Origin: Azorinus chamasolen
Taxonomy: Eukaryota; Mollusca; Bivalvia; Cardiida; Solecurtidae
Assembly (NCBI GenBank): GCA_963576725.1
Contig: OY755247.1
Coordinates: 12,652,534 to 12,716,533 of the forward strand
Length of the DNA: 64,000 nt
Reading direction: 5' to 3'
Of the stretch, positions 1 to 64,000 are shown piece by piece (position 1 is the first letter of the stretch; every line of letters begins with the position of its first letter). Made by a program: the position numbers and the translations under genes. The notes beneath the pieces are model-generated. The model did no database searches. It was not told the DNA's origin and worked only from the letters and a program-made list of their open reading frames with translations.

Positions 1-372
1 TTTATCATAGGTCTTTGCCTAAACCTACTTGTCCCAATAGTTCCGCGGCATTAGGCTATACCGTATAGCTGGCCAATGTAACCTAATAAAAACATGTGTC
101 CATGTAGCAGTTTGCAGGTTGCTTTGTGTCAAACTATTGTCAAAGGATTAGCCAGCGTCATATAGGCTGCATATGTTAGTCTCATTGATGAGCTGCAAGA
201 CAGCGTGCTAATTTTGTGATGGTTGCCGTACGTTATCTAATGAAAGTAGCTCGACATGTACAGTATTAATAACAACACATTTTGTGAAACACTATGCCCC
301 TGATTGTGACAAATATGAATTTGACCCGTAATGTGACATTTAACTGTAATATAACCTTGATTTTAATAAGCC

Positions 373-403
<31 letters not shown>

Positions 404-1557
404 ACACCTATATGTCTCTGGATTAGCCGACTCTGAATTTATCTCCCATTTATACATACATCCACAGGCCTTAGGCAATAAAATGCGATGTCACCGGTAT
501 GTAAGATTCCCTTTGAAAATAGTTCATCATTTCTCATTAGTATCTACCAGAAAGAAGCGTCAGCTTCGCTCCCGAATAGGGATTTTAGTGAAATCGAGCA
601 CTTGTTCGCCAACTATATTGTTTCCGACTAAATAAAAACACGGTTTTCTGAAGGTATTTGCCCCTCGTACTCGCTAAAACGGAGACAAAATGTGGGATAT
701 TTGGTACCAGCGTGTAGATAAAACATTTTATTTTCTATATAATATATATTTGTTTTGTGGTAAAATTCCCCTCCGGTTGAAAATAATTGCAGTTGAAGCG
801 GAGCACCCGAGGATCGGATGGCCCGAGAGTTATTTGCCTTTCTCTTATATAGAATATACGAAATTTCAGCTTTGTCAAAAAACGCCCCAAGCTTTATTTT
901 TTCGGCCCCAAATGTTACAAAACGTCAATTTAGGGACATTTTAACTAATTTTAGACATATTTCATGAGCCTAACGCCTGTGCATACAGCTGTATAGATCT
1001 AGATCTAATTATTTCTGATATAAATTAATTAAGATATATCTAAATAAATTATACAATAAAGCAGACAGATATTTAAAAATGACTCTAATATAAATTGCCG
1101 GGCTTGTCGACTACAAACTGGGATTCTCGAAACCGGTAGGCTAGCCATACTCTAGATCCGCCCCTGTAACTTGCGCGGAATGTGACCGACTGCTTCTGCT
1201 GAAGTTCAGTTTCATGAATGTACCATTTCAGTATGGAGGGTATGTAGGGGGTTAGATTATCGTATTTTAAAGGAGACATCTACCAACGGTCTCATTAATA
1301 ACTCGTCCATATATTTAAGTGTGACTTTGTTCTTATGCGTACATGTATGCTGCACAAACATTCTCCTCCCCAGCTCATTTCCCCAGCCTTTGAAGACCGT
1401 CCAACCCGGTGAATCGTAAAATGTATTCCTACGCCGATGTGATGCACATGTCTTTTATCACGAAATATAGTTCCATGAAACCTTCATGTATTTGTCAATA
1501 AAGATATCATATATTGTCTATTAGAAAATATATATTATAAATTCTCATTTTTTACAG
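1..1557. other. Upstream flank or intron with no gene recognised
   Basis: AT-rich sequence before the first recognised exon. It must be intron at its right edge because a 3' splice site ends at 1557. I looked for an initiating exon and found none I can support. The only clear structure is the microsatellite at 371-408. Confidence 0.5.
371..408. repeat. Poly-C tract plus (CA)n microsatellite
   Basis: Nineteen C residues run directly into about ten CA dinucleotides. Confidence 0.95.
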
Positions 1558-1740
1558 AACATGAGACACAGTTTAGGTTATACATAGGTAATCTGAAACC
1601 AAATACTCCAGAAGAGACGCTGCGCACCCTTCTGGAGGAGCACGACATTGAAGTTGGAAACATTTCAGTGAAAAGGAGCTACGCATTCGTGGACTGTCTT
1701 GATCAAGCTAACGTTGACAGGGCAATCGATAGATTAAACG
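1558..1740 (+). CDS. IGF2BP: IGF2BP exon: RRM1, N-terminal two thirds
   Basis: Acceptor tttacag ends at 1557 and donor gtgagt begins at 1741. The exon opens with two bases of a split codon and ends with one base of the next. It encodes RNP2 (LYIGNL) and RNP1 (YAFVDC) of RRM1. The ATG at 1561 is out of frame and meets a stop after eight codons, so translation must start in an earlier exon. Confidence 0.93.
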
Positions 1741-4700
1741 GTGAGTGACAAAAATGACATGTTTCTTAAATTGTACGACCCTGTTTGCATAGGTAAATGC
1801 AATGTAAAAATGCCGGCCGGTGCAGGCGCATGCTAAAATATCCAAAATGGCTGACCACGTTGTTTTCACGTGGTTGGTATTTTGTTTTCTTTGTTAGATA
1901 GCAAAGAGATAAAGTGTGCAAAACAAGTGCATTTGTTGCATAAAATTATTACCGTATAGTTCAGCTTGGTGTATTCGGTTAATAAGCTAAGTGTTTGGTT
2001 GTTGCTAAATTGCGAAAAGTCAAATGAATTACGCCCACATCGCTTGTCCATTTGGAACTGGAAAATATATCCGGGATTCATATATCCATTTTCAAATGGT
2101 GTTAACTCCATGGTGTATGGGCAGATGCTTTAGTCCTTTCCCTGTTTGAATATTCATTTAAGAAATAGTGACATGAATATTTACTACCAGAATTTATATA
2201 ATTGCTCATGTAGACTGGTGTTCCCAAAGTCCGTGGTACTTAATGGTTTTAAAGTAATATAGATCGAAGGGAGAATTTACTTGTAAAAAAATCAGCATTT
2301 CTGATGACATCCATCCGTTATCTTTGATATGCTTGTTATTACTTTTAAAAAATATCACAGTAATGCTCTGCAGCATGTAGATAAACTAGGTCACTGGCAG
2401 CAATTTGCATTTATGACGTCATACTCGAAGTTCGTGGTATTGAGATCAGAGGCTAATAATTTTATTAGCACTATCAATAGGGCGAATCTCTGTTGGTAAA
2501 CAAACCCGTCGATTTCGCGCATGCGCAGTTAACTGGTGGGCAAAAACACCAATAACGGCATATGTAAAGGCTAGGCAACAGTTAGCCTACACATCATTTA
2601 ACGACTGTGTTGGTTTTGAATTGTTGATTTCTGTACATTTACTGTATCCTCTGACTATAATGACAATTATGTTTTAGTTTCTAAGGATAGATACAACAAG
2701 AAGCTTGAATAAATCGGCCCTATAAACTACCAGCTGAACTTTGAAAAAAAACAACACACACACAAAAAAAACCGATCCCTTGATCTGGCCTTTCTTTGAA
2801 ATGGGAGACATTCTTATATATTTGTTGGACATGCCTGATATTTCGAATAATTTAGATCAACAGTATTTAAAATTTTAATTCTCGTTTTATTTCGATAAGA
2901 TCTAGATAATTAGTTATACAGTCTCATGTCGTTCATTCGTGTGTTGTAAAATGACTTTCTGGCTACTGTACAGTACCGTAGCAGATCTAGTAAAAGTATT
3001 TTAGAATAGATCTAGATCATATCAATCTATATTATCTTTAGAACCATATTTCACAATAACTTACCTTTTTCAATATACATGTATCTAAATCGTTGGGATT
3101 TAATTATGCTTAGCCATAGATCTAATTAGTCAAAACATAGTTGTTCTATTGTTCGGGAAGCTGTTTAACAAATCATAACTTTAGACAATTGGCACATAGT
3201 TTGGTAAAATTTCACAATAGAAGCATTCCTGTTACGTAATAGTTTATAACTTTGTTGATAAGACAGTGTGTGATAGATGGCAGTTCGATCCGTGATCGCT
3301 GATCCTTGTCCCCTGCTGAGAAATTAGGGGATTTACTGACCATCTGGCACCTTTGATCGTTACTGTTTTCCTAGGTCTAGTAAGTAAATTAGCAGTATTT
3401 CGGCTGAGTAAGTAATGTAATAATATAGTCTCCAACTGTCTAACACAATTCATTTTTAGTATTCAAAACATATAGTGTGTATTGTTAGAATCTTTGAATG
3501 CGGTGAATAAAAGTACTGACATTTGCAAAATGTAGACCCAGACAATATACATAGCTAAACAAGCAACCCTCTGATCAGGGTCTTCACTGTTTATTATTCA
3601 AAATCATACACATGTAGCAAATTAAAGTATTTTTATATAATGAATGGGATCTACAGTTAAACAATAACGGGTCATTCCACCTTAAAATTTAAGCATTCAA
3701 AGATGTAACCCTTTCTCTAGTATAAACGTGTGTTCGTGTATTTGCAAACAGCGTAGACACAGATCATACTAGGGTTGCTCTGTTTATTTATGAAATTGTA
3801 ATAGGTCCGACTCTACAGTTTCTACCAACAAAACAATCCTGTCTACAAATGTCATTAGAAACATTACCGTATAAATAGTCATGATATCATTATTTCTTAC
3901 ATGAATACTGAGCAGGGGAAAGGGTTTGTGTATTTTACCAATATTTAACCTTTTTTGATTTTTTGAAAAGCCTATATCTTTCAATTCCACAGGTTGTCAT
4001 GTTAAACTGTTGTTATTTTTGTTACATAGCCGGCAAATAGTTTATTGTAGATCTGTCGTGTTATTTGTTTTGGATGTTTGTATCGTGTATATTCATCTTC
4101 CAGAATCAATTTTCGGTTCGTGACTATGTTTTTACACGTACTATCGATGTAATTATCATCAACGATTGCACCATAATCGTTTTTAATTAATTTTAACAGA
4201 AGTTTTCAAAGTGCTGTCAATGTTTCTGTTATTGTTTACATATCAGCTGTCAGTCTTTTTGCCCACCAAGCTTTTCTCGGCTAAGATAACAGGTGCGCGT
4301 GACGTCACGGCGATTCGCCCTATAAATATATTGTTTAGGGTACAACTGTTAAGAAAAACAAAAAAATGGTCGTGTCTGACCTTATAATGGCAGTCTGGTT
4401 GCAGACGAAGTGAGAGAAATGATAGAGGGTGATAGATCTAGAGTTCAATGAAAATTGACAAAATATTGCGGATTTCGGGGGTTTGTGTGATTTAAAGCGC
4501 ATTTTATTTGATTTTGTGTTTTAACTTACATAAATCGATCCATTTTAGCTATAGGAAATGTTTTTCAATAAGATACGAAAGTAGGTCAAACAGGTTCGTA
4601 TGTTTACGGAAGCAGTGTGACGTAATGCAAATACCACGACGTTCGTGATACCACGACATTCGCGTATAACAGTATACACATAATTCGGTAAATTTGTACA

Positions 4701-7700
4701 GTGCTGTAGAAAGTAGCTGGATGTATTTAATTATAAATTCAAAAGCAACCAGAGCAGACCCTGATCAGATTGCTTCTACAGGAGCCATCTGATCTGGGTT
4801 TACTCTGTTTGCAAATGCTTGAAAAGGCATTTAATGAAGGAAAGGGTTAAATGAAACATTTCAGCATGGATCAAAATTTACTTGCATTATTTACCCTACT
4901 GTCCATTTCAATTTACTTTGTCACTGAATTTGAATCGAGAATTTTGTTCATTTCTTACGGGATCGAGATCAAATTTAAACCACTTGTGTCATCGTTTTTC
5001 AGGAACTCTGTGTCCCGAGTTTCCCTTGAATCCATCTTTAAATAAAGATTTCATGCATAAAAACAATGTTTTCCCATTACGTTCATTTCAAATTGCAAAT
5101 GGCGGACGATTGGCGTCGAGTGGAACATTTGAATTTAACTACGGGTAATTAACTAATTATAGCTCTTAAAAGTTGATGTCATACACGAAATTACGTCTTT
5201 TATTTCATATCAGTATGCAATTCACCCCTCATGATCCATACATACGGCAGCCATTTGCAAAGAAACAACTGATCAAATTAGCATGTAGAAAATGCATCAA
5301 ATGAAGTATATTTAAGGTCAGTCTGACTCGAAATGAAAAAAATATCGACTAAAATTCAGTGACAAAGTAAATTGAAATGGACAGTAGGTATTCTGAAAAC
5401 TTCAGCAAATATTCCAGACTGAGATTAAATGGCAATGAAGGAGCATTATGAATAGGTTCAGCTTTATTTGTTTAATTTAAATTAAACAAAGGTGAGCTCT
5501 GAATTAAATGGTCCGCAGATGCCAGGGGATCGTGTCTGAATATTTCGGGTAAATATGGTTTTGCACTTGCAGGTCATCAGTTCTCAGGATCTGAAAAGAT
5601 GCAGGTTGAGCCTTCAATTGGTCGCCGCAAGTAAGTTTATCAGTTTATCCTAATAAAGTGCATATTTATGCAAAAACCAGACAATATCAAATTATCAATA
5701 TTGTGTCAATTTTTGCAGTTGTATCCAGAGCTTCAGATAAGATGCGTAATTAAAAACATTTTGAAGAATAACTCCTTTATTTCTCCACCAAACCCTTTAA
5801 TGTGACCACTCTTTCTTCTTTCCGTTACTTCACTCCATCATTAATGATGATTATGTGAAGGGAAGATTCTAAAGAATGGTCACAGTATAGGGTTTGGTGG
5901 AGAAATTGCGATTTTAGGATTTGGTTACACTTTTATCTGTAGCTCTTGTGTATCTATATTATAGATGATTCCAAGAAAACTGCTTGTGCTCACAGATATC
6001 TGTTGATAATTTCCACAACAAATTGCAGGCTAGACTGCACAAATTTACGGATTTGTATTTGTTTCTATGAATGTGTAGATATTGGAAGGGGGGTATTAGC
6101 CTCCAAACTTAAGTTACAATTAAATTTTGTTATCAATAAAAAAATTCTTGCCTTATAATCATCCTCAAATTATATGTGACAGATAATATAGCAACTTACT
6201 TGAATACTTCTTGGCCACTGTTCCATGCTTCCATATCTGAATGTAAATATCAACAAGTTGAAAAAGTAAATCTTGGTCTGTTCCATGCCCGTATCAGGAT
6301 CAGCACATTTAGATATTGGTCTGATCAAATCACTGGTTCAGTACTGATGTTTAAATTTGTATTCATTTTTTTTAGGCGCACAAACAAAATCCAGATTAGG
6401 AATTTGCCAGCGTACATTGCAAAGGATGAAATAGAAGCACAAGTAGGACCAGTGCAGAAGTTTGAACATGGTAAGCAAACTGGTCTGCTTTACTAGCAGA
6501 CTAGCAGTAGTTTGCCTTCTATCAATGCTGTTCATTGAATGTTCAACCAGTTACTTCATTAAACACCTTTTCACACTTGCAAACAGTCGACCTAGATCAG
6601 ATGGTTAGGAGCCATCTGACCAGGGTCTGCTCTGTTTGCCTATTAAATAATATGGATATGATTCTACAGGTTCTGCAATGTTGAAAATATTGCTTTTTAA
6701 TAAGACATCATAAATTTTTAATAAGACGTCTTGCATGATCTGAAACTCCATTGAGGGACTAAGTTGTTGTGTCACCTGCCGAGAGGCAGTGCATCACTTA
6801 GGGATCACTTTTCCGTCGTCTGTCTGTCTGTCACACTTTCTTTTTCTTGGCTGTCATTTCTAAACTAATCATTATAGAGCTTTCAAATTTCACATGTGTC
6901 TTCCTCTCATTGAGGACCATTGATGTAACTAAGGTCCATCACTCTGCATGCAATACTTTTTTAGTTAATTATATTCCCCTTTGTTCTGATTTTCGTCCCA
7001 CTTTCTGTTTTTGGCTGTCATTTCTAAACTAATCATTATACAGCTTTCAAATTTCACATGTGGCTTCCTCTCATTTAGGACCATTGATATAACTAAGGTC
7101 CATCACTCTGCATGCAATACTTATTTAGTTGTTCTCCTTTGTTCTGATTTTGGCACTCCAACATATTAACAGTTTTTGTGTCAGATGCGAGCAGGTGATA
7201 CATGTGTTCTTCCAAACACTCTTGTTATCTGATTTTCACCAAACTTGAGAAAATGTGATAATACCATTCCACATAGTTTATTCAGCATTCAAAGGTTTAA
7301 GAAGGAATGCATGTTCTTGTACTCTTTCTTGTTTTGCAGTTGGTTCTGAGGGACTTGTTTATGCTACCTTTGAAAGCCCAGAGTCAGCATTGCAGTAAGT
7401 TTTATTGTATTATTTACCAAGTCTAATCAAAGAATTAATTCATGAAATAAAAGTTTTTGTGTAATACTAAATGTAATGTCATAGTTGAACTGATTTAAGC
7501 TGATAAGAGCACTTGTGTGTAGGTTTTGAACTTGGGGATCCAATATAACACTCACTAAATCACTAAGGAAATAATTATTATCACTAAAACTCACCAGTAC
7601 TACTTGGGTTTTAGCCAGTAACAATTTTTGGCACTTGCATTTTTTTTGTAAGTGGCAAAAAAGGATAAATTTTATCCCTGCAAATATCTCCAATCTTAGC

Positions 7701-10700
7701 CCTTCCCAATCTTTGTCTGGACAAAGTATTTCCCTTGAAAAACAAAACAAACAAATAAAAGTGCAATGTGAACATTAAAATTCACTGTTTCTGTCTGTCC
7801 AGCTGTCTGTTTTCTTCAGGATTGCCACACATTGGGGAAATTGAAATTTGTTCAAGGTCAGGGAATTTGGAGAATTGTCAGTGAAATTTGAAAATACATG
7901 TAAATACAGGGAATCATCTGGGAATTTTGAAGAAAAAAAGTAGGGATATTAACAATTAATCAGTTAACCATTATAACCTCAGTTAACCGATTTCGCTTTT
8001 CCTTCAAAAGGTTAACCTGAAAAGATAAAATTTGGAATTTCGATAAAAATAAGTTTGCTGCACGTAAGTAGCATACGACATCTCCACCGTTCCCTTTAAC
8101 TGCCTTGACATTAGGGGCGACTATTGAGGCCAAAATGACTATCACGATACTATTACGATAGTCAAAATACTATCACGATACTATTGCAATTGTTCAGAAA
8201 CTATTGCAATACTATCACGATAGTTTTTTCTCAAACTTATAACTGTAGGATAGTGGATCAAAATAACTAGATCAGCATTTTTAGCTCACCTGAGCTGGAG
8301 GCTCAGGATGAGCTATTGTGATCACGATCCGTCCCGCTTCCGTCCACATTTTCAAACAACATCTCCTCTGAAACCGCTGACCCAATTTTAACCAAATTTT
8401 GTCAGAAGCATCAGTGGCTATGGGGAACGAAATGTTGTTCACATTATGACCCCTGGACCAAAAATGGCCCCGCCCAAGGGCTTATCAGTTTTTCATGCGA
8501 AAATCTTTCAAAATCATCTTCTCTGAAACTGTAAGGCCTAGACCTTTGATATTTGGTTGTAGCATGGTCTAATGGTCCTCTACAAAGATTGTTCAAATTA
8601 TGACACCCGGGCAAAAAATGGCCGCGCCCAAGGGCTTATCAATTTTTCATAAGTATGAAAATCTTTAAAAATCTTCTGAAACTGCAAGGCCTAGACCTTT
8701 GATGTTTGGTATGTAACATGATCTATTGGTCCTCTACGAATATGTAGCTTTGGCTTGTGGTCCTCTGCCAAGAATGTTCAACTTATGACTCTGACCTCTG
8801 GGCGAAACTTGGCCCTGCCTTGGGGCTTATCAGTTTTTCATGGGAAAAATATAAAATATTATTTTTCTCTGAAATCATAAGGCTTAGACCTTTAATTAAT
8901 GGCATACTGCTTTGCCGTGTGGTTCTCTACTAAGATTGTACAAATGATGACTTCTTGGTCAAAAATGGCCTTGCCCCTGGGGTTATCTCGGGTGAGCACT
9001 TCAGGGTCTCCTGGCCCTCTTGTTTTAGATCATCTGAGCCCAAGGCTCAGATGAGCTATTGTGACCGTGATCCGTCCATCATCTGTCCACATTTTCAAAC
9101 GACATCTCTGAAACTGCTGACCCGATTTTAACCAAATTTTGTCAGAAGCATCAGTGGGGACGAAATATTGTTCACATTATGACCCCCGGACCAAAAATGG
9201 CCCTGCCCAAGATCTTTAAAAATCCCCGGGACTTATCAGTTTTCATAGGAAAATCTTTAAAAATCTTCTCTGAAACTGTAAGGCCAAAAGCTTTGATGTT
9301 TGGTATGTAGCATGATCTAACGGTCCACTACAAAGATTGTTCAAATTATGACCCCCGGACCAAAAATGGCCCTGTCCCGGGGCTTACCAGTTTTTCATAA
9401 GATTTTTTTTTAAATTCTTCTGATGAATGTGTAAGGCCTAGAACTTTTATATTTGGTATGTAGCATGAGACTAATGGTCCTCTACAAATATTGTTCAAAT
9501 TATGACCCCTGGGTTGAAAATGGCCCGTCCCAGGGCTTTTCAGTTTTTCATAGGAAAATCTTTAAAAGTCTGATGAAACTAAAAAGCCCAGACCTTTTAT
9601 GTTTGGTAGACATCATTATTTGATAGTCCCCCAGGCCAAAATGGCCTCTCCCCAGGGTTCATCAATTTTATATAGACTTGTATAAGAAAACCTATTAAGA
9701 TCTTTTTTCTGAAACCATAAGGCCAATACCTTTAATATTTGACATGCAGCTTAACCATATAGTCCTCTATCAAGATTGTACAAATTATGACCCGTTTGTT
9801 AAAAATGGCCCCGCCCTGGGGCATATTAATTTTTCATAGACTTACTAATGCAGAATGTTCAACTTACCACCCGACCCCCGGGAGAAACTTTGCCCTGCCA
9901 TTTGGCTTATCAGTTTTCCATGGGGAAAATAATTATAAAATATTATTTTTCTCTGAAATCATAAGGCTTAGACCTTTAATTAATGGCATGCAGCTTTGCC
10001 TTATGGTTCTCTACCAAGGTTGTATAAATGATGACCTTTGGGTAAAAACTGGCCCCATCCCAAGGGTTATCTTAGGTGAGCGCTTCTTGTTTTTTCAAAG
10101 TTTCAATGTAATGAATCAATTGTAGTTTATTCGTAGGGCCGTCATCGTAACTTGCGATATCGGTGAATCGTCGATTTCAAAGTTCCGATGATATATCGAT
10201 ACAGAATTTCCAAGTATCGATACATTTTTAATGAAAAAACTAGAATAAACCCTGACTCAATGTGTTTTGCGTCGTATCCATCTGTTTGTTTATTATTGCT
10301 CCAGTTCACTTTTCATTTACGGTGTTTGACGACATTAAAAACTAAGGCTTGGGTTTGCACTTAATCCGGGTCAGTTTCGTGAGATGAATACAGTATGCAG
10401 CCCATATAAAAGCTCATGTGTTACTCGGACTGATCTTAAGAAAACCTTGTATTCACTTAAATAAAGTCAAATGGATCAAAACGTGATGAAAGTAACGCTA
10501 CATGAACATACATTATCGTAGAACCTGCAGTTTACACAGCATCGCGAACCTGCGTCAGTGAATTTACCCTTCCCCATTCCAAGCAACAACAACAACAACA
10601 ATGGCGACCAACGTTCCGGATTTGAGGAGTTTAGCTCAAAAACCTCGAAAAACGGAGTGACGTTTGAACAAAAGTCAACTTTCTGAAGTTCAATGATGAT

Positions 10701-13700
10701 TTGCATAAATCCAAAGTCATATGCAAACTCTGCAGAGTTGTCCTACTGTACAGCGGTAATAACACAAATATTCATTCGCATGTCAACAGAAATCATTGGT
10801 CAGTGAGTACAGTAACTGTTGAGTGCTTGAGGTTGCGAAGTAATTGTTTGCAATACCCTTATGGTTTATGCTGTTTTCATTTAAGGCAACAACTAATAGA
10901 TAAACTCCTCAAACTCCGGAATGGTTGATATAATCGATGCAGAGTAGACTCAATGTGAACTACCTGACCAATCTTGGAATTCTCTGTTCGACATGTCATT
11001 GAAATTAATATCTATAAGGAAAGGTTATAAGCTGTTATTTCCACATTACCTTGGTATTTTTGTTACAAGAATCAACTATTTATAACAAACTCAGGAAGAG
11101 CTTATCTTTTTATTTTATTCTAATGACATTTGCTAGGTGAAGCAGTTAATTCTACACGTTTTACCTGAGAATTTGTAGTGGTTTTGAGTTAATTCCCTTA
11201 AATAGTAAATCCAACCGATATATCGATATATCGTCGATATTTGAGTCATCGATGTATCGATACAGCGAGGCCAATCAATGACAGCCCTATTTATTCGATA
11301 TGTCATTTGTTTCAGAGCAGCAGAAAGACTTGATGGTGTAGACTTCAATGGCTCTGTCATTAAGGTAGGTTTTCATATACTGTACTGTTTGTATTATGGA
11401 TCTTGATATCTGGCTTTGTGCTGAACCCCCACCCCACCCCCGCATACTCGGATTCCTACCTTTTGCGCCTTTCTACGCCTTTGCAAACACAGTAGACCCA
11501 GATCAGACAGCTCATGTATGAGTCATCTACTCGATTTGCTTATGATATAATGCAGATATAATTCTACAGTTTCTGCCTTGGCCAATACTTCCTGTGTCCA
11601 TGTGCTTTCTTATTAATATTCATGATATTTATTTCCTTTATGAATATTCATGGTGTAAAAGGTTAAAAGGCAAAACTAAGAATTAAAATATGAAATTTGA
11701 AAGCTTGTACATATTGTAACTCCCTTGCACCCAGTTTGTGACTTTTTGATTGCCTATAAACAAACAATTTGGAACCATTTGAGATGGTGAGTAACTGTAT
11801 CTCTACACAATCCAACCTGTTTGATTCTCAAATCTTTCTTTAACCTATTCCCTCGTAGGCTATTTTTAGATCAACCTCTTTAAATAATTCTACCGAAAAC
11901 GGGCATTTACTAGAGAAAGAATTGTGTTGTTTGAAACCATAGAGCATATGCTCCTATGAAACAAACGCTCTTTTTATCACAATGGTTTCAAAAAGTGACT
12001 TTTACAGAGGCGTCAAAAGGTGTCAGTATGAGGGAATGGGTTGAGAACAACACGGGGAAGAAAAGAAAATGCTAAGAATTTGTAGAATATGAGAAATTAT
12101 CAAATATTCTCTGTATGTAGAACTTTTTCGTAAATGAAATTATTGCTTATATGCAGGCTGAGCTTGTTAGTAAGAGAGGGCCCCCAAGAGAGCAGACCAG
12201 GGGACCAGGACTAAGAGGACCACCCAACCCACCGAGTGGACCACCTGCTAACCCACAGGCCCCAGAAATTCCTCTAAGGTCAGTGAGTATATTGTGATTC
12301 CCGCCAGCCTTTTCACAGGGGTCAGGTCTTGAAAATTCTTTGCAAACACAATTTAAAACAAATATAACACACAATGTCATCAAACCTGGCATGCTTTGTC
12401 CAAATGCAGGGTGAGAAATTTCCAGATTTGATACTACAGTGGAGTTAAAATTCTGGAAATTTTCTTGTTTTTCAATCATTTGGTCATTTTCAAACCCTAG
12501 GAACAAGTGGTTTGAATTTTTACTTGCCCTGTGTCAAAATGTACTTGTCCTGGACAACGGGCAATTTAATTTGTTGTTGGATCATATAAGTAAGTAAATT
12601 GTTTATTACAGTGACATGCATTACAACAATACGTACATGTCTTGTTAATAGACGAATAAATTGAGCAACTTGGCATAGTGTAGTAATCATTTTGATAAAT
12701 ACCTTTAATTATGTATAGTAAATCCTCCAGACTTTTCAGAATTGCTTGTTTAATACTGTCACCTGTGACTAGCAGGAATATGTTTTACTAAGCACCTATC
12801 TTTAACCAGGACACTGCTGCTCGGCTTAGTGATGCTCTTGTTTTACATTACTATTTTGTCATTCTCGCTAAAAAAGGATCTCTTCTTTGACAGGATTGTC
12901 GTGGGGAGCGAGTTTGTTGGTGCTATCATTGGCAGAAGTGGTCAAACCATACAACAAATCACAGACAAGTGCAGGGCAAGGTAAGTTGATTACTTTTTTG
13001 ATTATTTTCTGAAATATTCAAATGTGTAATGCATATAATGTGTGTTGACTTGCACATTTAATTCGTGTTAATTTCATTAGTCAACTTATTATGTATATAG
13101 AAATTTTGTATTTTGACGTTTTGTTTAAGTAATAAAATGTCAATTTACTAAAACTATTGTTTTTATTTCCCCAAATAAAATTGTTCTGCCATAGATGGGG
13201 GTTTGTGAGAGTTTTGTGCAAAATTTGTTGAGGCTTTGTAATTATTCTTACTATTTTGGGAACCTGTGCACCTGTAATATGCTCGTCAAAAGATTGGTCA
13301 TATTATGTGAATATCAACTTGTTTGGATCGTTTGGCAAAACTTGAGTTTAAGTTGCTAACCAATTAATTATTGGGAATGTCTAAAAGTGTTTGATTTTCA
13401 ATTAATGTGTCAGGAGAAACGTAAGAATGTATATATGATGAAAATGGCAAATTTCAGACTAGAGTCTCTGATACCTGATGATTGTCATCTCTGACGAGTT
13501 TACTTGTAAGGTTTTGTTGCTGTGTGTTAGATGAAAATAGTCAAGCCTATTTAAGATGTCTTGTTATATTTCAGGGTGGATGTACATCGTTCTGATGCCA
13601 TGATGCCACCTCCAGAAACGGTAAGTAATATTTTTATGCCCCCTGATCTAAATCTGGGGGGGGGGGCATATTGTTTTTAGCTCATCTGTTTCGAAGAAAT

Positions 13701-16700
13701 CACATGCTATTGTCGTAACTCCCGGTCGTCGTCGTCAAAAATCTTAACATTGACCATAACTTCTTCAATTTTTCATTTTAAATACAACCTTCATTTTTAG
13801 CTCGTCTGTTTAGAAGAAATCACGAGCTATTGTCGTAACTCCGGCGTCTACGTCGTTGTCGTCCGAAATCTTAACATTGACCATAACTTCTTCAATTTTT
13901 CATTTACAACCTTCATTTTTGTTATGCATGTTCATCTTGACAATGACGACAGACAAGCGTTTGCACCCGCTTGCAGTGCTCTTGTTGGTATGCATGTTCA
14001 TCTTGACAAGGCTTATCCACACACACCAAAATGATAACAGACGAGCGTTCACACCCGCTTGTTTGATTCTCTAATCTTTCTTTAACCTCTTCCCTCGTAG
14101 GCTATTTTTAGATCCAACCTCTTTTAAATAATTCTACCGAAAACGGGCATTTACTAGAGAAAGAATTGTGTTGTTTGAAACCATTGTGTAAATAGAGCAT
14201 ATGCTCCTATGAAACAAATGCTCTTTTTATCACAATGGGTCGTCCGCTTGCGGTGCTCTTGTTGCCATGTCTGTCTGTTTGTCTGTCTGTCTGTTTGTTT
14301 GTCACCAACTTTTAACATTGGTCATAAGTTTTCAGGCAGTACAGATAGAGACTTGATATTTGGCATGCATATGTATCATAAAGCCGCACATTTTGAGGGG
14401 TGACGTCAAGGTCATCCTTCAAGGTCAAAGGTCAGCAACTTTAACATTGGGCATAACCAGACATGTTTACAATTACGTTTTAGGCGTAATTATTATGCTT
14501 TTCACCTCCAATTTACGCTATTATGGTCCCCGACATTAAATTACGCGTATTTGAAATTTTCAGCGCCATATTTTTTCCTTATCGCATGATATCGTATTTT
14601 CGGGGATTAATCGCCACATTTTCCCCCCTTGTTTCATCGTGGCGCCGGCTATGTAGTCCATACCAATTGTGCACATGTGTAATGGATGTATTTATTAAAT
14701 GGCAGAGCGGGACAAGCAGACGCCAGAATCGAGAACGAATAAACGATGTCATGAAACTAATGGCTCTTTTCCGAACGAACCAACGAATAAGAAAAAGATA
14801 TCAGTTGTGAAACAACGATATAAAGATGCTTATCATGAAGCATGGAAGTGCTTAGGACCGTCAGTCAAAGGAGACTCTTGCGTGATGTGCTCAGTTTGTA
14901 GGGCAGTTTGTGCGATAGAATTTTCATGTGCACACTGGACGATTTGACTGTACTTGTCATATAACTCAAAGTCGGTTTACGGACATTTGCCCCCCGGACT
15001 TGTGCCCCTATTTGGGCATGGGCGGACATGCTGAACTGTTATATTTTCGTTCGCAAATGATATGAGGTTTTCTAAAAATGTCCGCCCATGCCCAAATAGG
15101 GGGGCACAAGTCCGGGGGGCAAATGTCACACGGACAATTTTCACAGTAAAAAGGCTGTCAATATGATTTTGTCTCGGTATTACACTTGCCTACCCCTAGA
15201 TTACACTTAAATTGGAAGATGATTACACTTGCGCAAAACTGGGGGTAAACAGGTCTGCATAACTTTTGAATCAGTAGAGATAGAGACTTGATATTTGGCA
15301 TTCATGTATATCTCTTGAAGCTGTACATTTTCTGGGGTGACATGTCAATGTCAAGGTCATTCTTCAAGGACAAAGGCCAGATATATAGGTCAAATCACTT
15401 ATTTTCGAACCAATAGAGATAGAAACTTGATATTTGTCATGCTTGTGTATCTCATGATGCTGCACATTTTGAGGACTGACAAGTCAGTGTCATGGTCATC
15501 CTTCAAGATCAAAGGACAAATGTATAGATCAAAGTTCACATTCGCTATTATATTTGATTTAGTACAGATAGAGACCTGATATTAAAATGCATGTGTATCT
15601 CATGGAGCCACATGTATTGCGTGGTGACATGACATGTCAAGGTCATCCTTCAAGTTCAAAGCTCATATATAGGTCGGATCACCCAACTTCACATAGAGAC
15701 TTTACAATTGGCCAGCTAACCTATTGGGGTGGTGTGGGGGCATAGTGTAGTGTTTCACAAACACATCTTGTTATCATTGTACAACACTGATGGAGGTCGT
15801 AAACAACCAACGTTGGAAAGCAATATTTTACATGAAAAGTTAAACAGACTTCAATCCTCAGCAGGGTTTCCCTTGACCCCTTAAAAAATACCAATTTGAG
15901 GGTCTTCTTGACCCCCTCTCAATAAAGTAAAGAACAGACCATCTTAATTTTGAGGGTCATTTGTAAAATTTAAGGGACATTTCAATAGAAAAAGGGGGTC
16001 AGGGAAAACCCTGCCTCATGGCATTATGCTACAAAATTTGCATTGATGTAGGTTGGTATGGTCCATCAACCGGAGCTATAGGTGTGTTCAAATACTAAAA
16101 TCGTCATATCTTTCCCTTCTCATAAAAATGCATTATCCATCATTACAAGGCTGAACCTAGAGCTCTGAGACAGGAACAAGTGTAGTGAGGTTCAAAGAAG
16201 TCTTTGACCTAATTTTCGTTCTCCCTTATCATTATTCTCCCCAAGATTAAAAAAGTTTCTGTATACAGTAGAGTTGTAGCTTAATGCAGGTTGAAAGTAA
16301 TGCAGAAAGCTCCTATTTGAACTTTCAGGTTTATTTCCACACTGCATTAAGCAACCGCTTGTTTTTTAAATCTCTTAAAGTTTATTTTCAATAAATGAAT
16401 GGTTGCTTAAGCTTTTACTCCATGAATATTCATGTAAGAAGTAATGACATCAATATTTGTCACAATTGTGGACCCTTTTCAGGTCATTTCGATCAGAGGC
16501 AGTCCTGAAAATTGCTCCAATGCCTGCATTGAGATTGTAAAAATCATCCAATCAGAAGCTCAATCACTCATGAAAGGGTAAGTAGATGTTTGTTGTCTCT
16601 GTATTTTGGTCTCATCTCGCATTTTGTGTAAATTCATCAGTTCAAGTATTTTTTTTAGAAATGTATTTTCATCGCACAAGACCGCTCAAGTTCTGTGTAT

Positions 16701-19700
16701 CCTGCATCATATTCTCAACCCTTTTCCTGTTGAATTTTGTAAGAAATAATGATGTCATGAATATTTATTAGCTGATTTTTTTTTTTTATTTGCATATGTA
16801 CACATTAATATTTTATATTTGTAGAACTTAAGAGTTAGATATAATTTCACAAACCGAGCAGAACCTGATCAGACGGCTCCTAGGAGCCGTCTCATCTGGG
16901 TCTACTCTGTTTACATAGGCATTTAAACGTGATGGTATTTTTAGGATAGGGTTAAAAGTTGTTGCCTGTATTGACTCTATTACCTTTTTCGAAAAGAAAG
17001 GAATATAAAATTTTATTCAAACATTGGTATGGGAGAGGGAAAAACATGGAATGTTCTTAACCTTTAGCCTGTTTTGGGTGGATGAGTGATTACCTATGCA
17101 AAGAGTTTAGATCCTGATGAGACACCAAGTAACTCCATATTTAATTAGGATAGAAACTTTTTAACACCCTGATTGCATTTCGGTACACATGCTGAATATT
17201 AGAGGTGTAACTATAGGTTGACCTATCGAGATATCCCAATAGCTGAGTTTCCAATAGTAATAGTTTGATAGTAATTCTGACAATCGAGAACTATCTCCAA
17301 TAGTTAATTCAACAATCGATAGTTTTCTTAAGTACAGTGGAAACACATCAATTCTTATTGATTATATGAAAAGAAAACAAATGTCTCTAATTTTAATATC
17401 TACCCTGTTTGTAAAGATTTGAAAACATGTCTGTTTATAAATATCATTCAAAGGACTTCATGACATGCATATGTATTTGTGTTGCTTTGTATGCTGTTTT
17501 TATAATTATAGAGACAAAAAGGCTGATCTTAAGTGCTGATCTAGTCAGTTTGATTCACTACCCTTATAAGTTTGAGAAGAAAACTCGTGATAGTCATTTT
17601 GGCCTCAATAACTACTGCTTATAGTTTGAACTTTGAAAATGTAACTGGTGTAAAGTTGTGTAAAAAGAAATTTTTCAGCAAGCTAGTGGTTTAAATTTTT
17701 TCGAAGCAGATTCAATTTGGAATAATCTTACAACTTGCATTGTACAAGTACATGATGTTCTTGCATCTTCAATTAGTTATTCCCCCGGCCGCGACAGACC
17801 AAAAGTCGTTAAAAGTTGGTACTAGTAGCTCCCTTGTCTGCGCTCGACATTAAAAGGTGTAGTTCTAGGACTGGTCGGCTCGGTGTCAGGATAATGTGAC
17901 TGTGTGGGATGCCTATGCCATGTGCCCGCGGCAGGGGTATTTCAGTGAGGCAGCACTATAACTTGTCTCATGCGTGTACCGTCTGCATATAACTGAAATA
18001 TTGTTGGTCGGACGTTAAACCCAACTCACTCACTCAATTAGTTATTCCCTTCGTGCTTGTGACACTTAAACTGGACTACCTTCATTTTATAATTAACTCT
18101 GCATGTTAAAAAAAATCTGCTCAATTGTCGTCAGCAACCTGTTAAAAACCATTCATTTTCTTTCCGACTTTTTTTCAGAAGTTTGGTCTGAATGACAACC
18201 AGATTTTATATCAGTTCAGGCCCCATGTTTTGCGAGGTCTGATCTGGATCCAAACTGTTTGCATAGGTCACACAAATGGTGGGAGAATCCACGGCTAGCA
18301 TGCAAAGAGTTAATCTTTACAAATTTGATATATTTGAAGGCATACATTTCTAAGGCTTTACTCCATAAAAATGCCTTTGCCTTTAAAAACAGAATAGACC
18401 CTGATCAGACGACTCCTGTAGGAACTTTCTGATCGGGGTCTGCTCTGTTTACTAATGAAATTATAGAGAGATCTGATTCTTAAGTTTCTGTTATGGTCAA
18501 ATTTTCTCTGTTCATGTGTCTGTATAAAGTACTATGCAATTGATATTCATGATGTCATTATTTCTTAATATGAATATTCATGGGGTAAAGGGTTAAGAGC
18601 ATTCATTACTTTGTGATGATTGAGAGTTATTGCATTTGAAGTCAAGTCATTGTTAGCTCGTCTGTTTCGAAGAAAGGTTGAGCTATTGTGGTCGCTGGGT
18701 CATAGTTGATGAGACTTCTAGCTATTGTGATCACTCGGTCGGCAGCGTGCAAAAACTTTACTCGAAAAGTATAGGAGGTCTCAAAACGAAACTTAGGTAG
18801 GTAAAGTGGGTAGATCTCATTGTGAAGAGAACCATAACTCATGATTTCAAAATTTCTGATACTTCTAGCCCTTTTTTATCAAAAAGTGTTAAATTATCTG
18901 GACAAGCACCAAATCCGATGAGCTTTGGCACCACACTCGGCTCTTGTTGCTACAACTATTCATCTTCAAAACAAAACTTTACTGACAAGATTCAAATCCT
19001 GCGCATGATTTATCTTTTTGCAATTCCATACTGCTATGTAGGGCTGACTATTGGGGCCAGTTTTGACTATTGCAATACTATTTCTATTGCTGAAAGTACT
19101 ATTGCGATACTATTGCTATTGCTGGAAACTATTGCAATACTATTGCAATAGTTATTGCCAAGATTTGAAAACTTGTAAATGCAAATTTGCACAGTGTAAG
19201 ATATAACTTTGCTGTAAATACTTACTAAAAAATGTTTGTGGAAATTATTTAAAATGAATTGGGCCTTGCCACTTGTGTTTTACAGCTTTTGTTTTTAACA
19301 AACTCGACCTCTGAGATGGTCGACGCCATCTTGAAAACACAATGCCAATTGTATGAAAGGACTATCGAAACTATCGATAGTCAGAGCAACTATCGCAATA
19401 GTCTATCGTCAATTGGAAATAACTATCGATAGTGTAAATGGGATAGAGAACTATCACGATAGTTCGATAGTTTGATGTATTGTTACACCACTACTGCTAT
19501 GGGTGGATGGCCGAATTTGAAAGTGCCTTCTTGCACCCCCATAAACATTTAAATGGTACAGCCATCAGCCTTTATCCCTAGTTACAGCCCTTAAAATGTT
19601 TGTTTTCATGCTGAGACAGGCTGATGTGCTCTTGTTTATTCAGTGTCATTAAACTGTTGCAGATTGACAATAATAGACAAGGACATTAACATGCAGACAA

Positions 19701-22700
19701 AGCATTAAATTTTGCCGTCTGTGAATTGTTAGCTACATGTCTGGTATAACTCTTTACCTAATGACTCAATAGTTAGTAGTAATTCTTTTATAGTGGTAGT
19801 GTGAACACTTTGCAGAAACGGCAAAGTCAGACCTATATTTCATAAGCAAACAGAGCATACCTTATTAGACAGTTGCATCAAAATGGATCAACAACAGGTA
19901 AAGAGTATGAAATATAGACTCCCACCCCCACCCCCACCCTCACCCCTTAAAAAAACAAAAAAGAAAAAAACACACACGATGAAGTTATGGGGTGGTATGC
20001 ATGAATCAGGTTGTTTGTGCATCTGTCTGTTGGAAGATAGTTGTGTTTACAGTTTTCACAAATATTACGGAAAATTTACTGGAGACCTTCCTACCATGGC
20101 AACTTTCATTTTGATCAGATGACTATTACAGGAGTTTTTGCCCCTTTATGTGTATTTTTTGGGTACATTTTGTGCTCCAGTCCAATTTTCTTCATAACAA
20201 TCAAAGCTTTTGACTTGTAACATGTTTTTACCATGTAGTGCTATAACTTTAGCATGCATTTTACAAAGAGTTAGGGGCATTAAAAGGACTTTGTAAAACT
20301 GTAAATTTACATTTCTTTAACATAATCCAATATTCTTTATAACTATCAAAGCTATTGGCTTTTAACTTGGAGCACTTATTAAACATCATGAGTTTATTAT
20401 GTAGTGCAAGAGCCATAACTCTGACATAACATTTTATAAGAGGTATGGTCCTATATGAACTTAGAAAATTTGTGTTTCTTAGTACAATTTGCATTAGCTG
20501 TATATAAAGATATTATGAATAGCCTAACTAGCATGGGAAACTGCACCTGTGATTGTCATTTCCATTGGACAAGTATTGTCCAAATAAAGAGCCGGTGGGG
20601 GATATTCGATAGCCTTTGGTTTACAGTTCTAGTTTATTGTGTTTTACATCCTTTGTATGACTGCATGCTGTGTATTTGCTTTTATACAATGCTTCTTTGC
20701 CATTGCAGAAAAGGTCCCCAAGAACAGATTGGTTCTAATAGGTCAGTATCATTTTGAAAAAAAAAAAAGAATAATTTAAAAAGCAAAGTTCTTCGGATAA
20801 TTTTCCAGATGCTTCACATTTATGAAGATAAAATTTGATTAAACTTCTTTGGAAATGGACCTTCATTGCATGTACCATCAGCTTTGCAAAGCTCATTTTG
20901 TTTTTGGTGTTTTATATTACTGTTTTAAAGAAATTTTAGTTTGTGTATGATTGGTTTATGAGAATTATATGCATTGCAGAGCAATAGATAAAGATACTTG
21001 TTCAGATACTTGAATCATCAGTTCTTCACCAAACCTCATATTGTGACCACTCTATAGAATTGTCTCAAAGAGAAGATTCAAAATGGTGGTAACATGGGGT
21101 TCGCAGGAGAAATAAAGGAACAATTCTTTAGCGTGTCGTGTCTATTCCTCTGGTATTATATGTGTATCTATTGTAATTGTACATGATGAAATTGGCATAT
21201 ATCAGACTAGAGTCTCTGAGCCCTGATGATTGTCATTTCTGAGATACATTCTTGCTTTGTTGTACTCATATAGTTGTATTTAAAATAAATAAGACACTTA
21301 ACCATGACATTGAAAATACAGTTTGATAGACCTTTTCATAGAAATTTTGTTTCATATTTTTGTTAATTTAATGTTTGGTATTATTTTACAGAGGAAGAGA
21401 TAAGGTTTATAAGTTATCGGAGTAATATCTTTCTCTGTCAATAGACTCAATATCAAAGATATATAAGCTAAGCTTTTCCATCAAAACAAATTGGGTATTA
21501 AAAAGTTTAACTACAGTCAAACCTGTTTTTAGAGACATAGTTTGGGAGAAAGCCAAAAGTGTCGTATCTCACAGGGTGTCTTTGAATTCAGGTTGAAAAT
21601 TTCATGGGCCCAGGGTCCATGTTGTATTGATCGACATTCTTCGCGAAAACTGATGACATTTCAAATTTATATCTAGGTATTACTTTTTTAGGGTTTGGAA
21701 TGGAATAAACTATTTTATGATGTTACAATAATTCTATTAATAAAAAGTAAGTTTGTGCACAAAACAAATTCATGAAAATCAGAAGCCTCGTAGTTTTTCG
21801 AAGCGTTTCGGCCCATTGCCACAACGAGGCCAAACACACCTGTCTTTGACAGGGAAGCAGAGGCACATTTCTATATGTCTGTATCTTAATTATGAGAATA
21901 CAATTTATGTTATAATGAAATAAACCTTTTAAAGTGGTGTGGTTAACTTCTTGTCAAGTTATGAAACCAATTTGGCAATTAAATCACTAGAATAGCCAAT
22001 TACGACATTATGACCGATTTCCGGTATAAATAAATGGATGATTAAAGCGCAGTTCATTATCAAAATTTTATGGTTGGGTAGCTAGCTATAAAAACTCTTA
22101 ACAGTATTGAGACTAACAGACCAACTGGACCAGATAATCCCTTATCACCTTGGGCATTAATCCTTTGACACGTTAATGAGGGCAATTAAGTACAAACACA
22201 ATGATACAGTGAAAGCTCATTGTCGCTAAAAACAATGTCGTTTGCCGAGTTGGGAGTACAAATTTAGTGTCGTATGTCGCATCTGCCAGTGTGTCGCTAT
22301 ATACAGTTGAAATATAGAGGAAAATACATCGGGAGGAAGGAAATACTGTCGCATCTGACAGGATGTCGCTAAAAACAATGTGTCGCTAGGACAGGTTTGA
22401 CTGTATTATATCAAATGAACATTAATTCAAAAACCAAGCTGTGAGCTTAACCCTTTCCTCCATGAATATTTATGCAAGAAATGATGATGTCATGAATATT
22501 AATTTCATTTTATAATGGTATATGAACACAGGATATTTTGAACGTGGCAAAACTAGAATAAAAACTATATCATATTATAAGCAAACGGAGCAGACCCTTA
22601 TCAGACGGCTCCCAAAGGAACCATCTGATCTGGGTATTCTGTTTTCAAAGGCATAGGAAGGCATATTTATTGAGTAAAGTGTTAAAGTCGTGTCCTGGAC

Positions 22701-25700
22701 CATGAATAGAATAGTAACATACATATATTATTATGGAATGGACACAAGACAGTAAAACCTAAATTGTATGGCTAACTAATGAAATGGTGATAAGTCTGTT
22801 GGTCAGGTTTGGCTAGAGTATTATGGCACTTAACAAGCACTTGATCGCTGTCACACAGATGTTAAATATTTCATTAACCCTTTACTCCATGAATATTTCT
22901 GTAAAAAATAATGACATCATGAATATTATTATATTAATTACAATGTTATAATTTGTATATATGGACACATGAACTTTTGGCCATGACAGAAACAGTAGAA
23001 TCATATTTGCATTATATCATAAGCAAGCACAGCAGACCCTGATTAGACTGCTCCTATACAAGCCATCTGATCTGGGTCTACTCTGTTTGCAAGGCATAGA
23101 AAGGCGTATTTGTAGAGTAAGGGGTTTAGTATTCCTAATTTTCACTGAATGAGTATTCCTAATTTTCATTGAGTTTCATTACACTCTTATTTGAAATTGA
23201 TTATTTGAACAATTTCTATTGAATAATCGCACAAATACGCAGCTTGTCTGTTCCCCTGTTGTTAGTTTTGTTTTATTGGTTGCCAGTGTTTTGAATTACA
23301 AGTGTTGTATGCATATCTATAACTTATAATGAAAGGTAGTTGTACATGATGAAATTGGCATATATCAGACTAGAGTCTCTGAGCCCTGATGATTGTCATT
23401 TCTGAGAGACTTTCTTACTTTGTAATACTAGTGTAGTTTTTGTTGACTGGCAATTTTGGAATGTTTGTAGTCTGTAGCTTGGTCAGGTTTGGCTAGAATA
23501 TTATGGCACTTTACAATCACTTGGTTGCTGTTACTAAGATGTTGAAGATTTCATGAAATATTCCTACTTTTCACCAAATGAGTATTCCTAATTTTCATGG
23601 AGTGTCATTACTCACTTATTTGAAATTGATTATTTGGAAAATTTCTATTGAATAATCACACAAGTACGCAGCTTGTCTGTTCCCCTGTTGTTAGTTTTGT
23701 TTTATTGGTTGCCAGTGTTTTGAATTACAAGTGTTGTATGCATATCTATAACTTATAATGAAAGGTAGTTGTACATGATGAAATTGGCATATATCAGACT
23801 AGAGTCTCTGAGCCCTGATGATTGTCATTTCTGAGAGACATTCTTACTTTGTAATACTAGTGTAGTAGTTTTTGTTGGCCTCACCAAGAAAAGTATCTAC
23901 AGGTGCTGACATGTTTGTAGTCTGTAGATTGGTCAGGTTTGGCTAGAAGATTATGGCACTTTACAAGCACTTGGTTGCTGTTACTATGATGTTAAAGATT
24001 TCACCAAACGAGTACTCTTAATTTTCACGGAGTGTCATTACTCGCTTATTTGAAATTGATTGGAAAATTTCTATTGAATAATCACTCAAAATATGCAGCT
24101 CATCTGTTCCTCTGAATGTTAGATTTGTTTTATTGGTTGCCAGTGTTTTGAATTACAAGTGTTGTATGCATATCTATAACTTATAATGAAAGGTAGTTGT
24201 ACATGATGAAATTGGCATATATCAGACTAGAGTCTCTGAGCCCTGATGATTGTCATTTCTGAGAGACATTCTTGCTTTGTTGTACTCGTGTAGTTTTTGC
24301 TGGCCTCACCAAGAAAAGTATCTACAGGTGCTGACATGTTTGAAATGTTTGTAGTCTGGTAGAAACTTAAATTTTACTGATAGACTTCATACTTAGCATA
24401 TATACTCATCACCTTAAACCTTTCCTCCATAAATATGCCTTTCTACACCTCTGTAAAAGTCACTTTATGAAGCCATTCTGATAGATGGAACATTTGCCCC
24501 TATAGTATATCCTATAGGATATCACAATGGTTTCAAATTACAAAATTCTAAAAAAAAATCCTTTTCTCTAGTTAGTGCTCCTTTTCGGTAGATTTATTCA
24601 GAGGTTGTATCTAAAAATAGCCTATGAAGTAATGGGTTAATTTGCATTTTTAGAGTGTTGTCCTGTCAGTCAGGGTTATACTTGCAGGTCTAGTATCAAA
24701 CTGACTATTATCTTATGTTAGGGCATAGTGTTTCACAATTTCATCTTGTTTATCATCAACTTCCATTTTGTCAAACGTGCTTGTGGTCAGCTCGGCATAG
24801 TCATTGCAATACGTTCATTCAATTTTAACTGGGCCATAAATTTTAGTACATGATGTGTTGGAGTACAAAAACTTTTACACTTGGCAGAGCCTGTGGAATT
24901 ATTTCCATTAATAGCATGTTTGCTTTTTAAAGACAAAAAGTCTTGCAAGTGCCTTGGTGTCATGTGAGCAATTTTTCTATATTGCACAGGCACCCCTTAA
25001 CCACATGGGACTCTGCATAACACCTTTATTGTCAATAAGTTGTTTTAAATTTTATGATATCCCAAGCCATTGCATGAACTACTTGCTGCTTGTTTAACCC
25101 TTTCTTCCATGAATTTCCATGTAAGGAATAATGATGTCATGAATATTAAAAAGAATTTGTTATATTGGCACAGGTATTTTGGGCCATGGCAGAAACTGTA
25201 CAATCATATTGAATCAAGTATTTCATAAGCAAGCAGAGCAGACCCTGATCAGACTACGCCTATAGGTGCCGTCTGATCTGGGTCTTCTGTTTCAGTTTGC
25301 AAAGGCATAGAAAGGCATATTCATGGAATTATGGGTTAATTTTTTTACACAATTTTCTTGTGCATACATTGTATATATTTCAAGAGCCACCAGGTTTATG
25401 TGCAAATTCTGTTGTTTTTTTTTTCAGAGAATGCCCCTTGAAGGTGCTGTGTCCTAACTATCTTTGTGGCAGAATTATCGGCAAGCAGGGGTCCGTCATC
25501 AAAGCCTTCATGGAACAATCAGGAACCCATATGGCTGTGTCCAGGTAGGGCCGTAGTTACGAATAACTTCATTCACTCTTTTAACCCTTTCCCTGTTCTA
25601 TATTTTTATGCCCCAAAGGCGGGCATATAATAATCGCATTTTACATCCGTCTGTCCTTCCATCCGTCTGTCCCAAATTTTGTGTCCCTTCTATAACTGTT

Positions 25701-26973
25701 TTATCTTTGAATGGATTTCAAAATAACCTGGCACAAATATTCATCACAAGAAGACGATGTGTTGCGTTCAACTTTCTGGTCTATGGGTCAGAGGTCAAGG
25801 TCACAGGGTACAATTTTTGGGGGCATTTGTCACGTGACTGACAGTAAATGTGTAAGGTGGAACATTGTAGCCATTTTCGAAACTCAAGAAACATCTATCG
25901 AATTCCATTAGCAAACAGCAGACCCTGATTAGACAGCTCCTATTGGCCTTTCCACCAATGTTGCGTTTTTTTGTCGAGCCCGTTTGTGATGAGCTCTACA
26001 GTCGCCACAATGTCTGTGCATGGTGGGTGTATGTTAGTGCGGCCGTCCAATCTTGTCCGGGCTCTAACTTAGAACTCCATGGATGGATTGTGAAATGACT
26101 GGGCATAAATGTTCCTCTAGAAGGTACGGTGTGTTGCATGCAAAAACCAGGTCAGTAGCTGAAAGGTCAAGGTTACCCTTGGAGGTTAAGTCACGATTTC
26201 ACAAACACATTCTAGTTTACTTTTGACCTTGACTTTTGAACTTTGACTTAATTTTTGAAACTCTTAACAAAAACCTTTAACATTGGCTTTTGTTTTAAAA
26301 CTGTCAAACAAATCGTATGAAACTTGGCTACAAATTGACCAAGAGTGGTTTTTTGTTTTTTACATAGTCGTGCCCCTTTATGGACCCAGTTGAACAGACA
26401 GGTGTTGGCGCCCGCATGCGGTGCTCTTGTAATAGATTAACACACATCTTGCTACTTGTCATGAGCTGTGGATTGAAATAAAAATACCGGTATGTCTAAT
26501 AATAGGTCCATATTAGAAAGTGTTTGTAGATAATTGTGTTTTCTTTTTACAGCCAACAAGATCCATTGCATTTTAGTGACAGGGTAGTCACTATTACTGG
26601 TCCATTAGAAAATCTGAAGAAGGGAGAGTCCCTGCTCAGTGAAAAGATTAGAAAGTGCAATGAACTAGACAAACAGAACTATGGAGTAAGTTCCTTGGGT
26701 TTTATTATTAGGGCCCCACACCTTGGTGTCACAGTGGGTTTTACTGTACTGTTTACTGACATGCATGTTGTCCAAGTGACATCTGTTTACTATGTGATAA
26801 TGACATTGCCTCCCTTTATTATGTTGAGTAGTAACTTTCAAATTACTAAGAAAAAAATCCTTATTGCTCCACAACAAAGGATTTGAGTAGAAACTTACAG
26901 ATTAGTAAAGCAAATTTTTACATTCAATTTTTATGCCCCCATAGACATAGTCGGGGGGCATATTGTTTTTGCC

Positions 26974-27005
<32 letters not shown>

Positions 27006-30000
27006 TTGTTTGTCAGCAACTTTAACATTGGTCATAACTTTTGAGCCAGTATAGATAGAGACTTGATATTTGGCATACATATGTATCTCATGAAGCCGCA
27101 CATTTTGAGGGGTGACGTGTCAAGGTCATCCTTCAAGGTCAGAGGTCAAATATATGGATCAAATCGCCGACTTTAACATTGGCCATAACTTTTGGACCAG
27201 TAGAGATAGAGACTTGATATTTGGCATGCTTGTGTATCTCATGAGGCTGCACATTTTGAGGGGTGACATATCAAGGTCAAGGTCAGAGGTCAAATATATG
27301 AGGGGGCATAGTGTTTCACAAACACATCTTGTTGCTTTAGCTAAAATACTAAAGTCATTCTCAGAAGTCCAGATAAGAAGCGTAAATTGAAACGATTTAA
27401 AAGAAAAAAATCTTTATTGCTCCACAACATAGGGTTTGATGGAGAAATGATGATTTTAGTTGACTATAGATCTTTTATAGGTCTGCATTCTCCAAGCATT
27501 GTTTATTATACCCCCCTTTTGAAAAAATGGGGGTATATTGCTTTGCACATGTCGGTCGGTCGGTCGGTAGATCGATGGTTTCCGAACGATAACTAATAAA
27601 CGACATGGCCTAGAATCTTCAAACTTGCTGTGGTGGTTGGTCATGACAAGTAGATGACCCCTATTGTTTTTTAGGTCACTAGGTCAAAGGTCAAGGTCAC
27701 CATGACCGAAAATGGTGAAATAGTTTCCGATCAATAACTGCTCAAGGGTTTGGCTTGGGATCTTCAAACTTGCTGTGGTGGTTTGGCATGACCACTAGAT
27801 GACCCCTATTGATTTTGAGGTCACTAGGTCAAAGGTCAAGGTCACCATGACCTTAAATGGTTAAATGGTTTCCGATCAATAACTGCTCAAGGGTTTAGCT
27901 TAGAATCTTCAAACTTGCTGTGGTAGTTGGACATGACCACTGGATGACCCCTATTGATTTTGAGGTCACTAGGTCAAAGGTCAAGGTCACCATGACCTTA
28001 ACTGGTAAAATGGTTTCTGATCAATAACTGCTCAAGGTTTTGGCTTAGGATCTTCAAATTTGCTTAGGTGGTTGGTCATGACAACTAGATGAGTCCTATA
28101 GTTTTTTAGGTCACTAGGTCAAAGGTCAAGGTCACCATGACCTTTAAGGGTGAAATGGTTTGCGATCAATAACTGCTCAAGGGTTTGGCCTAGGATCTTT
28201 AAATTTGCTATGGTGGTTGGTAATGACCACAATATGACCCCTATTGCTTTTTAGGTCACTAGGTCAAAGGTCAAGGTCACCATGCTCTTAACTGGTCAAA
28301 TGGTTTCCGATCAATAACTGCTCAAGGGTTTGGCTTAGAATCTTCAAACTTGCTGCGGTAGTTGGTCATGACAACTGGATGGCCCCTATTGTATTTGAGG
28401 TCACTGAGTCAAAGGTCAAGGTCACCATGACCTTAACTTGTAAAATGGTTTCTGATCAATAACTGCTCAAGGGTTTGGCTTAGGATCTTCAAATTTGCTT
28501 AGGTGGTTGGTCATGACAACTAGATGAGCCTTTTTTTTTTAGGTCACTAGGTCAAAGGTCAAGGTCACAATGACCTTAACTGGTGAAATGGTTTGCGATC
28601 AATAACTGCTCAAGGGTTTGGCTTAGGATCTTCAAACTTGCTGTGGTGGTTGGTCATGACCAGTAGATAACCCCTATTATTTTTGAGGTCACTAGGTCAA
28701 AGGTCACGGTCACCATGACCTTAATTGGTGAAATGGTTTGCGATTAATAACTGCTCAAGGGTTTGGCTTAGGATCTTCAAACTTGCTGTGGTGGTTGGTC
28801 ATGACAACTAGATGACCCCTATTGATTTTGAGGTTAATAGGTTAAAGATCAAGGTCATCATGACCTTAACTGATGAAATGGTTTCCAATTAATAACTGCT
28901 CAATGGTTTGGTTCGGGATCTTCAAACTTGCTGTGGTAGTTGGTTGTGACCAGTTGATGACCCCTACAGTTGTTAAGGTCACTAGGTCAAAGGTCAAGTT
29001 CACCATGACCTTAATATGTGAAATGTTTTCAGATCAATAAATGATCAGTGGTTTGGCTTAGGATCTTCAAAGTTGCTGTGGTGATTAGTCATGACCGCTA
29101 GATGACCTCTATAGTTGAGGTCACTAGAACAAAGGTCAGGGGGTCTGGGGGTATACATGTTTTACAAACATCTCTTGTTTTAAATACTGATATTGTAATC
29201 AATGTTTGTGTATACTGGGATTTTTTTTATTGCAGCCTATGGGCATGTACGGTGGGGCGATGCAACCCAACTATTACCAGGGAGGCAGACCACCATTCCC
29301 AGGACCAGCAGGATTTCAAATGGTATTTATAAAAGAAGAGGAAAAATACCATTTTATGCTCCCATATAGAAAGATCTTGTACAATCACATTATCCATTTA
29401 TTCTTTCACATTGTTTTCATACATAGAATACTTTGATAGGGATTTTATTATACCCCAACCACCTGTGGTGGGGCTATATAGGAATCACCTTGTCCGTCCG
29501 TCACTCGCGTTTTTTCAGGACATTTGCTTTTTTCCTAAACTAGTTTTGATAACTCCTTCAAACTTAATACATGTTATAAATGTTATGTGGGGACAGTCTT
29601 CTCCGGGTTTCACAACTCTTGCACAAAATTTGACAGAATTGTGCCCCCTTTTAGCTCGTCTGTTTCGAAGAAATCACAAGCTATTGTTGTAACTCAAGCG
29701 TCGGCGGCGTCCGAAATCTTAACATTGACCATAACTTCAATTTTCATTTACAACCTTCATTTTTGGTATGCATGTTCATCTTGACAAGGCCTATCCACAC
29801 ATACCAACATGATAACAGACGAGTGTTCGCACCCACTTGCGGTGCTCTTGTTGACTTGATATTTTGTCTCTCAATTGGGATATATTTTTGGGACATGCCA
29901 TTTTCTTGAAACCTGTTCATAATATGTCTTCAAACTTGGTACACATAATGAGGGTGATGAGAGGATGTGCAGTCAACAAGGGTTATAACTCTAAATTAAT

Positions 30001-33000
30001 TTTTGAGGGAGTTGTTCCCCTTAGTTACTTTTCAGAAGCATTTTTCTGTCCGGCGCATAACTTCTCAAGTATTGTAGGCACAAAGTTGAGACTTTATGTA
30101 CGGATAGAGGGTGGTGACTGGATGTGCAGTCAACAAGGACCGTAACTCTAAATTCATTTTGAGGGATTTATTCCCCTTTGTTACTTTTCATAAGTAATTT
30201 TTTGTCCAGAGCACAACTTCTCAAGTATTGTAGGCACAACTGTGAAACTTTACATATGGATAGAGGGTGATGAGAGGATTTACAGTCAACAAGGACTGTA
30301 ACTCTAAATTCATTTTTGAGGGATTTATTCCTCTTTGTTACTTTTCATATTAAAGTATTTTTTTGTCCAGAGCAGAACTTCTCAAGTACTACTACATTTC
30401 TTCACCATTGGATCTCAAATTTTGCATATGCATTTATAATGATGTGAAGATGTGTGTGACATAATTGTGATGCGAGTCATTCCTTCATTGGACTATAAAA
30501 AATTTCTTTCCACAAATGTGGATGAAAGGATTATTGAGCTATTTTCTTTTGTATTGAAGTCATATTGGATCTTTTGACAAGATGGTTGGTGGGGTATCAT
30601 CTTTAGAAATAGTTCTAGTTTAAACTTGATTTAACTGGAGTGTGTTTGACTGTTTAATATACATGTCTTTAACACATAGTTCATTATTAAATTCTGTCTT
30701 AACCCTTTCCTTCATATAAATGCCCTTGCAGACAGAGTAGACCGAGATCGACAGTTCCTGTGGGACTCGTCTGATCAGTGTCTGCTTTGTGTGCTTATGT
30801 TATACAGTAGAATCCCTCTAATGCGACCACTTAATAAATACACATGGTTGTATTTAGAAGCAGGTGGTTGCTTAATGCAGGGCAAAAGTAATGCAGAAAG
30901 CTCCTCTAGGAGCTTTCTGCATTACTTTTGTCCTGTATTAAGGTACCACCTGCATCAAGCACCCAGAATTATACCTCTTAGGTGGTCGCATTAGCGGGGT
31001 TTTACTGAATATATTTGGTGCTACAGTTTCTGCTTGGTCAAAAATATCTTGTGTCCATATGCCATTTGAAAAAATAATTACATGAATATGCAACAGAGAA
31101 AGTGTTAATGGATATGGTGACCCGTGTTGGTATTACACAAAAACATCAAGCAGGAATAATAACTTAAACCTGACTGGTGAATTGTGATAATCTATGCAGT
31201 TTAGATTAAGATTAGATACTGTTTAATTTGCTGTCTGGAAATTATCCAAACTGATTGACATTGGTCAATTATTTTGTAGAGAATAAATAAAGTTGAAGCA
31301 GTCGAAAACATTTTTAAAATTGCAGATGAAAGTTAGTGTTGAAAAATCGGAGAATGGAACATAAATTTTACGGATGAATGGATAAAAATAAGACAAATGA
31401 GATGAGAATTTTTCTATTAAGCAGGGTCCAGGGAATTACCAGGAAGGGCCAGGAGGCATGTATGGTGGGGGCCCACCTGCCCAGATGGCACCAGCAATAG
31501 AAACCGTGCATTTGTTTATCCCCGAGTCCACAGTTGGTGCTGTGATTGGCAGTAAGGGAAGCAACATCAAGGCCATCACTAACATGGCTGGGGCCAAAGT
31601 CAAGGTTTGTTTTGCCCTTTGCATCTCGACCCCTACCTGTACTCCCCACACAAATTGTAACGGGTGGGGTCTACTGAACTGCTGGGAGGATTTGCTTGAA
31701 ACTTTCCAAGATTTCCTAGCTTGACATTTACATGTATGTTAAAAAAGGACTTTTTCCTGTGATCATTTTTGCCAGGTTAATGGGCCTTTGTTGTTCTTTT
31801 ATATCACTGCAATTACTATCCCAGTAATGGTCTTTTTCAACGTTTTTCTCTGTATACGAATAAGGAGTGTTTTAGCCTTTAGCTTGCAGCTCCAGTGGGG
31901 GAAAAAAACAAAACTTCCGTGACCATTATTTTGAGAAGAACTTTTAAATGTGGATAAAAGATAATAAAAGCATAATCAGAAGACCCAAATGACACGAACA
32001 TCAAATTCCAATTAACCCATTTATCGTTATGCCTCTAAATCTAACTGTCAAGACCCAGATCTAAAATGCCTCTTCAGGAGCCCTCTGATCAGGGTCTGCA
32101 GCGTTTGCTTGACATATAATTTTCTAATGGTCACTTTCAGTGCCATATTGCGATATATTATCACAATATATTTAATGGGAATTTCTGTATGCTATTCCTG
32201 GTTAAGAACGCTATAATATCTTTATAATGCAATAAAGGGTTGGTTATTAACCCTTTCCCTGTTCTATGTTCTATATTACAAATTTCAATACCTACTGAAT
32301 ACTCGTTGACAAAATAGCCATAATATAACATGGAAAGTGGAACATTGTTACTAGTTTAGAAAGTATAGAAACAGATCTATCAAATTCCATTAGTAAACAG
32401 AGCAGACCCTGATCAGACGGCTCCTAGGAGCCGTCTGATCTGGGTCTACTCTGTTTGCAGATGCGTGAAAACATGTTTATATAAGGTAAAGGGCTAAACT
32501 TGCTACTGTGTTTTCATGTATGTCTTGTGTGACCAAGGGATGAAAGATAACATAAAGCAGTAGTTTGAACACTGCAAATCTTCAATAGAATCAATAAATC
32601 AAAGCACGAGTGTAATACCAGAAAAACAATAACTGTTTTTAAGGTCAGGTGTTGGTTTTCAGAAGAATGAAAGTAGCTTTCTCTATTTCTTTATTCCTGC
32701 TTAAAGCAACTTACTGTATTGTTATCTCATGGTTTGTAGGGAATTCAAGCTTATTATACCCCCCACAAAGAAAGTTTGGGCGGTATATAGGAGTCGGCTT
32801 GGCGGTTGGTTCGTTGGCGATCGCTCGTCTGTTGGCTTTTGTTTCTGTTTCTTATTTCAATTTGATATTTATTACAGATTGATAATCCAGATAACAATCA
32901 GAATGGTGACCGTGAGCGAGATAATGAACAAAGACAAGGAAGATTTGAGCGTAAAGTCATCATCACAGGAAATCCAGATTCACAGTTTAAAGTAAGTATC

Positions 33001-36000
33001 TGAATAATATGGAGTACGAGGCTTGTTCTAAAATTATTGAGACACTAAATAAAATGGACATAGAATGACATACTATTAAGATATTATGTCACTAAATACT
33101 TGCATGTGTGTACTTTGTACATGCGCAAGATAAAAATGCTGGACCCGTGAATCATTCTTTAGCATTTTCCTAAAGAACGTCACTTCGCGGGACCCGGAGC
33201 ACGCCAGCGTCATTAACGTTACGTCATCTCTTTGAAATTACCGTGATGCTGCTCCTCTCTTAACCCTGTCATAGCAAATGTGGCACACAGCAAACACACA
33301 GAGTTCCAAGTGTACCCTTTGGTCATTATTGTATGTGCTGTCACAACTCAAATGTTGTTTTGAATGGCAATGTTTCGAAGTCAGTCGTGTGTTCTGTTGT
33401 AATGCATTTTACAGATCTGACATAGCCAGTTCTGTAATGATTGTGGATCTGTTCGCTTCTATAGATGTGTATGGTGTAATTGAATAATTAGTAAATCTGC
33501 TGTGCCTATGGTAAATTTAAGCACCAGATACACTACTTCCAGTTTGTGACTTTAAGCAAATTTATTTCATCTATACTGGAGTTTTCCATAACTCAACACA
33601 AAATTTGATGACTGCCTGCTGCCCCGGCTTTATCTAGGAACCAACACTGACGTCACAAATTTAATTTGACCAACACCCGGAAAATACTCCTCATTTATTT
33701 AATTGTAACTCAAGTAACGTCCAATTTTCACAAAACCATGTTAGAATCCTAGTGTCTATATGACATCACTTTGGATGATGTTTTCCCGCTATTTCTTGTT
33801 TTTTTTATTGTAAAGTGTATAAAGGTTGTGTTTGCAACATGATAATTTCACGGCGTGCTCCGGGTATGGTTACCTGTAGCTCTTACGCAAGTACTTTTTA
33901 GCTCACCAGAGCACAAAGTGCTCAAGGTGAGCTTTTGTGATACCCCTGTGTCCGTCGTCCGTCTGTCCGTCAACAATTTCAAACGACTTCTTCTTTGAAA
34001 CCGACTGCCCAATTGTAACCAAACTTGGTCAGATACATACTGTTGGTGGGTGCTTCAAAAGTTGTTAAAAGATAGTGGGTGGGGCCATCGGTCTTGTTGC
34101 CATGGCAACCGTACACAATATCTAGAAAAATCTTCTTCTCCAGAAGGACTTGTCCGATTTGAATATAGTTTTCACCAAAATGTTTCTCAGTTGATAGACT
34201 TCAAAAGTTGTTAAAAGAATTTTGATCCGGCAAAAAACATGGCCGCCAGAGGGCGTGGTAATTTTTATGCCCCCAAAGCTAGGCTTTGGCGGCATATAGT
34301 GATCGCACCGTGCGTGTGTGGGTGTGTGGGTGGGTGGGTGTGTGGGTGGGTGGGTGGGTGTGTGTACATTTTGTCCGGAGTATATTTCCTTTGTCACATC
34401 AGCTATGGATACCAATTTTGGTGTGTGAGTTCATCTTGGGATGGGGGAGTGTCGCGTACCATTTTCATGTCACTGTGACCTTGACCTTGACCTTTGACCT
34501 TGATTTTACAAAAAGCTTGTCCGGAGCATATCTCCTTTACCTTACCAGCTACAGATTCCAAATTTGGTGTGTGAGTTCATCTTGGGATGGCGGAGTGTCG
34601 CGTACCATTTCCAGGTCACTGTGACCTTGACCTTGACCTTTGACCTCGATTTTAAAAAAAGCTTATGCCTTACCAGCTACAAAAAGCTTGTCCGGAGTAT
34701 ATCTCCTATACCTTACCAGCTAAGGATTCCAAATTTGGTGTGTGAGTTCATCTTGGGATGGAGGAGTGTCGCGTACCATTTTCAGATCACTGTGACCTTG
34801 ACCATGACCTTTGACCGATTTTACAAAAAGCTTGTCCGGAGCATATCTCCTTTACCTTACCAGCTACAGATTCCAAAATTGCTGTGTGAGTTCATCTTGG
34901 GATGGCGGAGTGTCGCGTACCATTTCCAGGTCACTGTGACCTTGACCTTGACCTTTGACCTCGATTTTAAAAACCGCTTATACCTTACCAGCTACAAAAA
35001 GCTTGTCCGAAGTATATCTCCTATTCCTTACCAGCTAAGGATTCCAAATTTGGTGTGTGAGTTCATCTTGGGATGGAGGAGTGTCGCGTACCATTTTCAG
35101 ATCACTGTGACCTTGACCATGACCTTTGACCGATTTTACAAAAAGCTTGTCCGGAGCATATCTCCTTTACCTTACCAGCTACAGATTCCAAATTTGGTGT
35201 GTGAGTTCATCTTGGGATGGCGGAGTGTCATGTACCATTTCCAGGTCGCTATGACCTTAACCTTGACCTTGACCTTGACTGATTTTACAAAAAGCTTGTC
35301 CAGAGCATATCTCCTATAACTTACCAGATACGGATTCCAAATTTGGTGTGTGAGATCACCTTCAGATGGCGGAGTGTCGCGTACCATTTTCAGGTCACTG
35401 TGACCTTGACCTTGACCTTCGACCTCGATTTTACAAAAAAGGTTGTCCAGAGAATATCTCCTATACCTTACCAGCTACGGATTCCAAATTTAATGTGTGA
35501 GTTTATCTTGGGATGGCGGTGTGTCGCGTACCATTTTCAGGTCACTGTGGCCTTGACCTTTGACCTAGATTTTACACAAAGCTTGTCCGGAGCATTTTTC
35601 CTATACCTTACCAGCTACAGATTCCAAATTTGGTTTGTGAGTTCATCTTGGGATGGCGGAGAGTCGTGTACCATTTTCAGATCACTGACCTTGACCTTGA
35701 CCTTTGACCTCGATTTTACAAAAAAGGTTGTCCAGAGAATATCTCCTATACCTTACCAGCTACGGATTCCAAATTTAATGTGTGAGTTTATCTTGGGATG
35801 GCGGTGTGTCGCGTACCATTTTCAGGTCACTGTGGCCTTGACCTTTGACCTAGATTTTACACAAAGCTTGTCCGGAGCATTTTTCCTATACCTTACCAGC
35901 TACAGATTCCAAATTTGGTTTGTGAGTTCATCTTGGGATGGCGGAGAGTCGTGTACCATTTTCAGATCACTGACCTTGACCTTGACCTTTGACCTCAATT

Positions 36001-39000
36001 TTACAGTCCGGAGCATATCTCCTATATCTTACCAGATACAAAAAGCTTGTCCAGAGAATATCTCCTATACCTTAAACGTTGACAATCAACCCAGGTACTG
36101 ACCTTGACCTTGACCTTTGACCTCAATTTTACAGTCCGGAGCATATCTCCTATATCTTACCAGATACAAAAAGCTTGTCCAGAGCATATCTCCTATACCT
36201 TAAACGTTGACAATCAACCCAGGGTCCTTTTTAACGTTGAGAATGACTTAGGGTCCTTTTTAACTAAGTTTTGACGCTTGGCTCTTTTCTTAGCTATCAT
36301 AATCGTCAAAGGTTCTGTTTCTAATGTTAAGAACTGACTCCTGTGTCATTTTTAACAGCATCAAAATTTCATGTTACACCTGCATTACATTGTATTGTTT
36401 TTCCGCCAAAATGCATTTCGGTGTCAAACACTTTGGGGGCATTTGTCACCCGTGACGACTCTCTTGTTTCCGTATATGGTAATATGGAATTTTCATAGGA
36501 AAATCTTTAAAAATCTTCTTCTCTGAAACTATAAAGCCTAGACCTTTGGTATTTGGTATGTAGCATGATCTTATGGTCCTCTATAAAGATTGTTCAAATT
36601 ATGGCCCCCGGGCCAAAAATGGCCCCGCCCAAGGACTTATCAGTTTTTCATAGGAAAATCTTTAAAAATCTTCTTCTCTGAAACTGTAAGGCCTAGACCT
36701 TTGATATTTGGTATGTAGCATGATCTTATGGTCCTCTACAAATATATTGTTCAAATTATGACCCCCGGGCCAAAAATGGCCCCGCCCAAGGGCTTGTCAG
36801 TTTTTCATAGGAAAATCTTTAAAAATCTTCTTCTCTGTAACTGTAAGGCCTAGACCTTTGATATTTTGTATATAGCATGATCTTATGGTCCTCTACAAAT
36901 ATTGTTCAAATTATGACCCCCGGGCCAAAAATGGCCCCGCCCAAGGGCGTATCAGTTTTTCATAGGAAAATCTTTAAAAATCTTCTGTTCTCAAACTGTA
37001 AGGCCTACACCTTTGATATTTGATATGTAGCATGATCTTATAGTCCTCAACAAAAGTGGTTCAAATTATGACCCCCGGGCCTCAAATGGCCCCCCCAAGG
37101 GCTTATCAGTTTTTCATAGGAAAATCTTTAAAAATCTTCTGTTCTCAAACTGTAAAGCCTAGACCTTTGATATTTGGCATGTAGCATGATCTTATGGTCC
37201 TCTATAAATATTGTTCAAATTATGACCCCAGGGCCAAAAATGGCCCCGCCCAAGGGCTTATCAGTTTCTCATAGGAAAATCTTTAAAAATCTTCTTCTCT
37301 GAAGCTGTAAGGCCTAGACCTTTGATATTTAATATGTAGCATGATCTTATGGTCCTCTACAATTGTTGTTCAAATTAAGACCCCCGGGCCAAAAATGGCC
37401 CGCCCAAGGGCTTATCAGTTTTCTATAGGAAAATCTTTAAAAATCTTCTGAAACTGTAAAGCCTAGACCTTTGATATTTGGTATATGTAGCATGATCTTA
37501 TGGTCCTCTACAAGTATTGTTCAAATTATGACCCCGGGCCAAAAATGCCCCGCCCAAGGGCTTATCAGTTTTTCATTGGAAAATCTTTAAAAATCTACTG
37601 AAACTGTAAGGCCTAGACCATTGATATTTGGTATGACTAACATGATCTAATGGTCCTCTATAAATAAGTAGCTGTGGCTTGTGGTCCTCTGCCAAGAATG
37701 TTTAACTTACGACCCTGACCACTGGGCGAAACTTGGCCCTGCCTCAGGACTTATCAGTTTTTTATTGGAAAAATATGAAATATTACTTTTCTCTGAAACC
37801 ATAAGGCTTAGACCATTAATGAACACCCCCTCCCCCCCCCTCCCCCCCCCCCCCCCCTTGGAGTTATCTCAGGTGAGCGCTTCAGGGCCTCATGGCCCTC
37901 TTGTTCACAATTGTTATATAATTATTTCCTGATTTTCATGTATTATGATCATAAGACCCCATACTGTGCTTGTACTAATTTTAAACGCTGAGCGTTAAAT
38001 ATGTTTTGAAAAACAGGCAGTGTCTCAATAATTTCCGAACAACCCTCGTAGGTATATTAAAATTCAATAAGTTTTTATCAGTATTGTTCCTGCGGTACGG
38101 AAGGTCGTGGGTTCGATCCCTGGCCGCGACAGACCAAAAGTCCTTAAAAGTTGGTACTAGTAGCTCCCTTGTCTACGCTCGACATTAAAGGTGTAGTTCT
38201 AGGACTGGTTGGCCCGGTGTCAGGATAATGTGACTGGGTGGGGTGCCCTTGCCATGTACCTGCGGCAGGGGTATTCCAGTGAGGCAGCACTATAACTTGT
38301 CTCATGCGGGTGCCGTCTGCAAATAACTGAAATACTGTTGGTCGGACGTAAAACCTAACTCACATACTTACTCATCAGTATTGTTGAAAAATAATGAATT
38401 ATAAAACTGCTAACTTCAGAAAGATTTTTATGTCTTTGAGTGAAGGTCAATTGTTAGGATGAATATAACCTGAAAAGAGATTTCAAGACGTCGGGATAAT
38501 AATGCCAGATAGATTTCTTTAATACATAATTGCAGTTTTAGATTCTCCTGTTTGAAGGAATGTCGGGTTACTGCCTTAATTTGATGTGCATTTCTTGATG
38601 TTGGGGGGGGGGGGGGGGGGGGGGGAATGAATATAATTGGAGCTAGCTTCACCAGACTTGTGACTACTCAAAAGAGTCCTCTCAAAAAGACTGGGTTTGG
38701 TTAAGCAATAAAAGAAAAATTCTTTAAATAACATTAATTAGGGCCCTGCATTGAAAATGAATGAGCCCTATAGGAATCGCATTTTCTAGTTTGCACATCT
38801 TATCTGTGTGGCTCTGCATGGGTCACAGCAGGCAGCTGTCTGTTGACATTAAGACATAGTTATGACTCATTGAAAATCTTCAGTCTTTCACGAACAGTTT
38901 AGTGTTGGCATGAACTTTAAAGTGCATTACTTTAAAATGTTCAGATCTGAATAAAACCCATTAAAATACAACTGAAATTGTGAAAAAAAACACCATTTAT

Positions 39001-41748
39001 GTACAACTGTTATGAAATAAAATTCCAATGTTGGAAATGTGAGTGAATTGTACATAATGTGGACTATTATCTTTAGGAATAGGAGCAATTGTCATATATT
39101 ATGACTTACGATAATCTTGGTCATAGCAGAAGCATAGATCAGATGTTTTAAATTAAAACGTTTTTGCAAGAGTTATCCACCATATGTTGTGACTATTATT
39201 TGGAATCATCTCACAACATTGGCTTTTGTGAAGCTAGGACTTTTGTATTTGATATTGACCTGGTGTATTGAGACCCTAATTCTATTGTTACATTGCTCTA
39301 GTGTGCTGATATTGTTTCATGTGTGTAAGAGGCAAGTCATGGTTTGAACTTCTGGTTAATTTGTCTCTCTCCAGGCCCATTTCTACATAGCAGAAAAGAT
39401 CAAGACTGAGATGGGAGTCCAGGGCTTGAATGAGATCACGATGAGGAAAGAGATAATGGTCCCTAAAGCCATGGTGGGAAGAATCATTGGCAAGGGAGGA
39501 CAACACGTAAGTGACTTTAGCCCACCTTATGTACAGTACAGCCTGTTTTAGCCCTTTCCCTGATGAATATTCACAGAGGTCTAGATGGGATGCGTAAAAG
39601 AAAATATTTTTAAGAATAACTCCTTTATTTCTCCACCAAACCCTATGTTGTTACCATACTTTAAAATTGTCTCTCCGAGACCATTCTAAAGTGTGGTCAC
39701 AACATAGAGTTTGGTGGGGAAATGATGATTTTAGTATGCACCTTTTGATCTATTGCTCGATATTTATGTAGGAAATAGATGGCTCCTTCACCTGTCTGAT
39801 CTGGGTCTACTCTGTTGTCAGACCTTTCTATCATTTCATGATTGAACATAGGATTATTAAAAACTAGGTGGTTTGCTGAATGCAAGGCAGTAGTAATGGG
39901 CCATATCACTCTTTTTCTGATACAAATGCCCAATCATGCCTTTGCAAACAGAGTAGATGAAGCTGTCTGATCAGGGTCTCCTCTGTTTGCTTAGTAAATA
40001 ATATAGATTCGATTCTACTGGTTCTGCCTTTGCCAAACAATTTTTCTTTGGCAATTATAAAGATTCGGCTATTAAATATTCATGTCATCATTTCCTGTAT
40101 GAATATTTATTAGGAGAAATGGTTAGGTCAGGTGATACTGTACATGCGCAAACATTTTTATGTTATCAACATTCAAGTATCACAGCCCTCGGACATTTAA
40201 AATCATGATTCATAATTGAATGGTGAATAGTATAGTAAACATAGTAAAAAAGAATTTCAATACTTTGTAAAGGACATTACTGACTTGTGTCCCGCAAAAT
40301 TAAGCAAAATTCTCTCACTCTTTCCTTTTTCGAATAGATCTGTACTGGACACTATGTACAGTTGAGTGACCATCTGTGATGTTGAAACAAATCTTAATCA
40401 AAGTTGTTCGAGTTTGTTCCAATCGATTTTCAGTGGCGTATGTACATGCCTGCAACACAATCGCCACATGAAATGTAGTGGTCATACTGTATTGTATTTG
40501 TCTATCCGAACATACGTATGTCGCCACAAATTTTTTTTTATAGAATCTTGTCAGCTAACCTTTGATTGTAAATGTTTCACCTTGATGTACAAATAAACAA
40601 AAGAGTCGTGTTACTTGGAAATTCCACTATAAAACATCGTGAAAAGACATTATCGTTAGTGGGGCATCCGTAAGGCTCTTTGTTTAGATGTCATTTTCGA
40701 TTTAAGTTTGATGACTTTCTCTTATTACTTCTTAGTCTACATCAGACTATAATTGTTTGACTACATCAGACTATAATTATTTGCAAACCAAACTTTAGTA
40801 GAATGTAAGTACAAACAGTTCCTGAGATGAATTTTATGCCCCCAGATCAGATCGGGGGGGCTGTCTGTCTGTTTGTTTGTCAGCAACTTCTAACATTGGT
40901 CAAAACTTTAAAGCCAGTACAGATAGACTTGATATTTGGCATGCATATGTATCACGTAAAGGTGCACATTTTGAGGGATGACATGTCAAGGTCATCCTTC
41001 AAGGTCAGAGGTCAACTATATAGGTCAAATCACTGACTTAAACATTGGGCATAACTTTTGAACCAGTAGAGAACTAGAGATAGAGACTTGATATTTGGCA
41101 TGCACGTGTGTCCCATGAAGCTGCACATTTTGAGGGGTGACATGTCAAGGTCAATGTCATCCTTTAGGGTCAAAGGTCAGATGTTTGTTTGTCAGCAACT
41201 TTAACATTGGGCATAACTTTTGAATCAGTAGAGACAGACTTGATATTTGGCATTTATGTATATCTCTTGAAGCCGCTTATTTTCAGGGTGACATGTCAAG
41301 GTGAAGGGCCAGATATATAAGTCAAGTCACTTACTTTCGAACCAATAGAGATAGAAACCTGATATTTGGCATGCATGTGTATCTCATGGAGCCTCATATT
41401 TTGAGTGGTGACATGACATGTCAAGGTCATCCTTCTTGAAAGTCAAAGCTCATACATAGGTCAAATCAACAACTTCACATAGAGACTTCATATTTGGCCA
41501 GCTAGCCTATTAGGGTGGTATGGTGGGCATTGTGTAGTGTTTCACAAACACATTTTGTTTTATCTCTGTTACAGGTCAAAGATCTACAGAAACTTTTGGA
41601 TGCACGAGTGAAAACACCAGACACAAAATCTTTCCCAGACTCTGACAAAGTGCCAGTTAGCATTGAAGGCAATTTCTATGCTATAGAAGCAGTGCAACAC
41701 AGTATTCGTGTTCTCATGGACAGTAGCAATACAATGAACGGGAACTAA
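1558..41748 (+). CDS. IGF2BP: IGF2BP/IMP-family mRNA-binding protein, 17 coding exons (5' end missing)
   Basis: Coding exons: 1558-1740, 5573-5630, 6376-6470, 7340-7394, 11316-11364, 12157-12278, 12894-12980, 13575-13620, 16483-16577, 20709-20741, 25428-25544, 26553-26685, 29236-29322, 31425-31604, 32878-32991, 39375-39506, 41575-41748. All introns are GT-AG and all phases join to one frame of 585 codons plus stop, close to the ~577 aa of vertebrate IGF2BP1. Counting from the first complete codon, RRM1 is about residues 5-76 (RNP2 LYIGNL, RNP1 KRSYAFVDC), RRM2 about 84-150, KH1 about 185-255 (GRSG 200-203), KH2 about 277-345 (GKQG 292-295), KH3 about 412-490 (GSKG 428-431) and KH4 about 508-578 (GKGG 523-526). 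All four KH loops are intact. Family knowledge: these proteins bind and stabilise or localise cytoplasmic mRNAs. The linker between KH2 and KH3 is rich in Gly, Pro, Met and Tyr. The start codon is upstream of the first exon found. Confidence 0.95.
2479..4322. mobile_element. Candidate 1.84 kb element with 11-bp terminal inverted repeats
   Basis: TAGGGCGAATC at 2479-2489 is mirrored by GATTCGCCCTA at 4312-4322. Partially matching arms extend inward and outward: CACCAGTT-type and gcccacc motifs inside, and cgtggtat motifs near 2430 and 4635. A copy of MITE-A sits inside it at 3706. No transposase frame was seen. Confidence 0.5.
3706..3926. repeat. MITE-A copy, degenerate
   Basis: AACCCTTTCTC start, GCAAACAG(C)GTAGAC core relic and GGGGAAAGGGTTT end match the MITE-A plan described at 32247, with many substitutions. 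Confidence 0.7.
4741..4850. repeat. MITE-A copy, core and right end
   Basis: Hairpin arms AGCAGACCCTGATCAGA and ATCTGATCTGGGTTTACTC flank a short spacer. The copy ends in GGAAAGGGTTAA. Confidence 0.8.
4896..5387. repeat. Foldback repeat with perfect 35-bp arms
   Basis: The 35 bases at 4896-4930 recur as their exact reverse complement at 5353-5387, separated by 422 bp. Similarity continues with mismatches beyond the inner ends. It is probably a foldback MITE inside intron 1. Confidence 0.75.
5467..5490. repeat. Perfect 24-bp AT palindrome
   Basis: TTTGTTTAATTT is followed directly by its reverse complement, 83 bp before exon 2. Confidence 0.85.
5573..5630 (+). CDS. IGF2BP: IGF2BP exon: end of RRM1
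   Basis: Acceptor ttgcag and donor gtaagt. The exon adds the last RRM1 strand (MQVEPS) and the basic linker GRRK that leads into RRM2. The same place in vertebrate IGF2BPs reads similarly (IEVEHSVPKR). Confidence 0.92.
5726..5945. repeat. MITE-D copy
   Basis: It has the family pattern: AAGATGCGTA end, CTCCACCAAACCCT arm, TGACCACTCTTT, then the mirrored arm AGGGTTTGGTGGAGAAAT and a degenerate outer end. Confidence 0.7.
6376..6470 (+). CDS. IGF2BP: IGF2BP exon: start of RRM2
   Basis: Polypyrimidine tract plus tttag acceptor, donor gtaagc. It encodes RTNKIQIRNLPAYI, the first strand of RRM2, matching the family signature RKLQIRNIP, and the first helix. Confidence 0.93.
6560..6700. repeat. MITE-A copy, degenerate
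   Basis: Contains TTGCAAACAG, GACCTAGATCAGATGG, its mirrored half and TGCTCTGTTTGC. Confidence 0.65.
6770..7226. mobile_element. Rolling-circle-like element, GTCACCTGC box family
   Basis: The 5' box GTCACCTGCC is followed by its inverted partner GGCAGTGCATCAC. Near the 3' end GCAGGTGATACAT returns, followed by a hairpin (GTGTT, spacer, AACAC) and TCTTGTT. The body is a 164-bp tandem duplication. Confidence 0.65.
6838..7152. repeat. 164-bp tandem duplication in intron 3
   Basis: The block beginning GGCTGTCATTTCTAAACTAA at about 6849 recurs 164 bp later with few changes, including TCCATCACTCTGCATGCAAT. Confidence 0.85.
7340..7394 (+). CDS. IGF2BP: IGF2BP exon: RRM2 middle
   Basis: Acceptor ttgcag, donor gtaagt, phases 1 in and 2 out. 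It encodes GSEGLVYATFESPESAL, the RNP1-equivalent strand and second helix of RRM2. This is a 55-nt exon recognised by frame continuity and the RRM pattern. Confidence 0.9.
8110..8240. repeat. Fragment of hAT-like repeat with ACTATC(A/G)CGATAGT motifs
   Basis: Opens GGGGCGACTATTGAGGCC and contains many ACTATCACGATA and ACTATTGCAATA blocks, the same vocabulary as the element at 19038-19492. Confidence 0.6.
8278..9025. mobile_element. Rolling-circle-like element, TAGCTCACC box family (H)
   Basis: The 5' box TAGCTCACCTGAGC is followed by GCTCAGGATGAGCTA. The body has about four ~160-bp units (AAACTGTAAGGCCTAGACC, GGTCCTCTAC, ATGACCC, AAAAATGGCC). The 3' box GGTGAGC is followed by hairpin AGGGTC/GGCCCT and TCTTGTTTT. 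Confidence 0.75.
9022..10091. mobile_element. Second H-family element, directly abutting the first
   Basis: It begins with TTTTAGATCATCTGAGCC, sharing T residues with the end of the previous element. It repeats the same ~160-bp units and ends GGTGAGCGCTTCTTGTTTT, with the terminal hairpin deleted. Head-to-tail placement in the same orientation suggests insertion at the neighbour's terminal T run. Confidence 0.7.
10134..11289 (+). mobile_element. Non-autonomous hAT transposon with 8-bp target duplication
   Basis: TIRs TAGGGCCGTCAT and ATGACAGCCCTA. TTTATTCG lies at 10126-10133 and again at 11290-11297, a perfect 8-bp target site duplication diagnostic of hAT. Subterminal TATCGATA repeats occur at both ends. 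It carries a relic BED zinc finger at 10701-10797. It inserted into intron 4 next to exon 5. Confidence 0.9.
10701..10797 (+). pseudogene. Relic BED zinc finger of hAT transposase
   Basis: The frame reads VICKLCRVVLLYSGNNTN and then HVNRNH, giving CxxC plus Hx4H with the family's YSGNTTN-like centre. Upstream frames contain stops and no catalytic domain follows, so only a remnant of the DNA-binding domain remains. Confidence 0.75.
11316..11364 (+). CDS. IGF2BP: IGF2BP exon: RRM2 end
   Basis: Acceptor tttcag, donor gtaggt. It encodes AAERLDGVDFNGSVIK, the end of helix 2 and the last strand of RRM2. The 3' end of a hAT transposon lies only 26 nt before the exon, so the branch point probably sits in transposon sequence. 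Confidence 0.9.
11458..11666. repeat. MITE-A copy in intron 5
   Basis: GCCTTTGCAAACA, AGTAGACCCAGATCAGACAG, a degenerate right arm, TTCATGGTGTAAAAGGTTAA end. Confidence 0.8.
11839..12044. repeat. MITE-B copy
   Basis: TTAACCTATTCCCTCGTAGG start and its mirror TATGAGGGAATGGGTTGA at the end. Inside are ATTTTTAGATC, ACCGAAAACGGGCATTTACT and paired TTTGAAACCAT/ATGGTTTCAAA arms. TTAA/TTGA edges suggest a TTAA target. Confidence 0.8.
12157..12278 (+). CDS. IGF2BP: IGF2BP exon: RRM2-KH1 linker
   Basis: Acceptor atgcag, donor gtcagt. It encodes a basic, Gly/Pro-rich linker of 40 residues ending in EIPLR, the first residues of KH1. Vertebrate family members have a similar RG- and P-rich linker here. 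Confidence 0.92.
12894..12980 (+). CDS. IGF2BP: IGF2BP exon: KH1 core
   Basis: Acceptor gacag, donor gtaagt, phase 2 on both sides. It encodes IVVGSEFVGAIIGRSGQTI, the first KH strand and helix with the GxxG loop GRSG. Confidence 0.95.
13435..13545. repeat. Dispersed repeat, CAGACTAGAGTCTCTGA family
   Basis: Matches the block seen at 21183, 23340, 23765 and 24195 (CAGACTAGAGTCTCTGA, CCTGATGATTGTCAT). Confidence 0.7.
13575..13620 (+). CDS. IGF2BP: IGF2BP exon: KH1 variable loop
   Basis: Acceptor tttcag, donor gtaagt. It encodes VDVHRSDAMMPPPET, the second strand and variable loop of KH1 (vertebrate equivalent IDVHRKEN). A rolling-circle-like element begins 10 nt into the following intron. 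Confidence 0.92.
13675..14263. mobile_element. H'-type rolling-circle-like element nested in E1
   Basis: The 5' box TTAGCTCATCTGTTTCGAAG is partly duplicated. The inverse box ACAGACGAGCGTTC lies near the 3' end, then the hairpin CCGCTTGCGG and GTGCTCTTGTT. It splits the E1 sequence between CATATTGTTTTT and GCC(C/A)TGTCTG, which are adjacent in the intact copy at 26928. A MITE-B fragment lies inside its tail. Confidence 0.75.
14082..14236. repeat. MITE-B fragment nested in H' element
   Basis: Near-identical to 11839 onward (TTAACCTCTTCCCTCGTAGG, ACCGAAAACGGGCATTTACT). It stops after the central ATCACAATGG. Confidence 0.75.
14699..14947 (+). CDS. Short Cys-rich ORF in TIR element, possible transposase N-terminal relic
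   Basis: 82 codons: a basic N-terminus, then VKQRYKDAYHEAWKCLGPS and CVMCSVCRAVC, then a stop. The W-x-CLG then CxxC layout resembles the N-terminal zinc-finger region of some hAT-like or ZNF862-type transposases. No catalytic part follows. It could be chance. Confidence 0.3.
   Translation: MAERDKQTPESRTNKRCHETNGSFPNEPTNKKKISVVKQRYKDAYHEAWKCLGPSVKGDSCVMCSVCRAVCAIEFSCAHWTI
14982..15127. repeat. Long hairpin, nested MITE inside the 800-bp element
   Basis: The 48-base arm at 14982-15029 (GACATTTGCCCCCCGGACTT...) is mirrored at 15078-15127 with only a 2-nt difference in a G run. The loop is 48 nt. Confidence 0.85.
15861..16014. repeat. Short MITE with GCAGGGTTTTCCCTGACCCC ends
   Basis: GCAGGGTTTCCCTTGACCCC at the left is mirrored by GGGGTCAGGGAAAACCCTGC at the right. 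CAGGG ends suggest hAT, but I do not see a clean 8-bp duplication. Confidence 0.65.
16264..16372. repeat. MITE-C fragment
   Basis: TACAGTAGAG, TTAATGCAGG and AGTAATGCAGAAAGCTCCT match the intact copy at 30805. Confidence 0.6.
16483..16577 (+). CDS. IGF2BP: IGF2BP exon: KH1 end
   Basis: Acceptor ttttcag, donor gtaagt. It encodes VISIRGSPENCSNACIEIV and the helix that closes KH1, ending in SLMKG. Confidence 0.94.
16716..16955. repeat. MITE-A copy in intron 9
   Basis: CAACCCTTTTCCTG start, near-perfect CAGACGGCTCCTAGGAGCCG core, GGATAGGGTTAA end. Confidence 0.85.
17198..17612. repeat. hAT-like ACTATCGATAGT repeat, reverse orientation
   Basis: Starts TAGAGGTGTAACTATAGG, the reverse complement of the 19492 end, and finishes with GTCATTTTGGCCTCAATA, the reverse complement of the 8110 start. 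A target duplication is not clear. Confidence 0.55.
17785..18035 (+). mobile_element. SINE, 5'-truncated, with 14-bp target duplication
   Basis: AATTAGTTATTCCC occurs at 17771-17784 and 18036-18049. The body reads GCGACAGACCAAAAGT, GGTGTAGTTCTAGGACTGG, GAGGCAGCACTATAACTTG and ends GGACGTTAAACCCAACTCAC with an ACTC tail. The tRNA-like head is missing. Confidence 0.9.
18355..18596. repeat. MITE-A copy
   Basis: CTCCATAAAAATGCC, AGACCCTGATCAGACGACTC and the mirrored arm, GGGGTAAAGGGTTAA end. Confidence 0.8.
18653..18948. mobile_element. H'-type rolling-circle-like element
   Basis: Starts TTAGCTCGTCTGTTTCGAAG with TTGAGCTATTGTGG. Ends ACACTCGGCTCTTGTT. Confidence 0.6.
19038..19492. mobile_element. 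hAT-like 455-bp element with 8-bp target duplication
   Basis: ACTGCTAT at 19030-19037 and 19493-19500. The left end is GTAGGGCTGACTATTG. The interior is full of ACTATTGCAATA and ACTATCGATAGT blocks. The two ends are only weakly mirrored. Confidence 0.75.
19916..20635. repeat. Possible rolling-circle-like element with two ~190-bp units
   Basis: CTCCCACCCCCACC at the left; GGTGGGGGATATTCG then GTTCTAGTTT at the right. The units contain TCCAAT(T/A)TTCTT and AACTATCAAAGC. The right end matches 56489-56521. Confidence 0.45.
20709..20741 (+). CDS. IGF2BP: IGF2BP 33-nt microexon between KH1 and KH2
   Basis: Acceptor attgcag and donor gtcagt enclose 33 nt encoding KGPQEQIGSN plus two split codons. 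Both flanking introns are phase 2, so inclusion or skipping keeps the frame (exon 9 joins exon 11 cleanly). It sits in the KH1-KH2 linker, where a length change would alter domain spacing. Support is frame continuity only, since the peptide is too short for recognition. Confidence 0.7.
21010..21135. repeat. MITE-D copy
   Basis: TTCACCAAACC, TGTGACCACTCTATAGAAT, mirrored half with GGAGAAATAAAGGAAC. Confidence 0.65.
21514..22403. mobile_element. 890-bp Tc1/mariner-type non-autonomous element
   Basis: CAGTCAAACCTG at 21514 and CAGGTTTGACTG ending at 22403, each flanked by TA (21512-21513, 22404-22405). Subterminal TGTCGCTA/TGTCGTAT repeats are seen at both ends. No transposase frame. Confidence 0.85.
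22447..22685. repeat. MITE-A copy
   Basis: TTAACCCTTTCCTCC start, AGCAGACCCTTATCAGACGG core, GTAAAGTGTTAA end. Confidence 0.85.
22801..24360. repeat. Three-fold direct repeat in intron 10
   Basis: Units start at 22801, 23481 and 23931 with GGTCAGGTTTGGCTAGA and contain TTGGTTGCCAGTGTTTTGAA and CAGACTAGAGTCTCTGAGCC. They are about 430-450 bp each. Unit 1 is lengthened by a MITE-A insertion (22874-23128). Confidence 0.9.
22874..23128. repeat. MITE-A copy inside unit 1 of the triplication
   Basis: TTAACCCTTTACTCC start, AGCAGACCCTGATTAGACTG core, AGTAAGGGGTTTA end. It is absent from units 2 and 3. Confidence 0.85.
24414..24640. repeat. MITE-A/MITE-B chimera
   Basis: The left edge reads like MITE-A (AAACCTTTCCTCCATAAATATGCC). 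From about 24480 it is MITE-B (TATCACAATGGTTTCAAA, CTCCTTTTCGGTAGATTTAT, AAAAATAGCCTATGA), ending AATGGGTTAA. Confidence 0.65.
24718..24751. repeat. E1 3' terminal fragment
   Basis: GGGCATAGTGTTTCACA and TCATCTTGTT only. Confidence 0.7.
25094..25339. repeat. MITE-A copy before exon 11
   Basis: TTAACCCTTTCTTCC start, GCAGACCCTGATCAGACTAC core, ATTATGGGTTAA end. It lies about 90 bp before exon 11. Confidence 0.85.
25428..25544 (+). CDS. IGF2BP: IGF2BP exon: KH2 core
   Basis: Long T tract and tttcag acceptor, donor gtaggg. It encodes ECPLKVLCPNYLCGRIIGKQ and onward, the KH2 first strand, GxxG loop GKQG and helix. Confidence 0.95.
25581..25960. repeat. MITE-A copy split by an E2-like element
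   Basis: The left end TTAACCCTTTCCCTGTTCTA is at 25581. The remainder from GTGGAACATTGTAGCCATTTT through GCAGACCCTGATTAGACAGC resumes near 25856. An E2-like element lies between. Confidence 0.75.
25603..25842. mobile_element. E2-like rolling-circle-like element nested in MITE-A
   Basis: TATGCCCCAAAGGCGGGCAT at the 5' end, TTGGGGGCATTTGTCACGTGAC at the 3' end. The exact 3' terminus is uncertain. Confidence 0.6.
25975..26430. mobile_element. Rolling-circle-like element, GTCGAGCCC box
   Basis: The T run then GTCGAGCCCGTTTGTGATGAGC at the 5' end. The hairpin CCGCATGCGG and GTGCTCTTGT at the 3' end. Confidence 0.55.
26553..26685 (+). CDS. IGF2BP: IGF2BP exon: KH2 second half
   Basis: Acceptor ttttacag, donor gtaagt. 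It encodes the KH2 variable loop, the strand VVTITGPLENL and the C-terminal helix, ending at a phase-0 junction after KQNYG. Phase 0 is kept at every later junction. Confidence 0.94.
26928..27333. mobile_element. E1 element, short intact copy
   Basis: TATGCCCCCATAGAC and GGGGGGCATATTG at the 5' end. Two units with AACATTGGYCATAACTTTTG. GGGGGCATAGTG, hairpin GTGTTT-cac-AAACAC and ATCTTGTT at the 3' end. This is the reference for the interrupted E1 at 13631. Confidence 0.85.
27360..27470. repeat. MITE-D fragment
   Basis: AGATAAGAAGCGTA, TTTATTGCTCCACAACA and GGTTTGATGGAGAAATGATG. A similar TTATTGCTCCACAACA stretch lies at about 26858, on the other side of the E1 copy. Confidence 0.5.
27503..29180. 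mobile_element. Rolling-circle-like element with 11 x 145-bp array (TATACCCCC box)
   Basis: The 5' box TATACCCCCC has its inverse GGGGGTATAT. Eleven units occur at 142-146 bp spacing (AGGTCACT at about 27672, 27818, 27963, 28108, 28253, 28398, 28541, 28686, 28831, 28976, 29118). The 3' box is GGGGGTATA, then the hairpin ATGTTT-tac-AAACAT and CTCTTGTTT. Most units carry AGGTCAAAGGTCAAGGTCA and GGTCACCATGACC. It ends 55 nt before exon 13. Confidence 0.85.
29236..29322 (+). CDS. IGF2BP: IGF2BP exon: Gly/Met/Tyr/Pro-rich KH2-KH3 linker, possible cassette
   Basis: Acceptor attgcag; donor gtattt, which is weak. It is 87 nt with phase 0 on both sides and encodes PMGMYGGAMQPNYY and a Pro-rich tail. 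Read-through past the donor would add about 37 residues before a stop. Symmetric phase plus a weak donor makes regulated inclusion plausible. The start resembles GGMYGGG in the next exon. Confidence 0.85.
29446..30620. mobile_element. Rolling-circle-like element, TATACCCCAACCACC box
   Basis: TATACCCCAACCACCTGTGG and GTGGGGCTATAT at the 5' end. Three ~157-bp units (AACTTCTCAAGTATTGTAGG, CAGTCAACAAGG). GGTTGGTGGGGTAT and TTCTAGTTT at the 3' end. It is interrupted by an H' element. Confidence 0.7.
29649..29852. mobile_element. H' element, minimal ~200-bp copy
   Basis: TTAGCTCGTCTGTTTCGAAG at the start. ACAGACGAGTGTTCGCACCC, the hairpin GCACC/GGTGC and TCTTGTT at the end. It is nested in the 29446 element at a T run. 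Confidence 0.8.
30699..31108. repeat. MITE-A copy carrying a nested MITE-C
   Basis: TTAACCCTTTCCTTC start and AGAAAGTGTTAA end. The MITE-A right half (CTACAGTTTCTGCTTGGTC) resumes after the MITE-C insertion. Confidence 0.85.
30805..31007. repeat. MITE-C copy, intact
   Basis: CAGTAGAATCCCTCTAATGC at the left is mirrored by GCGGGGTTTTACTG at the right. The core palindrome is AATGCAGAAAGCTCC with its mirror. TA precedes the left end. Confidence 0.85.
31425..31604 (+). CDS. IGF2BP: IGF2BP exon: linker and KH3 core
   Basis: Acceptor agcag, donor gtttgt. It encodes the second part of the Gly/Met/Tyr linker and then ETVHLFIPESTVGAVIGSKG, the KH3 core. ETVHLFIP is the family's KH3 hallmark. GxxG is GSKG, with Ser where vertebrates have Lys. 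Confidence 0.95.
32012..32116. repeat. MITE-A fragment
   Basis: TTAACCCATTTATCG, AAGACCCAGATC, AGCCCTCTGATCAGGGTCTG. Confidence 0.6.
32247..32497. repeat. MITE-A, best-preserved copy (family reference)
   Basis: TTAA, then CCCTTTCCCTGTTCTATG, ending AAGGTAAAGGGCTAA. The core at 32399-32454 is a 28-bp hairpin (left arm AGAGCAGACCCTGATCAGAC, centre CTCCTAGGAG) with two mismatches. Subterminal AATTTCAATACCTACTGAAT and the ATTCCATTAGTAAAC flank recur in other copies. Confidence 0.9.
32752..32830. repeat. 5' fragment of a TATACCCCCC-box element before exon 15
   Basis: TTATTATACCCCCCACAAAG and GGGCGGTATATAGGAGTC match the 5' ends of the 27503 and 29446 families. No 3' end is found before the exon 15 acceptor. 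Confidence 0.55.
32878..32991 (+). CDS. IGF2BP: IGF2BP exon: KH3 variable loop and C-terminal part
   Basis: Acceptor attacag, donor gtaagt. It encodes a polar Asn/Asp/Arg/Glu-rich variable loop longer than in vertebrates, then KVIITGNPDSQFK, corresponding to vertebrate MVIITGPPEAQFK. Confidence 0.94.
32992..33894. other. Intron 15 stretch without recognised feature
   Basis: AT-rich with some GC-rich segments near 33170-33215. No open frame, RNA gene or clear repeat seen. Confidence 0.4.
34263..36469. mobile_element. E2 element with AGGTCA-rich array
   Basis: TATGCCCCCAAAG and CTTTGGCGGCATATAG at the 5' end, a (GTGG)n-rich stretch, then about a dozen units (TTACCAGCTACAGATTCCAA, TTCATCTTGGGATGG, GTCACTGTGACCTTGACC). 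CTTTGGGGGCATT, the hairpin GTCACCCGTGAC and TCTCTTGTTT at the 3' end. Confidence 0.8.
35441..36010. repeat. 285-bp near-identical dimer duplication inside E2 array
   Basis: The block starting GGTTGTCCAGAGAATATCTC at 35441 recurs at 35726 with almost no change, while neighbouring units differ clearly. A second 128-bp duplication follows at about 35976-36223. Confidence 0.85.
37825..37857. repeat. C-rich homopolymer tract
   Basis: About 30 C residues broken by single T residues, inside the H element tail. Confidence 0.9.
38089..38373 (+). mobile_element. SINE with B box and 12-bp target duplication
   Basis: ATCAGTATTGTT at 38077-38088 and 38374-38385. The head keeps a tRNA B box (GGTTCGATCCC at about 38112), then the same body as at 17785 and an ACTC-like tail. 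The A box part is missing. Confidence 0.9.
38603..38625. repeat. Poly-G tract (23 nt)
   Basis: Uninterrupted G run in intron 15. Confidence 0.95.
38640..39374. other. Intron 15 end, nothing recognised
   Basis: AT-rich unique-looking sequence up to the exon 16 acceptor. No repeats or open frames that I can support. Confidence 0.4.
39375..39506 (+). CDS. IGF2BP: IGF2BP exon: KH3 helix and KH4 core
   Basis: Acceptor ctccag, donor gtaagt. It encodes AHFYIAEKIKTEMG, the last KH3 helix, then KH4 through MVGRIIGKGGQH, with GxxG as GKGG. Confidence 0.95.
39547..39840. repeat. MITE-A copy, degenerate, with nested MITE-D
   Basis: CCCTTTCCCTGATGAATATTC at the left, TCTGATCTGGGTCTACTCTG at the right. 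The middle is a MITE-D copy. Confidence 0.65.
39580..39765. repeat. MITE-D copy nested in MITE-A
   Basis: GATGGGATGCGTA, CTCCACCAAACCCTATGTTG, its mirror CAACATAGAGTTTGGTGG, and GCACCTTTTGATC at the right. Confidence 0.75.
39905..40122. repeat. MITE-A copy
   Basis: CCTTTGCAAACAGAGTAGA, GTCTGATCAGGGTCTCCTC, and an ATTCATGTCATCATTTCC right half. Confidence 0.7.
40123..40831. other. Intron 16 stretch, nothing recognised
   Basis: AT-rich. A short duplicated ACATCAGACTATAATT occurs near 40740-40780. No gene seen. Confidence 0.4.
40832..41559. mobile_element. E1 element ending at the exon 17 acceptor
   Basis: TATGCCCCCAGATCAG and ATCGGGGGGGC at the 5' end. About five units (GATAGAGACTTGATATTTGG, GGTGACATGTCAAGGTCA). 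GGGCATTGTGTAGTG, GTGTTT-cac-AAACAC and ATTTTGTTT at the 3' end. Confidence 0.85.
41575..41748 (+). CDS. IGF2BP: IGF2BP last coding exon: KH4 end and stop
   Basis: Acceptor gttacag. It encodes VKDLQKLLDARVKTPD, the KH4 variable loop, the strand VPVSIEGNFYAIEA and the final helix, then MNGN and TAA at 41746-41748. The tail after KH4 is very short. A rolling-circle-like element ends about 15 nt upstream of the acceptor exon boundary. Confidence 0.95.
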   Translation, partial: VKDLQKLLDARVKTPDTKSFPDSDKVPVSIEGNFYAIEAVQHSIRVLMDSSNTMNGN

Positions 41749-42345
41749 CTGGCGGACTGAGCACTGACAGAAGAAGGGCATTCTTTTACCTACCATCTTT
41801 AAGATACGGCCAAGGGAAGTTCTCATGAAAAGAACAAGAAGCTTTTAATGAATTTCTTTTTATGTAGAACTTCCAGGGTGTGCGACGTATTGAAAAGGCA
41901 TCAAACAAGGTACTTGGGGTCCCAACACCAAGTTAGGACTACGTTTTGTGATGATGTAAGAACAGGCTTTGGTCATAGTTGTTCATTTAAGTCATGGCCA
42001 GTTTGTGAAAGAGGTTTATTTTTGATACTTGTTGATAATATTTTTTGTTATTTTTACAAAAAAGAAAGAGGGTGCTGTTTTTAGGCCCTTTGTTGAAAAA
42101 ACTGCCATATTTATTATTCAAACATGTCAGTATTCATAGTACTAATTTATGGTACTTGAAATTTCTGGTAGAATGGCATTTGAATAAATCTGATTAAAGA
42201 ACATCAATGATCTCTCCAGTCACAACATAATGTACTGTATCAACTACTGTCTCTAAAACCACATCAAATCTAACCACAGGATAGTTGAACCCACAAAATA
42301 TAATTACATGTACCACAAATAAACTGGCGATTGAATTGTTATAAG
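41749..42345 (+). other. IGF2BP 3' UTR (minimal extent)
   Basis: Sequence after the stop has no open frame of note and carries AATAAA at 42183-42188 and 42318-42323. The true end is unknown. Vertebrate relatives have very long 3' UTRs, so transcription could extend through the AT-rich, array-free sequence beyond 42.4 kb. Confidence 0.5.
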
Positions 42346-42474
42346 TATTTTTAAACAGACATTTCTTGTTTGAATTTTTTTTTTTAATTTACTTTGGATT
42401 TAAACAATTAAGATTTTGATGGAATTTGATTGTTCACAAGAAACTTCTTTCAAGTTACTTGGATCCAAGGTCAG

Positions 42475-42640
42475 AGCAACAGATAAAGGTGTGTATTCAA
42501 AAACTTATATAGTCATACTTTCACCAAACCCTTTGTTGTGACTGTTCTTTAGAAAGAATGATCACAACAAAGGGTTTTGAGGAGAAATAAAGGAACTATT
42601 CTTGAAAATGTTTAATGGATGCATCTTATCTTTGTTGCGA
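42475..42640. repeat. MITE-D copy
   Basis: ACAGATAAAGGTGTGTA at the left, ATGCATCTTATCT at the right. Inner arms are TCACCAAACCCTTTGTTGTG and CACAACAAAGGGTTTTGAGG. Confidence 0.8.
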
Positions 42641-42756
42641 AAAGCTGGATAAGGGTTTGTAAACAGTTACTTTTCAGTCATCAAACATTAAAATGTTTAC
42701 TAGACCACAGATCATAATTTCCAGTTGAATGATTATAATTTCTAAACTGTTAAGAT

Positions 42757-42953
42757 AGGTTCACCCTTTACTTCATATTTTAGGCCTTTGTAGACCCAGA
42801 TCAGAAAGTTCAGGAACTGTCTGATCATTGTCTGCACTGTTGGTAAAAAAAATAATAGATCCAGTTTGACAGTGTCTGCCTCTGCAAAAATTTACTTTTA
42901 TATGCTGCCATAAAAGGTCAGATATTTAATATTCACGAAGTAAAGGGTCAACT
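42757..42953. repeat. MITE-A copy, degenerate
   Basis: CACCCTTTACTTC, GACCCAGATCAGAAAG, CTGTCTGATCATTGTCTGC, GAAGTAAAGGGTCAA. Confidence 0.75.
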
Positions 42954-44144
42954 GATTTAAGTACAAAGTTGTTAGATTATAGAAAACCCCTCTATGTATC
43001 GTTCTTACAGTCAGACGCCCAGAAATAGGAAAATAGTTTTATAAAACACAAAGTTTGAAAGCTTTTATGCAATACTTCATTGAATATAGTTGAGTATTGT
43101 ATGAATGTCCTGAAGAAGTTCAGTTTCTTTGATGCCTTTTAACAATTCCAACCACTGTTATGTAAACATTTACAGAAAATATTGCTCGCTGCAGGTCTGT
43201 TTTTGGCCACAATAGTGTTTATGAAAATGAATGGATGCCAATAATAACCTGTAGTGGAACTAAATGTGTAGAAATATTGTGGAATATATTGAAAATCCGG
43301 TCTCGAACAGATGGATTATATTTGGTAGATGTGTGAACATAGTTTAAAGAGAAAAACAAAACAACAGAAAATGATTGTAGTTAAATCAACATGTCAAAGA
43401 TTTTGACCTTTTGAAAGTTTCTAATTAGGTTAATAATTCATTTATGTAACATCATAGATCTCTATACTTACAATGTTTTGGTTTTCAAAAGGTGATACAA
43501 AAATAATGAAAAGTATGGGGTGTCAGTTTGGTAAGGTACCAGCTATAACAGGAGAAAATGTATCTGGGTTGTACATGCAGTCAAAGAAGACCCAACTGCC
43601 ATATTCAACATTCTTCGTTTGATCAGGATCCATACTGCATTAGTAGTCGTATTGTGGCTCTATATCGACATACAAGTAGACCCTGATCATACACTGTCAA
43701 CACTGGTTGGTCCGACTCTTTAGATATTTGCTAACACCCAAAGGTACAGTTTCTCATGTTCCAGTTCTACATTTTCCCCCAGTATTTAGCTTTTTTTTAA
43801 TGTTCTGATTAAACAGTTTTAGTATCAATATTGTAGATACTTGGTTGAAATATAAGGCATTACCCACCACTTGTGGTCTGGCATACAGCTCGAGAGTTCA
43901 TTAAAATGCCTTATGTTTGATCTAGGTATCATTATTATTATAATCCTCTATCTATGTGCATGTTTTTCTAGGTTTCTGTTTTGACCAGTTTACTTCCACA
44001 GTTCCTTAAATGGGACAAAGGAAAACTGTAGACCCAGATCACCCCTCAAATGAAAAATGAACCTGTTACAAAACATGATTAGGATAGGTTTACCTTACAT
44101 TATGGGGAGTAAAGGGGTTTATAGCGATGACAACAAGGTTAATG

Positions 44145-44359
44145 TTAACCCTTACTACGCTGAATTTTCAAATGGAATATTCCAAAAATTCAAATAGGTC
44201 AAGCTTATAGTGAATATTTAGGGATGTTTTCTGAAGAAAAGTGTAACATGACAAACAGTGCAGACCCTGATGAGAGGGCTCCCCTAGGAGCCCTCTCATT
44301 TGGGTCTACACTGTTTGCAAAGGACATCAGTGACTCGGGTCCCGCGTTGTAAGGGTTAA
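44145..44359. repeat. MITE-A variant A2, TTAA both ends
   Basis: TTAACCCTTACTACGC start and GTAAGGGTTAA end. The core AGACCCTGATGAGAGGGCTC is mirrored almost perfectly. The subterminal sequence differs from standard MITE-A. Confidence 0.85.
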
Positions 44360-44475
44360 TAGAAGTTCCACTCACGTCTTGAAAATTTGAAAATGTACCA
44401 TTCAACTCCTTGCATACTAATTGTCTTCTGTATATCTGTTCGTTTGCTGGAAATCTTAAGTCATTCTTTTCTTGC

Positions 44476-44713
44476 TTAACCCTTTCCCTGTTCTGTGTTT
44501 ATTTCAAATTTTGATACCTACTGAATATTCATGGAGAAAATAGTTATAATGAAAGGTGGAAAATTGTAGCCATTTTAGAAAGTAAAACATCTTTCAAATT
44601 CCATTAGCAAACAGAGCAGACCCTGATCAGATGGCTCTTAGAGGAGCGGTCTGATTTGGGTCTACACTGTTTGCAAATGCGCCAAAACATGTTTATATGA
44701 AGGAAAGGGTTAA
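44476..44713. repeat. MITE-A copy, TTAA both ends
   Basis: TTAACCCTTTCCCTGTTCTG, GCAGACCCTGATCAGATGGC core, AAGGAAAGGGTTAA. Confidence 0.9.
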
Positions 44714-44894
44714 AATAAAATTGGTGCGTGTTTAGATCCTGATGAAACTCTAGGTTAATATGCATCCAATCTGGATCCAGTGTTTGCTTTGGTAATCACA
44801 AATTTGTCACTAGTGTGCAAAGAGGCAACTTTAAAAGCTCCAGTTCAGTTCAAGCTGCATGCTGAAATGAATAAGCAGCACCATAGGGAGTGGT

Positions 44895-46493
44895 GCCTTT
44901 AGGGCCTTTGCTAACAGCATAGACATGACTCGACTGCTGCTGATAAGGATCTAGTCAGATTGGCTTATGAAATGATAGCTTTATAAGCCATGGTCAGTTG
45001 CCTCATCTCATGTAGCAGCCTGTCTTCATCTACACTGTTTACAAAGCCCTTATGATTATTTAGTTTTTGATCCTGCTTATTTATTTCTCAACAGTATGTA
45101 TAACTTATGAATAATTTTTTTTCTTTTATACAAAAGTTGAAAATGACTGATACAACCACGTTTCTTGACTATATTTCTGGTGAAATATACACATAGGTAG
45201 ACCTACTGTACATATTACTGACGTTTGAATTTTACAGAAACACTACAAATTACATGCTTCTACTTAGTGAAGGGCTCTCTGCCAGTTCAAGATAGAAATG
45301 CAAGACTGTAGACCCCCCTGCTCAGAATTTGTAATTTGTAGTGAATCTGTGTTAAAAGGTTAAAAACTTTTGCACACAAGACCTTCATAATTCAATACCA
45401 AGTGTATGCCTTGTTAAGATATTGTGTGAAAATCTAAAAAAAAATTGAGTTGCACCATATTTTATTTAGACTAATTACAATTTGCTGACCATTTGGAATA
45501 CCAAATACAAGGCATTTTGTTATGTCAACTTTAGAAGGTTTGTGGTGGGCAGAGTTCGTTGCCATACTGAGGGTTTGTGCACAACTAGTTTTGTACAGTA
45601 GTTAGCTTGAAAAAAAAAAAGATGTTGTGACAAGAACTCTGTCAACCACAAATTTACTGCAGTCCAATAACGGGCAATTTTGTGACATGAATTTGGTACA
45701 ATAATTACATGCGAAAGAATGTTATTATTCTCATATCTTTCTTCAAGATTGTACACAAATTTCCATAAATGATAAATGAAATATTTCATTGGTGAAAAAC
45801 ATTACAGATGAAATCTTGAATGGATTGAAACCAGTATACAGAAATGTAAGCATTTCATGAGCAGTCAAGTTCCAAATAACTTGGCCAATTTAAAAATGAA
45901 ATACAAATTGATTTTTAAGGCTTTCATTGTTGAATTTCTTCTTTGAAACTTGAAATTAAACAGCTTGTTCTGTCTGCCTTACCACATTTATTGGCCGACT
46001 ATACCAGATAGTAATACAATGAATGTAATAATAATACATTATCTTCGTTTCCAAAAATCGTTTTTAGAGTTTAAGATTTGTCCTATATGCAACAAGCATT
46101 CAAATTGATAGTTTTCATGGGTTTAGCAATTCTGACAGTTGAAATAGAAAATGTGTATCGTCAGATGTGTTCCAACTAATTGTCCAGAAATGTTTTTCTT
46201 TGGACAGATCTCTTCAAACATACTGTATTCTTGATGGAATCTGTAGCGATATAAATATATACATATTCTTTTTTTCTGTAATCTGTATGTTGTCTTCATT
46301 GTAAAGCATCATCAGAATTGTATTAGTTGAGCATTTTAGTTTTGAATTGAATTACTTCAGTATAATGAGTTTCGCTAAATAGCATTAAAAATGCCACGAG
46401 TTAATCAGTAATGGAAATTCCAATTTTTAATCCCTATGAGGTGATAAGTGATGGAGTGTCTCGTGAGGATTTCAAACTGATTAGGGTATGCTG
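44895..46493. other. AT-rich stretch without gene
   Basis: A decayed MITE-A-like segment lies at about 44900-45060. The remainder shows no reading frame or clear repeat. Confidence 0.4.
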
Positions 46494-46690
46494 TTAACCC
46501 ATTACCTCATAGGCTATTTTTAGATCCAACCACTTTCAATAAATCTACCGAAAAGGTGCATTAACTAGAGAATCTTGAGAATCTTGTAGTTTGAAGCCAT
46601 TGTGAAGCCTATAGGAGCAAATGCTTTATTTATCACAATGGTTTCAACATCTGACTTTCGCAGAGGCGTCAATATGGGGGAATGGGTTGA
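46494..46690. repeat. MITE-B copy, full
   Basis: TTAACCCATTACCTCATAGG start, mirrored GGGGGAATGGGTTGA end. Inside are ATTTTTAGATCCAACC, ACCGAAAAGGTGCATTAACT and ATCACAATGGTTTCAA. Confidence 0.85.
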
Positions 46691-46914
46691 TACATTTACG
46701 GTATGCAATTTTTCTCTCTTTTTTTGGAAAGGAACACAAAACCATAGCTATTTGAAATTTACTTCTCAATTTAATTAGGGTTAGAATGTGTTACAAAAAT
46801 AAATTTTGATTTTATTTGTCAAATGTTCTGATCATGTTGAAAGTTCCATGATTGAGTGCAGATACATTTATATTGACCCTTCTCATGCTGAATATTCAAA
46901 CATGAATCAGAATA

Positions 46915-47160
46915 TTAACCCTTTACTCCATGAAGCCATGGTAGAAGTACTGATGTCATGAATATTAATTGGCTGTATACATGTATATATAAAATTTATA
47001 ACATATTAAACACAGGATTATTCAACCACGGAAGGTGTAGAATCAAAACTATTTTTAGTCATTAGCAAACGAAGCAGACCCTTATTAAACAGCTCCTACA
47101 GGGGCAGTCTGATCTGAGTCTACTCTGTTTGCAAAGGCGTATTTATGGAGTAAAAGGGTA
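46915..47160. repeat. MITE-A copy
   Basis: TTAACCCTTTACTCC, AGCAGACCCTTATTAAACAG core, GGAGTAAAAGGGTA. Confidence 0.85.
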
Positions 47161-47685
47161 GTTAGCTGAAATCTTGGATCAATTGTAGCCACTGAATTAT
47201 AATGGCAAAAAGTACACCCATACGGTACAGTATGGGCCACTACTAGTAAGTTGCAAATGCAGATATGTGCGCTAATAGCATGGGGAGGATTTTGACCCTG
47301 CCTTGTATTTCAAGGTGAAAATTCTGTATCTCTCTCAAGAGAAATTTGTCAGGTTTTTTAAAAGGAAATACAAATTAAAACGAACAAAATACACTGAAGG
47401 GTGCACTTGAGTGTTTGAAGGGAGACAACTCGTGCAAGTGCAGTCAGTGTTGGGGGACATTATATGAATTGCTCTGCAGAAAGTTCAAATGGTGTTACAA
47501 CATGGCATGACATTTTAAAATTAATAATGCTTCATTTGTAGATAGTAAACTTTTTTTTCTCGAATCATGTTCTGGATTTGTTTTTTATAAAAAAAATATC
47601 AAATTTTCATCCTAAAATCTTTGCTGTATATTGACTAATCTGATGTTTGTTCTGTTTTCATGTGCTAGTGTCATAACTATGCTCC
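47161..47685. other. Intergenic stretch, nothing recognised
   Basis: No frame, RNA or repeat that I can support. Confidence 0.4.
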
Positions 47686-47927
47686 TTAACCCTTTCCCTC
47701 ATGATTATTCATATAAGAAATGACCGTGAATATTTATTTATATGCTGAATTTTCATAATGGTATATGAACACTGGCTCTTTTTTTTTGCTTTGGCAGAAA
47801 CTGGAATCAGATCTTTATAACTTTATCAGCAGACTGAGCAGATCCCGATTAGACGACTCCCTGAAAGTGCTGCCTGATCTGGGTCTACTCCATTTAAAAA
47901 AGGCGTCTTCATTAAGGAAAGGGTTAA
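47686..47927. repeat. MITE-A copy, TTAA both ends
   Basis: TTAACCCTTTCCCTC, AGCAGATCCCGATTAGACGA core, AAGGAAAGGGTTAA. Confidence 0.85.
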
Positions 47928-48089
47928 ATGGTTTTGAAGTCTTGCTTTTACTTGGGTATTTAAAAAAAAAAAGGACAGAAAATGACACGTCTTTGTGAAA
48001 TTGTGTACTATGTTTAAATTACAATTGGGAAGGACTACATTGAGATAGGGTTATTTTAGTTTTTTGAAAAGACGAGTCAGTGTAATGTG

Positions 48090-48322
48090 TTAAACCTTTT
48101 ACTCCACAGATATGCCTTTGTAAACAGAGAAGACCTAGATCAGACAGCTCCTATAGGATCTGACTGACTAGGGTCTGCTGTGCTTGCTTATGAAATTATA
48201 TAGATCTGATTCTACAGTTTTTGCCCTGGTCAGAAATTCCTGTATTTGTCTGCGATTATAAAGAATTAAGCTAATTTTATTATCCTTATTTCCTACATAG
48301 ACATTCATGGAGTAAAGGGTTA
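48090..48322. repeat. MITE-A copy
   Basis: TTAAACCTTTTACTCC, GACCTAGATCAGACAGC core, GGAGTAAAGGGTTA. Confidence 0.85.
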
Positions 48323-48721
48323 GTTAGTATTTGCTTTAAGGTATTTAAATTTGAAATTTTTGATGCAGTATAGTCTTGTCAATGGTATTGTGTATGATTT
48401 GGCAAAGACAAAATTTAGCATTTGCCATTTTCCTATTGTCGATATTCAGTAAAGTTTTGTATTCTATGAGAACTTAAATCTAGACCTGAATTGTATTGAT
48501 CAAGTTTTGTGCTTGTACAACTTGGTAGATTATTATGGAGTTACAGATGATCAGAAAAATGGCTCTGGCCTGTCAGTATATGCACACCTTCAAATTTAAT
48601 GTTAACCTTGACTATTGCTTACTGTCTTACTGCAAGAACTTGCTGCATATTATTACCTTATTACAATATTTGACTACTTTCAATTGAATCTTCAATTCAG
48701 ATGGTTTTACCCATTCCCTCA

Positions 48722-48952
48722 TTTAAGCCTTTCCTTCATACAAACGTGTTTTCATGCATTTGCAAACAGAGTAAACATAGAAAAGGGAAAGAGTTAAATG
48801 CCTTTTCACGCCTAAAGGAGCTGTTTGATCATGAAATAAGATTTCTACAGTTTCAGAAATCCCCATGTTCATTGGCTATTATAGAAACTCAGTTGATGGG
48901 TATTTATGAAGGCATGGATTCTTGTATAAATATTCATGAGGGAAAGGGTTAA
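48722..48952. repeat. MITE-A copy with collapsed core
   Basis: TTTAAGCCTTTCCTTC and GAGGGAAAGGGTTAA ends. The central palindrome is rearranged, with an extra internal AAGGGAAAGAGTTAAA. Confidence 0.7.
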
Positions 48953-49316
48953 GCAATTTTTAGGGAAATTATTTTTCAACGTTAATCCAGTAGTATAGAA
49001 GATGTGCATATAGTCTGTGGTAGCTTGAAGTCTTCAAAAAACAAACATACTCCAAATTTTAGTCCGCGAAACCCATGACATAGGACGAATGGGTGGGCCT
49101 TGTCAACATGTATTTAGGTTGATTTTGTGACTGGCAAACTGGATCCAGATCCAGATGGGAGGCAGAGTAACTAGGCCTCTCATCAGGATAAAAACTGAAT
49201 TAAACATACACTTGAATTGGTGATTTGGGGGGAGTGTTAATATTTCTGCAGCTTCAAGCTTCCGATGTGTGAGGGGCACCAGCTACCACCACTGTGTAAC
49301 TACATCTGTTATGATA

Positions 49317-49744
49317 CAGTAGAACCCGTTTCAAGCAACCAGTAATTGAACAATTAGTTAAAAAGCAGGTGATTGCTTAATACAGGGCAAAATGAATGCA
49401 GTAAATTGCTTTGGTTTGAGCTTTACTTTGTCCTGCATTAACCCTTTTCTCCATAAATGTGTCTTTACAAACAGAGTAGACCCAGATCAGACAGCTCCTA
49501 TAGGAGCCATCTGATCAGGGTCTGCTCTGTTTGCTTATGACATAACGGATCTGATTCTACAGGTTCTGTCTTGATAAAAAATCCATTGTTAATTGTGCCA
49601 TTATTAACGAATCGACCAATTAATATTGATAAATGTGATTATTTTTGGTACGAGTAGTCGTGGAGTAAAGGGTTGAACTACCACTTGCCCTAAAGACATA
49701 GAATTAAAGACTTGTTTAATGGTCACTTTAGACTGGGTTTACTG
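49317..49744. repeat. MITE-C copy split by MITE-A
   Basis: TA-CAGTAGAACCCGTTTC start, TGGGTTTACTG-TA end. The left and right parts join across the MITE-A insertion to match the intact copy at 30805. Confidence 0.85.
49438..49676. repeat. MITE-A copy nested in MITE-C
   Basis: TTAA at 49438-49441, TTGA at 49673-49676. The core AGACCCAGATCAGACAGCTC is mirrored across CTATAGG. Confidence 0.9.
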
Positions 49745-50196
49745 TACTCTTGTATGGAGGCAGTGTTCTTGTTGCATTAGGGGACGCAAGTTTAGTATGG
49801 TTGAATGTCACATGTGCTCATGTAGTAACCATATTTGATTATGAAATACTGAAGATGATAATGAATATCAGACATAGACTCAAGTTTATAATAAACATGC
49901 ATGGTCCTGTTCATATGGACTGGCTGAAGATAGGTGCTTAGCTGTATGGTCTAGTTAAACTGACCATCAAACAGAATTATTGGCATGTGCATGTCTTTAT
50001 GTCAAAATGAGTATCAACTTGCATCATAAGTATAGATTTTGACCAGGCCTTATAAACGCTGAGGTTTTTAGATGTCATTACACAAGAGCTGCAACAAGTT
50101 CACTTACCTCCTACAAATTCTTCTGTATCTTTATATCTGTGTTCACTGATGATGTCGTATGAAATTTTATGTTCTTTGAATTCCTGACAGCACTGT

Positions 50197-50390
50197 TTAA
50201 CCCTTAATGTGCAGGAACTGAGTATATAAAGACCTTTGCAAACAGTGTAGACCCAGATCAAAGGACTCGCAGCAGCCTGCACTGATCAGGGTCTGCACTG
50301 CTTCTCGTAATCATTTTCTTCAATGATAAATCTTGATACAACTTTGAAAAACAGGATCCAGTTTTAATTCTTCCGCAAATTAAGGGTTAA
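50197..50390. repeat. MITE-A variant A2, TTAA both ends
   Basis: TTAACCCTTAATGTGC, GACCCAGATCAAAGG, CTGATCAGGGTCTGCAC, AATTAAGGGTTAA. Confidence 0.85.
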
Positions 50391-50511
50391 TAAACAATTA
50401 CAGCTTGTTGAGAGAAATTTCTCTCATAGAAAACCGTTTTAAAGTGTCAACAGCCTAACAAATATTGGTAACCCAGGTTTTCCTGGGTATTCATTTGTTT
50501 AACCGAGCTAC

Positions 50512-50690
50512 AGATAAAGGTGCGTACCCACGTACCGTCATTTCTCCACCAAACCTTATACTGTTACCACTCTTTAGAATCGTCTCAAAGAGACGATTCT
50601 AAAGAGTGGTCACAGTATATGGTCTGGTGGAGAACTAAGGAGATCTTCCTTAAAATGTTTGAATTTACGCATCTTATCTGGACCTCAGTA
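50512..50690. repeat. MITE-D, best-preserved copy
   Basis: CTACAGATAAAGGTGCGTA at the left, TTACGCATCTTATCTGGA at the right. The inner palindrome TTAGAATCGTCTC/GAGACGATTCTAA is perfect. Confidence 0.85.
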
Positions 50691-51135
50691 CAGTAAATAC
50701 TGAAATTGGATTGTGTGACCCATATCTTGATTACAGCTTTTAGACCATTTGCCAGCTGAAGTATTACCTGCTCAACTTGTTTGAAACATTCATGTTTTCA
50801 TTCATACATGTAGAAGCAGTTGCTATATTGATCCGATTCCGTTTAATCGTTTGATCGCTAAGACATTCAATCCCAGTTTCCACAATAGCAGGCTGTAAGG
50901 TCGTCATTTACATATCGGGTATGTGGTTGCACAGTTACTTTTACATCAGATGTGTTCACAGCGATAAAATGCCAGCTCCCTTTCTACCAGGAATAAAAAT
51001 AATAATAATTCAAGTTGTTCGAGTTTTTAATTGACTTCCCTGTGATTTTTTTGTGCATGAACAAGTGCGTTTGTGATGTTTTGCACCAGTAAAAGTTTTC
51101 ACACGCTGGACCACACGCAAGAAAACAATGTGTAC
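50691..51135. other. Intergenic stretch, nothing recognised
   Basis: No feature seen. Confidence 0.4.
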
Positions 51136-51845
51136 TTATGTCTCCAAAAGTGGGGGGACATATTGTGTTTACTCCTTTTTATACGCCCGTCTTCAGACAT
51201 TCAGGTATTATGTCGTGGCTCTGTCCGTCCGTGAACTTTTGCTTGTCCGCTCTGTAAGTTAAACAAATGCAATCCAATCCTTTTCAATTTTTTCAGCATG
51301 TATATTACCATAATGTCTCGGTTAAGTTCGATAACCAACAAGATTGCCCCAGACACTCTAGAATTATCTCCCCTTTATGAATTTCCTCGAATTGTAGCTT
51401 GTCCGCTCTCCTACTCAAACAAATGTAATCCAATCCGTTTCAAATTTTGTCAGCAAGTATATTACCATGTCTAAGTCAAGTTCGATAACCGGCAAGATTG
51501 CCCCAGACACTCCAGAATTTTAGCTTGTTCGCTCTTAACTCAAATAATTGTAATCCAATCCTTTTCAAATTTTGTTAGCATGTATATTACCATGTACTCC
51601 AATCCGTTTCAAATTTTGTCAGCAAGTATATTACCATGTCTAAGTCAAGTTCGATAACCGGCAAGATTGCCCCAGACACTCCAGAATTTTAGCTTGTTCA
51701 CTCTTAACTCAAATAATTGTAATCCAATCCTTTTCTAATTTTGTTAGCATGTATATTACCATGTAATCCAAACCGTTTCAAATTTTGTCGGCAAGTATAT
51801 TACCATGTCTAAGAATTTTAGCTTGTTCACTCTTAACTCAAATAA
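51136..51845. repeat. Overlapping 5' ends of E3- and E4-type elements with 169-bp repeats
   Basis: TATGTCTCCAAAAGTGGGGG at 51138 and TATACGCCCGTCTTCAG at 51180. The body then repeats at 169-bp spacing (CTAAGTCAAG at about 51471, 51640; partial at 51809). Confidence 0.7.
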
Positions 51846-51892
51846 TTATGTCTCCCCCATTTATGGGGAGATATATTGTTTTTGCCAGAGTT

Positions 51893-51926
<34 letters not shown>

Positions 51927-53134
51927 CCGTCACAAACTTGTGTCGCGCGTATCTCTGAAACCAGTTGGGCTAGAGTCACCAAACTTCACAGGAATGTTCA
52001 CCAGCATGAGTTGTTGTGCACCTAGGGTTTTTGAATTGTCTCTTCCTGATATTTTTGGAGTTATTGCCCCTGATGACTTAAAATTAGAAAAACTTTGTGT
52101 CGCGCGTATCTCTGAAACCGCTAGTACTAGAGTCACCAAACTTCACAGGAATGTTCACCAGCATGAGTTGTTGTGCACCTATGGTTTTTGAATTATCTCC
52201 CCCTGATAATTCTTGAGTTATTGCCCCTGATATGAATACTTAAATTTATACAAACTTTGTGTCGTGCGTATCTCTGAAACCAGTAGGGCTAGAGTCACCA
52301 AACTTCACAGGATTGTTCACAAGCATGAGTTGTTTTTGAATTGTCTCCCCCTGTTAACTTTGGAGTTACTGCCCCTGATGACTTAAAATTAGACAAACTT
52401 TACTTAGTGTCGTGCATATCTCTGAAACCACTAGGGCTAGTCACCAAACTTCACAGGAATGTCGACCAGCATGAGTTGTTGTACAACTGGGATTTTTGAA
52501 TTGTCTTCCCTTGATAACTTTGGAGTTATTGCCCCTGATATGATTACTTAAAATTAGAGAAACTTTGTGTCATGCATATCTTTAAAACCACTAGGGCTAG
52601 AGTTACCAAACTTCACAGGAATGTTCACCAGCATGAGTTGTTGTGCACCTGGGTTTTTTAAATTGTCTCCCCCTGATAATTCTTGAGTTACTGCCCCTGA
52701 TATGTTAACTTAAAATTAGAGAAACTTTGTGCAGCACGTATCTCTGAAACCAGTAGGGCTAGAGTCACCAAACTTCACAGGAATGTTCACCAGCATAAGT
52801 TGTTGTGCATCTGGGTTTTTTAATTGTCTCCCCCTGATAACTTTGGAGTTACTGCCCCTTATGACTTAAATAAGAGAAACTTTACTTTGTGTCACATGTA
52901 TCTCTGAAACCACTAATACTAGAGTCACCAAACTTCACAAGAATGTTGACTAGCATGTGTTTTTGTGTACCTGGGGCTTTTGAATTGTCTCCCCTGACAA
53001 TGTTGGAGTTATTGCCCCTGATGACTTAAACATTAGACCCTGATAAGTTTGGAGTTACAGACATTACACTTGTGTATTGGAAAGAGGATGGGAGGGGGAG
53101 ACATCTGTTTTTGTGACAAAAACAAACCTCTAGT
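51846..53134. mobile_element. E3 element (TATGTCTCCCCC box) with ~165-bp array
   Basis: TATGTCTCCCCC and TGGGGAGATATATTG at the 5' end. Seven or so units (GTATCTCTGAAACC, AGAGTCACCAAACTTCACAG, GCATGAGTTGTTG, TTATTGCCCCTGA). GGGGGAGACAT, the hairpin TTTTTGT-g-ACAAAAA and CCTCTAGTT at the 3' end. Confidence 0.8.
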
Positions 53135-53426
53135 TGTAATACGTATTCTGAGGAGACAACCACATATTGATTTTGTGAGCAGTGTCCGCCTGTCCTATTT
53201 TAATTTTTCCGCACGGTTTCTCAAAAATCTTTTTTTTGATTTTCATGAATAGGATTGATCGGCACCATGCATGGTTGTGCATATCTTATTCCTGTTCCAG
53301 TTTGATGATTTTCTGCATAATTATGGGACTTTGAAATTTTTACATGGAATATTTTGTCCAGGCCGGGGCGGATGGTGTGGGAGAGACATCAGTGTTTGTG
53401 TTGAAAACAATTCTAGGTATATTATG

Positions 53427-55532
53427 AGTGTGTCTCCCCCAATTTATGGGGAGACATTGTTTTTGCCAGAGTTGTCTGTCTGTCCGTCCGTCTGGTCACA
53501 AACTTGTGTCACGAGTATCTCTGAAACCGGTACTAGATTCACCAAACTTCACAGGAATGTTGACCAGCATGAGTTGATGTGCACCTGGTTTTTTAATTGT
53601 TTCCCCCTGATAATTATGGAGTTATTGCCCCTGATAACTTAAAATTAGAGAAACTTTGTGTTATGCGTATCTCTGTAACCGCTAGGGCTAGAGTCACCAA
53701 ACTTCACAGGAATGTTAACCAACATGAGTTGTGCACCTGTGGTTTTTATACGCCCGTTTGAAAACACGGGACGTATTATGGAATGGCGCTGTCTGTCCGT
53801 CTGGCAGTCTGTCCGTCTGTAACATCTCTAACTCAAGTTCCGCTTGGTGGATCCTTCTCAAATTTAACCACAATGTTTATCTAGACATGCTACAGTTGCC
53901 TGCCAAGTCCCGGTTTGTTTATCCAAGGTCAAGGTCACACAATTGGACTTAGAATTTGCGTTTAGCAAAAATGTTAACCGGTCTGTCTGTCTGTAACATC
54001 TCTAACTCAAGTTCCGCTCGGTGGATCCTTCCCATTTAACCACAATGTTTACCTAGACCTGCTACAGTAGCCTGTCAAGTCCCGGCTCGTTTATCCAAGG
54101 TCAAGGTCGCTTAATTGGACTTATAATTTGCGTTTAGCATTTGCGTTAAGCAAAAATGTTAACCTCAATTTATGTGGAACAAGTCCACTTATTTACATAA
54201 CACTTTGTGATAAAGCTTTGAAACTTGGAACACTTGTTCACCGTCACAACCTTCACCTGTAGGCAAGAGAAAATAACTCTGTCAAGCATTTTGACCGAAT
54301 TATGCCCCTTTTTAACTTAGAATTTTTGGTTAAGGCTTTGTTAAAGTCCATTTATTTACATAACCCTTTGAGATAAAGCTTTTAAACTTGGAACACTTGT
54401 TCACCAGCACAATCTTCACCTGTAGACAAGAGTACATAACTCTGTCAAGCATTTTGACAGAATCATTCCCCTTTTTAACTTAGAATTTTTGGTTAAGGCT
54501 TTGTTAAAGTACATTTATTTACATAACCCTTTGAGATAAAGCTTTTAACCTTGGAACACTTGTTCACCATCACAAGCTTTACCTGTAGGCAAGAGTACAT
54601 AACTCTGTCCAACATTTTGACAGAATTATGCCCCTTTTAACTTAGAAATTTTGGTTACGGTTTTGGTTAAAGTCCACTTATTTACATAACCTTTTTAGAT
54701 TAAGCTTTTAAACTTGGAACACTTGTTCACCATCACAAGCTTCACCTGTAGGCAAGAGTACATAACTCTGTCTAACATTTTGACATAAGTATGCCCCCTT
54801 TTAACTTGGAATTTTTGGTTAAGGTTTTAGTTAAAGTCCACTTATTTACATAATCCTTTCAGATAAAACTTTTAAACTTGAAACATTTTTTCACCACCAG
54901 AAGCTTCATCTTCATCTCAAGCATTTAAATTTTAGACACAATTATGGCACTTTTTAATTTAGAATTTTTGGTTACGGATTTTTGTTAAAGTATGCCTATT
55001 TACAACCTTGAAACTTGGTCGCGAAATTGGACTTAGAATTTGAATTTAGCAAATACGTTAACCCCAGTTTATGTTGAACAAAACCTCGAAGGGCGTATAT
55101 TGTGCCCACTGGCACTCTTGTTCAATTATCTCCCCCTGATAATTGTTGAGTTATTGCCCCTGATATGATAACTTGAAATTAGAGAAACATTGTGTTGCGC
55201 ATATCTGAAACCAGTTAGGCTAGAGTCGCCAAACTTCACCAGCACTAGTTGTGCACCTGGGTTTTTTGAATTGTCTCCCCCTGATAATTGTTGAGTTATT
55301 GCCCCTGATGACTTAAGATTAGAGAAAGTTTATTTGTGATGCATGTATCTCTGAAACCGCTCGGGCTAGAGTCGCCAAACTTCACAGGAATGTTGACCAG
55401 CACGAGTTGCGCACCTGGGGTTTTTGAATTGTCTCCCCCTGATAACTTTGGAGTTACAGACATTACACTTGTGTATTGGAAAGAGGATGAAAGGGGAAGA
55501 CATGTTTTTGTGACAAAAACATTAACCTCTAA
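53427..55532. mobile_element. E3 element split by an E4 element
   Basis: TGTCTCCCCCAATTTATGGG at the start. The same units as 51846. GGGGAAGACATG, TTTTTGT-g-ACAAAAA and CCTCTAATT at the end. E4 lies at 53743-55122. Confidence 0.8.
53743..55122. mobile_element. E4 element (TATACGCCCG box) nested in E3
   Basis: TATACGCCCGTTTG and ACGGGACGTATTA at the 5' end. About six units (CATTTTGACAGAATTATGCC, GATAAAGCTTTTAAACTTGG). AGGGCGTATATTG, the hairpin GTGCC-cact-GGCAC and TCTTGTT at the 3' end. Confidence 0.85.
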
Positions 55533-55661
55533 TTATTATTCTTCCGATTCTTCTTCCAGAGTGAACTTGCCCGAGACATTTCTCAGGAAGTAATTGTCTG
55601 ATCCTAATGAAACTTCACACAAAGGTTGCTAGTTATATGCAGATGTGCAGCCCACTTTTGA

Positions 55662-56380
55662 TTTTTATACCCTCCACTATGAAGTTTGGGGGGGGGGGGG
55701 TATACTGGAATCAGGTTGCCCGTCCGTCCCTCCGTCCGTGGACACAATTTTGTCCGGCCTTCTTTTTCTACAGTTTTGCTTCAATTTTGTTGAAAGTTCA
55801 TGTATAGCCATATGACCATATAAACCTGTGCACCGCATATTTCCATTATGATCTGGCCACTACTTCATGAGTTATCTCCCCTTTTTAGTCCCCTACCAAT
55901 GTTTTCCGGTTTTCTGGACTTTTTATGGAAGTGACTCGAGATATCAACTCTATATTTAGATTTGGGATTTTCCAGACTTTTTTTGGAAGTGGTTGCAGAT
56001 ATATTAACTTTATATTTGGCATAAAGCTAACTCTAGATGAATTACAGCTTAATTCCCAATCTCAGTCTGGTTGAATAATTTTTGACAGAGTTATGGCCCT
56101 TGAACTTTTTCAATTTTCCGGTCTTTCTTTGGAAGTGCTTAGAGATATTAACTTCATATTTGACATAGAGCTAAATCTAGATGAGGTACAGCTTAAGTTC
56201 AAATATGGGTCTGGTTGAATAATTTTTGTCAGAGTTATTGTCCTTGAACTTAATGTTTTTCTGAAAAGGTAGGTAGGTTTAGAACTTTGGATTTGACAAA
56301 AACCTCATGAAAGGGTATTGTTTCTCTGAATTATTCTTCATTTTTATTACATAAATTAGGTTGGGGCATGTATTGTTTTT
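55662..56380. mobile_element. Rolling-circle-like element, TATACCCTCCAC box, 3' end unclear
   Basis: TATACCCTCCACTATGAAG and a G run with GGTATACTGG at the 5' end. The body has two or three ~150-bp units (GATATTAACTTCATATTTG, GAGTTATGGCCCTTGAAC). Confidence 0.55.
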
Positions 56381-56448
56381 AAATCTCTTCATGTTTCTGT
56401 ATGTACATATGTTCAGATTGATGATAGGTGTTCTGACAAGCAGACAGG

Positions 56449-56451
56449 TGT

Positions 56452-56482
<31 letters not shown>

Positions 56483-56488
56483 GGGGGG
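56449..56488. repeat. (TG)n followed by poly-G
   Basis: About nine TG units run into a G tract of more than 20 nt. Confidence 0.95.
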
Positions 56489-57216
56489 TTATTCGTTAGC
56501 CTTTGGCTTACAGTTCTAGTTAAAAAAAAAAGCCATAGTAACCAAATGGTGGGTCTGATTGGTCAAAATTCAGATATTGTTTGATGTGGTTCAATATTGT
56601 TTGATTTTGATAAAAATTGGTATCGTCGGATATTTCAGTACTACGAATTGATTGGTATGAGTTTTGGGAGTATTGGTTGCCATGGTAACTGAATAGTGGG
56701 CTCTGATTGGTAGAAATTTAGATGTTGTTCGATGAAATTTAGACATTGTTCGATTTTGCAGAAAATTGGTATGTGGGGATATTTTAGTATTGCAAATTGA
56801 TTGGTAGGTGTTTCGAAAGTAATGGTAACCGAATAGTTGGCTCTGGTCGAGGTCTAGATATTGTTCGATTTTGCTTCAAATTGGTATGTAGGGGTATATG
56901 GGTACCCCAAACTCAAAGGTGTTTTGAAGATTTGGTTGCCATGGTAATGGTGTGGTGGCCTCTGATTGGTTACAATTTAGATTTACGATTTTGCTGAAAA
57001 TTCGTATGCTGAAAAATATGTATGTGGGTACGCCATTTGAATTAGATCTTGTTCTTTATATGTGCTAATTATGTTTCGGAAACAAAGTGGGGAGATGTAT
57101 TGTGTTTACTCCATTTCTTCATCTTATTCTTTCTTCTGATTGCTCTTCTGCCATGAAATTGTCTGACACATTCCTGGTTATGTGCAGATGTGCATCCCAA
57201 TTTTGTTTTTTGTTGA

Positions 57217-57457
57217 ATTTTATGCACCCCCCCCCCACCGGATCAAATCTAGTGGGGCATATTGTTTTTGCCCTGTCTGTTTGTTTGTTTGTCACCAACC
57301 TTAACATTGGTCATAACTTTTGAGCCAGTACAAATAGAGACTTGATATTTGGCATGCATCTCATAAAGCCGCACCTTTTGAGGGGCAACATGTCAAGATC
57401 ATCCCTCAGGGTCAAAGGTCATATCGGGGGCATAGTGTTTCACAAACACATCTTGTT
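57217..57457. mobile_element. E1 element, one-unit copy
   Basis: TATGCACCCCCC and TGGGGCATATTG at the 5' end, one unit, then GGGGGCATAGTG, GTGTTT-cac-AAACAC and ATCTTGTTT. Confidence 0.8.
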
Positions 57458-58320
57458 TTTCTTTTGTAAAAATTGCCATAGTAACTGAACGATTGGATCT
57501 GGTTGGTTGAAATTTAGATACTGTTTGACGAAAGTTAGATATGGTTCTGTTTTGCTGAAAATTGGTGTCTTGATATTTTCGGTACTCTGTTCTGATAGGT
57601 AGATGTTTCGAAAATATGAGTTGCCATGGTAACTGAAGTTTGTGCTCTAATTGGCCTAAATTTAGATATTCTTTGACCAAAGTTAAATATTGGATTTGCT
57701 GAAAATAAATATTTTTCAGGATATTTCGGTACTCCAAATTAATTCAAGCAGGCCTGTTTTTCACTTGATGGGGAAAAATTTGCTACCCGTTTTTATATAG
57801 TAAAAATGGCTAATTAGGGGAAACAATCATGCGCTGTTTGCCAATTGGGGAAAAGAAGACCTGAGGGTAAACCCATTTTTAGAGGAAACCAAATTCGCGG
57901 GTAACTGTTATATAGAGAAAATAAGCTCTGCATTGGTAGGTCTTTGAAATAAAGTAGTGACTGCCATTGTAGCCGAATGTCTCAGATAAGTCGAAATTTA
58001 GACCAACGAAATTTTGATGTAGATGGATTTTGCTGAAAATTTATATGTTGAGATGTTTGGTACTCCAAATTGATTTTTAGGTGTTTTTCAAGGTTTTGGT
58101 TGCCATGATAACTGAATGATGGGCTCTGATTGGTAGGATTTAGATACTTTTTTGGATTTTGCTGAAAGTTAGTATGTAGGGGCATTAGGGTACCTCAAAC
58201 TTATTCGCAGGTTTGAAAGAGTTGGTTGTCATAGTAATGGAATTGTGGCCTCTGAATGGTCGAACTTTAGATATTGTTTAATATTGCTGAAATTCATGTC
58301 GGGATATTTCGGCACTCCAA

Positions 58321-58440
58321 AACGATTGATAGGTGTTACTTAACGACTGATAGGTGTTACTTAACGATTGATAGGTGTTACTTAACGATTGATAGGTGTT
58401 ACTTAACGATTGATTACTTAACGATTGATAGGTGTTACCT
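58321..58440. repeat. 21-bp minisatellite
   Basis: Six copies of AACGATTGATAGGTGTTACTT, one with a 6-bp deletion, running straight into a MITE-A end. Confidence 0.9.
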
Positions 58441-58762
58441 AACCCTTCCCCTCATATAAACGCCTTTCAAATGTACAGTCGGCTGAGCGGTCCTTCGGAC
58501 TGAAAGTAGACCGTAACTAGGTACTTCACTTTACTTTACTTTTCACGCATTTGCAATCAGAGTAGACCCAGATCAGACGGCTCCTATAGGAGCCGTCTGA
58601 TCAGGGTTTGCTCTGTTTGCTAATGGAATTTGATAGATCTCTTTCTTTATTTTCTTAAATCGATACAATTTCCTACATCCGATATTTTTCTGTAACTATT
58701 TGCCCATGAATATTCAGTAGGTATTAAGATTGAGATTAAACATAGAACAGGGAAAGGATTAA
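58439..58762. repeat. MITE-A copy with a ~74-bp insertion
   Basis: CTAACCCTTCCCCTC start, GGAAAGGATTAA end. The core AGACCCAGATCAGACGGCTC is mirrored perfectly around CTATAGG. An insertion at 58468-58541 ends in an ACTTT repeat. Confidence 0.85.
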
Positions 58763-58915
58763 GTATTAGATGCCATGGTAACTGAATGGTTGGCTCTGAT
58801 TGGTCAAAATCTAGATATTTGTCGCCAAAAGTTAGGTATGGTTTGATTTTGCTGAAAATTGCTGTGGGTCCTCCGAAGATTGGTTGGGTCTAAAAATGGC
58901 CTATGGAAGAAAGGG

Positions 58916-59210
58916 TTAAAAAGCCGACATATACATTATTCTCTGTGTTGTTATATTTTCTGGTCCTTCGGGATTATCAGTTTCAAAGCTTTTATTTAAA
59001 AAAATGAATACCACCTCAGCCGGTGCTAGGTGGTGTGAGTAGTTCTGCACTTTTAATAACTGCTCATGAGCAGACTCAAAAGCAGAGTCTGCAATTTTCT
59101 CTTTTCGCATTGCAGCTTTTGCTTTTGAAAGATATCCTACTTCCAGAATATCATGTTCTTGGCAAACAAAGGACCATGACTCTGGTGTTCCAATGTCTAT
59201 GTGAGTGATA
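58916..59210 (-). pseudogene. Orphan coding segment, 97 codons, possible GOLD-domain-like exon
   Basis: On the minus strand an acceptor-like tatgtcttcctag (AG at 59211-59212) precedes a frame open for 97 codons, e.g. THIDIGTPESWSFVCQEHDI, EKIADSAFESAHEQLLKV, QNYSHHLAPAEVVFIFLNKS. That length is unusual in such AT-rich DNA and the composition is protein-like. The W-x-F....HDI and YxxHLxP spacing loosely recalls GOLD domains of SEC14-like proteins; that is a memory-based guess. TAA comes from the TTAA of a MITE-B end. MITE-A debris abuts the other side. It could be a true last exon or a stranded relic. Confidence 0.4.
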
Positions 59211-59221
59211 CTAGGAAGACA

Positions 59222-59357
59222 TATGTTTGCTTATGGAATGGTACAGATCTGATTCTACTGTTACATCCAGTGTACATTGTGTCATCATAAAAATTCAGCT
59301 AATAAATATTCATGATGGCATTATTCCTTACATGATTATTTACAGGGGAATGGTTAC
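59222..59357. repeat. MITE-A right half
   Basis: GTTTGCTTATGGAATGGTAC, GATCTGATTCTACTG, CAGGGGAATGGTTA. Confidence 0.65.
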
Positions 59358-60178
59358 TATTTTATATTGATTTTTACCATGGGCTAAACATTGCTGTAAA
59401 CATTGTCCAATTGTTGTATACTGCCTGTAGTTACACCTGGTCGTCTAATTGTATGTAACTGGTTAGACAAGTGAAATACAGGTAGATCTATTTTTAGAAA
59501 TGCTCAATTATAGCATTAGTGTGTACTAGTGGTAAGCACTTGTCATTTTCCTTGAAACAGTCGTGCTGTCAACACGTATCGAAGTCGGAACAGAAGTTCT
59601 ATTGAAAATTGAAGAATTTGGAAACAATGTAAGCATCTAGTTAGAGTAGGAATTGTTTGTATTTCAACTTGCGTGCTTTTGTTTGTTTATTTTTATTATA
59701 ATTTTAATTCTGGATAGTGTAGTTAGTGCGGAACAGAATCATGAATGCTAGCTGTGTAGTTTTATATTATATTACTTTCCTGGGTGGAAAATTAATAACA
59801 TTCGCTAATGTGGCAAAACTTTTTCTGAGTAGAAAATTAATAACATCGACTGTGGGTTATCGTTTTCTTGTGTATAATATTATAAGAAAGTTGAAGACGT
59901 TTTTGAATGTAGAATCACCGTGTGAACACAATACAGACAAAACTAATCCATCACTGTAAAAGCACATGGGGTGAAAAGCGTGCAAATCATGCATGACGGT
60001 GCTTTTCGGCCACTGGACTTTCCGTTAGCCAAAACAGACATCCCTGATAATTAAATGTATGCAAGTGTGTAAAAACTAGCGTGTTGTTCTCAATTTAATA
60101 AATTTCAGGTAAATTTAGATCTTATGGCACACCTATTGGCACAATCAAATATGTTGAACCAGTCTTTACAGGTATAAT

Positions 60179-60271
60179 GCCCGGGTGGCCGAGGGGCAAC
60201 ATCAGCAGCTATATAATGACACAGAATATTAAATGATATGGTGGTCGTTGGTTCGAATCTCACTGTAGGCA
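60179..60271 (+). pseudogene. tRNA-Ser/Leu-like sequence (SINE head or tRNA pseudogene)
   Basis: A box TGGCCGAGGGG and B box GGTTCGAATCT are 53 nt apart, as in tRNAs with a long variable arm. The acceptor and T stems pair poorly and no anticodon stem is clear, so it is not a working tRNA. A T-rich run follows. Confidence 0.6.
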
Positions 60272-60422
60272 AATATTTTTTTATTTTTTATTATTTATTT
60301 TATATATATTTATTTCATTTTCCTGTGTATTCAGTACAACTCTCCGTGTAGTGTGCTTGGTTATAGCTGCAAGTCAAATGTGCCATCTCAAGGATAACCA
60401 CAAGGCACACATTCAGCATGAT

Positions 60423-60678
60423 TTAACCATTTCCCTCATATTTATAAAACGCGTTTTAACGCATTTGCAAACAGAGTAGACCCAGATCAGATGGCTCCTA
60501 GAGGAGCCATCTGATCAGGGTCTGCTCTGTTTGCTGATGGAATTTGAAAGATATTGTTTCTTTACTTTCTAAAATAGCTACAATGTTCCACCTTACATGT
60601 TGCGTTATAACTTTTTTGTTCATGAATATTCAGTAGGTATTGAAATTTGTAATAAACATAAAACTGGGAAAGGGTTTA
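60423..60678. repeat. MITE-A copy between the two tRNA-like sequences
   Basis: TTAACCATTTCCCTC, AGACCCAGATCAGATGGCTC core mirrored, CTGGGAAAGGGTTTA. Confidence 0.85.
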
Positions 60679-60810
60679 GAAAAAAGAAACCAAAGAAAAC
60701 AAATTATATACGCTCACTCCAAAAATTAAAAAAGGATACCCAACAAAAAATACGAAAACATAAAAAACTATTCCAAATATAAAACTACAAAAAATCAAGA
60801 CAGCATTTTT

Positions 60811-60899
60811 TGCCTACAGTGAGATTTTAACCAACAACCACCAAAATATTCAATATTCTGTGTTTTTATATAAGAAATAGTACTGCCCACTGAGGGCCT
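60811..60899 (-). pseudogene. Second tRNA-like copy, inverted
   Basis: TGCCTACAGTGAGATT, ACCAACAACCACCA and AATATTCTGTGT are the reverse complement of the 60179-60271 copy with changes. The B box is damaged. Confidence 0.6.
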
Positions 60900-60934
60900 T
60901 ATTGCATTATAATGACCTACCAGTCAGCTTGTAG

Positions 60935-61080
60935 AGACCCTTTCCCTCATAGACTATTTTTAGACCCAACCTCTTTGAATACATCTACCGAAAAGGAGCA
61001 TTAACTAGCATTAAGTTTGGCTCATTAATATTCATGATGTGATTATTTCTTGCATGAATATTGATCAGGGAAAGGGTTAA
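60935..61080. repeat. MITE-B/MITE-A chimera
   Basis: The left half is MITE-B (CCCTTTCCCTCATAGACTAT, ACCGAAAAGGAGCATTAACT). The right half is a MITE-A end (ATTCATGATGTGATTATTTC, CAGGGAAAGGGTTAA). Confidence 0.75.
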
Positions 61081-61193
61081 TTAGAATGAGAATTAACAAT
61101 GAGAAATGTATTTAAATTATTATTAAGACACTTCACAGGAAGGAATGGCGTTCACCACGCTAGTCCAATAACACCAGGATTATGGGTTATTAC

Positions 61194-61433
61194 TTAACCC
61201 TTTCCCTCTTATAAATATGTTTTCCCGCACTTGCAAACAGTGTAGACCCAGATCAAATGGCTCCTATAGGAGCCATTTGATCAGGGTCTGCTCTGTGTGC
61301 TAATCGAATTTGATGTTTCTTTTCTTTTCAAAATGGCTACAATGGTCAACCTTCCATATTTCATAACTATTGTGACCATGCATATTCAGTAGGTATTGAA
61401 ATTTGGAAAAAATATAGAACAGGGAAAGGGTTT
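61194..61433. repeat. MITE-A copy
   Basis: TTAACCCTTTCCCTC, AGACCCAGATCAAATGGCTC core mirrored, ACAGGGAAAGGGTTT. Confidence 0.9.
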
Positions 61434-61590
61434 GGCATAGCATGTGTTGTTGAATGTTTGTATCGAGCATATTGAAAACAATTTAGCAAGAGGTATGACG
61501 TTGCTCAGTATGTGAAGTTATGAACCTTCCAACGTCCGGTAACCACACGGAACACCTCGGCTATTTCTATCGAAATGAGGTCTCACCTAT

Positions 61591-61672
61591 ATTCCGAACT
61601 CTGACGGAATACGGCGAGTAGTTATGATTGTATTCCGAACTCTGACGGAATACGGCGAGTAGTTACGATTGG
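61591..61672. repeat. 41-bp tandem duplication
   Basis: ATTCCGAACTCTGACGGAAT plus 21 bp, twice in a row with one base different. The unit start is itself a hairpin (ATTCCG/CGGAAT). Confidence 0.9.
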
Positions 61673-61850
61673 TCCGGTAACGACAGAATTGAAATTTGGA
61701 TTGCGCTTGACACGAACATTGTTTTCATGAGTTAGGAGTCGTGATGTTCAGGAAGTGTTTACCAGTGTGTAGTATAGGGCAAGTAGGGTTTTGTTTGTCA
61801 GTCATCTATTTTGTATGTCTGTCCACCAGTCCAACTAAACAAATCAGTAT

Positions 61851-62007
61851 CCATGCTTATAAAACTTTTAGTTGAGTCTGTGTTCGTTCTCAAGTTTTTG
61901 ATTGGTCAGGTTTGAGCCTTTGGCTCAAATCTGACCAATCAAAAGCTTGAGAACTCAAATCTGACCAATCAAAAGCTTAAGAACGAACTCAGACTTTATA
62001 AGCATGG
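61851..62007. repeat. Foldback repeat with one duplicated arm segment
   Basis: CCATGCTTATAAA at the left and TTTATAAGCATGG at the right. The inner arms carry TTGATTGGTCAGGTTTGAGC and its mirror. The right arm contains the CAAATCTGACCAATCAAAAG segment twice. Confidence 0.85.
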
Positions 62008-62023
62008 AATCTGTGCCGGTTGG

Positions 62024-62248
62024 TTAACCCTTCTTCCCTTACGTCTTTGCAAACAGAGTATACCCAGATCTGACGGCTCCTATAGGAGCCGTCTGGTCAG
62101 GTTCTGCTCTGTTTGCTTATAATATAGATATGATCGTACAGTTTCAGCTATCGCCAAAAATTGTGTGCATGTGCTATAATAATAACTGATGTAATACATA
62201 TTCAGTACGTTTACTTCTTACATGGATATTCATGGTGTACAGGGTTAA
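62024..62248. repeat. MITE-A copy, TTAA both ends
   Basis: TTAACCCTTCTTCCC, ACCCAGATCTGACGGCTCC core mirrored across TATA, TGTACAGGGTTAA. Confidence 0.9.
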
Positions 62249-62504
62249 TATTTGTAGGTGGTTGGGCACACCTATAGTTTCAGTTTGATATTCAAACGCA
62301 TGGTATTCTTCCTGTTGCTGGGCTCATTCTATGGGCGACGGACCTCTTCTGTCGTGTGGGTTTACAGTTTCAGATAACCAGAATGTTTAGCATTCCAATA
62401 CCGACATATAATTCCATCTTAGTGAATTAAGAATGAAAGTCTCGCCAAATATCGAACTCGTATTAAACAAAATTAAATCGAGCAAGCATTTTTAGCGTAG
62501 TCAG

Positions 62505-63769
62505 TCGTCAACAATTTTAACATTCAAAAATCATCTCCTCTGAAACTACAGGGTTCTCAGCTTTCATCTTTGGCACATATCATCATCTATAGATCCTCTA
62601 CAAAGGTTATATAAATTATGCCCCTGGGGTCAAAATTGGCCCCGCCCCAGGGGTGCCATGTTTTCAAATACATTGTAGAAATATATAGTGAAAACTTTGA
62701 AAATCGTCTCCTCTTAAATTGGAAGGTTTGTGACTTTCATATTTGTCACATAGCATCATGTTCAGGTCCTCTACAAAAGTTATATAAATTATGACCCTGG
62801 GTTCAAAATTGGCCCGCCCCAGACGTGGGCATTTTTCAACTACATTTTAGAAACAAATAGAGCAATCTTTGAAAATCTTTTTCTCTGAAACTAGAAGACT
62901 CTCAGCTTTCATATTTGGCACAGAGCATCATGTTCAGGTCCTCTACAAAAAGTTATATAAATTATGACCCTGTGGTCAAAATTGACCCCGCCCCAGGGGT
63001 GGGCAGTTTTCAATAGAAACATATAGAGAAAACTTTGAAAATCTTCTCCTCTGAAACTGGAAGGAGCCCAGCTTTCATATTTGGCACAAAGCATCATGTT
63101 CAGGTCCTCTACAACAGTTATATAAATTATGACCCTGGGGTCAAAATATGGCCCCACCCCAGGGTTTGGCAGTTTTCAATAGAAACATACAGAGAAAACT
63201 TTGAAAATCTTCTCCTCTGAAACTGGAAGGTTCTCAGCTTTCATATTTGGCACAAAGCATCATGTTCAGCTCCTCTACAGAAGTTAATTAAATTATGGTC
63301 CTGGGGTTAAAATTGGCTCCACCCAGGGGTAGCCAGTTTTCAGAAGAAACATATAGCGAAAACATTGAAAATCTTCTCCTCTGAAACTAGAAGGTTCTCA
63401 GATTTCATATTTGGCACATGGCATCATGTTCAGGTCCTCTACAAAAGTTAAAACCCAACTCACTCACTCAACAAAAGGTATATAAATTTTGCCCCTTGGG
63501 TCAAAATTGGCCCGGTCCCAGCGGTGCCTTGTTTTCTACAGAAACATATAGTAAAACTTTGAATATCTTCTCCTCTGCAACTGGAAGGTTCTCAGCTTCT
63601 ATATTTGGCACATGGCACCATGTTCAGATCCTCTACAAAAGTTATATAAATTATGCCCTAGGGGTCAAAATTGGCACCGGACCTGGCTGGTTTTCTATAG
63701 AAATATAAAGTGAAAATCTTCTCCTCTGATGATTGTCTGGTGAGCGATATCATTCTGGTCCTCTTGTTT
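62505..63769. mobile_element. H-like rolling-circle element with ~165-bp array, 5' end unclear
   Basis: About eight units (CTTCTCCTCTGAAACTGGAA, TTTCATATTTGGCACA, GCATCATGTTCAGGTCCTC, GGGGTCAAAATTGGCCCC). Ends TGGTGAGCGATATC and GGTCCTCTTGTTTT, as in the H family. Confidence 0.7.
63449..63470 (+). mobile_element. 22-bp SINE 3'-tail insertion
   Basis: Only TAAAACCCAACTCACTCACT and the last tail bases of the SINE are present, inserted in an array unit between ACAAAAGT and ACAAAAGG (duplicated target). Other units read ACAAAAGTTATATAAATT without it. Confidence 0.8.
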
Positions 63770-63794
63770 TAAAATATCCGGCTGGATAATTGGT

Positions 63795-64000
63795 CGAAAA
63801 TATTCGCCAAACTGTAAATGGGACTAGAGTCACCAAACTTCACAGGAATGGTGACCAGCACGAGTTGTTGTGCACCATGGGTTTTTGAATTGTCTCCTCT
63901 GTTAACTTTGGAGTTAACTGCCCCTGATGACTTAGACAAACTTTACTTAGTGCCGTGCATATCCCTGAAACCACTAGGGCTAAATTCACCAAACTTCACA
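63795..64000. mobile_element. E3 element units running off the window
   Basis: AGAGTCACCAAACTTCACAG, GCACGAGTTGTTGTGCACC and TTAACTTTGGAGTTAACTGC, as in the E3 array. Confidence 0.7.

Follow-up and report, generated by a model that had tools for sequence, protein, structure and literature searches.

The repeats that fill much of this 64-kb window (the whole stretch of Azorinus chamasolen DNA that was analysed) are best read as HINEs belonging to several families, with the host genome's Rep-helicase Helentrons mobilising them in trans; each family most likely has an autonomous partner with that family's own ends. We put the probability of this reading at about 85%. The non-autonomous, Helentron-type rolling-circle identity that an earlier note had proposed for them is supported by the end plan, the matched end boxes and insertion into T-runs without duplication.

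Hand curation, which was not blind, yielded 18 elements in 10 families with a common end plan, exceptions included, in the order 5' box, near inverse, far inverse, palindrome, and CTTGTT or CTAGTT. These elements are listed below with three further candidates (I, J and N) kept outside the permutation tests.

6770..7226, plus strand: F, box TGTCACCTGC, near inverse imperfect, far inverse GCAGGTGA, hairpin GTGTT/AACAC, end CTCTTGTT
8282..9024, plus strand: E1, box TAGCTCACCTGAGC, near inverse GCTCAGGATGAGCTA, far inverse CTCGGGTGAGC, end CTTGTT
9026..10091, plus strand: E2, TAGATCATCTGAGCC/GGCTCAGATGAGCTA, head to tail against E1, 3' palindrome gone
13635..15772, plus strand: A1, box TATGCCCC, near inverse GGGGGGCATA, far inverse GGGGGCATA, hairpin GTGTTT/AAACAC, end CTTGTT; contains nested G elements
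13798..13986, plus strand: G1, within A1, TAGCTCGTCTGTTT, then GACAGACAAG and CTTGTT
19915..20634, plus strand: B4, degraded copy of B3 type, start approximate, end CTAGTT
25607..25850, plus strand: I, 5' end H/A-like (TATGCCCCAAAGGCGGGCATA), 3' end degraded
25973..26430, plus strand: J, weak candidate found by eye, end GGTGCTCTTGTA
26932..27333, plus strand: A2, complete member of the TATGCCCC family, 402 bp
27507..29179, plus strand: B1, box TATACCCCC, near and far inverse both GGGGGTATA, hairpin ATGTTT/AAACAT, end CTTGTT, monomers of 145 bp
29449..30620, plus strand: B2, TATACCCCAACCACC, then GGTTGGTGGGGTAT and CTAGTT; G2 nested inside
29652..29852, plus strand: G2, TAGCTCGTCTGTTT, then AACAGACGAG, hairpin GCACC/GGTGC, end CTTGTT
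33899..37905, plus strand: E3, TAGCTCACCAGAGCAC, then CTCAGGTGAGC, hairpin AGGGCC/GGCCCT, end CTTGTT; H nested inside
34266..36468, plus strand: H, within E3, TATGCCCCCAAAG, then CTTTGGGGGCAT, hairpin GTCAC/GTGAC, end CTTGTT
40835..41563, plus strand: A3, diverged member of the TATGCCCC family
51847..53135, plus strand: D1, box TATGTCTCCCCC, near inverse GGGGAGATATA, far inverse GGGGGAGACAT, hairpin TGTTTTTG/CAAAAACA, end CTAGTT
53424..55533, plus strand: D2, TATGTCTCCCC family, start approximate, end CTAATT; C1 nested inside
53747..55122, plus strand: C1, within D2, box TATACGCCCG, near inverse CGGGACGTA, far inverse GGGCGTATA, hairpin GTGCC/GGCAC, end CTTGTT
55666..56521, plus strand: B3, TATACCCTCCAC, hairpin AGCC/GGCT, end CTAGTT, G-run degraded
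57221..57457, plus strand: A4, TATGCACCCC, far inverse GGGGGCATA, hairpin GTGTTT/AAACAC, end CTTGTT
62480..63768, plus strand: N, E-type, 5' end not clear, far box TCTGGTGAGC, end CTTGTT

All six boxes and four hairpins named in the earlier note are present in the sequence. The three-box plan that it described holds across the curated families but is not universal: the near inverse of F is imperfect, D2 terminates in CTAATT, boxes or ends are degenerate in B3, B4 and fragment I, and the 3' palindrome, a perfect stem of at least 5 at 10 family ends, is lost in E2. When CT[AT]GTT/CTTGTA sites with a perfect hairpin close by were sorted by eye across the window, 10 of 15 on the plus strand and none of 6 on the minus strand were ends of these families. 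The description of the families as unrelated-looking was partly wrong, since 11 of the 12 arrays tested have central monomers of 144–169 bp or double that length, and weak similarity links four pairs outside family E. Some families recur beyond the window: the 3' end of A2 lies at 40 or more genomic places, B1 has two copies with both ends, and F a shorter one (e9 19257-19469).

Within families the boxes co-vary. Among 10 family representatives, the summed score between box and far inverse was 86, where permutations averaged 51.4 and reached at most 76, and that between box and near inverse was 71, where they averaged 46.6 and reached at most 66 (p = 5e-5 for each); exchanging ends between families destroyed the match (p = 5e-5). 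The elements were curated partly for matching ends, so this test is not selection-free. The own far end scored at least 6 in 14 of the 18 elements, with a between-family mean of 4.8, and the remaining four (E2, A3, B3 and A4) scored 4–5; for A3, A4 and B3 the scoring used a start placed 3 bases late. A selection-free scan for an exact 8-mer with near inverse, far inverse, hairpin and CT[AT]GT found 3 cases on the plus strand and 0 on the minus, where 30 shuffles averaged 0.4 and two shuffles reached 3, and gives the plan weak support. Selection-free support comes from autonomous copies, whose ends are fixed by homology boundaries.

The genome holds 109 Helitron-type Rep matches, 26 of them in open frames of at least 1,600 aa and none within the 64-kb window. 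The search for autonomous elements that carry Rep and share this plan, which the earlier note had called for, found two lineages whose ends could be taken from copy boundaries, with different boxes, TATACGCCCG in lineage I and TATCCCCCACCGC in lineage II. Box and far inverse match over 13 nt in both, which random genomic pairs reach at rates of 1.5e-4 and at most 1e-4, respectively, and over 10 nt in a second lineage I copy (random rate 1.3e-3). Judged by copy identity, lineage I is recent (99.8–100% over about 480 bp in three copies); the values are 94.3–99.5% for lineage II and 96.8% for lineage III. In lineage III an upstream 5'-type end, TTAGGGCCTGCATT, does not match the 3' box, GGTGGGGGACT, and a copy at C4 yielded no 5' end.

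For lineages I–III the coding evidence is the Rep match. Rep and PIF1-type helicase domains lie in one protein in 5 of 5 ORFs tested, and RGSPHxH, the Helentron-type Rep motif 2 with S, is present in all 10 ORFs read at the first ten loci, which do not include these lineages. For a C-terminal AP-like endonuclease, both loci tested gave weak Exo_endo_phos matches (24.3 bits against a cut-off of 24.5, and 19.2 bits), each in an ORF that overlaps the helicase ORF at its end. De novo inspection by eye of ten Rep loci, 20 kb each, revealed no convincing matching box pair around the ORF; the pairs seen were chance-like 9-mers, and the complete plan was absent. A family-E 3' end lying 3 kb past the Rep ORF at C1:75330436 resembled an autonomous end but was rejected, the upstream sequence looking by eye like E-element interior. 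At C14:68206777 an E-type pair in opposite orientation flanks the Rep, but as the left part of the pair matches HINE arrays it was discounted. Two copies, at C1:72745482 and C7:95499751, have 98% of the ORF region in common; where they end there are tandem repeats and TTCAG|ATG, not boxes. Three other copies (L033, L034 and L051) are alike across the whole 1.6 kb compared, with no end within it. At C2:89482411 a G-type 3' end follows Rep (L035), a lead only.

Lineage I ties autonomous to non-autonomous elements. Outside the window it has two paired relatives without Rep, of about 1.6 and 2.5 kb and with both ends, which have 50–102 bp at each end in common with it at 98–100% identity; the matches listed include 22 good 3' ends and at least 40 5' ends. 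Window family C has the box in common with lineage I and only the box: subTIR identity is 10 bp (TATACGCCCG), or 14 with the T-run, and 9 bp on the 3' side, where the published rule asks members of one family for 11 or more identical subTIR bases (Thomas, 2014; PMC4067079). For families A, B, D, E, F, G and H the genome search found no autonomous partner with their ends, and exact scans with the A 3' end gave 0 viral and 0 bacterial matches. Because the lineage I relatives share 50–102 bp at each end and not only a matched box, family-specific Rep partners fit better than one Rep serving many boxes. The earlier note had favoured one or a few Rep-helicases; in this version they would be promiscuous, moving all families by recognising only matched boxes and a palindrome, whatever their sequence. 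The single plan with two terminal motifs across 10 families and the co-varying boxes are consistent with this, as is the short end module on otherwise different elements, 19 of the 41 listed lineage I 3'-end matches covering only the last 37–48 bp; however, the many Rep matches, the own box of each end-resolved lineage and the shared ends of the two relatives speak against it, and we consider it unlikely.

Copying alone would also keep three boxes alike within a family, and old degraded copies are indeed present (B4, I and E2), so the boxes might co-vary merely through clonality, with pairing not needed at present. The arm changes in family E and the recency of lineage I, with the copy identities given above for lineages II and III, argue against this, and we hold it to be quite improbable. 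In family E the own arms of the 5' hairpins sum to -138.2 against a permuted mean of -113.8 (p = 3e-4, 11 copies), with compensating arm changes in different copies, related copies being unweighted. Folding of the junction between joined ends gave -144.3 against -88.1 when permuted (p = 5e-5), although in three of the 11 families or copies compared (A, B and B2) at least one swap did as well as or better than the own pair. Box matching may weigh more than box sequence, as the earlier note had suggested, pairing being kept while sequence changes.

As part of the main reading we infer a mechanism. Rep would nick after the 3' palindrome, at CTTGTT|TT; the near inverse would pair with the 5' box in the integrated copy, and the far inverse would pair with it in a head-to-tail circle. 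The circle junction, CTTGTT joined to TATACGCCC, would then fold into a single hairpin containing the palindrome, with the joint CTTGTT|TT lying in a loop. Since pairing and not a fixed sequence would have to be kept, family boxes could drift while their copies co-vary. A more tentative model, which we think may well prove wrong, is that the box trio acts as a two-state DNA switch, the near inverse closing the 5' box in the inserted copy, and that Rep reads structure rather than box sequence, so that box families could also multiply. If the switch is true, pairing with the far inverse in the excised circle would build a two-storey, origin-like hairpin on which CTTGTT|TT is presented, and new non-autonomous families would arise when end modules are exchanged.

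Empty sites were found for C1, for H (inserted in E3, the site lying in a paralogue) and for a D copy, and all three show T-run insertion with no target duplication; for G2, nested in B2, a fourth case, none was found. The fixed-length duplications that the earlier note had named as evidence against its reading were absent at all three. MITE-type cut-and-paste elements with degenerate inverted repeats and a DDE transposase are a very improbable explanation: the elements are short and non-coding with inverted repeats near both ends, and TTAA-target MITE-like repeats, seen by eye, also occur in the window, but the far inverse sits tens of bases in from the end and is followed by palindrome and CTTGTT, TIRs with fixed-length duplication were not seen at the three sites, and Rep-bearing elements carry the same plan.

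The end plan has already been published for 11 oyster HINEs, DINE-1 and fungal Helitron2. Cg_HINE of Crassostrea gigas (Vojvoda Zeljko, 2020; PMC7492417) has the same 5' subTIR, complementary inverted repeat, GTCY-type microsatellite, tandem repeats, 3' subTIR, palindrome and T-rich insertion, with element-specific box changes among 11 elements in one genome, but differs in sequence and host. Helentrons, HINEs and DINE-1 (Thomas, 2014; PMC4067079; Yang and Barbash, 2008; PMC2374699) have the same subTIRs, 3' palindrome and TT insertion, an inverted repeat near the 5' end in DINE-1, near-identical ends in autonomous partners and a stem sequence that varies between species; they differ in their boxes, in the CTTGTT/CTAGTT end and in the endonuclease, which is not clearly seen here. 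In Fusarium, FoHeli Helitron2 elements (PMC5148889) carry a 5' hairpin (FoHeli1 and 2) whose arm is inverted again near the 3' end, and their box varies between subgroups as it does between our families; experimental evidence suggesting joined ends is reported for them, whereas the termini (ATTTT or CTCCTGT), the target site and the fungal host differ. Pearl elements of bivalves, re-categorised as non-autonomous Helentrons, are described as having similar central repeats of about 160 bp (PMC7492417).

Satellite-carrying HINEs abound in the oyster genome; the 2020 study left their movers unresolved and could not relate these HINEs to autonomous Helentrons (PMC7492417), whereas here lineage I links Rep-bearing with non-autonomous elements. 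In the accessible portions of the literature, including PMC8905726, PMC10294476 and PMC11136912, we found no report of a bivalve HINE tied to an autonomous Helentron. New here are the ends of two autonomous lineages, which differ in box, and the joining of lineage I to two non-autonomous relatives. One genome holds a Rep-bearing lineage together with small relatives that have its ends, and a second lineage with the same plan and another box. Two questions can now be tested directly: does every box family have a Rep of its own, and why does the end box occur in three pairing copies?

By reading the window (G000:C13:12652534-12716533; the genome searched comprises 1.72 Gb in 137 contigs, the large ones being C1-C19) and scanning it for ends, we curated 18 elements of 10 families, spanning 6770-63768. 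All 18 lie on the + strand, the same as the apparent host gene, and the scans revealed no such elements on the - strand. Genome-wide, the 3' ends of family A fall 23 on + and 17 on - among the 40 matches listed, so the strand bias in the window seems local. The window is AT-rich, and by eye its exons look like those of an IGF2BP-type RNA-binding gene. The venerid clam Mercenaria is reported to have 1.86 Gb, 19 chromosomes and 4-5% rolling-circle elements (PMC8905726).

The earlier note described a common end plan of 5' box, near inverse, far inverse, 3' hairpin and TCTTGTT or CTAGTT, and every box it named is present in the window. The best cases follow the plan exactly, as A2 does (TATGCCCCC / GGGGGGCATA / GGGGGCATA / GTGTTT-AAACAC / CTTGTT), and the exceptions are:
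F, near inverse imperfect
E2, palindrome lost
D2, CTAATT
B3, B4 and I, degenerate
E1 and E2 adjoin head to tail at 9006-9050, the E2 palindrome being lost between two CTT repeats. Another 5' end type, at about 38741-38791 (TTAGGGCC(C)TGCATT ... GAGCC(C/T)TATAGGAAT), recurs upstream of a lineage III Rep (L055:3142) and is possibly another family. Many window repeats combine a palindromic core with TTAACCCTTTCCC-like ends (e.g. 16720-16965, 58440-58760, 60420-60690) and look by eye like TTAA-target MITEs.

The co-variation of boxes with both inverses, also claimed in that note, is supported by permutation among the ten families, for the far ends (match score 86 for own ends; permuted mean 51, maximum 76 in 20,000; p 5e-5) and for the near inverse (71; mean 47, maximum 66; p 5e-5), tests that overstate the case because matching ends partly guided the choice of elements. 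A selection-free exact-word scan of the window gave 3 hits on + and none on -; shuffles averaged 0.4, although 2 of 30 likewise gave 3. Hairpin arms co-vary across 11 copies of family E (p 3e-4), some permutations being lower than observed.

An empty site in related sequence was available for three nested insertions:
C1 inserted in D2, empty site in a neighbouring D repeat unit
H inserted in E3, empty site in an E-type paralogue
D copy inserted at a Rep locus, empty site in a second, near-identical Rep locus
None of the three shows a target duplication. All three sit at a T-run or TT; for C1 and the D copy, one base adjoining the insertion differs. A fourth nested insertion, G2 in B2, gave no empty site.

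The 5' box has two alternative partners, the near or the far inverse. In a head-to-tail arrangement, such as a circle would give, the far inverse, the palindrome, CTTGTT|TAT and the 5' box form a single hairpin; over 11 end sets, own pairs sum to -144.3 versus -88.1 kcal/mol for swapped pairs, and the own pair is better than all swaps in 8 of 11 (A, B and B2 fail). Elements might switch the 5' box between near and far inverse, and Rep might read structure. For fungal Helitron2, joined ends are suggested by reported experimental evidence (PMC5148889).

A PF14214 profile gave 109 matches genome-wide, 26 of them in open frames of at least 1,600 aa, and none in the window or in 14 control genomes. 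RGSPHxH occurs in 10/10 ORFs of the first ten Rep loci; its serine is described as a mark of Helentrons (Thomas 2014, PMC4067079). Helitron_like_N and PIF1 were found in 5/5 ORFs tested, and one ORF compared with solved structures matched PIF1 helicases, its helicase part also resembling Helraiser; endonuclease matches fell under the curated cut-off. DUF6570 is present in 5/5 ORFs tested and an N-terminal PF04843 (Herpes_teg_N) in three (L017, L019, L027). Two Rep copies, 98% alike (G000:C1:72745482 and C7:95499751), part at TTCAG|ATG, which looks like a splice acceptor and not a transposon end.

We inspected the downstream side of 32 Rep loci, ten of them as part of 20-kb stretches, two for a length of 6 kb and twenty for 1.6 kb. 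At eight, near-identical copies lose homology 0-2 bases from the terminal motif, which together with the 5' ends gives:
Lineage I 3' end, ...CGGGCGTATAATGCCCTGCCTCGCGGTGCTCTTGTT, homology boundary of 3 copies
Lineage II 3' end, ...GCGGTGGGGGATATAGCTGTCCTTTGGACTGCCTTGTT, homology boundary of 3 copies
Lineage III 3' end, ...CCGGTGGGGGACTCATGTCTTGCATAGCAATACAACATGCCCTTGTT, homology boundary of 2 copies
C14:68206777, one further candidate end, single copy, beyond these eight loci
Lineage I 5' end, TATACGCCC[CC]CGAAGGGTCGTATTATG, two copies, flanks differ
Lineage II 5' end, TATCCCCCACCGCATAGCGGAGGGGGGTTATA, two copies, flanks differ
The other 23 loci yielded no copy-boundary end downstream, and three copies were alike over the entire 1.6 kb examined, with no end there. 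In lineages I and II, box and far box match over 13 nt, at a frequency in random genomic pairs of 1.5e-4 for I and 5e-5 (the test floor) to 1e-4 for II; the second lineage I copy, with the CC insertion, matches over 10 nt (1.3e-3). The sole 5'-type end found upstream of one lineage III copy does not match the far box.

Both 5' ends are followed by a GTCY microsatellite and then, in the copy tested, by 166- or 169-bp monomers. Of 12 central arrays tested (B1, B2, B3, C1, D1, E1, E3, H, N, lineages I and II, A3), 11 have a period of 144-169 bp or its double (308-315); A3 shows no such period. Apart from pairs within family E, z is above 4 for four monomer pairs (B1-H, C1-B3, C1-lineage II, lineage I-II). 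The 9-mer TCAAGGTCA, which we take to be a nuclear-receptor monomer site, has 43 occurrences in the window, counting both strands, of which 42 fall inside A, B1, H, C1, I and J; it appears another 10 times in each of two autonomous stretches (L029:948-2000, L056:1411-2500).

Searches with the lineage ends returned 758 (I, last 102 bp), 777 (I, 5') and 1,101 (II, 5') candidates, which are not confirmed copies. Among the 41 lineage I 3' matches listed (40 of the 758 scored), 22 span at least 50 bp at 98-100% and 19 just the final 37-48 bp; a Rep match precedes three of the 22 by 4.4 kb, and the remaining 19 show none within 100 kb among the 104 Rep places compared. Among the 40 5' candidates listed for each lineage, 37 begin at query 3-7 for I (T-run 7-11) and 34 at query 12-18 for II (T-run from 14). 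Pairing lineage I ends by place and strand gave two Rep-bearing copies, of 12,542 and 19,464 bp, the longer presumably containing an insertion (its middle, at L031, has no match to L029), and two relatives with paired ends and no Rep match:
C7:61114439-61116976, 2,538 bp
C85:38036-39668, 1,633 bp

The earlier note inferred that one or a few Rep-helicases move these families, box matching mattering more than box sequence. The many Rep matches, the own box of each of the two resolved lineages and the long ends that lineage I has in common with its small relatives argue against so few Reps and point to family-specific partners. Family C and lineage I have a box in common, C looking by eye like a different subfamily, and no autonomous partner was found for A, B, D, E, F, G or H. 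In the oyster study, ten autonomous elements could not be related to its non-autonomous Helentrons (HINEs) (PMC7492417), whereas here lineage I is linked to Rep-less relatives. The window elements add members to a kind already known, and this link between Rep-bearing and non-autonomous Helentrons within one genome is useful.
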